From an uncultured Aureispira sp. (GTDB lineage: Bacteria; Bacteroidota; Bacteroidia; Chitinophagales; Saprospiraceae): 42,198 nucleotides of DNA. Location of the stretch: contig CAJQOX010000054.1 of the NCBI GenBank assembly GCA_905480075.1, positions 1 through 42,198 on the forward strand, written 5' to 3'. Below are positions 1 through 42,198 of this stretch, piece by piece. The notes under the pieces were generated by a model. The model saw only the letters and a list, made by a program, of their open reading frames with translations, ran no database searches and had not been told where the DNA came from. Made by a program: the position numbers and the translations under genes. Each line of letters starts with the position of its first letter. Within the stretch, counting starts at the first letter, position 1.

Positions 1-751
1 AGACAAGCTGGACAAGATTGGTTGGGAAGGCGTAGAAAGAGAACTGGATAAACTAGGAATTGATAAAGAAGGGTTCAAAAAGGTGAAGGCAGTAATAAAA
101 GCAGATAACCTAAGCGAACTGGAGCAAATGTTTGAGGGAACAGAAGTGGGAAAAGAGGGCATTAATGAATTGAAAACCGTTCAGGGTTTTCTGGAAGGCT
201 ATCAGTTCAGCAATACATTAAGTATTGACTTTTCCCTTGCCAGGGGGCTGAGTTATTATACGGGATGTATTTATGAGGTTGAAGTTGACACCACTTTCGA
301 AAAACAGAGAAACATAAAGATGGGTAGTATTGGCGGAGGCGGCAGGTATGCAGACCTTACAGGCATTTTCGGACTGAAAGATATGTCGGGCGTTGGAGTT
401 TCATTTGGAGCGGCTCGGATATATGATGTAATGGAAGAGTTAAATTTATTTGAAGGCATGGATTTCAAGGAGAGCAAATTAATGTTTTTAGCAATGGACG
501 AAGATTCTCTTGCCTATGGATTTAATGCACTCAGAAAAGTAAGAGCAGCAGGAATTTCTTCTACAATATACCCCAAGGCGTGGAAATTTCAGAAACTCAT
601 GAAACACGCAAATAATGTGGGGGTTCCCTTTGTTGTAATAATAGGCAGCAAGGAGGTTGAGCGTGGCGAATTGGGCTTTAAAAACATGCAAAGCGGAGAA
701 CAGAAATCAATGAATATAGAGGATATAATAGCTTTTATAAGTAGTAAATAG
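1..751 (+). CDS. hisS: Histidyl-tRNA synthetase, C-terminal part (5' end outside window)
   Basis: Charges tRNA-His with histidine in the cytoplasm. The frame is open from base 2 to the left edge (it reads DKLDKIGWEGVERELDKLGI and on), so the gene begins outside the window and the GTG at 83 is not a real start. Seen: the class II motif ARGLSYYTGCIYEVE, the histidine-binding stretch of HisRS, followed by GSIGGGGRYADL and GVGVSFGAARI (motif 3 region), then an anticodon-binding domain of about 90 residues ending at the stop. About 250 residues are present, consistent with the C-terminal half to two thirds of the family's roughly 450 residues. It converges with lipA across a 228-bp gap. Identification is firm. 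Confidence 0.96.
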   Translation, partial: DKLDKIGWEGVERELDKLGIDKEGFKKVKAVIKADNLSELEQMFEGTEVGKEGINELKTVQGFLEGYQFSNTLSIDFSLARGLSYYTGCIYEVEVDTTFEKQRNIKMGSIGGGGRYADLTGIFGLKDMSGVGVSFGAARIYDVMEELNLFEGMDFKESKLMFLAMDEDSLAYGFNALRKVRAAGISSTIYPKAWKFQKLMKHANNVGVPFVVIIGSKEVERGELGFKNMQSGEQKSMNIEDIIAFISSK

Positions 752-847
752 AAAAAACATTTTGATTTTAAATTATCAATAAAGACTGTTGAATCAGCCT
801 GAACGGAATTTTTTTTTGAAGTTTACAACAGCAGATTAAATTGCAGC

Positions 848-873
848 GCCCTGGCTTGGGGAATTCCTAGGGC
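848..873. other. Weak hairpin between convergent hisS and lipA
   Basis: GCCCTGG at 848-854 can pair with CCTAGGGC at 866-873, with one G-T pair, around a loop of 11 bases. It lies between two convergent genes, where a bidirectional terminator would be expected, but no run of T follows on either strand. A second perfect palindrome, TCAGAAATTTCTGA, is at 919-932. Function is not established. Confidence 0.25.
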
Positions 874-979
874 TATAACAATTCTACGATAGCAATGTAA
901 ATAAAGACCAAATATAAATCAGAAATTTCTGACCAAAAATCATTTCACTCCCTGCAAAAAATCAATTTTCCATCAGGAA

Positions 980-1855
980 TCAGATATGTCTTTCAGCGTG
1001 ATAAGAGGATCTGACCATCGGGCCTGACTCTACATAATCGAAGCCTTTTTGCAGACCTATTTCCTTATATTCGGCAAAAACATCAGGGTGGACATATTCT
1101 GCGATAGCGATGTGTCTTTTGGTAGGTTGCAGATACTGACCGATAGTAAGAACATCGCAGCCATATTCGAGAAGATCATCCATAGTTTGCATCATTTCCT
1201 CTTTGGTTTCACCCAAGCCAGCCATTACACCGGATTTTGTTCTTTTTCCAAAATCCTTAGTTCTTTTTATTTGTTCGAGGCTACGGAGATATTTAGCTTG
1301 TGGACGGACTTTTCTATAGAGGGAAGGCACTGTTTCAATATTATGTGAGACCACTTCCTGTCCTGCACTGATCATCAATTCCAGGGCATCCCATTTAGCT
1401 CTGACATCCGGAATAAGTGTTTCGATAGTAGTTAAGGGAGAGAGTTCTTTGGTAAATTTAACCGTTTCGAACCATATTTTAGCCCCTTTATCTTTGAGTT
1501 CATCTCTGTTTACCGAAGTAATAACAGCATGTTTGACCTGCATCAACTTAATAGCTTCTGCTACTCTGAGGGGCTCATCGGTATCGAGTTCAGGCGGTCG
1601 ACCGGTAGCCACTGCACAAAAGGAGCAGGAACGAGTACAAACATTTCCGAGAATCATAAAAGTAGCCGTTCCTTCGCCCCAGCACTCCCCCATATTAGGG
1701 CAATGACCTGATTGACAGATAGTATGTAATTTATACTCATCGACGAGTTTACGGACTTTCTTATAATTTTCACCTATTGGCAATCGTACTCTAAGCCAAT
1801 CCGGTTTTTTGGGTCGGTCATTTTTTTTACTGACAACAGGAAGTTCTATTAACAT
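980..1855 (-). CDS. lipA: Lipoyl synthase (radical SAM)
   Basis: Inserts two sulfur atoms into the octanoyl group on lipoyl domains of 2-oxoacid dehydrogenases and the glycine cleavage H protein. Seen: two 4Fe-4S cysteine triads, C47/C52/C58 (CX4CX5C, the auxiliary cluster that donates sulfur in this family) and C73/C77/C80 (CX3CX2C, the radical-SAM cluster), and near the C-terminus RSSYHAE, the family's RSSY motif whose serine ligates the auxiliary cluster. The length of 291 residues is normal for LipA. The ATG start at 1855 precedes a normal N-terminal extension. It lies 41 bp downstream of the outer-membrane protein gene on the same strand, so the two may be cotranscribed. No lipB is visible here. 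Confidence 0.97.
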
Positions 1856-1896
1856 AAATTAAAAATTAAAAAGAATTAAAATATCAAAAAAAACAA

Positions 1897-2655
1897 TCAC
1901 CATCTGTGACCGAGATTAATATTAATATACAAATTTACGAATACAGGTGTATTTTCTTCAAAAATCATCATAGGAATTTTTTTGAAGAAGAAATCAGCAG
2001 CAACACCGACTTCAATATCTTTGAGAACAGCATCATAGGCACCCCAATCGATAAGCAGACCTGCTTTAAGAAAAAAGCCAGGTGCAAGGTCGAGTTCATC
2101 CCAACCGTAAGCCGGTCCTGAAGGGCCGTCGACCTCCTGAGGGTTAAGGAATTTGAGCATATTAGTTTCGCTGAACTTTTCAGCAACGATAGTGGGAATA
2201 CCCCCATTATCCCTATAAATAAGATCCAGATAATACGGCCGAATCATACCCAGTGAAAAACCTCCGGAATAAGTAAACCCCAAAGAAACAGCACGGCGAT
2301 TTTTACCAGACAGGTAGAATTTTTCCTGATAGCCTAAACGTGTAAAAAAGAGATTATTTCTTTTACCGTAGATAAAGGCTTTGGGTGCCCCTCCGACGAT
2401 AGAAAGCCCATCATAGGTTTGTTGTCTTTCGCGGGCATTGGTAATTTCACCAAATTCAGTAATAATGCCAATAGATCTTGCCTGATTAACGATCATACCC
2501 CAACCGACCTTGACCTGAAAACCAGCAGTATTAATACCACCACCTACAAAGAGTTCATTTTTAACAGGAATAGTTTCGTCTCTGTCAGTATGCTTCTGAG
2601 CAGACAAAGTAAAAACAGAAACCCCGAGAAAAGCAATAAGAACAATTCTGAACAT
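1897..2655 (-). CDS. Predicted outer-membrane beta-barrel protein, unknown function
   Basis: Not a family I can name. Residues 1-19 form a signal peptide (hydrophobic core IVLIAFLGVSVFTL, likely cut after SAQ). The mature part of about 230 residues alternates short polar and aromatic strands typical of a small beta-barrel (for example NLFFTRLGYQEKFYL, AVSLGFTYSGGFSLGM, APGFFLKAGLLIDWG, VEVGVAADFFF) and ends in the aromatic residue W, as outer-membrane proteins often do. It is the likely first gene of a two-gene unit with lipA downstream; the combination shows no obvious functional logic. Outer-membrane location is inferred from composition only. Confidence 0.75.
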   Translation of the reverse strand: MFRIVLIAFLGVSVFTLSAQKHTDRDETIPVKNELFVGGGINTAGFQVKVGWGMIVNQARSIGIITEFGEITNARERQQTYDGLSIVGGAPKAFIYGKRNNLFFTRLGYQEKFYLSGKNRRAVSLGFTYSGGFSLGMIRPYYLDLIYRDNGGIPTIVAEKFSETNMLKFLNPQEVDGPSGPAYGWDELDLAPGFFLKAGLLIDWGAYDAVLKDIEVGVAADFFFKKIPMMIFEENTPVFVNLYININLGHRW

Positions 2656-3066
2656 GTTAATAAATTATAAAGCAAGGGAGTGAGAACAATTAAAAAAGAG
2701 TAATAAACCCCCTGGCAGTTAAAATTCTATTGTAAAAATACGAAAGAGAATCTGCAAATACAAAGACTAGGCATGAAATAATAATAAGAAGCCGTCACAA
2801 TCAGAGAAAATTCATAGACAAAATGCAGAAAACAAATAAAAACAGGAGCAGTTAAAATGTTCAAATTCTATCTAAATCATCATTTTTTGAACAGTCTTAC
2901 AATATAAAAAATATTAAGAGAAGCGAATTTGTTTAAAAGAAAAATGTAACTTTGGCCGAGTTAACATTAAGTTAAACAACAAATACGGAAGAGAAAACAC
3001 TAAAAAAAGCCTGGACGGAGAACCCCGGCAAGGTAAAATATCTGAAATAAAACAAGAGTAGAAGCT
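2656..3066. other. Divergent intergenic region
   Basis: This 411-bp AT-rich region lies between the leftward outer-membrane protein gene and the rightward receptor gene. It contains one good Bacteroidota-type promoter for the receptor (annotated separately). I see no convincing CAAANNTA box for the leftward gene, no tRNA and no open frame with coding character. Confidence 0.6.
2928..2954 (+). promoter_or_regulatory. Candidate Bacteroidota promoter for the TonB-dependent receptor
   Basis: TTTG at 2928-2931 and TAACTTTG at 2947-2954, an exact match to the -7 consensus TAnnTTTG. The 15-bp spacing is somewhat shorter than the usual 17-23. Transcription would start about 105 bp before the receptor ATG, leaving room for a leader. 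Confidence 0.5.
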
Positions 3067-5529
3067 ATGAAAGGTTTTACACAAACAATACTGATAATTA
3101 CTGCATTATACAGCAGCAGTCTATATGGACAGACCACCGGCATAATAACCGGTATTATTGCCGATTCGAGCACTAGTGAATCCTTACTGGGCGTAACAAT
3201 AGCCTGTGGAGAAATACAAAGGACATCAGATTATATAGAAGGGAAATACGAATTGGAATTATCAGCCGGTGAACATGAAATACAATTCAGTTATCTTGGC
3301 TACGCCACCTTAACAAAAAAAGTAATAATAAGCGGAGGCAAAACGGTGGTGATGAATATATCAATGTTAGAAGAATCCACATTATTGGAGCAGGCCACCG
3401 TAACGAGTTCTAAATTCAAAAAACCATTAGGAGAGGTTACGGTATCGCTGGCGATAATATCATCCGATTTGCTTGAGAACACGAATGCCAGTTCAGTAAA
3501 TCAGGCCCTGGAGAAAGTTCCCGGAGTAAACACGATGGGGGATCAGGTGACTATCCGGGGCGGTTCAGGATTTGCACAGGGTACCGGCAGCCGGGTATTG
3601 ATACTGATGGACGACATGCCGGCGATGCAGGCCGATGCGGGTTTGCCTAACTGGCGGGACCTGCCTACCGAGAACATACAGCAGATGGAAGTATTGAAGG
3701 GCGCAGCCTCAGCGCTTTACGGATCATCTGCTATGAACGGGGTCATCAATATACGTACAGCACTACCGACAAAGAAGCCCTATACAAAAGTGAGTTTATT
3801 CGGCACCTTGTACGGAGACCCGAAGGACAGTAAAAACAAATGGTGGACAGGGGCAAACATGCCTTTTGAGATGGGCTTGCAATTGGCACACCGTAGAAAG
3901 ATAGGTAAATTTGACGTTGTTCTCGGATCGAATTTATTTTACAACCAATCGTTTATGCAGGGATTTAGATATGTAGACCCCAACGCAGCAAACCCCGTAC
4001 TTGACACAAATTCTGCCTCGCAGGGATATGACCATAAAGCCCGCATAACAGTTAATGCGAGATACCGTCACAGCGAGAATCTGATTTTCTCTCTGAATAC
4101 GAACATCAACATGGGCAGTCAGAACAGTTATATGTTTCACTCGAGGGTAAGACCTCCATACGGACCTGACCTTGGACTTTACGAGACAGATTTTGAACCG
4201 GCACCAAAGGGGCAGAATTTCAGAATGACAATAGACCCTGCGGTCACCTATTTTGACAAGTGGAGCGATCGTCATCGTTTTCAGTTCCGATATTTCTACA
4301 TAGACAATAACAACGAGGGAAATCAGAGCAATTCCTCCAATCAGTTTTATGGTGAGTATCAGTTTATGCGACGTTTTGAGAAGTTAGGGGGATTGGAAAT
4401 AGTGGCCGGAGCAGTTGGCAGCACAATACTTTCAAGTTCTGAAGTGTATTCCAACGAGACCTATCAACATACAAATTTTGCCGCTTATTTACAGCTTGAT
4501 AAGAAATTTTTTAAGCGGTTAAATTTATCCTTCGGGATGCGTTATGAGTTGAATTCAACAAAGTATCCTGACTCCATACATTATACATTAACATTTAACG
4601 GTCAGCCTTTACCTAATGGAGATAAGCATGTTAATTTAACCGACACGATAGAGCACAAGCCGGTATTCCGGGCAGGCATAAGTTACAAGATAGGCCTGGC
4701 GACCTTTATCAGGGCATCCTGGGGACAGGGTTACCGTTTTCCGACCGTGTTGGAAAAATTTATTTCAACGAAAGCCGGCGGAATATCAATAGCCCCCAAT
4801 CCCGGTCTTGTATCCGAGACAGGATGGAGTGCTGAAATTGGAATAAAGCAGGGATTCAAGATCGGCAAGTGGCAGGGATTCATAGATCTGGCAGGATTCT
4901 GGACTGAATATGAGAACATGATGGAATTTCAGGCATCGCGGGAGATAAATTCTCAATTTTTCAATTTACCCATTGCTTTTCAGGTTCAAAACATAGGGAA
5001 TACAAGAATTACCGGATTGGACCTTAGCATAGCCGGAGAGGGAAACATAGGGCCTGTAAAAATCTCCTTGTTGGCCGGCTATACATTTTTGAACCCACAG
5101 TACAAAAACTTTGAAGACAGTCTGGTACAATTAGATATACAGACCTTTTCCACTACAACCGAAAACATCTTAAAATACAGAAACCGTCACACCATTAAAT
5201 TTGACGCACAGGCTACATTCAAGGGTATTTCAGCAGGATTCACCTTTCAATATCTGTCCTTTATGGAAGGCATAGACAAATTTTTGGATGGAGAGCAAGA
5301 CCCCTTAATATTCCCTCTTACACAAAATCCTTATACGAAAGTACACTACTTCCGCGAGGAGCACAAAAGCGGCACCTTTATTTTGAATGCCCGGGTAGCC
5401 TATCAGATTGCAAAATTTGTCAAGATATCGGTATTGATAAACAATTTGCTGAACGATGAATTTGCGATACAGCCCGGCAAGCTGGAGGCACCCCGAAATT
5501 TTGCAATGCGAGCTGATTTTACATTTTAA
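3067..5529 (+). CDS. TonB-dependent outer-membrane receptor with carboxypeptidase-regulatory N-terminal domain
   Basis: Energised uptake of a ligand across the outer membrane. Seen: signal peptide (residues 1-22), a CarboxypepD_reg-like beta-sandwich at about 23-112 (GIITGIIADSSTSESLLGVTI ... YELELSAGEHEIQFSYLGY), a TonB plug at about 118-235 with the hallmarks QALEKVPGVN, VTIRGGSGF, DMPA, VEVLKG-like MEVLKGAASALYGSSAMNG and VINI, then a 22-strand type barrel ending in FAMRADFTF with the terminal phenylalanine. At 820 residues it has normal length. No SusD partner follows, so it is not a standard polysaccharide-utilisation SusCD pair; the shorter plug region is more like siderophore, vitamin or metal receptors. 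The ligand cannot be told from sequence. A methyltransferase gene begins 21 bp downstream. Confidence 0.93.
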   Translation: MKGFTQTILIITALYSSSLYGQTTGIITGIIADSSTSESLLGVTIACGEIQRTSDYIEGKYELELSAGEHEIQFSYLGYATLTKKVIISGGKTVVMNISMLEESTLLEQATVTSSKFKKPLGEVTVSLAIISSDLLENTNASSVNQALEKVPGVNTMGDQVTIRGGSGFAQGTGSRVLILMDDMPAMQADAGLPNWRDLPTENIQQMEVLKGAASALYGSSAMNGVINIRTALPTKKPYTKVSLFGTLYGDPKDSKNKWWTGANMPFEMGLQLAHRRKIGKFDVVLGSNLFYNQSFMQGFRYVDPNAANPVLDTNSASQGYDHKARITVNARYRHSENLIFSLNTNINMGSQNSYMFHSRVRPPYGPDLGLYETDFEPAPKGQNFRMTIDPAVTYFDKWSDRHRFQFRYFYIDNNNEGNQSNSSNQFYGEYQFMRRFEKLGGLEIVAGAVGSTILSSSEVYSNETYQHTNFAAYLQLDKKFFKRLNLSFGMRYELNSTKYPDSIHYTLTFNGQPLPNGDKHVNLTDTIEHKPVFRAGISYKIGLATFIRASWGQGYRFPTVLEKFISTKAGGISIAPNPGLVSETGWSAEIGIKQGFKIGKWQGFIDLAGFWTEYENMMEFQASREINSQFFNLPIAFQVQNIGNTRITGLDLSIAGEGNIGPVKISLLAGYTFLNPQYKNFEDSLVQLDIQTFSTTTENILKYRNRHTIKFDAQATFKGISAGFTFQYLSFMEGIDKFLDGEQDPLIFPLTQNPYTKVHYFREEHKSGTFILNARVAYQIAKFVKISVLINNLLNDEFAIQPGKLEAPRNFAMRADFTF

Positions 5530-5550
5530 AAAAGAGAGAAGACATTTGGA

Positions 5551-6348
5551 ATGATACTACGATTTCTACGGTTTTACATGAAGGCGGAGACAAAACGGTC
5601 GATAAGTTCCCCCTTTGTAAAAGAACTGATAGAAGAAGTAATAGAGGACGATAGGATATATTATGATTTCGGCGCATTAGAGCGACTACGAAAGCAGATG
5701 GAGGAGAATAAAAGCACTTTAAATGTGAATGATCTGGGAGCTGGTTCGAGGGTCAATAAAAAACAAGACAGGAGTGTCAGCAGCATAGTACGGACCGCCG
5801 TTTCACCACAGAAGCAATGTGAGCAATTATTCAGACTGGTCAATTATTTACAACCAAGAAAGAGATTGGAGATAGGCACCTCACTGGGATTGAGTAGCTT
5901 GTATCAATACTTACCTATTCGAGGCGCTTCATTTCACACCTTAGAAGGCTGTCCGGAGATAGCAGAAATTGCGAAACAGAATTTCAGAAAGCTACGTGCT
6001 GAACAGATAAAGCTGCATATTGGAGATTTTGCAGATACACTGAAGCAGGGTCTTGATGAACTTGGCGTGGTGGATTATATATTTATAGACGGCAATCACC
6101 GTTTTGAGAGTACAGTAAAATATTTTGAGACCTGTCTGAAGTATAGTCATAGCGGGACAATAATCGTGTTGGATGATATACATTGGTCGAAGGAAATGGA
6201 AGCAGCCTGGGAGGCTATTAAACTTCATTCGAGTGTAAAACTGAGTATAGATTTATTTTATATGGGGCTGATATTTTTTGAGCGTCCCGAAAGTACTGAA
6301 TCACATTACAGAATAATCAAGAAGAAATATAAGCCCTGGCGATTTTAG
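5551..6348 (+). CDS. Class I SAM-dependent methyltransferase (O-methyltransferase-like, Methyltransf_24 type)
   Basis: A 265-residue Rossmann methyltransferase. Seen: ISSPFVKEL (residues 18-26; many Bacteroidota relatives have HSPFV here), DLGAGS at 61-66, the SAM-binding motif I LEIGTSLG at 106-113, the acidic motif II region LEGCPE at 131-136, and the later strands DYIFIDGNH (175-183) and IIVLDDIHW (204-212), which resemble the metal/acid region of catechol-type O-methyltransferases. ATG 5551 is chosen because it retains the hydrophobic N-terminus; ATG 5578 is an alternative. It is probably cotranscribed with the receptor 21 bp upstream, but the substrate is unknown. Confidence 0.85.
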   Translation: MILRFLRFYMKAETKRSISSPFVKELIEEVIEDDRIYYDFGALERLRKQMEENKSTLNVNDLGAGSRVNKKQDRSVSSIVRTAVSPQKQCEQLFRLVNYLQPRKRLEIGTSLGLSSLYQYLPIRGASFHTLEGCPEIAEIAKQNFRKLRAEQIKLHIGDFADTLKQGLDELGVVDYIFIDGNHRFESTVKYFETCLKYSHSGTIIVLDDIHWSKEMEAAWEAIKLHSSVKLSIDLFYMGLIFFERPESTESHYRIIKKKYKPWRF

Positions 6349-6529
6349 ATTTTTGATCGCTGCGCTTTTAGATCGCTCTGCTGTTAGATATTTGACTTTT
6401 TGGGGAGGCAGGGTGCGCATGTAATTCACCCTTACGATAATTGGATGATTGGATTTGTTATTACTGTTTTATTTTAATCATCTTTTTATTCATCACATCG
6501 ATCACATTCAATCATCCCATCCTCTTTTT

Positions 6530-6638
6530 GCGTCAGCGATGTGGAACAGTGCTACGCAGTAGCAGACCGCATCAACTGTTTTTACAGATGTGCGGGCCGA
6601 GCGAAAAGCGAGCTGTGAAACGTAGCGCCCGGACGCCC
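6530..6638 (+). repeat. GC-rich structured interspersed repeat, copy A
   Basis: About 109 bp beginning GCGTCAGCGATGTG and ending CGTAGCGCCCGGACGCCC, in an otherwise AT-rich sequence. By eye roughly 85-90% identical to 34810-34920. Hairpins: GCTAC-GCA-GTAGC at 6551-6563 and CAACTGT/ACAGATG (6573-6579 with 6584-6590, one mismatch). The second stem is perfect in the other copy, with a compensatory G-C to A-T change, which suggests that a folded form is conserved. GCTACG near the start can also pair with CGTAGC near the end. It contains no gene. Confidence 0.85.
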
Positions 6639-6648
6639 GGCTTTATAG

Positions 6649-6702
6649 TAGTAAGTAGTAAGTAGAAAGTCGTAAGTCGAAAATTTGCTTTGCAATTTTT
6701 AC
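6649..6702 (+). repeat. Heptamer array plus AAATTTGCTTTGCAA module, copy A
   Basis: Four 7-bp units, TAGTAAG, TAGTAAG, TAGAAAG and TCGTAAG, at 6649-6676, followed by AAAATTTGCTTTGCAA and TTTTTAC to 6702. The same module occurs on the minus strand at 35090-35141, where the heptamers all read TAGAAAG. Confidence 0.75.
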
Positions 6703-6748
6703 TTTTTGGGATCTTTACCCTGCTGCCATTTTAATGATTGAAGCAAAT

Positions 6749-9700
6749 TCATCTTCTTTGTCTGAGGGCCTGCAGCGACCACCACCCGAGAAAAGCGAGG
6801 AAGGCAATAGGGAGGATGAACCACCAAATATGGATAACCGGTTCGGAGATCTGAATGGCATCAGAATTTCCTATTTGAATAAAGGAGGCCCAAAAAGCGG
6901 GGTGTGCGTTGAGCCCTTCTGCCTTGTTGAGGAATTGAATTTTAGCCATTTGAAGCGCTTTGTCTTTAGGCATTCCTGCAATAACATTCTGATAAAAACA
7001 ATCAATCAGCAGCGGCTGATAAGTTTCTTTTTGGTTCCACAGTGTCATCAAAAGTGCGGGGCATCCTGCGTACATAAAAGACCTGCCGAAGGCGATAAGC
7101 CCCTCCCCTCTTTTAAGTTGCCCGTAATAAGAAGAGCAATTAGACAACGTTACAAGAGAAGCATTGAGATCAAGTTGTACTATTTCGTTTACTGTAAGAA
7201 AGTTATCTTCTTTTTGGTAGGCATCTTCTGCGAGGGCGATACAAGAAGCCCCGGGTTGAAACTGATTGACCAAAGCCTGCAAAGCAAGATGAAGCACATT
7301 ATACTCCCCGGCATAATCTTTAAGGTAATATTCTGTGGCATATTTATCATTATAGAAGTCCCCTTCATATTTTTGAGAAAGGAGATCAATTTCTTTGGCA
7401 GCATGAGTAGATTTCCTGAGATTATTCCTTAGATTAATAATAGATTCGTGGCGAAAATCAGCTTTCACCTGATCGGTATAAGTAGCCGACATACCTAAAA
7501 TTTTATTATTATCAAGAGGACCTTTTTTGCTGCAACTGAGGTAAAGAGAGGCAGAAAAATTATAAGAGATTATTTTTTGTTTAAGGAGAAAATCCAGGTT
7601 ATTGAAATTTATATTGTGAACCGAATCTACAGGTATATCTGTCAGCAGCGTTTCGAAAGGAATAAAAGACAATAATCCATCAGGAATAATGATGAGTCTG
7701 TTGCAATTATCATACAAATTGTGGTGCATCATTTTATAGAACAACTCATAGCTTGTTCTACAAAAATCCTTATAGCCTCCTGAATGCGTATGTTGAATTA
7801 ATTTGGGGTCTGTAAAATGTTTATAGTATTTGAGTACAGTAGGTTTATAGGTTCTCCAGAATATTTTTCGAACAGCGAAAGAATCTCTGCGAATAAGGAA
7901 CTGATACAAAGTATTGTTGCCTTCAAAATACTGAACAAGGGCAGTAGAATCGGGCAAAGCCATTTGAATGGAATCAACAGCAGGCAGGTTATCGGAAGAA
8001 ATAAAATGATAATATGCCGGGAATTCATTTTTAAATTTTAGTTTGCTGTCATTGAGTTGACCCTTTAAGGAGAGAAACTGTTCAGATAGCCAATCAATAT
8101 TGACAGAATCCTTAGAGCGCAATGCGTTGAGGCGATTTTTTTTAATCCAGACAATTCTGTTTTTAAGATTGGTGAAAGAATCGATGAGGTCTTGCGGCAC
8201 TTTTGCAAAGGAGTGATTGGCTGGATTAGTGACCGCCACATTACAGTGAAATTTTCTGGATAATTCAGAAAGATAAAAAGCTCTTTTCAAGTAAGATAAG
8301 TCTTTATATCTTTCGAACAAGAGGTAAGAGACATCAATACCCTGTTCAATAACAGAGATGCTGATTTTCAGGAAATCCCCGGAATTATCATTGATCAGAT
8401 TCAGCAAAGATTGATTATACCTGCAAAGCCTGTCGATATTGAGGAGCGACACATTGTATTTGGACTGATCATAGAGGCCGAACATAGCCCTAATACTAAG
8501 GCAGTTGATATCGACTAATTGCTTAACAGAGAAGACAGAATCGGGATGATGAAATCGGTCAGCTGAGACGATAGCAGCAGCCTCAGCAGCCTTATCAAGT
8601 ATTTTAAGGGCCTGTTTAAATTTCTTTATATCAAGCAAAAACTTCCCAAGTCTGCTGAGCGCATCAGCAGATTGAAGAGAGTGTGGGCCAAAAAACTGTT
8701 CGGTATCTGAAACAAATAATTTAAAAGCTGCTTCCGCCTGTTTAAAATTCTTTTTTGCCAGGTGCAGCGCGGCTTCAGTAAATTGAGGTTCAAAGAAATT
8801 CGGGGGGAATTTTTTAGCATATTTTTTATAGAGGTTGAGAAAAACCTGCGCACTATCAGACTGATTGACTTTGAGAAACTGTTTAGACATCAGGTTGGCT
8901 GCCCTGACAAATACAGGACTATTTTGGGGGCTTTGGGATGCGAAAATTTTTCTAAGGCAAAGAATAGTTTCGAGGGGTTTATTATCGCTATTATACAAGG
9001 CTTGAGCGAGTTGCAATCTAAAAGCAGGCAATTCTACATTTGACTGAGGGTTATTTTGCGGTAAAAAAGCGAGTGCACTTCTTGCTGACTTAACAGCGTC
9101 ATCAACATTAGATTGCAAAGAAAAAACATCAGAGAGATTAAGATAATTCAGGGCGAGGTTGAAAGAATCGGTAAGGGGAAGATTGCTCCGTTGATTAATA
9201 AGAGATTTTAGTGCAGCAGCAGCTTTAGCTTGCCTGCCTGATTTGCAAAAAACAGCAGCCTGAGTTGTAAAAAACAAAATAGAATCATTTTCATGAAGCG
9301 GTAATGATGCAGCATCATCCAGGTATTCAGTAGCTTTTTTAAGATTCAGATTTTCGTCGGCAAAAAACAAAGCGAGAGAGCAGTATGCAAATAACAAGGG
9401 TCTGTTATTTTGTTTGAACAATGCGAGAGAACGGAGGCAATTATCTGCTGAATCCGGGAGATTCTGCAGCAGTGCCGTTTTTGTCAATAGTGCCTGGTAC
9501 CATTGTGGAGAAAGCTGAAAATCATTCAACAAATACAATTTACGTGACAGCGGCACATCGGAACAATCAAGGATAAAGGTCATGGAATTGGCATTGGACC
9601 TGAGTATATCCGGATTATCAGAAGCATTGGGCAAGGAATTGAGTGATTTCTGATAAACAACAAGGCTATCGACAAGACGAAGTGTTTTGCAATAGTCAAT

Positions 9701-9811
9701 CCGGGAAAGCAGTTGATTCTTATCATTTGGATGCTGAAAGCTGCTAAAGAGCAGACAGAGAAGGCAAAAAGTCAGCAAAGAAAAAGAAAAGACAGAAACC
9801 CGGTGATTCAT
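6749..9811 (-). CDS. Exported TPR-CHAT protein with altered catalytic dyad
   Basis: A 1020-residue protein: signal peptide (residues 1-26), a long helical TPR-like region to about residue 600, a C-terminal CHAT domain (caspase-like, clan CD) at about 690-980, and a final membrane segment WWFILPIAFLAFLGWWSL near 994-1012 with a basic tail. CHAT hallmarks are SNC (C892 at the catalytic cysteine), GEGLIAFGRSFMYAG and LLMTLWNQ. The usual HLATHG motif here reads HLALQA (H841 to A846), so the expected catalytic histidine is Q845. This may be a pseudo-protease, or the dyad may be supplied differently. Signal peptide plus C-terminal anchor suggests a periplasm-facing domain. It stands alone, so no substrate or partner is evident. 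Confidence 0.88.
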   Translation of the reverse strand: MNHRVSVFSFSLLTFCLLCLLFSSFQHPNDKNQLLSRIDYCKTLRLVDSLVVYQKSLNSLPNASDNPDILRSNANSMTFILDCSDVPLSRKLYLLNDFQLSPQWYQALLTKTALLQNLPDSADNCLRSLALFKQNNRPLLFAYCSLALFFADENLNLKKATEYLDDAASLPLHENDSILFFTTQAAVFCKSGRQAKAAAALKSLINQRSNLPLTDSFNLALNYLNLSDVFSLQSNVDDAVKSARSALAFLPQNNPQSNVELPAFRLQLAQALYNSDNKPLETILCLRKIFASQSPQNSPVFVRAANLMSKQFLKVNQSDSAQVFLNLYKKYAKKFPPNFFEPQFTEAALHLAKKNFKQAEAAFKLFVSDTEQFFGPHSLQSADALSRLGKFLLDIKKFKQALKILDKAAEAAAIVSADRFHHPDSVFSVKQLVDINCLSIRAMFGLYDQSKYNVSLLNIDRLCRYNQSLLNLINDNSGDFLKISISVIEQGIDVSYLLFERYKDLSYLKRAFYLSELSRKFHCNVAVTNPANHSFAKVPQDLIDSFTNLKNRIVWIKKNRLNALRSKDSVNIDWLSEQFLSLKGQLNDSKLKFKNEFPAYYHFISSDNLPAVDSIQMALPDSTALVQYFEGNNTLYQFLIRRDSFAVRKIFWRTYKPTVLKYYKHFTDPKLIQHTHSGGYKDFCRTSYELFYKMMHHNLYDNCNRLIIIPDGLLSFIPFETLLTDIPVDSVHNINFNNLDFLLKQKIISYNFSASLYLSCSKKGPLDNNKILGMSATYTDQVKADFRHESIINLRNNLRKSTHAAKEIDLLSQKYEGDFYNDKYATEYYLKDYAGEYNVLHLALQALVNQFQPGASCIALAEDAYQKEDNFLTVNEIVQLDLNASLVTLSNCSSYYGQLKRGEGLIAFGRSFMYAGCPALLMTLWNQKETYQPLLIDCFYQNVIAGMPKDKALQMAKIQFLNKAEGLNAHPAFWASFIQIGNSDAIQISEPVIHIWWFILPIAFLAFLGWWSLQALRQRR

Positions 9812-10014
9812 AGAATAAAATTAAAAGGAGAATAATGTGAAATAAAAGTAAATATTAAGACACAAGATTATGTGTTTATTTATAAAAACAAAACCTTTGG
9901 GCTTCAAAAATAAAAAAAAGACTTCAGATTTATATTTAGTAATAATCTTTATCTTATATTTAGAGTGAGTTTGAGTATAAGAATAATAAATTAAACAAAC
10001 AGAAAAAAGAAAGT

Positions 10015-10440
10015 ATGGCAGACGAGACGGAAAACCAGGAAAACTCAACGAAAGAGGTAGTGGAAACAGATCGCAGCGGCAATAAATTTTCGGATTTCGT
10101 AAATAGGAATTCAAAACTATTAATGATCATCGGCGGGGTCACAGTATTGGCCATAATAATCTCTGTTCTTGTATATTATGCGATGTATTACCAATCGAAC
10201 CTGGACGAATATGCAGAGCAGTTCTGTACTTGTGCAGAGGAATCTGACAGCGAGTTTTACAATTACAGCAATGATGGTTTTGGATACCGCAGTGATATGA
10301 GCAGTTGCTTTGCAGAGGATTTCAAGGTTTACAGCGAGCAGTTCAACAAGATAGAGAAGCAGGAATTGCTGGTAAAGTTTCAGGAAAAAGTAATAGCAAG
10401 GTGTCCCCACAAACTAGCAAACATATTTGAGTACAAGTAG
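10015..10440 (+). CDS. Small single-pass membrane protein with four cysteines, unknown function
   Basis: Unrecognised, 141 residues. An acidic, polar N-terminus (about 1-34) is followed by a membrane segment LLMIIGGVTVLAIIISVLVYYAM (about 35-57) and a C-terminal domain of about 80 residues with four cysteines (FCTC, SSC and RC). After a cytoplasmic N-terminus this domain would lie outside the inner membrane, where the cysteines could form disulfides. It precedes ligA by 87 bp, but a hairpin lies between them, and the divergent neighbour is the TPR-CHAT gene. Coding is supported by the clear membrane segment and soluble domain; the ATG at 10015 has weak AAAGAAAG upstream. Confidence 0.75.
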   Translation: MADETENQENSTKEVVETDRSGNKFSDFVNRNSKLLMIIGGVTVLAIIISVLVYYAMYYQSNLDEYAEQFCTCAEESDSEFYNYSNDGFGYRSDMSSCFAEDFKVYSEQFNKIEKQELLVKFQEKVIARCPHKLANIFEYK

Positions 10441-10482
10441 TCAAAGAAACAGAATGCCAATAAATAAATTGAGCAGAATTCC

Positions 10483-10512
10483 CTCCTGAGTTTACCCTCA
10501 AAACTCAAGGAG
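10483..10512 (+). promoter_or_regulatory. Hairpin covering the AGGAG upstream of ligA
   Basis: CTCCTGAGTTT (10483-10493) pairs with AAACTCAAGGAG (10501-10512): 11 base pairs with one bulged A and a 7-base loop. The 3' arm contains AGGAG, the only Shine-Dalgarno-like stretch before the ligA ATG at 10528, though its 15-base spacing is long. It could control ligA translation or end the upstream transcript; no T run follows. Confidence 0.5.
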
Positions 10513-10527
10513 TAAATATAATTATGA

Positions 10528-12657
10528 ATGTACACATCAGAAAATCAAAAGTATTTATTTGAACTTTCGAAGCAATTAATAGAAAGGGGAAAGGCTGGAG
10601 ACGCATCAGATGCATCCGGTCTCGTTTCAGAATTAATAAAGGTAATTGAATACCACGAGTGGCGTTATTATGTACTTGATCAGCCTGTTTTGAGTGATTT
10701 TGAATATGACACCTTATTCAGGAACTTACAACTGCTGGAGCAGGAATATCCACATTTAACCAAAAAGGATTCGCCTACACAGCGGGTTTCCAACGATTTA
10801 ACGGAGAACTTTAAAACGGTAAGACATTTAACGCCGATGTTATCGCTGGATAATTCGTATAACGGGGAAGATCTGGGCGATTTTGACGAGCGGGTAAAAA
10901 AGCTTACCGAGACCGAGGACATGAGTATGGGGATAGAGTATTGTGTTGAGCCAAAATTTGATGGCGGCACGATTGTCCTGGTCTATGAGAATGATCAGTT
11001 GGTCCGTGCAGCGACACGAGGAAACGGAACGGATGGAGATGAGATTACGGCCAATGCCAAGGCAATTATGTCTATACCATTACGGGCAAATTTTTCGAAA
11101 TACGGCATACAGAAAGCCGAGTTGCGCGGGGAGGTATTGATACGGAAAGACTTATTTGATCAGATAAACGGGGAACGATCAAAAAACGGGAATCAATTAT
11201 TTGCGAATGCCCGGAATGCGGCCACCGGGGGATTAAGGTTGAAGGACCCCAAGCAGGTAAGAGAGCGGAAACTGGATGCTTTTATTTATCAGATGGGATA
11301 TGCTTCCAATGCATCGGGAGAAGATATGCTTGCACAATTCAGCACACATAATGAACAAATAGAATTGCTGTCGGGAGCAGGTTTTAAAGTCCCTAAGCTC
11401 AATGAAGAACGCGCCTTATGCAAAAATATAGAAGAAGTAGTACTACACTGCAACAAATGGCAATCTGCCCGGGAAGAATACCCTTTTGAGATAGACGGGA
11501 TGGTAGTAAAGGTTAACAATCTGGAGATGCAGGATTTATGTGGATACACAAGTCATCATCCCCGATGGGCAATAGCCTTCAAGTTCAAGGCAAAGCAGGC
11601 GACGACGAAATTACTATCGATAGACTATCAGGTTGGTCGGACAGGAGCGGTAACTCCCGTAGCGCGTTTAGAGCCTGTGGAACTTGCGGGTGCGACAATA
11701 TCGAACGTATCTTTACACAACGCAGATTTCATCAAGGAGAAAGACATCAGAGAAGGCGACACGGTACTTGTAGAACGTGCGGGGGACGTAATTCCTTATA
11801 TAGTAAAACCTATTACTGAATTGCGGGACGGCAGCGAGAAGGAGGTAATATACCCCACAAGTTGTCCTGTATGCAAGAGCGAATTAAACCGGCCTGAAGA
11901 AGAGGCTGTATGGCGATGCGTCAATTCGGGTTGTGAAGCACAGATAGTCGGGAGGCTGGTACATTTTGTATCTAAGAATGCAATGAACATAGATGGATTC
12001 GGCGAGGCCTATATCGAGCGGTTTTACAAGGAGGGGATGTTAAAGAGTCTGGCAGACATATACCGTTTAGACTATAACCGGATATCATTTTTTGAGGGTT
12101 TCGGCGAGCGGTCTTCCGAGAAGTTAAAATTGGCCATCGAACAATCGAAGACAAACCCTGCCTCGCGGTTATTGTATGCCTTAGGGATTCGTCATATTGG
12201 GCGGACAAATTCGAAGATTCTGATTTCGGAAGTAGAGAAGATACAGGATCTGGGGGAATGGAGTTCAGAACAGTTATGTGCCTTGGAAGACATAGGGCCT
12301 ATTGTTGCAAAACAGGTAGTTGACAATCTGGGAAAAGCGGAAACCATTGAATTGCTAAATGAACTGGAAAGCTTAGGAGTTAATTGCCGGCGGTTGGAAT
12401 CGGAGAAGAAGCAGGAGATATCAGCAGATGCAGTATTAGCCGGAAAAACTGTAGTATTTACCGGCACCTTAGTACAAATGAAACGGAGTGAGGCAAAGCA
12501 AATGGTAATAAATGCCGGAGGAAAATCTGTCGGTTCAGTGAGTTCGAAGTTGAATTATCTTGTAGCCGGAGAGAAAGCGGGATCGAAATTAAAGAAAGCA
12601 AGGGATTTGGGAATAACAATATTGACAGAGGAAGAATTTCTGGAATTGATAAAATAA
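10528..12657 (+). CDS. ligA: NAD-dependent DNA ligase
   Basis: Seals nicks in duplex DNA using NAD+ during replication and repair. Seen: domain Ia (HEWRYYVLDQPVLSDFEYD, residues 43-61), adenylation site EPKFDGG with the nucleotide-accepting K143, further nucleotidyl-transferase motifs (TRGNGTDGDEIT, ELRGEVLI, EIDGMVVKVN, AIAFKFKA), OB fold (DYQVGRTGAVTPVARLEPV), a four-cysteine zinc finger at C446, C449, C464 and C469, helix-hairpin-helix repeats, and a C-terminal BRCT domain from about 630 (GKTVVFTGTL). Length 709 is slightly above the usual 670. The adenylation motif has F in place of the commoner M, I or L (KFDG), which is conservative. The next gene starts within 40 bp. Confidence 0.98.
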   Translation: MYTSENQKYLFELSKQLIERGKAGDASDASGLVSELIKVIEYHEWRYYVLDQPVLSDFEYDTLFRNLQLLEQEYPHLTKKDSPTQRVSNDLTENFKTVRHLTPMLSLDNSYNGEDLGDFDERVKKLTETEDMSMGIEYCVEPKFDGGTIVLVYENDQLVRAATRGNGTDGDEITANAKAIMSIPLRANFSKYGIQKAELRGEVLIRKDLFDQINGERSKNGNQLFANARNAATGGLRLKDPKQVRERKLDAFIYQMGYASNASGEDMLAQFSTHNEQIELLSGAGFKVPKLNEERALCKNIEEVVLHCNKWQSAREEYPFEIDGMVVKVNNLEMQDLCGYTSHHPRWAIAFKFKAKQATTKLLSIDYQVGRTGAVTPVARLEPVELAGATISNVSLHNADFIKEKDIREGDTVLVERAGDVIPYIVKPITELRDGSEKEVIYPTSCPVCKSELNRPEEEAVWRCVNSGCEAQIVGRLVHFVSKNAMNIDGFGEAYIERFYKEGMLKSLADIYRLDYNRISFFEGFGERSSEKLKLAIEQSKTNPASRLLYALGIRHIGRTNSKILISEVEKIQDLGEWSSEQLCALEDIGPIVAKQVVDNLGKAETIELLNELESLGVNCRRLESEKKQEISADAVLAGKTVVFTGTLVQMKRSEAKQMVINAGGKSVGSVSSKLNYLVAGEKAGSKLKKARDLGITILTEEEFLELIK

Positions 12658-12693
12658 AAACTAAGAACATTGGAAATTGACACAAAGACAAAG

Positions 12694-13122
12694 ATGAAAA
12701 TACTGGAATCCGAGCGACAATTAATAAATGATGCCATACAGAGTATCGGGATTGACCCTTTGGCGACAAAACAAAAAGAAACTGACGCCTGGAAGTTACA
12801 TCGCGGATCCGTACAGATCATCATAATTGCACAAAAGACAAAGCAGGAGAACGGAGATCAGAAATCGATAATTTGTATGATGGCGCCTATAGTAAATATA
12901 TCCGATGAATTCACACAGAAAGAGGCCTTATTTGAATATATTTTGCAGACGAATCATAAGCTTGACTGTGAAGCTTTTAGTCTGTCCAACAATTGGTTGA
13001 TAATGAGCTCGAGTTATTTTCTGGAGGACATGCGATTGCAAGAGGTAGTCCGTATGTTGGAAAGCATGAGTTTTCAGTCACAGAAATTTGTTAAAATATT
13101 GGCAGATACCTTTGAATTCTAA
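12694..13122 (+). CDS. YbjN / CesT-like small protein
   Basis: About 142 residues, cytoplasmic, no signal peptide. The C-terminal half (FEYILQTNHKLDCEAFSLSNNWLIMSSS... and LEDMRLQEVVRMLESM) resembles the alpha/beta fold of YbjN proteins and type III secretion chaperones (CesT), in which one sheet is flanked by helices. This assignment is by pattern only. The frame is open from a TTG at 12670, but the first ATG is at 12694 (MKILESERQ), which I choose; neither has a clear ribosome-binding site. It lies just after ligA on the same strand, probably in the same transcript. The role is unknown; YbjN relatives in other bacteria are linked to stress or assembly functions. Confidence 0.6.
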   Translation: MKILESERQLINDAIQSIGIDPLATKQKETDAWKLHRGSVQIIIIAQKTKQENGDQKSIICMMAPIVNISDEFTQKEALFEYILQTNHKLDCEAFSLSNNWLIMSSSYFLEDMRLQEVVRMLESMSFQSQKFVKILADTFEF

Positions 13123-13162
13123 TTAATAAGAATAATTATTAAATTAATACTTACCCTTATAA

Positions 13163-14875
13163 ATGCAAGGTAAAGAAAAAGAACTGAATGAAAATATTTT
13201 CGTTATTTTGTTGTTAATTACAACAATAATATCCGGAGTATTCTTTTTATTTTTTTTATTTTTTATCCAACCGAATACATTTCTGTTGATCAATGTATTA
13301 ATCAGTTTTTTTTTATTCGGAGGCATGTATTTGTTTGCAAAACGGGGGATCGGATTAAAAATTTCGCTTGTTTTTTACACCATTTTTTCTCTGATATTAT
13401 TTACAGGATCCTGGATTTTCACAGGCGGTATTGTTAGTGGCATTGGATATTATATCGTAGTAGCTACAGGTATATTGGTAATAATATTCCCCAAAAAATA
13501 CAGGTTGTATATCATCCTGCTCATGACAATATTTCCAATAATATTATTTTCAATAGAATTCTCAAACCCCGAGCTGATCAGGAATTTCTTGCCTACAGAA
13601 TCAAAAACCATTTTGTTATTTATCAATTTAATTTCATCGATAGGCTTGGCAGGATGGCTATTGTCAAAAACCAAGAATGAATACAATAAAGAAAAAAAAC
13701 ATTCTGCAAAAAAGCGATCTGATTTAATAAAAGCGAATGAAAAGAAGACAAGATTTATAAGAAACATCAGTCATGAAATCCGGACACCTCTAAACGGATT
13801 GATCGGAATGGCAAGTTTACTTGAAAACACCAATATAACGGAAGAACAAAAAGAGTATCTGGAAATAATAAAATCAAGTAGTCTGCAATTGTTAAACATA
13901 ACCAATGGAATAATAGACTATTCAAATACGGGATCAAAAAACGAAAAAATAATACATAAGGGTTTTTCATTAAAGGGATGTGTAAAAAACGCCATTGATA
14001 TAACAAAACCTTCTGCCCAAAAAAAGGGATTAAAGCTATATTACAAAATCAGTGAAAAAATAACGAATGAATTAAAGGGGGATGCAGGAAAGCTACAGCA
14101 GGTGTTGATAAATCTGACGGGCAATGCGATAAAATTCACATCATATGGGGAAGTAAGTATAGAAATAAATGAAATTGAAAAAGATTCTAAAAAAATCAAG
14201 CTTGAATTTAAAATCAGAGATACAGGAAAAGGGATAGAAGAAAGTGAAATGGAAACCTTATTTTCTGCCTATTCTCAGCTTAGGAGTAATGCAAGTGAAA
14301 ACTACAAGGGCAGTGGGTTGGGTCTGAGTATTTCCAAGGAATTGGTAGAAAACATGGGAGGAAAATTGAAAGTTATAAGTAAAGATGGTGAAGGAAGTAT
14401 ATTTTATTTTGATCTGGATTTTGAAATCACAGAAGAAACAGGACAAAATTCACCTTCAAAAACAGAAAATAAAATTAATCCAAGCTTAGCACAAAATTAT
14501 CCATTAAAAATATTGCTCGTAGAGGATGACAGAACAAATCAGACCCTTGTTGTCCGGTTGTTAAAAAAGATGGGATATGACTGTCAAACTGCAAACAATG
14601 GGCTGAAAGCATTGGAAGCATTAAAAAACAATAACTTTGATTTAATATTTATGGACATACAGATGCCTCTTATGGATGGGATTGAGACAACAAAAAGAAT
14701 CCGTCAGGATCTATCTGAACAACCCATAATAATTGCTATGACAGCAAATGCTTTAGATGAAGACCGTAAACAATGTAAAGAAGCAGGAATGAATGATTTC
14801 TTGTCAAAGCCAATCGCTGTAAATAAATTAGAGACAGCAATAATAAAGTGTTATCAACTGATCAAAACACTTTAA
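13163..14875 (+). CDS. Membrane hybrid histidine kinase with receiver domain
   Basis: Two-component sensor kinase, 570 residues. About six membrane helices occupy residues 12-168, with no recognisable extracytoplasmic sensor domain; a charged linker of about 30 residues follows. HisKA carries ISHEIRTPLNG with the phospho-acceptor H204; the ATPase domain has the N box (LINLTGNAIKF, 315-325), G1 (DTGKGI, 353-358) and G2 (GSGLGLSI, 383-390). The C-terminal receiver (about 448-565) has acidic ED at 454-456, phospho-acceptor D498 (FMDIQMPLMDG), T527 region and K549. No DNA-binding output domain. It is followed after 12 bp by a paralogous kinase without receiver, so the two probably form one unit. 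Confidence 0.94.
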   Translation: MQGKEKELNENIFVILLLITTIISGVFFLFFLFFIQPNTFLLINVLISFFLFGGMYLFAKRGIGLKISLVFYTIFSLILFTGSWIFTGGIVSGIGYYIVVATGILVIIFPKKYRLYIILLMTIFPIILFSIEFSNPELIRNFLPTESKTILLFINLISSIGLAGWLLSKTKNEYNKEKKHSAKKRSDLIKANEKKTRFIRNISHEIRTPLNGLIGMASLLENTNITEEQKEYLEIIKSSSLQLLNITNGIIDYSNTGSKNEKIIHKGFSLKGCVKNAIDITKPSAQKKGLKLYYKISEKITNELKGDAGKLQQVLINLTGNAIKFTSYGEVSIEINEIEKDSKKIKLEFKIRDTGKGIEESEMETLFSAYSQLRSNASENYKGSGLGLSISKELVENMGGKLKVISKDGEGSIFYFDLDFEITEETGQNSPSKTENKINPSLAQNYPLKILLVEDDRTNQTLVVRLLKKMGYDCQTANNGLKALEALKNNNFDLIFMDIQMPLMDGIETTKRIRQDLSEQPIIIAMTANALDEDRKQCKEAGMNDFLSKPIAVNKLETAIIKCYQLIKTL

Positions 14876-14887
14876 AACAGAAAATAA

Positions 14888-16201
14888 ATGTCATTGGATT
14901 CTAAGGATAATAAAATACAAGATTACAGGGACCGGTTTTTAATTCTAACATTAAAGACGGCCATTTTATTATCTTTTTTCTATTTGGTACTGCAGATATT
15001 TTTTTTAAGTTCTGACATTGCAATCATCTTCACCTCATTAAGCTCCTTACTTGTTTATGTTTTTTTATACTACAAAACTACAAAAAAAGGAGAGTTAAAA
15101 TCTACAAGGAACCTTTTCATAATCATTGGTTTAACATTCTTATCAGCGGTGTGGATATTTAACGGTGGAATGAAAGGAGGCATTGGATATTTTTTTTTAA
15201 TCTCAATATGTTTTACAATAATATTAGTCCCACCGGAGGAGGAAAAAAAATACATAATCATAACCATTATACTGGTTACAATATTATTTATTACGGAGCA
15301 GATATTTGAGGGTATTAGTATAGGGAAAGAAGACTTGAGTTTAAAATTAAATTTATTATTTAATATTATTTTTTCCACTTCAATAGTTGGTCTGACGAAA
15401 TTCCTAACAATAAATGCATATGAGAAGGAAAGGGAGTTCTCACTCCTTCAGAATACTGAATTATCCGATACTAACAATACAAAATCAAGATTTACAGCAA
15501 ATATCAGTCATGAATTAAGGACCCCGTTAAACGGAATTATCGGCATGGCTGATTTACTAAATGAAAGTAGTCCAGACGAAGAACAGACAGAATACATTAA
15601 AGCCATAAACAGCAGCAGTAAAAAACTACTGAAAATAATAACACAAACACTAGAATTCACTCAGGCAGAATCTGGATCAAGTATTTTAAACAAAACCATT
15701 TTTTCTGTAAAGGATTGCATTGAGGAAGCAATAAAAACGATAGAATCAGAAACAGAAATTAAAGGCAGAAGAATAATATTAAATAGTGCGCCTTTGTCAG
15801 TGAGAATAGTTGAAGATGAATATAAATTAAAAAAAATACTGCTAAATCTAATTGATAACTCCCTTAAGTTTTCTGATAAAGAAGATATAATAATAGAAAT
15901 AAAAGAAAGGAAAAGCACAGAAAAGGAAATTATACTCGAATTCAGTGTATCAGATAAAGGAAAAGGAATTCCAGCAGAAAAAATATCAGAATTATTTGAA
16001 CCGTTTACAAGGTTGGATGATACTAGAACAAGTTTACACAGCGGGACCGGTTTGGGTCTATCTATATGCCAATATTACGTACATTTGATGGGTGGGGAAA
16101 TATCAGTAAAGAGTTCTCCCGGGGAAGGGTCAACCTTTACATTTACAATAAGATCCGAGAAGGAGAATAGTAAATCCGAAGACAAAAAAATAGGTACATA
16201 A
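14888..16201 (+). CDS. Membrane histidine kinase, paralogue of the preceding gene, without receiver
   Basis: A 437-residue sensor kinase. The membrane region (about 17-172, six helices) shares with the upstream kinase the unusual stretch around WIFNGGMKGGIGYF (WIFTGGIVSGIGYY there), showing that the two arose by duplication. HisKA has ISHELRTPLNG with H208; ATPase motifs are LLNLIDNSLKFS, SDKGKGIP and GTGLGLSI. It lacks the receiver domain found in its neighbour, and no response regulator gene lies nearby, so it may feed the neighbour's receiver or a distant regulator. The signal is unknown. Start ATG 14888 lies 12 bp after the previous stop. Confidence 0.93.
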   Translation: MSLDSKDNKIQDYRDRFLILTLKTAILLSFFYLVLQIFFLSSDIAIIFTSLSSLLVYVFLYYKTTKKGELKSTRNLFIIIGLTFLSAVWIFNGGMKGGIGYFFLISICFTIILVPPEEEKKYIIITIILVTILFITEQIFEGISIGKEDLSLKLNLLFNIIFSTSIVGLTKFLTINAYEKEREFSLLQNTELSDTNNTKSRFTANISHELRTPLNGIIGMADLLNESSPDEEQTEYIKAINSSSKKLLKIITQTLEFTQAESGSSILNKTIFSVKDCIEEAIKTIESETEIKGRRIILNSAPLSVRIVEDEYKLKKILLNLIDNSLKFSDKEDIIIEIKERKSTEKEIILEFSVSDKGKGIPAEKISELFEPFTRLDDTRTSLHSGTGLGLSICQYYVHLMGGEISVKSSPGEGSTFTFTIRSEKENSKSEDKKIGT

Positions 16202-16226
16202 AAATAATAATTGGAAAAACTATATG

Positions 16227-16254
16227 AAATTTACCTGCCAAAACAGGAAAATTT
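16227..16254 (+). terminator. Candidate terminator after the kinase pair
   Basis: AAATTTACCTG pairs with CAGGAAAATTT around CCAAAA, giving ten base pairs interrupted by one A-A mismatch, 26 bp after the second kinase stop. The sequence after the stem is A-rich rather than T-rich, so intrinsic termination is uncertain. Confidence 0.35.
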
Positions 16255-16364
16255 AAGAATAAATAAAGTCAAAAAATATTTTCAAGCCTTTATACCAAGG
16301 GCAAAGCAAGAAGGGTAATACAAGAGGAGATTCGGTATATTAATTATAAGATGACAATTTTTCC

Positions 16365-16372
16365 TACCTTTG
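16365..16372 (+). promoter_or_regulatory. Candidate -7 box for the TrpF-like/ABC exporter unit
   Basis: TACCTTTG matches the Bacteroidota consensus TAnnTTTG exactly, 27 bp before the ATG at 16400. No clear TTTG is present at the -33 position. Confidence 0.5.
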
Positions 16373-16399
16373 CACAAAGAACAATAAAAACAAAAAGGA

Positions 16400-17056
16400 A
16401 TGAAAATAAAAGCAAGTAGTATCAACAACCTTACTGATGCAAGGTATTTTGCTGCATGGAATGTGGAGTGGCTAGGATTTTCTCTTCAGGCAGGCAGCTC
16501 GAACTATACAAGGCCTCAGGACGTCAAAGAGATAAAGGAATGGCTTGTGGGGCCAAAGATTGTAGGAGAGTTCGGAATAGGACAAAGTGCCGAAGAGATC
16601 AAGACATCTGTAGAACTGCTGAATCTCGATGCTGTACAACTGAACATGTTTACAGAAAATGAAATTGCAAAAAACCTGGAAGGGCTTACCGTGATAAAAG
16701 AATGGATAACGGAAGATTTATCCTACCTCGAAACTTTTGCAAAGCAATGTAAGGAGATGAGTTCAGTGGTAGACTACTTCTACCTTAACCTTGAGAAAAG
16801 CGGGATTAGCTGGAAGGCCCTGCGTAAAGATAAATCTGCTTATGAACAATTAAAAAGTCTCTGTCAGGAATATGCAATCATAATTAGTATCGTATGTCCT
16901 GCAGAGAACCTGAAGGATTTTCTTGATGGTATACAACCACATGGAATAAGCCTTAGTGGAGGAGAAGAAGAGAAGGTTGGACTCAAAACATTTGATGATC
17001 TTGATGATATATACGATGCTTTGGAGGCTATGAATCTGTTGAATCAGGAAATATAA
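16400..17056 (+). CDS. TrpF-fold protein lacking the catalytic residues (phosphoribosylanthranilate isomerase homologue)
   Basis: A 218-residue (beta/alpha)8 protein related to TrpF, the isomerase of tryptophan synthesis. The N-terminal IKASSINNLTDA aligns with the TrpF pattern VKICGITNLEDA, and DAVQLN with AVQLHG; the C-terminal phosphate-loop region reads SLSGGEE. However, the general-base cysteine is Ser6 and the general-acid aspartate (LLDT in TrpF) is Asn130 (YLNL), and the QLHG histidine is replaced. It is therefore unlikely to be a normal TrpF, and no other trp gene is nearby. It is probably cotranscribed with the ABC exporter 14 bp downstream. Database annotation will probably call it TrpF; the true role is unknown. 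ATG 16400 follows AAAAGGA. Confidence 0.75.
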   Translation: MKIKASSINNLTDARYFAAWNVEWLGFSLQAGSSNYTRPQDVKEIKEWLVGPKIVGEFGIGQSAEEIKTSVELLNLDAVQLNMFTENEIAKNLEGLTVIKEWITEDLSYLETFAKQCKEMSSVVDYFYLNLEKSGISWKALRKDKSAYEQLKSLCQEYAIIISIVCPAENLKDFLDGIQPHGISLSGGEEEKVGLKTFDDLDDIYDALEAMNLLNQEI

Positions 17057-17070
17057 AATAAGAAACCATA

Positions 17071-18885
17071 ATGCGACATTTTCTGAAGACCCTCCGGTAT
17101 CTTCGATATTACAAAAAGCATACAATATTAAACATTCTGTTTAATATACTGACTGCCCTATTTACTATTGCGTCTTTTTTGGTTTTGAAACCCTTTCTGG
17201 ACATATTATTTATTGATAATATAGCAGAAACTTTGAAGAGTAGTGATACAGGCTTTATACCAGGCTGCAAAGCAACTTTTAACAACATGTTGAGTGATTA
17301 CATTCAGGTTAACGGCAAAAAATCCGGATTGATGTTGGTCTCTGTTATAGTCATTTCAACATTTTTTTTTAAGAATATATTCCGCTATCTGACAATGTTC
17401 ATAATGGCTCCTGTACGATACGGAATAGAAAGACGCATACGTCAAAGGCTGTTTGAAAAACTGATGGTATTGCCTCTCACCTATTTCTCAGAAGAACGAA
17501 AGGGCGATCTGATGTCCAGAATAACGGTAGATGTTCAGGAAATACAATGGTCTGTATTACAGTCATTGGAAACGGTAGTACGTTCTCCGATCATGATAAT
17601 CGGTTCTCTTGCCGTCATGTTTTATATCAGTCCCGAACTAACCTGTTTCTCATTTATTCTGATTTTATTTGTAGGCTTAATAATAGGAGGAATAGGCAAA
17701 ACATTAAAAAGAAAATCTACAAGAGCTCAGGAATCGCAAGGGCGTTTGTTATCCATTCTTGACGAGGCAATAGGCGGATTAAGAATAGTTCGTGGATTTA
17801 GGGCTGAGCGTTATCAGGAAAACAAATTCGGGAAAGAGAACTCCTTCTACGAAAGTACCATGAAACGGATAATGAGGCGGAAGGATTTGTCTTCCCCTAT
17901 TACTGAATTCCTGGGAATAGCAGTGGTCGTAATATTATTGATGTACGGGGGCAACATGGTCTTTGACGGTGTATTTTCAGCCTCTACATTTGTAGTGTTC
18001 ATCACGATGTTTTATAACATAATAGACCCTGCCAAAGCTTTTTCAAATGCTTATTACTCGATACAAAAAGGGAGTGCTGCAATTATTAGGGTTGAAGAAA
18101 TCCTCAATCGCAGCAATGAAGCAAAAGATATAGAAAATGCTTTAGATACTTCTGACTTAAAAGAGAATATTGTATTTAAAAATGTAAGTTTCTCTTATAA
18201 TGAAGAAAAATTGATTCTTGATAAAATAAATTTAAAAATTAAAAAAGGGAGTTCATTGGCCTTGGTAGGAGCTTCCGGTGCCGGAAAATCTACTTTAATT
18301 GATTTGATTCCGCGTTTTTATGACATAGAAGAAGGGGAAATTTTAGTTGATGGGGTCAATATCAAAAACTATAAACTAAAATCACTGAGAGGGCTTATCA
18401 GCATTGTATCACAAGAGGCAGTTTTATTTAATGACAGCATTTACAACAACATAGTATTCGGCATGGAGGGAGTAAGCGCAAAACAAGTTGAAGAAGCCTC
18501 CCGAATTGCGAATGCCCATGATTTTATTCTGCAGACAGAACAAGGGTATCAAACTGTAATTGGAGACCGTGGTAACAAGTTGAGCGGAGGACAAAAGCAA
18601 AGGATCACAATAGCAAGGGCTATATTGCGTAATCCCCCAATTTTAATTCTCGATGAAGCTACTTCTTCCCTGGACTCAGCTTCAGAACAACTTGTAAAAG
18701 ATGCCTTGTACAAAGTGATGCAAAACCGAACATCAATCATCATAGCTCACCGCTTGTCTACTATTCAGAATGTTGATAATATTATAGTGCTACAGGATGG
18801 AAAATTAGCAGAAGAAGGAACCCACGAAAACTTATTGGCAAAAGGGGGCATCTATGAGCAATTGGTAAAACTGCAAAGCATGTAA
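17071..18885 (+). CDS. MsbA-type ABC exporter (fused permease and ATPase)
   Basis: A 604-residue half-transporter that would act as a homodimer in the inner membrane. The transmembrane domain is residues 1-335 (six helices), with coupling-helix motif LTYFSEERKGDLMSRIT at 136-152. The ATPase domain has Walker A GASGAGKST (400-408), Q-loop Q448, signature LSGGQ (504-508), Walker B ILILDE (524-529) and switch H560, all intact. MsbA-like exporters flip lipid A core or other lipids or export drugs; the N-terminal loop between helices 1 and 2 is longer than in E. coli MsbA, as is usual in Bacteroidota relatives. Neighbours do not fix the substrate. It starts 14 bp after the TrpF-like gene. Confidence 0.93.
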   Translation: MRHFLKTLRYLRYYKKHTILNILFNILTALFTIASFLVLKPFLDILFIDNIAETLKSSDTGFIPGCKATFNNMLSDYIQVNGKKSGLMLVSVIVISTFFFKNIFRYLTMFIMAPVRYGIERRIRQRLFEKLMVLPLTYFSEERKGDLMSRITVDVQEIQWSVLQSLETVVRSPIMIIGSLAVMFYISPELTCFSFILILFVGLIIGGIGKTLKRKSTRAQESQGRLLSILDEAIGGLRIVRGFRAERYQENKFGKENSFYESTMKRIMRRKDLSSPITEFLGIAVVVILLMYGGNMVFDGVFSASTFVVFITMFYNIIDPAKAFSNAYYSIQKGSAAIIRVEEILNRSNEAKDIENALDTSDLKENIVFKNVSFSYNEEKLILDKINLKIKKGSSLALVGASGAGKSTLIDLIPRFYDIEEGEILVDGVNIKNYKLKSLRGLISIVSQEAVLFNDSIYNNIVFGMEGVSAKQVEEASRIANAHDFILQTEQGYQTVIGDRGNKLSGGQKQRITIARAILRNPPILILDEATSSLDSASEQLVKDALYKVMQNRTSIIIAHRLSTIQNVDNIIVLQDGKLAEEGTHENLLAKGGIYEQLVKLQSM

Positions 18886-18984
18886 AGGCTCCGGATTATA
18901 TATACTGATCAAGAAAATCAAAACCTTTAACATTACCGAAAGACTAAAAACAAAAAAACTCTTTAAATTCCGGCCTTAAAAGTA

Positions 18985-18992
18985 TATATTTG
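18985..18992 (+). promoter_or_regulatory. Candidate -7 box almost abutting the J-domain gene start
   Basis: TATATTTG is an exact match to TAnnTTTG and ends 4 bp before the GTG start at 18997. Transcription beginning about 4-7 bp further would give an essentially leaderless mRNA. A -33 TTTG is not obvious (CTTTAA at 18961). Confidence 0.4.
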
Positions 18993-18996
18993 TAGC

Positions 18997-19713
18997 GTGA
19001 GAGACTATTATTACATTTTAGGAGTAAACAAGGGTGCAAATTTACAGGAAATACAAAAAGCCTATAAAAAATTAGCACTGAAATTCCATCCTGACAAGAA
19101 TGGTAATGACCCTTTTTATGCCTTACATTATGCAAAGATAACCGAAGCATACAAAGTACTGAGCGATGACCACAAACGGTTTAGATACGACAAGGCCAAA
19201 AACAAGGAAATTACCACAACAAACAATCCAACAAATGATGGTCCGCCACCTGTGATTTCCTTTTTTTTTGCATCTAAATCGGCAGGCAAGAAAGGAGACT
19301 TAATGACCATTTCCTGGGAAGTATTAAATGCCGATGAAGTACACATTAACCTCATAGGATATGTATCTACTAATGGTACTCAGACCATAAGATTACTTCA
19401 GGAAGAAGAGACAGAAGAATTTTTGACAATAAAACTTATTGCAAGTAACAATAATTCAGAGGTGGAAAGTAAAAAAGTTCTTAAAATAGTAAACTTATCT
19501 TATTCACCCAAAGAAGCTGCGCTGAAAACCAGACTTGAATCCCTCTCAAAAAGTATTGACCAAAGCAATAATGAACCCTTTAAGAAAGATAAAGAAAGTT
19601 CTTTAGCGTATGGTAACAAAAATTCAGGTATCGCTTATTTGTTGGTAGCAGTAATGTGTTTTATTATTTTTGTAATGCTATATAAAATACATACCATAAA
19701 TCCATTTTTCTGA
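18997..19713 (+). CDS. Membrane-anchored J-domain protein with Ig-like domain
   Basis: A 238-residue DnaJ-family cochaperone. The J domain is residues 1-68 (RDYYYILGV, helix II KAYKKLALKF, catalytic HPD at 31-33, YKVLSDDHKRFRYD), which stimulates DnaK ATPase. Residues about 85-168 form a beta-rich domain with ISWEVLNADEVHINLIGYVSTNG, the W...NA..V...G pattern of bacterial Ig-like domains. A C-terminal membrane helix lies at about 212-232. The cysteine-rich and C-terminal domains of DnaJ are absent, so it is a type III J protein. GTG is chosen because the J domain begins exactly there. The stop overlaps the next ATG by one base, indicating translational coupling. Confidence 0.85.
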   Translation: MRDYYYILGVNKGANLQEIQKAYKKLALKFHPDKNGNDPFYALHYAKITEAYKVLSDDHKRFRYDKAKNKEITTTNNPTNDGPPPVISFFFASKSAGKKGDLMTISWEVLNADEVHINLIGYVSTNGTQTIRLLQEEETEEFLTIKLIASNNNSEVESKKVLKIVNLSYSPKEAALKTRLESLSKSIDQSNNEPFKKDKESSLAYGNKNSGIAYLLVAVMCFIIFVMLYKIHTINPFF

Positions 19714-20069
19714 TGTTAAAATTTTTTAGTTCCACCCGTTTTAAAGCACGTGAATTTGGGTATAAACCCAGATTCTATGATGCAGATAAGGAAGCTTTGG
19801 AAAAGCGGATAAGAGGGCGTCAAAGCCGGGAAAAGGAAGGAGAAAGGGTAAAACATCGATTGCGTCAGGAATTTGGCAATTACAAAACTGAAGATAATAA
19901 AAGAAAAGGCGTAAACAACACTTCCTCATTAAGATTGCTGGTGATTATCATTATATTAGGATCTTCAAGTTATATAGTTTTGGACAACCTGCTGCCAAAA
20001 CTTATGGAGAGTTGGTTTCCTGAACAGAATCAGGGATACGAATTTCTTGAGGAATATGATGCGGAATAA
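19713..20069 (+). CDS. Small membrane protein coupled to the J-domain protein
   Basis: Unrecognised, 118 residues. A very basic, charged N-terminal part (residues 1-68; many K, R and E, such as KRIRGRQSREKEGERVKHRLRQ) precedes one membrane helix LRLLVIIIILGSSSYIVLDNLL (about 73-94) and an acidic tail ending EEYDAE. Its ATG shares its A with the last base of the upstream TGA, so translation is coupled to the J-domain protein and the two probably work together at the inner membrane. No enzymatic motif is visible. Confidence 0.75.
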   Translation: MLKFFSSTRFKAREFGYKPRFYDADKEALEKRIRGRQSREKEGERVKHRLRQEFGNYKTEDNKRKGVNNTSSLRLLVIIIILGSSSYIVLDNLLPKLMESWFPEQNQGYEFLEEYDAE

Positions 20070-20388
20070 TTCAGAAAATCAGTTTGTTGATGCTTATCTC
20101 CCGATTATTATTATAACCTTACCTTTCATTTTTATTCATTTAGAAACATAGCTGCTGTTCATATAGAATTAATTAATAAACAATTTATATAATAGATGAA
20201 TTCTGAAAAGATCAGAATTTGGTACCAAATATTAAGATTGCCTTTGTTAATCAATTAAATTTAGTCAACTTTATAAAAACATTGGGAATTCACAGAAAAT
20301 AACATTAAATTTATCTTTAGAATTCAAAAAAAACAATTCGCTAATATTGTCAAAATAAAAAAAATACCCGACAAAATATAATCTTCAA
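20070..20388. other. Intergenic region upstream of mutL with two dyad symmetries
   Basis: A 319-bp AT-rich region without a gene. It contains a hairpin, ATTCTGA-AAAGA-TCAGAAT (20200-20218), followed directly by the 14-bp palindrome ATTTGGTACCAAAT (20217-20230). These could be a terminator of the J-domain unit and an operator for mutL; a TATCTTTA box at 20312-20319 is a weak promoter candidate. Confidence 0.45.
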
Positions 20389-22317
20389 ATGTCCGACCTC
20401 ATTCAATTATTACCCGATCACATAGCCAATCAGATAGCAGCCGGTGAAGTTGTACAACGCCCCGCTTCAGTGGTCAAGGAATTGATGGAAAACTCAATAG
20501 ATGCAGGGGCAAAAAATATAAGATTGATCATCAAAAACTCAGGCAAGACTTTGATACAGGTTGTTGATGACGGAATAGGGATGTCGGAAACAGATGCCCG
20601 GATGTGTTTTGAACGACATGCGACATCAAAAATAAGAAAGGCTGAAGATTTATTTTCTATAAAAACAAAGGGCTTCAGAGGAGAAGCAATGGCCTCTATT
20701 GCAGCTGTGGCACAGGTAGAGATGCGGACAAAAAGACATCATAAAGAACTTGGAGTTAAACTGCATATCGCCGGTTCAAAAGTAATAATACAGGAACCCT
20801 GTCAGACCGCTGCAGGGACTTCTATTTCTGTAAAAAACTTATTTTATAATATACCTGCCCGACGAAATTTCCTGAAATCGAACTCGGTAGAAATGCGTCA
20901 TATTATTGAAGAGTTTCAACATGTGGCCTTATCTCATCCTGAAATATTTTTTTCTTTGCATCACAACTCCGATAAACTATATCATCTGCCAATTTGCAAT
21001 TTACGCCAAAGAGTGGTTGGAATAATAGGAAACAAGATAAATAAGTCTCTTATTCCTATTGAGGAAGATACAGATATACTAAAAATTTCCGGATACATAG
21101 GAAAACCCGATGCTGCTAAAAAAACCAGGGGAAATCAATTCTTTTTTGTCAACAACAGATACATAAAAAGTGGATATCTGAATCATGCTGTTCTCAATGC
21201 ATATGAGGATTTACTTCCGGAAAAAGTTTACCCACTCTATGTCATTTTTTTCAAAATTAACCCGGACAAAATTGATGTAAATGTGCATCCTACCAAACAG
21301 GAAATAAAATTTGACGACGAAAGACTTATTTACAATTACCTGAGGGTTACTGTCAGACATGCTTTGGCGCAATACAGTATTACTCCTAGCCTGGATTTTG
21401 AAGTTGAGACTACCATAACAAAACACCTGAAACAGACTGAAAAAAATCCCGGAAATTCTGTCAACCCTTATCAGCAACAAGGAGAAATATACTTGTCAAA
21501 GGCTAGTAAGGAACATAAAAAATTAACATCCTATTCCAAACCGGAAAAAACAGAAAGCCAGATTTCTAATCAGGAAAACTGGGAAAAATTATATGATGAC
21601 ATAGAAAATAATGCGCTGAAACAAGGAGAGGAATTAAAACAATTGGACCAAAACCTTTTCTCTTCAAACATTAATAGTGAAAGTGATCAGGAAGAGGAAA
21701 TCTTATCGAGTAAAGCTTCTTATACAAAAACAGATGAAGCCAACCAAGGGCAACCAATAAGCAAACACTTATTTCAATTACACAAAAAATATATCTTAAG
21801 TACCGTAAAGTCAGGCTTTTTACTTTTTGACCAGAACATAGTGCATCAACGGATTATGTATGAACGTTATCTTTATCAGTTTGAACATAAAAAATCAATT
21901 ACTCAACAGTTGTTATTTCCTCAGACAATTGAACTTTCTGTGCCTGACGCAAGCCTTTTAAAGGATATTCTGCCTCAACTTAATGAACTCGGTCTTGATA
22001 TCAGAGAATTCGGAAGTAATAGTTTCATAGTACACGGGTTGCCAAGTGAATTAAGTCAACAAAATGAAATGGAAATTATTACTCAGCTTCTTGAGCAATA
22101 CAAACGAAATACTGATATTAAACTGGATTTATATGATAATATTTCAAGGTCCTTGGCCGCTCAAAGTGCTATTAAGCATGGAAAAACCCTTACTATGAAC
22201 GAAATGCAACTATTAATTGACGAACTATTTGCCTGTGAAGTACCTTATGCAGGCCCCGGTGGCAGAAAAACGTTTATTAATATTGATATGCATGAATTAA
22301 ATAAACGATTTGAATAA
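20389..22317 (+). CDS. mutL: DNA mismatch repair protein MutL
   Basis: Couples mismatch recognition by MutS to strand removal. Seen: the GHKL ATPase motifs ELMENSIDAGAKNI (30-43), DDGIGMSE, ATSKI and TKGFRGEAMASI within the first 110 residues, and the transducer domain to about 330 (FFFVNNRYIKS, KIDVNVHPTKQEIKF). A charged linker of about 130 residues follows, then the dimerisation domain. The metal-binding endonuclease motif of many MutL proteins (DQHAxHExxxxE) reads DQNIVHQRIMYE, and the C-terminal motif reads FACEVPYAGPGGRKTF, so endonuclease activity is doubtful. Length 642 is typical. No mutS is nearby. Confidence 0.97.
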   Translation: MSDLIQLLPDHIANQIAAGEVVQRPASVVKELMENSIDAGAKNIRLIIKNSGKTLIQVVDDGIGMSETDARMCFERHATSKIRKAEDLFSIKTKGFRGEAMASIAAVAQVEMRTKRHHKELGVKLHIAGSKVIIQEPCQTAAGTSISVKNLFYNIPARRNFLKSNSVEMRHIIEEFQHVALSHPEIFFSLHHNSDKLYHLPICNLRQRVVGIIGNKINKSLIPIEEDTDILKISGYIGKPDAAKKTRGNQFFFVNNRYIKSGYLNHAVLNAYEDLLPEKVYPLYVIFFKINPDKIDVNVHPTKQEIKFDDERLIYNYLRVTVRHALAQYSITPSLDFEVETTITKHLKQTEKNPGNSVNPYQQQGEIYLSKASKEHKKLTSYSKPEKTESQISNQENWEKLYDDIENNALKQGEELKQLDQNLFSSNINSESDQEEEILSSKASYTKTDEANQGQPISKHLFQLHKKYILSTVKSGFLLFDQNIVHQRIMYERYLYQFEHKKSITQQLLFPQTIELSVPDASLLKDILPQLNELGLDIREFGSNSFIVHGLPSELSQQNEMEIITQLLEQYKRNTDIKLDLYDNISRSLAAQSAIKHGKTLTMNEMQLLIDELFACEVPYAGPGGRKTFINIDMHELNKRFE

Positions 22318-22325
22318 GCATAATA

Positions 22326-22342
22326 CTGCTAATCATTAGCAG
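22326..22342 (+). terminator. Hairpin just after mutL
   Basis: CTGCTAA-TCA-TTAGCAG, a perfect 7-bp stem with a 3-base loop, 8 bp after the mutL stop. The nearest T run starts about 25 bp later (around 22370), so it is only a possible terminator. Confidence 0.4.
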
Positions 22343-22449
22343 ATAAGAACATAGAGGTTAAATCTTCTCCTTTTTTTTTTGTAATTTTATGTTTTAACTT
22401 TTATTTATCCGGACAGAAAAATCCTCAGAGCAATTATAAACATACTATC

Positions 22450-22920
22450 ATGAAAACACTAACTATATTTTTTCGATTGGCAAGTATGCTGATGTTAATT
22501 CATTTTTTATTCCTTTCTACCCTTTCTGCCCAAACTGAAGTTAATGGTAAAGGCATTGTTGGACAGTGGCGGGTAGTGGACCTGAAAACGGATGAAGACA
22601 AAAAAGTAATGGAAATATGGGAAAAAGAAGGGGAATATTTTGCCAGGATTATTGAATTGGTAGGCGTTACTTCTGAAGAAGCAAATGCCTCTGTATGTAA
22701 AAAATGTTCCGACAAGCGAAAGGGACAAAAATTACTGGGAATGGAAATTATATCAAACATGAAAAAGGGAGAAGAAAAATATACTGAAGGAGAAATCATG
22801 GACCTGATAAAAGGTAAGATATACAAATGTGCTTTGTGGCTGGAAAACGAAGATAGACTGAAGGTCAGAACTTTAGTCCCTATAATCTTCAAAGATGAGG
22901 TTTGGTTCAGAAAAAGTTAG
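22450..22920 (+). CDS. Exported DUF2147 family protein
   Basis: A 156-residue secreted or periplasmic protein. Signal peptide residues 1-28 (core LMLIHFLFLSTL, cut after SAQ). The mature part fits the DUF2147 pattern: GQWRVVDLKTDEDKKVMEIWEKEGEYFARIIEL, a CKKC pair (C83, C86), a GMEIISNM segment, a DLIKGKIYKCALWL segment and a final LKVRTLVPII...VWFRK. The family forms small beta-barrels, lipocalin-like in outline, with no established biochemical role. It converges with the next gene: only one base separates the two stop codons, so the 3' ends of the transcripts must overlap. Confidence 0.82.
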   Translation: MKTLTIFFRLASMLMLIHFLFLSTLSAQTEVNGKGIVGQWRVVDLKTDEDKKVMEIWEKEGEYFARIIELVGVTSEEANASVCKKCSDKRKGQKLLGMEIISNMKKGEEKYTEGEIMDLIKGKIYKCALWLENEDRLKVRTLVPIIFKDEVWFRKS

Positions 22921-22921
22921 A

Positions 22922-23248
22922 CTAAATATAAGCTAATAAGACCAGACAGGAGTACAACCAAAGTACTGATAGAAAGAGACATGGAATGAAAATCAGAGGT
23001 AATTTAATTAATATAAATACCAGGTGTTCTTTTGCAATAGTGTAGCCCATCCCAAAAAGTGCAGCAAAGGTTCCGGATATGCCTATTATTGCAAGAACGA
23101 AGTAACTGAATGACAAGGCAAAGCTAAAGTCTCTCCCGTTAGAATAACCAAAATCGATATAGTACAAATAATAAGCAGCACAACAGGCTAAAAACTGCAA
23201 TGACAAGGAAAGTATCGCCCAGGGTATTTTTTCAAATGTTTTTAGCAT
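22922..23248 (-). CDS. Small integral membrane protein, unknown
   Basis: Unrecognised, 108 residues, nearly all hydrophobic: helices at about 8-31 (AILSLSLQFLACCAAYYLYYI), 42-70 and 76-107, the last long enough for two short passes. Few charged residues and no motif. It follows the His/Cys hydrolase-like gene by 17 bp on the same strand, so the two are probably cotranscribed. Confidence 0.65.
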   Translation of the reverse strand: MLKTFEKIPWAILSLSLQFLACCAAYYLYYIDFGYSNGRDFSFALSFSYFVLAIIGISGTFAALFGMGYTIAKEHLVFILIKLPLIFIPCLFLSVLWLYSCLVLLAYI

Positions 23249-23265
23249 AAATAAACAGTTTAAAC

Positions 23266-23970
23266 TCAGGGTTTTTTATCAATAATAAGGGTTTCCGAAC
23301 CATATAGATGACCGTAAGATTGGTCTACGTAATTCATTTCTCCCGGATCAGGTAAAAAATTATCCAATATACTGATTTCAATTTTCGCTTTTTCATTCGA
23401 TTCGTCTACAGCCGCTTTAAGAGAATAACCACTTACCCATCTTCTGAGAAAATAAACATAGAAAAATGGAGAAAGACTACATTTTCCTTTATGCCCGATA
23501 TATGAGTCGGCACCAAGGTATAGCCACTCTTTTCCCTGATTTGCATTATGACAACCTGTATTATATACCAAACGGATTTTTCTTCGGAGTTCTAAAGGAA
23601 CTTCCTGAAACCAAAGTAAGTATTTGTTGGTATGGGCTAGCAAAAAAATATCAACAGTTTCATATTTCTTAGCCAAGGATACCAGGGCCTCTATTATTTC
23701 TTCTTTTTTATCCTTCTTTGTTTTTTGTGTAAAATAAAATGATTTATCATAATAAGATTTGAGATAAGGGCCGGTAAACAACTCCGTTCCGAACTGTTGA
23801 AATGATGGTACAGAATCACGGATAGCCAAAACTGCCCGGTTACTTTTAAAATCGGAATCAGGCTCAATAAGGGACAAACCATCTGCAAGCCATGTAACAG
23901 AATACAATGAGATAGCAAAAAAAATAAGCGGAATCAATCCGGATAATATTTCCCTTAAAGAAAATAACAT
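23266..23970 (-). CDS. Membrane-anchored protein with caspase/CHAT-like His and Cys motifs
   Basis: A 234-residue protein with an N-terminal signal anchor (about 9-29), placing the rest outside the inner membrane. Around residues 106-140 the order is hydrophobic strand DIFLLAH (H113), then strand IRLVYNTGC (C140), then GKEWLYLGADSYIGHKG and a helix FLRRWVSGYSLKAAVDESNEKA. Strand-His, strand-Cys, then GAxxYIG and a G..L..A helix is the layout of clan CD peptidases (caspases, gingipains, CHAT). This is a structural inference; I cannot name a family. It is the first gene of a probable two-gene unit with a small membrane protein. If it is not a peptidase, it may be a degenerate relative. Confidence 0.55.
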   Translation of the reverse strand: MLFSLREILSGLIPLIFFAISLYSVTWLADGLSLIEPDSDFKSNRAVLAIRDSVPSFQQFGTELFTGPYLKSYYDKSFYFTQKTKKDKKEEIIEALVSLAKKYETVDIFLLAHTNKYLLWFQEVPLELRRKIRLVYNTGCHNANQGKEWLYLGADSYIGHKGKCSLSPFFYVYFLRRWVSGYSLKAAVDESNEKAKIEISILDNFLPDPGEMNYVDQSYGHLYGSETLIIDKKP

Positions 23971-24508
23971 AGATTAAGGTTTAGGGAGGCCAAAACAAAT
24001 TGTATTTTGTTAAACGGGAATTAATAATAAAATGTTATGATTTATTAAATATTTAAATGTTATAGTTTTATTAAAATTAAAAGACTGATTAATAAGTAGA
24101 TACAAAAAATAACTTTCATTTACAACCTACTTGCTTTATAAGAAGAGAGAATGTGAAGAGGGAGTAAAGACACAGGAGTTAATGAAAATACAATGATCGT
24201 CTAAAGATATTGAATTCAAAATACCCTACTCTGAGTTTTTATTGCCAAAGTCTTTTTTAACGTATGGTTTTGATTCAAAACAAAAAAAAACAGGAACATG
24301 AGAAAGACAAATTGTTTTTATGTAAATTTGTCCTGGAGTAGAATTCATTCATCATCCTGTTAATATTTCCTCAGGTAAACCTGACCTGCTCTCAAGAATA
24401 TTAAAATATCAACAAAACCCGCTCTTCAGGAAAATTATATTTCGGGCCTGAATACCTAATTTTGGGTGCTTATCTAATATATCTCAAGACTCAATAATAA
24501 ATTTATAA
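23971..24508. other. Intergenic region before the aldo/keto reductase
   Basis: A 538-bp AT-rich region between divergent genes. I see no tRNA or coding frame. It holds a TAAATTTG box at 24323-24330 (matches TAnnTTTG, about 180 bp before the reductase ATG, no good -33 partner) and a small CAGG-TAAA-CCTG hairpin near 24374. Nothing else stands out. Confidence 0.5.
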
Positions 24509-25459
24509 ATGAAAAACCTGATATTTAGTAATAATGATAAAATGCCTGTTTTGGGACTTGGCACATGGAAATCAAAACCCGGAGAAGTATTTGATGCCAT
24601 TCTAGAAGCCATAAAAGTGGGTTACAGACACATAGATTGTGCGCATATATATGGGAACGAATCTGAAATCGGGGAGGCCTTAAGCCTGGCATTTTCTTCC
24701 GGAATTGTCGATAGAAAAGATCTTTGGATTACTTCCAAGCTTTGGTGTAATGCTCATAAAAAAGAAGCAGTCATTCCGGCTTTGAACAAAACGCTGAGTA
24801 ATCTGAAACTCGACTACCTGGACCTCTACCTTATTCACTGGCCCGTTGCTTTTAGCCCTGACATCTACCCTACTCAGGCAGAAGAATATATTTCACTGGA
24901 TGACATCCCGCTTTCTGAAACTTGGGAAGGAATGGGGGAAGCTCAAAATCAACAACTTTGCAGACATATCGGCGTATCCAATTTTTCTGTCCTCAAATTA
25001 AAAAATCTTATCTCTGAATCCTCCATAAAACCGGAAGTCAATCAGATTGAATTACATCCCTATCTGCAACAAAATAAAATGCTGGATTACTGTAAAAAGC
25101 AAAATATTTTCCTAACTGCTTATTCGCCACTAGGGTCATCAGATGCTGCTAAAATGTTGTCAAAAAGTAATAATCCTACTTTACTGGAACATCCCGACAT
25201 TATGACTATAGCTAATGAAAATAATTGTTCCCCGGCACAGGTCTTAATCAAATGGGCTATCGAAAGAGGAACTTCAGTTATTCCCAAGTCAGTAAACCCG
25301 GATAGAATAAAACAAAACTTCGATGCTGCTAAGGTCGCTCTTTCTACCGAAAACATGGATTTAATCAACCGCCTGGACCTGAACTTCAGATTCGTTGACG
25401 GCACATTCTGGGTCATGAAAGGTGCCCCCTACACACTCGAAAATCTTTGGAATGAGTAA
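24509..25459 (+). CDS. Aldo/keto reductase
   Basis: NADPH-dependent reduction of aldehydes or ketones, cytoplasmic, TIM barrel, 316 residues (normal). The catalytic tetrad is complete: D43 and Y48 in HIDCAHIYGNE, K77 in ITSKLW, H110 in LIHWP. The cofactor region is VSNFS, NQIELHPYLQQ, AYSPLGS and the C-terminal IPKSVNPDRIKQNFD, which carries the conserved phosphate-binding K/S/R set. The sequence resembles the AKR1/AKR2-like group with the C-terminal NLWNE rather than the shorter YafB-type, but the substrate is undefined. It stands alone on the plus strand, converging with the exonuclease. Confidence 0.93.
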   Translation: MKNLIFSNNDKMPVLGLGTWKSKPGEVFDAILEAIKVGYRHIDCAHIYGNESEIGEALSLAFSSGIVDRKDLWITSKLWCNAHKKEAVIPALNKTLSNLKLDYLDLYLIHWPVAFSPDIYPTQAEEYISLDDIPLSETWEGMGEAQNQQLCRHIGVSNFSVLKLKNLISESSIKPEVNQIELHPYLQQNKMLDYCKKQNIFLTAYSPLGSSDAAKMLSKSNNPTLLEHPDIMTIANENNCSPAQVLIKWAIERGTSVIPKSVNPDRIKQNFDAAKVALSTENMDLINRLDLNFRFVDGTFWVMKGAPYTLENLWNE

Positions 25460-25518
25460 CCGATTTCCGACTGTAAGGAGGAATGAATGTCCTGTGGACA
25501 GGCATAAAAAATACTAAA

Positions 25519-26274
25519 TTATTGCTTCTGTGCTTTAATTTCTGCCAATATCCTCCTGATATGCTTCTTGGTATTATAGGCAAAGTCAGATTTCAAGACC
25601 CAATCGGCATAGTCCTGTGTCTCTGATATCAGTTCATTGCGGTGTTTGCCGAAATTCCAGTAGTATTTGTCATTGTTCTGATAAATTTTTCTGGCAAAAT
25701 CCACCCGGCTGTTTTCGCCTGAATACAAGGCTGCAATCTGTGATACATTCAGATTCAGAAGATCATTTTGTTCTACCTGATGTTCGAAAATCTTCAGGGT
25801 TGCTTCCACGTCAGCCATTGCATCGTGTGCATCTTTTAGTTCCTCCCCCAAATATCGCTTATAGGTATCTCCGAGTTTGTGGGAGTTGACCATCCTTTCA
25901 ATTCGGATAATATCGATATAAACAGTATCATCTCCAGGATAATCAATACCTTCTCTGCCGAATTCCTCTGAAAGTAAGGGGATGTCAAAATTATCGGAAT
26001 TATAGCCGGCCAAATCACAGCCTTCGAGCCATTGAAACATGCTTTTGGCAATCTGATAGAAAAAGGGTTTGTCTTTAACATCGGCATCACTGATGCCATG
26101 CACAGCCGTTGCACCTGCCGGAATAGGGATGCTAGGATTCACCAATACATTTTTGACGATCCTTTCTCCATCCGGATTTATTTTAATGGCACCAATCTGA
26201 ACAATACGGTCTTTTACAACATCCACCCCTGTGGTCTCAAGGTCAAAAAATACTATTGGTTTTTCGAATTTCAT
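25519..26274 (-). CDS. DEDDh 3'-5' exonuclease (DnaQ-like)
   Basis: Removes nucleotides from 3' ends. The five acidic/histidine residues are visible: D and E in FFDLETTG (residues 11 and 13), D in GYNSDNFDIPLL, and H and D in HDAMADVEATL. About 251 residues; the nuclease domain covers the first 170. A C-terminal extension (YYWNFGKHRNELISETQDYADWVLKSDF) contains the short F..GKH.......YADW element that often follows such nucleases in Bacteroidota. A TTG at 26283 keeps the frame open, but the ATG at 26274 directly before KFEKPIVFFDLETTG is the natural start. It resembles proofreading epsilon or stand-alone exonucleases; which one is not clear. Confidence 0.9.
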   Translation of the reverse strand: MKFEKPIVFFDLETTGVDVVKDRIVQIGAIKINPDGERIVKNVLVNPSIPIPAGATAVHGISDADVKDKPFFYQIAKSMFQWLEGCDLAGYNSDNFDIPLLSEEFGREGIDYPGDDTVYIDIIRIERMVNSHKLGDTYKRYLGEELKDAHDAMADVEATLKIFEHQVEQNDLLNLNVSQIAALYSGENSRVDFARKIYQNNDKYYWNFGKHRNELISETQDYADWVLKSDFAYNTKKHIRRILAEIKAQKQ

Positions 26275-26447
26275 TATTTTCAATTAATTTTTGTAAAAAC
26301 AAAATCTGTTTGAATTTCAATAAAGGCTAAATTAATCTTTTTTATGGTAAAAAACGTATAATCCCTTTTTTCATCTAACTTTAGAAATAATAAGTAAAAG
26401 AACCGATTTTTAGATTCTTTGATTGTAGATTAATAAAAAGATTTATA

Positions 26448-27842
26448 ATGACCCTTTCAAAAAAAAAATGGCATGAACGCATCCCGCATTCGGTGACGAT
26501 TCTCTTTGGGATGATCGTCTTTGTGACGCTGTTGACACATCTGTTGCCGGCAGGTAGCTACGAACGCATTCTGGTAGATGGAAGAAACAGGGTGCTGCCG
26601 GGGTCCTATCAGATCATTGCCCCTACTCCGGTTGGTTTTCTGGATATGTTTATGGCTATACCCCTGGGTTTTAAATCTGCTGTTGAGATTATTTTTATTG
26701 TCCTTGCCGGAGGGATCATGTTCGGTATCATGGAACGGTCAAAGGCCATCGAGAATAGTGTCGGCACCTTGGTAAAACGATTAGGTCTTGATAAAAAGTA
26801 TCTTATTGTAGTCATACTTACCTTCGTTTACGGTTTTTTGGGAGTGGCAGTGGGCTATGAAAACAACATTGCATTGGTGCCGATAGCTGCTATAATCAGC
26901 CTTGCCCTGGGAGGCGACCTGATACTTGCTGCCGGCATTTCTGTAGGGGCAATGACGGTGGGTTTCGGCCTCTCTCCTATCAACCCCTATACCGTGGGCA
27001 CGGGTCAGAAGATCGCAGAGTTACCCTTGTTTTCAGGAGCTGTACTGCGAAGTGTTTTATGCTTTTCTTCCTTGACTATTATGGCATATTATAATGTCCG
27101 TTATTTCAAAAAGATCCTTAAAAACCCTGAGTCAGGTCTTGGTCATGGCTTAAATGAAGCGGGCTTGTCGCTCAGCAAGGGGGTCAGTGAATATACTGTC
27201 TCTTTTAATAACTGGCTGGTATTGGGAATCTTTATTGTCGGGCTTGCTGTGAGTTTGTATGGGGTCTTCAACCTGGAATGGTATATCAATGAATTGTCGG
27301 CTATTTTTCTGATGGTGGCCCTTGGTTGTGGGCTGGTATCAAGGATGAATGCAGATACGATGAGTGAGACGCTGCTTGATTCTGTAGCGAAGGCGGCGCC
27401 CGGTGCTTTTATGGTGGGATATGCCACATCTGTAAAGGTTTTGCTTGAAATGGGAAATATTGGCGATACGCTGTCTTTTCATCTTTCGGAAATACTGCAG
27501 GGACTGCCTGTATATGCCGCTGCGATATCTATGTCCCTTTCTCAGTCGGTGCTCAATTTCTTTATTCCCTCAGGCAGCGGACAGGCATTGGCCTCTTTGC
27601 CGGTGATGATTCCGTTGGGTGATGTATTGGGTCTGACGCGGCAAACAAGCATTCTGGCTTTTCAGATCGGTGACGGGGTTACAAATCTTATCAACCCTTC
27701 TTTAGGCGGACTGATTGCAATGTTGTCGATGTGCAGGGTTCCGCTCGACCGTTGGTTGCGATTTATTTTTCCTTTGGTATTAATTGTTTTGCTGCTTTCC
27801 TGGGTTGTTTTGATTTTTGCTGTCGCAACGGGGTATAATTAA
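26448..27842 (+). CDS. YfcC / DcuC-superfamily membrane transporter
   Basis: A 464-residue polytopic inner-membrane protein with about 11-12 helices. The N-terminal HERIPHSVTILFGMIVFVTLLTHLLPAGSYER matches the YfcC-family opening (PHT-x-LPAG), and later GFGLSPINPYTVGTGQ, PSGSGQALASLPVMIPLGDVLGLTRQTSILAFQIGDGVTNLINPSLG contain the G/P/N-rich re-entrant loops of the ion-transporter superfamily. Relatives are annotated as C4-dicarboxylate, short-chain acid or basic amino-acid carriers, so the substrate is not settled. Codon and base use here is more GC-rich than in neighbours (many GCC, CTG and GGC codons). The next plus gene begins 67 bp on. Confidence 0.85.
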   Translation: MTLSKKKWHERIPHSVTILFGMIVFVTLLTHLLPAGSYERILVDGRNRVLPGSYQIIAPTPVGFLDMFMAIPLGFKSAVEIIFIVLAGGIMFGIMERSKAIENSVGTLVKRLGLDKKYLIVVILTFVYGFLGVAVGYENNIALVPIAAIISLALGGDLILAAGISVGAMTVGFGLSPINPYTVGTGQKIAELPLFSGAVLRSVLCFSSLTIMAYYNVRYFKKILKNPESGLGHGLNEAGLSLSKGVSEYTVSFNNWLVLGIFIVGLAVSLYGVFNLEWYINELSAIFLMVALGCGLVSRMNADTMSETLLDSVAKAAPGAFMVGYATSVKVLLEMGNIGDTLSFHLSEILQGLPVYAAAISMSLSQSVLNFFIPSGSGQALASLPVMIPLGDVLGLTRQTSILAFQIGDGVTNLINPSLGGLIAMLSMCRVPLDRWLRFIFPLVLIVLLLSWVVLIFAVATGYN

Positions 27843-27909
27843 AATGTATTCAGAACCAATGGTCTTAATGAATGATTATTTATAATTTTCGAATTATCTG
27901 ATTAAATAG

Positions 27910-28683
27910 ATGGAAAAGATTAAATGCAATAACTGCCTGAACAGCTATGAAGGAAATTTCTGCAACATCTGCGGACAGGGAGCGATCGAAAATCAGAGAC
28001 TTTCGACCAAAGAGATATTTGCACACCTTCTGCAGCGGAACCTGTACTTTGACCGCAAGCTTATCTATACATTTAAAGATCTTTTTCTAAGACCTGAAGA
28101 GGTGGGATTATCCTTTATCAGAGGACAAAGAAAAAAATACACCAAACCTATCCGTTATCTTATAGTGGTGCTCGCCATCTATGCCATTCTCAATTATTTT
28201 TTCGGGGCTTCCGTAGTAATGGAAAAGATCGTACATTTTGAACTGCCCTTTCTCACTCAGGAATTAAATCACAGTCTCGGAATCTGGAATTACCGGTTTT
28301 ATGCCGAATATCAAATGTATTCAGGAATTCTGCAAGTTTTGGTACTTACCGCCTTCCTGCCTTTTGTTTTCAGGAAATTCGATTATAATTTCATGGAACT
28401 GCTTGCTGCAAACCTATATTATTTTTCAACCGCAATACTTATTGTCTATGTATTGATGACTATATGCAGTTCCCTCTTTGGATATACACTTAGCCTCTTA
28501 GTTGTCAATGTAGTGTTCCTTGCTTATTCCTTCTGGGCCTATTACAGATTTTATCAGCAACAATCCTTTATTAAATTTATTATAAAGATGGTGATACTAT
28601 TTATTTATATGAATAGTGTACGATTCGTGGTCACCATGCTGTTCTGTGTTTTTTCTCCCATCCCCGGTGATGTATTACATTGA
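27910..28683 (+). CDS. DUF3667 membrane protein with N-terminal zinc ribbon
   Basis: A 257-residue protein. A zinc ribbon, C6-x2-C9 and C18-x2-C21 (CNNC ... CNICGQ), opens the sequence; then LTKE-like helix, TFKDLFLRPEEVGLSFIRGQRKKYTKPIRYLI, which is the diagnostic block of DUF3667, and four to five membrane helices to the C-terminus. The family is common in Bacteroidota and has no known function. Probably in the inner membrane with the ribbon in the cytoplasm. It converges with the LRR gene with a 19-bp gap. Confidence 0.85.
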   Translation: MEKIKCNNCLNSYEGNFCNICGQGAIENQRLSTKEIFAHLLQRNLYFDRKLIYTFKDLFLRPEEVGLSFIRGQRKKYTKPIRYLIVVLAIYAILNYFFGASVVMEKIVHFELPFLTQELNHSLGIWNYRFYAEYQMYSGILQVLVLTAFLPFVFRKFDYNFMELLAANLYYFSTAILIVYVLMTICSSLFGYTLSLLVVNVVFLAYSFWAYYRFYQQQSFIKFIIKMVILFIYMNSVRFVVTMLFCVFSPIPGDVLH

Positions 28684-28702
28684 AGATCTGTAAAATGAAC
28701 TA

Positions 28703-31126
28703 TTATCCATACAAACTACTTTTAGGATTGCCTTTCAGGTTCCACCTGTAATATCCATAATCATTTCTCTTTCTTGTCAAAGATTCATGTATATAATTGA
28801 TTTCATTATCCTGCAGGTCAAATTTTTCTATGTATATCTTTGAAAGGAATCCCGGTAGTTCCGTGATTTTATTTTTTTTGAGATTTATTTCTCTGAAGTT
28901 TCCGTTTTTAACAGATTCAGGAATCAGAATAATTTCATTATTTGCGGCAGAAAGTCTGTTGACAGAAGTGCAGTTAAAAATACTGTCATGCAATTTGGTC
29001 AGTTTGTTCCTCGACAGATCAAGTTCCCTCAATTGCATAAGTTGTTCCTGCATGATTTTAAAGTCAGGAAGATTATTATTGGATAATTTCAGTATCTGTA
29101 ATTTTCTGAATTTATTTTTATTGATCTTCCTGCAGTTGAAGGATTCTATGCTGTTGGAATTTAGTTTGAGTTCTTTCAGAGCGGAGATATCAAAAAGTTT
29201 GTAATTTATTTCCCGGATCTGATTGCCCGAAAGGTCTAATTCCCTTAGCTTTTTTGAACATAATTCATCGGGAATGTCTTTTATTTTATTTTGCTTCAGA
29301 ATTAATACCCTCAGGTCGGGAAGTAGCAATACCTGCTCCGGTATTTTTGTTAATGCCGACCTTCCGAGATTGAGAATCTGAAGATCCTTCATTTCATTCA
29401 GAAAATCAAAATTATTCAGTTTACAACCTTCCAGGTTTAAGAAATTCAACTTTTTAAGGGATTTCAGACCGTCGGAATTTGAAATAGAACAGCTGGAAAG
29501 GTCAAGGTATTTCAGGTCCTTCAGCAAAGCAATTTCATCACTGACCGCTACTTTGGATCCCGACAAATCGAGTGATGTCAGGTTTTCCATTTTCCCAAGC
29601 GATCTGAAAGATTCCGCAGTTTGAATACCAGGGACTTTTTGGAGAATGATCTTTTTGACCTGACTAAAGTGTTTGATCATAGAAGGTATAGCTCCATTAA
29701 ATTTGGCCGCTTTCATATTTAAAGTACCTGTTCTGACGTCTCTGATTCTTGGATTTTCACCAGCAATCAGGGCATGAAGGATCCTGAAGGGCATTTCTTC
29801 AATTCCGAAATCATGCTTAAATAATTTATTCAATTTTGTATCGCTGTTGCTCGACATTCTAAGATAAACACCACTTTTTTTGATATAGTCATAGCTGCTT
29901 GCCGGGCCTATTTTTTTGAAGAGCTTTTCCGCCACTTTCGCCACCTCTTTATCGGGGTGGGCCATCATCAGAACGGCCACCATACTTATAATATCCCTTG
30001 TTGCCCCCGTTCCGTCAATTATCTGTAGTGCCAACAAAATATTCTCAACCTGATTGCTGACAATAAGATGATAGATCTGAAGGACCGAATCCTCATTGCC
30101 CTGTTGTCTGAGCCATGGATCTTCCAAATTGGTCAGTAGCTCTTTGAGATGATCTTCGGTAGCCAATACTTGCTGCTCCCTGAAAGCAGAAGCCAAGATA
30201 TGCAGGTCCGTTTTAGAGTTAATGACAAAAACATCCTCCTTATCCAGGTCCTTATTGACCTTCATTTTTGACAGGGGCAAATAGTTTTTTATTTTGTCTG
30301 TCAGTACCTTTGCCGGTCTTTTGGAAAAACAGAGTTGATAATCATGCTCCTCATCCATAGAAAAAGGATTATCTATCAGATCGGTCAAAAGGTCCGTTCT
30401 GTTCAAAAACAGGGCAAATAGAATCTTTTTAGCATCGGGGCCGGCATCAAAATTCAATTCCTGAAATTCCGTCAGGCTTTTATTTTTTTCAAATCTATGC
30501 GCTATTCTTACAGCATCCAACAAAGCGATAGACAGAGAATATTTATCAATTCCCGGGGAGTAATACTCTAAGTTTTTGAGGTGGCTAAGTAAAGATATTT
30601 TATCGCCTATTATAGAAAAATCCAGTTTAAAACTGAATGTTACCTTCTTCAAAGATATAGATTTCCCCAAACCCTCGACTATCTCCGAATGCGAACATTT
30701 TTTACCAATTTTTCCATCAATATCTATTTCCTTAAGTTTAGGAAGTTCAGCAATTTGCTGCGGCCATTTTTTTCCGTAAAAATTTCTTATTCTCAAATAC
30801 TTCAGGACTTTCAGCTCTTTCAAATCCTCTTTAAATCTAAGTTGTGAGCAGTCAAGTACCAGGCTTTTCAGGTCTGTAGACTGAGTGACAAAGTCGGGTA
30901 AAGTTTTACATTTATTATTCGACAGAAAAACTGTATCACTGACCCTGACCTTATTTAAAGCAGGAGGAAAAGTAAGGAGCTTGGGCGCAAAAATATACAG
31001 CTCTTTCACCTGATCAACTGCTTTGAAAAAAGAGTCATTCAATTCCTCTAATTCCCCGTTAAGGTCCTGTATTCTTATATAATCAGGACCGATGTCTATT
31101 ATTTTTGGATTCTTGTATTTTTGCAT
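28703..31126 (-). CDS. Leucine-rich-repeat protein with central helical region
   Basis: An 807-residue protein without signal peptide or membrane segment, so probably cytoplasmic. A short set of leucine-rich units lies at about 30-165 (LKSLVLDCSQLRF, LKYLRIRNF, LKEIDIDG), then a helical, HEAT-like stretch at about 200-460 (MAHPDKEVAKVAEKLFKKI), then roughly 12 repeats at about 490-790 following LxxLxLSxNxI (LRELDLSGNQI, LRELDLSRNKL). LRR arrays bind proteins; nothing shows the partner. Similar proteins in Bacteroidota often have WGR/HEAT-like repeats, which I cannot verify here. It is transcribed leftward, 108 bp after the LOG-family gene and beyond that gene's terminator. Confidence 0.82.
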   Translation of the reverse strand: MQKYKNPKIIDIGPDYIRIQDLNGELEELNDSFFKAVDQVKELYIFAPKLLTFPPALNKVRVSDTVFLSNNKCKTLPDFVTQSTDLKSLVLDCSQLRFKEDLKELKVLKYLRIRNFYGKKWPQQIAELPKLKEIDIDGKIGKKCSHSEIVEGLGKSISLKKVTFSFKLDFSIIGDKISLLSHLKNLEYYSPGIDKYSLSIALLDAVRIAHRFEKNKSLTEFQELNFDAGPDAKKILFALFLNRTDLLTDLIDNPFSMDEEHDYQLCFSKRPAKVLTDKIKNYLPLSKMKVNKDLDKEDVFVINSKTDLHILASAFREQQVLATEDHLKELLTNLEDPWLRQQGNEDSVLQIYHLIVSNQVENILLALQIIDGTGATRDIISMVAVLMMAHPDKEVAKVAEKLFKKIGPASSYDYIKKSGVYLRMSSNSDTKLNKLFKHDFGIEEMPFRILHALIAGENPRIRDVRTGTLNMKAAKFNGAIPSMIKHFSQVKKIILQKVPGIQTAESFRSLGKMENLTSLDLSGSKVAVSDEIALLKDLKYLDLSSCSISNSDGLKSLKKLNFLNLEGCKLNNFDFLNEMKDLQILNLGRSALTKIPEQVLLLPDLRVLILKQNKIKDIPDELCSKKLRELDLSGNQIREINYKLFDISALKELKLNSNSIESFNCRKINKNKFRKLQILKLSNNNLPDFKIMQEQLMQLRELDLSRNKLTKLHDSIFNCTSVNRLSAANNEIILIPESVKNGNFREINLKKNKITELPGFLSKIYIEKFDLQDNEINYIHESLTRKRNDYGYYRWNLKGNPKSSLYG

Positions 31127-31175
31127 TTAAGATGTACAGAAGTAATTTTGAAATCAGGTATAAAGCTGACAGGTC

Positions 31176-31209
31176 AAAAAAAAACCATCCCTAATATTAT
31201 CAGGGATGG
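31176..31209 (-). terminator. Rho-independent terminator of the LOG-family gene
   Basis: On the minus strand, CCATCCCT and AGGGATGG form a perfect 8-bp stem (31209-31202 and 31192-31185) with a 9-base loop, followed by nine T (31184-31176). It starts 26 bp after the LOG stop codon and separates that gene from the LRR gene. Confidence 0.9.
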
Positions 31210-31234
31210 AGTATAAAGATATAAATTTAATATT

Positions 31235-31972
31235 TTAATAGGGCAGATTCGGCTTAAGTAACTCTTTGCCATCGTAAAAGTCATTGATAATTTTGACTAC
31301 TTCATCGGTAGAATCTGTTACAGGAATCAAGTCAATATCTTTGGGGCTGATTGTACCATATTTTTCTGCCAAAGAATTTTTCACCCAATCCAACATACCT
31401 GCCCAAAACTCTGTTCCCATTAAAATAACAGGTATTTTAGCAATTTTTTTTGTTTGAATAAGCGTCAACACTTCAAACAATTCATCCATAGTACCAAAAC
31501 CACCGGGCAGTACAACAAAGGCCTGAGCGTATTTGACAAACATCACCTTACGGATAAAGAAATAATTGAAGTTAAACACTTTGTCGGCATCGATATAAGG
31601 ATTATACCCCTGTTCAAACGGCAGGTCAATATTCAGACCAACAGAAACACCTCCGCTTTCTTTAGCCCCTCTGTTAGCAGCCTCCATGATACCCGGGCCA
31701 CCCCCTGTGATGATACCGTAGCCTTCTCTTACAAGGGCAGCAGCGACATCTACTGCCAGTTTATAATGCGGATTATCCTCCTTGGTACGAGCAGATCCAA
31801 AGATAGACACACAAGGGTCTATCTGATTCATTCTTTCATATCCATCCACAAATTCGGCAATAACCTTAAACACCGTCCATGAATTGGAAGCTTTCATCGC
31901 CTTCATTTCGTTCCATTCCTTCACTGATTTTCTTCCTGGCTTTTTATTATTACCATTAGTGGAATCTTTCAT
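31235..31972 (-). CDS. LOG-family Rossmann protein (nucleotide 5'-monophosphate phosphoribohydrolase, TIGR00730 type)
   Basis: A 245-residue cytoplasmic enzyme of the LOG/YvdD lysine-decarboxylase-like family, whose members release free base from cytokinin or other nucleoside 5'-monophosphates. Seen: SIFGSAR at 56-62, the phosphate loop TGGGPGIMEAANRGA at 89-103, the conserved RK in FFIRKVMF (141-142), and the signature PGGFGTMDE at 156-164. The N-terminal 30 residues are charged and longer than in the shortest members. The name 'lysine decarboxylase' used for old family entries is misleading. A terminator follows; it is transcribed separately from the LRR gene. Confidence 0.95.
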   Translation of the reverse strand: MKDSTNGNNKKPGRKSVKEWNEMKAMKASNSWTVFKVIAEFVDGYERMNQIDPCVSIFGSARTKEDNPHYKLAVDVAAALVREGYGIITGGGPGIMEAANRGAKESGGVSVGLNIDLPFEQGYNPYIDADKVFNFNYFFIRKVMFVKYAQAFVVLPGGFGTMDELFEVLTLIQTKKIAKIPVILMGTEFWAGMLDWVKNSLAEKYGTISPKDIDLIPVTDSTDEVVKIINDFYDGKELLKPNLPY

Positions 31973-32097
31973 ATTTTTTATAGTTTAATTAAACAATATA
32001 TTTTCTAACAATAAATGAGAAGGGAAAGATATTAAAAAAGAATTAAAAAAAGATTAAAATTTGTTAAAAGCGACATTTTGAAAGACAAAGACCAAAA

Positions 32098-33429
32098 TCA
32101 ACCAAGACCAAAAACCCCCTGAAGATGCGGATTCATAAAACGTCTTTCGGGGTCCATTTTTTCTCTGAGTTCTAAAAAATCATTCCATTTTTCATAATTC
32201 TGAGAAAGATAATCCGCTTTTCGGGTATGCATTTTACCCCAATGCGGTCTGCCTCCGAAGGAACAGAACATGTTCTCGATCTCTTCGAAATAGGGGTTGT
32301 GATCGGATTTTGAGTAAACATGTACCGCAATGTAGGCAGAATCCCTTGCATAGGCAGGACTCAACCAAATATCATCCCCTTTAACAAATCGACATTCCAC
32401 GGGAAAAAAGATATAGTATTCATTCTCTTCGATCATAGACTTCAGTTTACAGATACACTCTTCAAAATGTTCCAGGGGAATGTTGTATTCCATTTCCTTG
32501 AAGCGGACATTCCTTACAGTAGCGTAGATCTGATGGCTGTAGTTTATTTTGGTTTCTTTGGTGAAGTTATTGGCCATAAACCTATTGACCTTTTTAAAGG
32601 TAGAAGGAAAAGCAGAAGCGATATTACAAATAGTTTGCATGGCAAAATTTTCGATGACCACATCATTGACATAACCCAGCACCTTATTGTATTTTACAGC
32701 TTTATCAGTTTTATTCGACTTTTTGAGTTGTACAGTATCTGCATAAGGGAAGTAATAGAATTCAAAATTTCTGTTATTGCTGTTGTAATTCTTCAGTTCA
32801 GAGAGGGTTTCAGTAAAATCGGCAGCGGAGGAAATATATTCTAATTTGTAGGCCTTATCCACCTTGAAGGTAATCTGAGTTATTATTCCCAGCGCACCGA
32901 GGGCGACCCTCCCTGCTTCAAATATCTGAGAATTTTCATTTTTTGAACAAGTCAGAATTTCACCCTCCGCCGTAATAATAGTAAAGTCAACAATTTCGGT
33001 ACTGACGTTTCCAAAACCAATACCCGTACCATGCGTTCCAGTAGCAGTGGCACCTGCAACCGATTGTACATCAATATCCCCCAGGTTTATCATGGCAAGG
33101 TCGTGTTTGAAGAGGGCTTCATTGGCATTTTTAATAGAAGTCCCCGCTTTGACGGTAGCGGTCATCTTATCCTTATCTACACTAACCAATCCATTAAAAG
33201 CCCTTAGAGAGACAATAAAAGAATTGGTTTCCATCAGTCTGGAAAAGGAATGCCCATTTCCAGCCACTCTTATTTTCTTATCTTCTTTTTTAGCTTTGAG
33301 GACGATTTCCACAATTTGTTGTTCGGTATGCGGGTAAAAGATATGATCCGCAAGGCATTCTACATTTCCGGTCCAGTTTGACCATTTCTGACCTTTTGTG
33401 GCCATATTTTTGATAAGTGCATCAATCAT
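32098..33429 (-). CDS. FAD-linked sugar-lactone oxidase (D-arabinono/L-gulono-1,4-lactone oxidase family)
   Basis: A 443-residue flavoenzyme. The N-terminal FAD-binding domain (PCMH type) reads RVAGNGHSFSRL with H60, the residue that in lactone oxidases carries covalent FAD, and VQSVAGATATGTHGTG; the C-terminal ALO domain has GGRPHWGKMHTRKADYL, the HWGK substrate motif. Such enzymes oxidise aldonolactones or alditols with oxygen, forming hydrogen peroxide. No signal peptide, so cytoplasmic. It lies in a run of leftward metabolic genes, 158 bp downstream of the old-yellow-enzyme homologue. The substrate is not determined by sequence. Confidence 0.9.
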   Translation of the reverse strand: MIDALIKNMATKGQKWSNWTGNVECLADHIFYPHTEQQIVEIVLKAKKEDKKIRVAGNGHSFSRLMETNSFIVSLRAFNGLVSVDKDKMTATVKAGTSIKNANEALFKHDLAMINLGDIDVQSVAGATATGTHGTGIGFGNVSTEIVDFTIITAEGEILTCSKNENSQIFEAGRVALGALGIITQITFKVDKAYKLEYISSAADFTETLSELKNYNSNNRNFEFYYFPYADTVQLKKSNKTDKAVKYNKVLGYVNDVVIENFAMQTICNIASAFPSTFKKVNRFMANNFTKETKINYSHQIYATVRNVRFKEMEYNIPLEHFEECICKLKSMIEENEYYIFFPVECRFVKGDDIWLSPAYARDSAYIAVHVYSKSDHNPYFEEIENMFCSFGGRPHWGKMHTRKADYLSQNYEKWNDFLELREKMDPERRFMNPHLQGVFGLG

Positions 33430-33587
33430 AAAACAACAATTTTACCAATTAGAAAGGCTAAAAAAAAACAATCGCCAATTATACTGCAAAAATCAGGAAC
33501 AGACAAGAAACAGGCAGGATAAAAACTGCTTTTACAAATTTTAGGTTAATATCAGATTAAAGAGCAGACAGAAGCATTGGTGGAGAA

Positions 33588-34664
33588 TCATTCGAGAACA
33601 AAATCCGGCCAACGCCGCATATATTCAATAAATTTACCACTAAGGCCTTCCTTCGTTAAATAATCAATGGAAACGGGGAGATCTACCGATTGGAAGTCCG
33701 GATTCATTTGAACCTTCAATGGGAAGTCATGATGTAAAATTGCCCCCTTGCCAATACAGACAAAATCGACTCCGGCCTGCATGATTTCATTTGCCCCGGC
33801 CCCTGAATGTATTCCTCCTGCAACTGTTAAGGGGACCTTTCCTAAATCGAGACTGGTAAAATGTTGCAAGAGGCTAGAGTGCTGATGTACTTTTTCTTCC
33901 GGCATTTTGAAAGAGTCCCAGAGCGAGATATCCAGAAAATCGACAGAAGTATCTTTCGCCAGGCTCAAACATAATGTTTTTATTTCTGTCAGGAGCATAC
34001 CAAAGCGTTCAGGCGACAATCTTAGGCCAATTATAAAAGATGGGCCACAAGCCATTCTGATGCCATCTATAATTTCAACAATTATCCTGGCCCTGTTTTG
34101 CAGGGAACCACCATATTTATCTATTCTGACATTATATTTGGGGCTTAAGAACTGAGCAAGGATATAACCATGCGCACCGTGAACTTCCACACCATCATAC
34201 CCGCATTTTTTTGCTCTGAGGGCGGCGGCGATAAAATGATCTCTCAGTTCCCTAACTTCTGTTTCAGACAAAGCCCGGGATCCTGATTCTTCATGGTCTG
34301 ACGGAGCGACCGGTGCACTGTTTATGAGATTTTTGGGCGACCGGATTCCTGCATGATGCAATTGAACCAAAGCGAGACTTCCTTCCGATTTTATGGCATC
34401 AGCCAACCTGCTATGACCGGGAATTTGTTTATCGCTGAAAATCCCCAATTGCCCTGGAAAGCCTTTACCATTGGCCATAACATGAGCTGCGCAGGTCATT
34501 GTCATTCCAAAGCCCCCTTTGGCACGCATAGTCAGCCACCTGAATTCTTCGTCAGACAGGGTTCCGTCCTCATGACTTTGGGTATTGGTCATAGGGGCCA
34601 GTTTAAAGCGATTTTTCATCAATGCACCACAAGGAAAAGTAATCGGATCGAAAAGAGTATTCAT
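33588..34664 (-). CDS. Old yellow enzyme family NADH:flavin oxidoreductase
   Basis: A 358-residue FMN TIM-barrel. Seen: N-terminal FDPITFPCGALMKNRFKLAPMTN, the active-site DGVEVHGAHGYILAQFLSPKYNVRIDKYGGSLQNRARI with the HxAH pair and the conserved YGGS-NR block, and the C-terminal FMN-phosphate region VDFVCIGKGAI. It reduces activated C=C bonds (enones, nitro compounds) with NAD(P)H. The family often pairs with a 4Fe-4S domain; none is present here, so it is of the short OYE type. The 487-bp repeat-bearing region lies upstream, so it probably has its own promoter. Confidence 0.92.
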   Translation of the reverse strand: MNTLFDPITFPCGALMKNRFKLAPMTNTQSHEDGTLSDEEFRWLTMRAKGGFGMTMTCAAHVMANGKGFPGQLGIFSDKQIPGHSRLADAIKSEGSLALVQLHHAGIRSPKNLINSAPVAPSDHEESGSRALSETEVRELRDHFIAAALRAKKCGYDGVEVHGAHGYILAQFLSPKYNVRIDKYGGSLQNRARIIVEIIDGIRMACGPSFIIGLRLSPERFGMLLTEIKTLCLSLAKDTSVDFLDISLWDSFKMPEEKVHQHSSLLQHFTSLDLGKVPLTVAGGIHSGAGANEIMQAGVDFVCIGKGAILHHDFPLKVQMNPDFQSVDLPVSIDYLTKEGLSGKFIEYMRRWPDFVLE

Positions 34665-34809
34665 AAGAGATAGAAATTTAAAACCAAAGTAAAAAAATTA
34701 TTCCTCCTTTTAAAAATAAAGTATTAAAAGAATAAAAAAATCATTTTTATATGACAATCGAATCATCCAATCCATCCAAATCATTTAATCCTTTTTCACC
34801 GAAACATCT

Positions 34810-34920
34810 GCGTCAGCGATGTGCAGTAGTGCTACGCAGTAGCAGACCGTATCAGCTATTTTTTCATAGCTGCTGCGGGCCGAGCGTGAGCGAGCTGCGA
34901 AACGTAGCGCCCGGACGCCC
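34810..34920 (+). repeat. GC-rich structured interspersed repeat, copy B
   Basis: Same orientation and ends as copy A at 6530-6638. Hairpins: GCTAC-GCA-GTAGC at 34831-34843, and CAGCTAT (34853-34859) with ATAGCTG (34866-34872), seven pairs with no mismatch. Differences from copy A fall mostly in loops or as paired changes. There is no gene in it. Confidence 0.85.
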
Positions 34921-35089
34921 ATGAGGAAAGGGTCCAAGTCACCGCTGTGCTAAAGGCTTGAACCAACAGAGGATTTTTGATTATTAGATATTAGACTTAT
35001 TTAGATAATAAAAAATAAGCTCCGGTCACTGCTGCGCGAAAGACATCAGGGTGTCAGTAATTATGAATTAGGAATTAGGAGGTATGTCA

Positions 35090-35142
<53 letters not shown>

Positions 35143-35151
35143 TAAAAAAGC

Positions 35152-36342
35152 TTATAAAAAGCATTTGCCATCCCCTCTGTAGGTAGGTATTTTTTCGACA
35201 ACTTCACCATTTTGGAGGAGGAGTAAATGGTTGAATCTTTCACAGAGTTCCCCTGCCTTGCTATGTCTCAAAAAAACAGGGTCCCCTATCTTCAGGTTTT
35301 CCTCTCCTTTGTAGATCAGAGGAGTTTGAACCTCTCCGGCCATTTCATTGACATAAAAGCTACAACCTTCCGGCAGATAGGGCGTAGGCAATTTGTCGGC
35401 CCCCAAAGCCCCTGAAGCCACATAGCCACCTCCGAGGCAAGTATAAACATTTTTTTGGGGTTGTCTGACAATTTCGATAGCGTAACCAGCAGCCGGGTGG
35501 TGTTTAAATTTGCCATAATTATCAAATAAGGTCGGCGTATAAAATCCAGAGCCCACAGCAATTTCAGTGACATGTTCTTCCTCTCTTGTAATTTCAATAC
35601 TACCGGTCCCTCCCCCATTGACAAAATCGAGTGAACCGACAGAATCGACAACAAGTTGAACGACTTTTTTTCTACGGGCCGAGATTTCCATGATTGAACT
35701 GGATTGCAGTAATTTAATGACTGAATTTTTTATTTTCTGTCCCTTAAAGTTATTGCCCAGTCCAGCAATCTGAGCTTCATACCCCATAACACCTTTAAGC
35801 GAAACAAAAGGAAAGTCAGCAAGTCTGTCCAGATATTCTTTGGCGGAAGCCACAGAATTTACAGAAGAACGATACACACCAAAATACAAGCCGGGAAATT
35901 TCGAAGACATATCGAGATCCAGGCAGACAGGGATTATTACCTTACGTTGTTTTCCGATATCATTGATTCTTTGAAGATGTTCAACCTTGTCGGTCATCAG
36001 GTAAATCTTTTTACCTTTTTTGATATGTTCCGCTACCATCATGATATGTTCGGGATGACAGGTCGGATACGCAACGAGCAGATCATCAAAACCTAAAGAA
36101 GCGAGCCAGGCAGCTTCCGGAGCAGTAAAGCACATTATTCCCTGATATTGCGGATCGTACTCAAGAATTCTTTTCATCAGGGAGACCGATCGGAGTGATT
36201 TGGAAGCGATTCGTATTTTTTTATCTTTTGCACGGGAGAGGATATCTTTGACATTGCGATCGAATAGATCGAGATCTACGAAGGCAAAAGGCTTGGGTTG
36301 GCCTTGAAAAGCATTTTTATAAAAAGAGTAAGTAGGTAGCAT
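35152..36342 (-). CDS. DSD1 / D-threonine-aldolase-like PLP enzyme (alanine racemase N-terminal fold)
   Basis: A fold-type III PLP enzyme of about 396 residues. The PLP lysine is in RIASKSLRS (K48 from the ATG), the barrel shows GYEAQIAG, FVNGGGTGSIE and the C-terminal FRHSKAGELCERFN matches the zinc-binding His/Cys tail of D-serine dehydratase (DSD1) type and related 'amino acid deaminase/aldolase' proteins. The frame is open from a TTG at 36360, but the ATG at 36342 (MLPTYSFYK) is the better start. It sits 54 bp after the ceramidase-like gene, so the two are likely cotranscribed. The physiological D-amino or hydroxy-amino acid substrate is unknown. Confidence 0.85.
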   Translation of the reverse strand: MLPTYSFYKNAFQGQPKPFAFVDLDLFDRNVKDILSRAKDKKIRIASKSLRSVSLMKRILEYDPQYQGIMCFTAPEAAWLASLGFDDLLVAYPTCHPEHIMMVAEHIKKGKKIYLMTDKVEHLQRINDIGKQRKVIIPVCLDLDMSSKFPGLYFGVYRSSVNSVASAKEYLDRLADFPFVSLKGVMGYEAQIAGLGNNFKGQKIKNSVIKLLQSSSIMEISARRKKVVQLVVDSVGSLDFVNGGGTGSIEITREEEHVTEIAVGSGFYTPTLFDNYGKFKHHPAAGYAIEIVRQPQKNVYTCLGGGYVASGALGADKLPTPYLPEGCSFYVNEMAGEVQTPLIYKGEENLKIGDPVFLRHSKAGELCERFNHLLLLQNGEVVEKIPTYRGDGKCFL

Positions 36343-36396
36343 GATAATATTAAAAGACAAAAAATAAAAAACAATAAAAACAAGAGGAGAAAGAAA

Positions 36397-38190
36397 TCAT
36401 TCTTCCTCATCCGGACCTTTAATCAATTTTTTTTCAGCCTCTTCAAGCTGAGCAAGTATACCTAGGTCATCCATCCCCGTCCAGATATCCTTCATTTTAA
36501 ACAAAGAAGGTTTCTGGGAGAATTTTTTTCTGTCCTCCGGGGCTTTAAGTAATTCTTCAGCCATCTCTTTAAATTTCATCTGATAGGCAGCGAGGGTCCA
36601 TTTTCCAAAAAGCGTATGCCCCCCTTCATAAAGTTGCAGACGGTATTCTTCGTAGGTAGTAATATACCCTGCATAAGAATTGGCATAAGGAGAAATAATC
36701 ACTTCTGACACCCCCCTTTCTTCGAGCACATTGGCCACTGTTTTCCGTAGCCTTGCCGCAGCGACAGTAGTAATTTCTGCCGGGATACCAACAATAGCAA
36801 TCTCCCCTACAATAAAGAGTTGCAAAGGGAGTCTTTTAGGAACCCATGGTGTTTTTTTTCCATAACCCACTTTATTGGCAAATTTAATAAACTTGACAGA
36901 GGGATCAAAAAAGCCCGGAACAACCAATTTTTCGGGATGAGCCGCCCCGGCAGTAACCCCTGTTTCATGATTTATAATTATCGCTTTAGGATGATGGGCA
37001 TTATAATAATCCATGACCTTTCTTTGTCTTTCGGGGTCTTTGCTTAACCTGGCTGAAAGCACTTCGACCGAACGAATAGTGCCGAGCACCATACGCACAG
37101 CATTTCCAACAATTTTGGCAGCCCCCTGCCCATCCGTAGTACCTTCCAAAAAGGACATCCCCCAGGCTGGCTGCGAAGTAGTTTCGTGTTTCAGTCCGCC
37201 GGTATAAAACTCATCTATTGCAACATCAGACATATCCGTATACATCATCATATAATCAATGCCCCCTTGAATTTTTTTACCAATTTTGGCAGCAGAATGG
37301 TAAATGTCCCTGGCTTTTTCGAATTGAAGCTTGCCATTATAGTCTGCCGATTCGTAATCATCTTCAAATTTACCCCTGAACTCCCTGTTTTTTCTGTCCC
37401 ATATAAAGTTGGGGCTGATATCCCCTGTAGCATCCTGGGCAAAGGAAGTAACAATATCGTCTTTGGAATTATTTTTATTCTGGAGATATTTTTCAAAATA
37501 ATCTGCAGCATATCCTTTATTGTCGTAGCAAACTTTTTTGTATCTGTTGGACACAGAAGTCGTGTGAACACCGAACCAATTGATAGACCCTATGGGATTG
37601 TTGTTCTCATCATCAAACCGGAGCAGCTTCATCGTTCTGTCAGCGGCAAGGTGGCGTTTTTTGAGAGGGACCCTGACCCCTATTTCAGGATTTTTGTTAT
37701 AAGCTTTGACCGATCGGTTAAAGCAAATTTCTGCATCCTTGTCGAAGGCTCCTTTATGGTGTGTAATTTTACCTGGTTTAAGATTTTTATCGGCCGAAAC
37801 GATTGCCTCAATAATAGCATCGGAATACCTGAGGTAGACTTCTTCCTGAAAGCCGGGCATCGTAAAGTTATATGCAAGATGTTGCGTGTACCCTCCTGCA
37901 GCAGAATGAGTATGTTGAGCCGTAATCATAACATTGGCATTGGAATATCCCAAAGCGGGATAATTAATCTCAAGTTGTTGAATAACCCTTGCTTTTAAGT
38001 AAGTAGTGGAAAAGCAAAAATCTGCATTAATAAAAACAATTTTAGCTCCTTCCGATTCTATGACAAAGGCCCTTGCAAACTGAGGAGTCTCCACTCCTTC
38101 TATTTTATGGAAGTGCATTCCATAACCGAGCATTCCGTTCCCTTCTTTAAAAAAGGTCATTTCGACCTTTGACACCCCTATTTTATACAT
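36397..38190 (-). CDS. Neutral/alkaline ceramidase-family hydrolase, without signal peptide
   Basis: A 597-residue amidohydrolase. Neutral ceramidases split ceramide into sphingosine and fatty acid using one zinc ion and a serine. Seen: AQHTHS with H93 and H95, VHTTSV with H209, GDISPN with S259 in the position of the catalytic serine, and near the C-terminus NSYAGYITTYEEY and LYEGGHTLFG, which carry the Glu and Tyr zinc ligands. The C-terminal Ig-like domain of the larger secreted enzymes is missing, and the N-terminus (MYKIGVSKVEMTFFKEGNG) is not a signal peptide, so the enzyme appears cytoplasmic. It is the first gene of a unit with the PLP enzyme. Real substrates may be other N-acyl lipids. 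Confidence 0.88.
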   Translation of the reverse strand: MYKIGVSKVEMTFFKEGNGMLGYGMHFHKIEGVETPQFARAFVIESEGAKIVFINADFCFSTTYLKARVIQQLEINYPALGYSNANVMITAQHTHSAAGGYTQHLAYNFTMPGFQEEVYLRYSDAIIEAIVSADKNLKPGKITHHKGAFDKDAEICFNRSVKAYNKNPEIGVRVPLKKRHLAADRTMKLLRFDDENNNPIGSINWFGVHTTSVSNRYKKVCYDNKGYAADYFEKYLQNKNNSKDDIVTSFAQDATGDISPNFIWDRKNREFRGKFEDDYESADYNGKLQFEKARDIYHSAAKIGKKIQGGIDYMMMYTDMSDVAIDEFYTGGLKHETTSQPAWGMSFLEGTTDGQGAAKIVGNAVRMVLGTIRSVEVLSARLSKDPERQRKVMDYYNAHHPKAIIINHETGVTAGAAHPEKLVVPGFFDPSVKFIKFANKVGYGKKTPWVPKRLPLQLFIVGEIAIVGIPAEITTVAAARLRKTVANVLEERGVSEVIISPYANSYAGYITTYEEYRLQLYEGGHTLFGKWTLAAYQMKFKEMAEELLKAPEDRKKFSQKPSLFKMKDIWTGMDDLGILAQLEEAEKKLIKGPDEEE

Positions 38191-38344
38191 TTGATAATGA
38201 TTCGAAAATATTAATAAAAAAAAAATTACTGGATAGATTCCCGAATAGGAACACTACAAAAACCGTGACAAAGATTGAATAAATATTTAATTAAATAAAT
38301 TATTTTCAAAAAAAAACATAAACTATATTATCATATTAAAAATA

Positions 38345-38376
38345 TTTGCTTTTTCAATAAAAAAAATATAAATTTA
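38345..38376 (+). promoter_or_regulatory. Candidate Bacteroidota promoter for the TPR gene
   Basis: TTTG at 38345-38348, 20 bp spacing, then TAAATTTA at 38369-38376 (seven of eight to TAnnTTTG counting free positions). The spacing fits the consensus and predicts a leader of about 50 bases before the ATG at 38435. Confidence 0.5.
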
Positions 38377-38434
38377 TGGATTAGTTAAAAATTATCCCAT
38401 TACTTATTATTCACTCTCTTAAAACAAAAAAATA

Positions 38435-40138
38435 ATGACTTTTAAATTAGAGGATTTACAAGAAACTCTTGACAAAAAAGATTATGAAGAATTGAAAAAA
38501 AATTCTGAAATTTTTGTTGAGGAAAATCCAAAGAATTCCAAAGGCTATGTTTATCTGGGGAAAGCAAGTCTTAAACTTTTTGATACTGAAAGAGCACGAC
38601 ATTCTTTTTACAAGGCGCAGGATTTTGACCCGAATGATCTTGAACCGACCTATTATCTGGCACAGATAGCTATAGCAGAAAAGGATTTGGCTATGGCAAA
38701 AGCTTTATACCGTTCAATTTTGAGGTCAGATGCAGATAATGCCATGGCACTTGAAGGAATCGGTGATATATACTTTATGGAGGAAAATTATTCTTCCGCT
38801 ATAGAGTCCTTTAAAAACCTGTTAGGGAAAGGTATAAAATCTAATGGTGCCATTTTAAAGACGGCACAAGCCTATCTGATACTTAAAGAAATTGAAGAGG
38901 GGCTCAAATTTCTGGAAGAGAATGAGCCTGAGACCTTTGATGAAGGGATCACCCTTACCAAAAGAAGTATTTTAATGACTTTGAAAAAGGACGAAGAAGC
39001 GAGAAAGGTTACAGAAGCCTTGCACAAAAATGTTCCTGGCAAGATCTTATACATTCTTGAATCTGCCGCTTTTTACGAAAATGACGAAGAGTATAAAAAA
39101 GCAGAAGCTTTATGTACAAAGGCTTTAGAACTTGATATCCCCGAAGACGAAAAATATGATGCCTATTTCCGCAGGGCAAACAATCGTCTCAAGCTGGAAG
39201 ATGACAAAGGTGCCCTCTCGGATTTTGACGAGTCAATAAAGTTGAATCCCTCATCTTACCTATATAAAAAGAGGGCTGATTTAAGAATGAAGGCAAAAGA
39301 TTTCAAAGGCGCCTTATCTGACCTTAACAAAGCAATAGAGGAGGATAAAAGTTCCGATAATTATCAGGCGAGGGGACATTTGTATCACAAAGCCAAGAAG
39401 TATGATAAAGCAATAGAGGATTTTACAAGGATACTAAAAATGAACAAAGCCGACTCCGAGGGGTATTATGGTCTTGGAATGGCAATGTATGCAAAAGGAG
39501 AAAAAGGCAAGGCATTGACTTATCTACAAAAAGCAGAGACTTTTGGCCACCACAAGGCAAAGAAGACTTTATTAAGTAAGTTTCCCGGTCCTACAATTAA
39601 ACTACAGGAGCGGTCAAAGCAAAAATTCATGCAAGAGTTTGAGCCTGAATTTTCGTCGAATGCGTCTTCAACTATATTAAAAAAAGCCTTCGGAAAACTA
39701 TGGGTGCCGGATATTGACAAACTCGTATTGTCGATGGCTGATGAAATTGCGAAATATCCGAAGAGTTTAGTTGAAAAAGTACTCAGGTTATCTGCACAGG
39801 ATATGCTTTTAATAACAGCGGAAGGTATTTTGTTTTTCCAGGCAGATGATGATCCAATTGAAGCTTTTTACAAGATTGAAATGGAATCTCCACATTCGAT
39901 GACAATCGAGTTGCAACCTGCAAAAGGAGGAGAAAGAAGCCGGATGAAATTATATGAGAGCAATGGTTCTTTAGTAGTTAACTATCCTCTTGAAGACAGC
40001 TATGACACAGCACCGAGATACTACAGCCCTGTAGAACAGGACGGTATCACAGAAAACCAAAAAACACGGTTGGAGACTAAGGTTCTCGACGTAAAATATC
40101 TTGATTCTATAGAGGAATTCATTAATGGAATTGCTTAA
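38435..40138 (+). CDS. Tetratricopeptide-repeat protein with unknown C-terminal domain
   Basis: A 567-residue cytoplasmic protein (no signal peptide). Residues about 4-385 are ten or so TPR units, recognisable by GYVYLGKASLKL, YYLAQIAIAEKDLAMAKALY, YDAYFRRANNRLKLEDDKGALSDFDESIKLNPSS and GYYGLGMAMYAKGEKGKALTYLQKA. The last 160 residues form a separate alpha/beta domain (FGKLWVPDIDKL, DMLLITAEGILFFQADDDPIEAFYKIE) that I do not recognise. It precedes the large coiled-coil/beta protein by 150 bp on the same strand. Adjacency suggests a joint role such as a chaperone or scaffold, but this is only inference. Confidence 0.82.
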   Translation: MTFKLEDLQETLDKKDYEELKKNSEIFVEENPKNSKGYVYLGKASLKLFDTERARHSFYKAQDFDPNDLEPTYYLAQIAIAEKDLAMAKALYRSILRSDADNAMALEGIGDIYFMEENYSSAIESFKNLLGKGIKSNGAILKTAQAYLILKEIEEGLKFLEENEPETFDEGITLTKRSILMTLKKDEEARKVTEALHKNVPGKILYILESAAFYENDEEYKKAEALCTKALELDIPEDEKYDAYFRRANNRLKLEDDKGALSDFDESIKLNPSSYLYKKRADLRMKAKDFKGALSDLNKAIEEDKSSDNYQARGHLYHKAKKYDKAIEDFTRILKMNKADSEGYYGLGMAMYAKGEKGKALTYLQKAETFGHHKAKKTLLSKFPGPTIKLQERSKQKFMQEFEPEFSSNASSTILKKAFGKLWVPDIDKLVLSMADEIAKYPKSLVEKVLRLSAQDMLLITAEGILFFQADDDPIEAFYKIEMESPHSMTIELQPAKGGERSRMKLYESNGSLVVNYPLEDSYDTAPRYYSPVEQDGITENQKTRLETKVLDVKYLDSIEEFINGIA

Positions 40139-40288
40139 ATAATCTTTCACAGATAATTCAAAATACAATATTCTAAGCTACCCGTTAAGAATTTGGTTAT
40201 TTGATTATCAGAATCATCATTACAGGTAATTCTACCCAATGAATTTACCTTATTAAATTAATTTAAAAACAAAATAAACTAAATAAAT

Positions 40289-42130
40289 ATGGCAGCCGGA
40301 ATAGAAAGAATTCAGGAAATGTTCACAAAAGCACAGAATATAATTGAAAATGGCAAAACAATAAGAAGTGAAGTTGAGTCAGGCATTCAAGATGTCCAAA
40401 CTGTATATGATACTGCAATGGCTACGGCTCAAAATATTGATCAGGGGATAGACACTTTTAAAGCCACCTGTGAAAACCCTGATGCAGCAAAGCTTGTTGA
40501 AATGTTTGAGAAGGCAAAAGAGATAAAGGGAAATGTATCTGATATCAGAACTCAAATAAATGACATTTATACCAAAGGCAAAGACATCATCGACAAATTA
40601 GAAGAAATGTATGATGACGGAACAGATATCATTAAAGAATTACAAAACTGGCGACAGATCAAAAAAGAGATTGAAAAACAACTCGATGATACCAAACTCA
40701 AGATTCTTACTGCCTTAAAATCCTGTCAGAATCTGGCAAAAAGTATACCCGACAGTGAAGATTGGAAAGAAATGGCCAGCGCAATATCTACTGTTAAAGG
40801 TATAGATATGATGAGTTCTGCAGGCTATGCCAAAATAAAAGAGGCCATTACAAATGCGGTTAAACCTGATACCTTACCCAATTGGTTCAGCAGTTCTGAA
40901 CATGCAAATGTTGATGCATTCAAAGAAGACTTCCATAACGAAATAGAAAAAAGACTTGAAAAATTGCTGGAAGGAGCACAGGAATATGTTCTTCAATCCG
41001 AGGCGTGGAAAAAAATAGAGCAAATACAGACTACCATTAATACCGTAATGGAAACCCTTGCAGATTTAAAACTTACAGGAAGCAGGAGTAAATCCAAAGG
41101 CCTTGATCTTGAAACCTATGTAACAAAATGGATGTCTATTATTGATGATTTTGCCAAAGAAAAACTAGGTGAGATCTTTGAAAGCGCCGATCAGCTTATA
41201 TCAGCAATGGGTCCTGGAGTTAAAATAGCAGAAACGCTATTCAAATCTTTCAGAATTGCCAAAGAATTTGAGAAAGCACTACAGGATGTACCTGATTCAC
41301 TGGATCCTTTTATCGCCAAGCACGGTGGAGGGACACATGTTTTCTACGACAACAAGCGGGTTAATCTATTCAAATTTGAAGTAAAAGTTCCTATTGCCTC
41401 AATTGGATGGATTTCTGCCACCTTCAGTGCGGGGATCGAATCGCATCTGATAGTCAATCTATCGGTGACCGGGCAGCTTTACAACTTTATGAAAGATAGT
41501 GAAACTAAGATTGCCGATGGTTCAGTAAACGGAGGAATCACCCTACATCTTAGCGGACATATTGGACTCGGAGTTGATTTATTAGGAATTGTTCAGGGAG
41601 ATATCATCGCCCGTCTACGCTCGACCTTAGGGATAGAACAAGCAAAAGGAACCTTTAGCCTGACAAAAACCACAAGTGATCCTCTAAAAGGTGGATTAGC
41701 CGTTGGAGGAAATGCTACGGCCAAATTTCAGCTTAACGGTGAGCTGGTTCTCAAGATTCAGGTTTCTACCTTTGTGGGCCTTATAATCAAAGCTGTTGCA
41801 TCATTAGCCGGGCGGCCTGCACCCAAGCTAAATGCTGAAACTATAATTGGTTCAATGGTGATCTATGAAGCAAGTAAGAATTTGGAATTCAACACAACGC
41901 TACATTATGACAACAGTATTTTGCCTGACTTTAACGAGATCAATCAGAAAATACGTGAGATTGGAAACATTTCAGAAATTGCGAGAACCAAGATCCTCGA
42001 AAAAATAGAAGGGATATTCGGCACTAAAAATCAGCTGAAAGAATCCGCTCAGGGAGCACCTATTACGGATGAAGAAATGGCAGATCTCAAAGCGTCATTG
42101 CAATTTTCTCAGGAAGCGGCAACAAATTAA
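40289..42130 (+). CDS. Large coiled-coil plus beta-domain protein, unknown
   Basis: Unrecognised, 613 residues, no signal peptide or cysteine-rich motif. Residues 1-345 are strongly helical with amphipathic heptads (coiled-coil; IQDVQTVYDTAMATAQNIDQ, IKKEIEKQLDDTKLKIL). Residues about 350-540 change to alternating hydrophobic/polar strands rich in Gly and Ser (SATFSAGIESHLIVNLSVTG, GGITLHLSGHIGLGVDLLG, GGLAVGGNATAKFQLNGELVLKIQV), like an amphipathic beta-sheet or barrel. A short helical tail follows. Helices plus a possible membrane-active sheet with no export signal recalls pore-forming or injected cargo proteins, but I have no sequence evidence for that. The next gene starts at 42182. Confidence 0.7.
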   Translation: MAAGIERIQEMFTKAQNIIENGKTIRSEVESGIQDVQTVYDTAMATAQNIDQGIDTFKATCENPDAAKLVEMFEKAKEIKGNVSDIRTQINDIYTKGKDIIDKLEEMYDDGTDIIKELQNWRQIKKEIEKQLDDTKLKILTALKSCQNLAKSIPDSEDWKEMASAISTVKGIDMMSSAGYAKIKEAITNAVKPDTLPNWFSSSEHANVDAFKEDFHNEIEKRLEKLLEGAQEYVLQSEAWKKIEQIQTTINTVMETLADLKLTGSRSKSKGLDLETYVTKWMSIIDDFAKEKLGEIFESADQLISAMGPGVKIAETLFKSFRIAKEFEKALQDVPDSLDPFIAKHGGGTHVFYDNKRVNLFKFEVKVPIASIGWISATFSAGIESHLIVNLSVTGQLYNFMKDSETKIADGSVNGGITLHLSGHIGLGVDLLGIVQGDIIARLRSTLGIEQAKGTFSLTKTTSDPLKGGLAVGGNATAKFQLNGELVLKIQVSTFVGLIIKAVASLAGRPAPKLNAETIIGSMVIYEASKNLEFNTTLHYDNSILPDFNEINQKIREIGNISEIARTKILEKIEGIFGTKNQLKESAQGAPITDEEMADLKASLQFSQEAATN

Positions 42131-42181
42131 AACCCTTGTCCTGTTAAACTATTAAATTAAAAATTAAAAACTAAATATATA

Positions 42182-42198
42182 ATGAAAGCAAAATTAAA
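42182..42198 (+). CDS. Start of a further gene (truncated by window edge)
   Basis: ATG at 42182 begins MKAKL and runs out of the window. The leader AAACTAAATATATAATG closely resembles AAACTAAATAAATATG before the gene at 40289, which supports a real start and a related arrangement of genes. Product unknown. Confidence 0.3.

Follow-up and report, generated by a model that had tools for sequence, protein, structure and literature searches.

The window, that is, the whole stretch of 42,198 nucleotides that was analysed, contains two copies of a GC-rich repeat that probably represents a new family of non-autonomous interspersed repeats, folded strand-specifically and BOX/BIME-like in lifestyle, which occurs almost only in the Bacteroidota family of Saprospira. 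The members share one fold, are dispersed between genes without orientation bias, range from single copies to at least 150 copies per genome, and hold stable positions, while in some units the interior has been replaced. Most small interspersed repeats in bacteria are short hairpins, and their origin and use have long been debated.

Copies A and B lie in the same orientation and are 87% identical over 34809-34920 (DNA match, 127 bits, E 3.6e-30), and in the alignment the final 22 nt at the 3' end are the same in both, much as the earlier note had read by eye. Its statements on composition and location also held. Copy A (57.9% GC) and copy B (59.6%) are far richer in GC than the remainder of their intergenic gaps (34.3% and 30.3%) and than the window (38.1%), and both are in gene-free DNA, copy A between long ORFs at 5551-6348 (+) and 6749-9811 (-), copy B between long ORFs at 33588-34664 (-) and 35152-36360 (-). 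In the hairpin P3 (Table 1) the two differences that had been read as maintained pairing are present: one G-C pair of copy A is A-T in copy B, and an A/A mismatch in copy A is a G-C pair in copy B. Three further pairs have changed between the copies and all are still standard; among the positions counted, 33 of 34 are paired in copy A and 34 of 35 in copy B, which carries a single T/C mismatch of its own. The inverted pairing of GCTACG with CGTAGC suggested previously is not the conserved one, as the local partner of GCTAC is GTAGC (P2), and CGTAGC forms the closing stem with GCGATG. ATCC, AATC and ATCA words number 5.1 per 60 nt upstream and 0.5 downstream of 31 copies in this Aureispira genome, in which the C-rich 5' flank may be part of the unit.

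Table 1. Positions of the repeat copies and their parts in the window
Feature	Position	Strand	Evidence
Repeat copy A: core GCGTC...GACGC 6530-6636, then CC	6530-6638	+	Covariance-model match 6530-6636, 102.3 bits
Repeat copy B: core 34810-34918, then CC	34810-34920	+	Covariance-model match 34810-34918, 110.7 bits
Copy A, P1a 5' arm GCGTC (outer closing stem), pairs with GACGC at 6632-6636	6530-6534	+	Both-sided changes in 4 of 5 pairs, 37 copies
Copy A, closing stem P1b GCGATGT, internal loop G-n-A, P1c ACAG; partner 6613-6626	6536-6549	+	
Copy A, hairpin P2 GCTAC-GCA-GTAGC	6551-6563	+	
Copy A, hairpin P3: sequence variable, paired	6567-6595	+	
Copy A, hairpin P4 CGAGC-GAAAA-GCGAG: tandem G.A contacts, GNRNA pentaloop	6598-6612	+	
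Copy A, 3' arms P1c, P1b, P1a: CTGT-GAA-ACGTAGCGCCCG-GACGC	6613-6636	+	
Copy B, 5' arms P1a, P1b, P1c	34810-34829	+	
Copy B, hairpin P2 GCTAC-GCA-GTAGC	34831-34843	+	
Copy B, hairpin P3	34847-34878	+	
Copy B, hairpin P4, GTGA (GNRA) tetraloop	34881-34894	+	
Copy B, 3' arms P1c, P1b, P1a	34895-34918	+	
5' flank of copy A: C-rich, G-poor, ATCC/AATC/ATCA words	6470-6529	+	Recurs upstream of copies in this genome

The conserved-element reading had hung on there being more than these two copies, and the genome holds 44 DNA matches, several of which are halves of one copy, and 53 covariance-model matches, the window copies being two of them. In the fold common to 37 copies of this genome, a closing stem (P1a, P1b and P1c), whose G.A-rich internal loops are conserved, leads to a junction from which the three hairpins P2, P3 and P4 branch; P4 has tandem G.A contacts and, outside Saprospira, a mostly GNRA-like loop. 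The own-genome alignment comprises 37 of the 41 copies collected up to that point, one partial copy and three carrying a long P2 insert having been omitted; of its 1236 cells in 35 pairs, 97.1% are paired, and 24 of the 35 pairs show both-sided changes against a shuffled mean of 8.7, a value reached in none of 500 shuffles. The P1a arms, just 5 bp long, covary with 97.3% of cells paired. An alignment across genera (37 of 42 representatives considered) retains 17 pairs, 93.3% paired, with both-sided change in 104 cells against 31.3 when shuffled; the four P1c pairs are paired in 148 of 148 cells, and 19 of 500 shuffles reached the observed value in a measure of further pair types. Units range from about 75 to 190 nt. 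In many other genera an extra hairpin, P5, precedes the last P1 arm, and the termini of units in other genera differ (for example GGCCT/AGGCC). Three copies at different sites of the Aureispira genome have in common a P2 insert of about 50 nt, indicating that a variant has multiplied. A defined, structured and repeated unit with covariation, as originally proposed, is strongly supported by the genome matches, the fold alignment and the covariance model.

The + strand appears to be the folding strand, a conclusion that the data support, short of proof. G-U pairs outnumber A-C appositions by 77 to 1 in the own-genome alignment (21 to 1 without two G-U-rich pairs), by 11 to 5 across genera with the G-U-rich pair excluded, and by 21 to 2 in P1c of Saprospira (255 copies, orthologues included). 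In energy-folded P3 hairpins of Saprospira, the + strand has 16 G-U among 2100 pairs and the - strand 174 among 2033; taken alone, P3 is therefore without a + strand excess. The G.A contacts are near-invariant: at six places of the own-genome alignment no fewer than 36 of the 37 rows show them, one of these places having 36 of 36 letters. Pentaloops of P4 are GNRNA in 16 of 16 cases in this alignment and in 28 of 30 across genera; in Saprospira the GNRNA type (88 of 255) is not the commonest P4 loop, AGACCT being found in 121 of 255. Together, the excess of G-U over A-C in the Aureispira genome and in Saprospira P1c and the G.A contacts indicate that the two strands are unequal.

Of 398 genomes from the host's family, 54 contain the repeat, and three genomes outside that family give weak matches (10 candidates scored per genome). 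The repeat is found in 7 of 60 relatives, the Aureispira genome included, and its occurrence is thus sporadic. Saprospira grandis Lewin, DSM 2844, P. luteus and genome G021 have at least 150 copies each, these being lower bounds as at most 150 matches were scored per genome, and G017 has 81. In Lewin 130 copies were found in 400 kb; the density in Saprospira is about one copy per 3 kb, which extrapolates to 1,400 copies in one chromosome. One locus search took in 33 of the 118 loci found. A Saprospira unit matches three plasmid records, all from Saprospira, at 35 places, and copy B matches one of these records. A viral or phage origin was rejected, as a motif pattern occurred 0 times in a viral contig collection and copy B matched no phage record; so was an autonomous version, a unit split by a gene, since lone motifs in 400 kb of Lewin numbered 35, were scattered and, judged by eye, included no obvious gene-flanking pair.

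Most Saprospira sites are stable. In three other Saprospira chromosomes (anchor identity to Lewin 96.8, 85.8 and 93.8%), the element is retained with unchanged orientation at 30 of 31, 30 of 32 and 30 of 32 anchored Lewin sites, respectively. At some sites the flanks are conserved and the interior of the unit has been replaced, and for 18 of 61 changed P3 modules the sampled part of that genome contains an exact copy at another place. Interior exchange is a minority event: where both flanks are at least 85% identical, the interior falls below 85% at 2 of 15 sites in WH and 4 of 14 in DSM 2844. Among the absences examined in the Saprospira comparison we saw no clean insertion and no readable target duplication; at one site the element is in Lewin only, yet the surrounding gap differs too, and the other absence reflects a deletion with short direct repeats at its ends.

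In Lewin, gene context was taken from codon-scored ORFs in preference to a plain ORF-based count, in which 39 of 130 copies overlapped ORFs of doubtful status. No replication-strand bias was seen in one 400 kb stretch of Lewin (64 + and 66 -). Among the best 76 matches listed for the Lewin chromosome, 44 are on the + and 32 on the - strand (by quarters, not tied to the replication origin, 10/6, 14/13, 15/3 and 5/10).

We favour the view that the repeat spreads as a non-autonomous mobile element, the single-stranded + strand of which, as RNA or ssDNA, would be recognised by a putative trans-acting factor. New copies would be rare today, resident copies would swap hairpin modules through conversion between copies, and units losing the fold would drop out, which would explain why compensatory changes keep coming. 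More tentatively, the family may possibly be a new class of RNA-like mobile repeat, self-contained in its branched fold and fixed in its G.A-rich core, which acts as single-stranded RNA or ssDNA, has colonised a bacterial family with more than 1000 copies in Saprospira, and evolves by whole-hairpin swaps at fixed sites, some lineages keeping one functional copy.

An expressed RNA, one option of the earlier note, is possible because the fold looks one-strand-specific and RNA-like; orientation relative to genes is random. It is rather unlikely that the repeat is a host-functional structured RNA, a UTR cis element or small RNA that is incidentally multi-copy. The excess of G-U over A-C in the Aureispira genome, the G.A contacts and the GNRA/GNRNA loops are RNA-like. 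In the genus g57 a single copy lies on the sense strand at one orthologous spot in four genomes, between genes that we take, from their translations, to be PorP/SprF-like and OmpA/TPR-type; its structure is kept far better than the surrounding DNA, the flanking gap being barely alignable, and this conservation suggests a host function over pure parasitism. However, three of the seven g57 genomes searched had no match, and a span of 1 to at least 150 copies does not resemble a dedicated RNA gene. In tandem gaps, neither Lewin (27 copies sense, 32 antisense) nor the Aureispira genome (6 and 5, from 31 of 53 matches with a crude ORF caller) shows a preferred strand with respect to genes. Among 18 low-copy loci viewed by eye, the ORF nearest upstream was sense at 9 loci and antisense at 8, with none seen at 1; the neighbours differ, and no conserved neighbour gene was noticed; nor was a recurrent promoter noticed by eye in the flanks of copies.

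Neither an Rfam family, a RAYT link nor a reverse transcriptase accounts for the repeat. No Rfam 15 model matched the window at gathering score; only three snoRNA matches, far below that score, lie beside the copies (E up to 10). We found no existing name for this family of about 110 nt. The REP/MITE-like character proposed earlier stands as regards dispersal and position, but the repeat belongs to no described REP family, no clean insertion or target duplication was seen and no link emerged to Y1_Tnp, the transposase examined. That it is a palindromic REP/BIME-type repeat moved by RAYT, a Y1 tyrosine transposase, is very improbable. Its dispersal between genes, its hairpins, the CGTC close to the 5' end in this genome and the inversion of close pairs of units (15 of 15) would fit, and PMC3733652 reports CGTC REPs in Bacteroidetes. 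However, REPs as portrayed there are 20-40 bp long with an unpaired GTAG/CGTC tag, while our unit of about 110 nt has several helices, its CGTC pairs with GACG in P1a and covaries, and CGTC is not kept in other genera. Y1_Tnp occurs in 303 of 398 genomes of the family, but the single gene found in the Aureispira genome, near a contig end, has only chance-level matches to the repeat within 2.1 kb, and three carriers, G021 (at least 150 copies), G002 and G007, lack Y1_Tnp; REPIN/RAYT membership was rejected on these grounds. Least probable is a site acting at the DNA level, a cruciform or a protein site (terminator, nucleoid or uptake site), under selection on both strands. The conservation of positions over considerable divergence and the lack of a + strand G-U excess in Saprospira P3 would fit, and copies may favour convergent gaps, which by raw count hold 37 of the 118 intergenic copies and make up 33 of the 151 gaps that span at least 150 nt; but the strands are otherwise unequal and orientation is random.

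The family combines an intricate fold and strong covariation with presence in closed genomes of culturable Saprospira and in single-copy relatives. Given the fold, host range, site stability and interior exchange, it becomes possible to test whether such repeats act as parasites, as RNAs or as both, and what mobilises them. With a copy roughly every 3 kb in Saprospira, they are also relevant to annotation and assembly.

Retron ncRNAs and integron attC sites resemble the repeat in having closing inverted repeats around variable hairpins and in that one-strand folding matters. Retrons adjoin a reverse transcriptase, and attC sites form arrays beside an integrase, whereas the repeats here are dispersed; retron identity was rejected, as RVT_1 had no match in the Aureispira genome (92% complete). 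ERIC repeats of enterobacteria have roughly the same length and are intergenic and structured, but by description they are imperfect palindromes of another host group. They are named in PMC2267715 and PMC3049150. The GTAG and CGTC super-families of REP/BIME (PMC3733652) are likewise intergenic, hairpin-forming, high in copy number and inverted in close pairs, and differ from our branched units of 75-190 nt without a RAYT link in size and tag. In kind our repeat is a BOX-like small interspersed repeat, being dispersed, intergenic and multi-copy, with a common fold and no gene of its own. BOX of Streptococcus pneumoniae (PMC3049150) is also a small interspersed element with an extensive common fold and a modular interior, is over-represented between convergent genes and inserts slowly today. 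It belongs to another genus, has another fold and varies by the number of boxB modules. In the repeat described here, by contrast, one hairpin takes the place of another at a given position; the repeat is spread over a bacterial family and by extrapolation reaches 1,400 copies in a single chromosome.

The earlier note had described copies A and B as similar units in the same orientation that lie in gene-free, GC-poorer DNA, and our analysis bears this out: a DNA search aligns them at 87% identity (E 3.6e-30), and their GC content of 57.9% and 59.6% compares with 34.3% and 30.3% in the remainder of the respective gaps. The alignment also has the 22 identical bases reported at the 3' ends. The two copies are no private pair, as a search of the whole genome with the unit gives 44 DNA matches, some of them halves of one copy, and a covariance model built from copies finds 53 places. 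A 14-base 5' motif, allowing up to two mismatches, occurs 56 times in this genome against five for a reversed control. The compensating stem changes seen between A and B likewise hold: five pairs differ, of which four are standard in both copies (A-T to G-C, C-G to T-G twice and G-C to A-T), and the fifth is A/A in copy A and G-C in copy B.

Positions of features in the window and in one further stretch
Sequence	Feature	Position	Strand
Window	Copy A	6530-6638	+
Window	Seven-base tandem repeats downstream of copy A	6647-6677	
Window	Gene adjoining copy A, encoding a CHAT-domain protein with TPR repeats	6749-9811	-
Window	Copy B	34810-34920	+
Window	Seven-base tandem repeats downstream of copy B	35113-35143	
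L075 (genome G002)	Open frames of one repeated peptide	~12300-15800	both

The tandem repeats downstream of the window copies are AGTAAGT-like, together with the complement (six matches within three mismatches, 0.07 expected), and similar tracts follow a number of other copies in this genome. Three copies at different sites of this genome (L021, L025 and L027) carry the same extra stretch, about 50 nt long and including a hairpin, at the junction hairpin P2, and a variant form has therefore multiplied; the covariance model finds three further long matches.

In an alignment of 37 copies from this genome, which were oriented and aligned, RNAalifold gave a closing stem (P1) and hairpins, of which P3 was lengthened manually before pairs were counted. 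Standard pairs fill 97.1% of 1236 cells. Both-sided change is seen at 24 of 35 pairs against 8.7 in shuffles, and in 94 cells against 19.8; none of five measures was reached by any of 500 shuffles, in a comparison that takes the structure from the same sequences and ignores the kinship of copies. When the partner is slid by one to three columns, pairing falls to 19-46%. Single copies have modest folding z-scores (-1.1 to -2.6, both strands), so that the case for the fold rests on covariation. In a cross-genus alignment of 37 sequences, 93.3% of 584 cells are paired, with both-sided change at 12 of 17 pairs (7.8 in shuffles) and in 104 cells (31.3), and one measure, further pair types, was equalled by 19 of 500 shuffles. 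The weak spots are pair 10/103, unpaired in 11 of 37 rows, and inner P3 pairs, unpaired in 6 and 10. By eye, other genera have outer stems such as GCATC/GATGC or GGCCT/AGGCC, and 5' of the stem's 3' arm lies an additional hairpin, P5, which is long and perfect in some copies.

The asymmetry between G-U and A-C pairs bears on which strand folds. Among named pairs, G-U exceeds A-C by 77 cells to 1 in the own-genome alignment (21 to 1 without two G-U-frequent pairs) and by 37 to 5 across genera (11 to 5 without the G-U-rich pair). For the innermost closing-stem segment, P1c, four Saprospira chromosomes supply 255 copies, with orthologues counted repeatedly; here the figures are 21 and 2, and 222 copies have all four pairs intact. 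Against this, P3 of Saprospira folded by energy has 16 G-U among 2100 + strand pairs and 174 among 2033 for the other strand, and thus no + strand excess in that hairpin. Six non-standard contacts in the own-genome alignment are G.A or A.G in 36/36 to 37/37 rows (36/37 at 89/101), and two inspected across genera are G.A in 32/37 and A.G in 33/37; read on the opposite strand, G.A contacts become C.T. In the own-genome alignment all 16 pentaloops of P4 are GNRNA and 10 of its 18 tetraloops are GNRA; across genera the figures are 28 of 30 and 3 of 4, and in each alignment three of 37 rows lie outside the pattern. In Saprospira, 88 of 255 loops are of the GNRNA type and 121 are AGACCT. On balance these patterns point to the + strand acting as a single strand, either RNA or ssDNA, and a symmetric cruciform appears disfavoured.

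The first covariance model matched 7 of 60 genomes, this one included. A pattern scan of a species collection found at least 118 matching stretches, 33 of which were searched with the model; 116 of the 118 listed belong to Saprospira, Phaeodactylibacter luteus or Saprospiraceae MAGs. Of the remaining two, one lies in a 'Chitinophagales' MAG and matches the model, and the other, from a Planctomycetaceae MAG, does not. A cross-genus model places the element in 54 of 398 genomes and 29 of 112 genera of the family. At the level of the order, 25 of 396 genomes match, three of them outside the family with single, weaker matches. Copy number varies widely: S. grandis Lewin, DSM 2844 and P. luteus have at least 150 copies each, and 10 of 16 genomes in a further model search have exactly one match. 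Lewin has 130 copies (E up to 0.01) in a 400 kb sample, from which we extrapolate about 1,400 for the chromosome. Three Saprospira plasmids of 53-55 kb (NZ_CP110855.1, NC_016936.1 and NZ_CP116809.1) hold 35 element places in all, and the best match on each plasmid coincides with no annotated feature.

Of the 130 Lewin copies, 118 lie between predicted genes, one is at an edge and 11 overlap a gene, either at or near its end or in a 53-aa prediction. Convergent gaps hold 37 copies, divergent gaps 22, and tandem gaps 27 sense and 32 antisense; among 31 copies examined in the window's genome, the 27 with both neighbours divide into 11 convergent, 6 sense, 5 antisense and 5 divergent. Sense and antisense counts are similar in both genomes, and orientation is therefore not tied to transcription. 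Where Lewin copies between 2.0 and 2.4 Mb (L205-L224) lie less than 400 nt apart, their 5' ends face each other in 15 of 15 pairs.

With elements masked and flanks used as anchors, we compared about 120 kb of Lewin with three other Saprospira chromosomes; 98-99 of the 130 copies were without anchors, most of the 400 kb being beyond the compared stretch. Orientation and position are kept at 30 of 31 anchored copies in WH (one absent) and 30 of 32 in G247 (one opposite, one absent), and 30 of 32 copies are kept in DSM 2844 (two absent). At Lewin site 213664 the element is in Lewin only, a possible insertion, but the surrounding gap differs as well; the other absence comes from deletion between short direct repeats. 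Some common sites keep their flanks around a wholly different interior. Interior identity between Lewin and WH has quartiles of 0.77, 0.98 and 0.99, and where both flanks are at least 85% identical, it is below 0.85 at 2 of 15 sites (WH) and 4 of 14 (DSM 2844). Compared with WH, 13 of 30 sites have a different P3 module, and compared with G247, 27 of 30, in raw counts that include small changes; 18 of 61 changed P3 modules have an exact counterpart at another place within the sampled portion of the genome concerned. Exchange between copies is the simplest of the possible readings of this interior replacement. A second repeat, gcgacaacaaggactttagtccgcagttcgacgac and variants, adjoins or sits inside some Saprospira elements; it follows the element in L106 and L115 and occurs at the site matching Lewin 109621 in G247 and DSM 2844.

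No Rfam family matched the element, and we found no published description in the literature on repeats, palindromes, genomes and structured RNAs of Saprospira and Saprospiraceae, although one may exist elsewhere; the 2023 genome announcement of strain WH does not mention repeats. No reverse transcriptase (RVT_1) was found in the window's own genome. Y1_Tnp occurs in most genomes of the family and is absent from three element carriers (G021, G002 and G007). In G002, the repeated-peptide frames of L075 resemble a translated CRISPR array.

In four genomes of the genus g57 a lone copy occupies one shared orthologous position, and the kilobases around it are about 79-81% identical; the element there is alignable, the gap around it barely so, and P1c pairs change together. 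Three other g57 genomes gave no model match. This conservation argues for an element that is useful to its host, at least in g57. For the family as a whole, we favour a mobile repeat of the non-autonomous kind, of which the folded + strand would be the form recognised and whose resident copies would undergo conversion among themselves.
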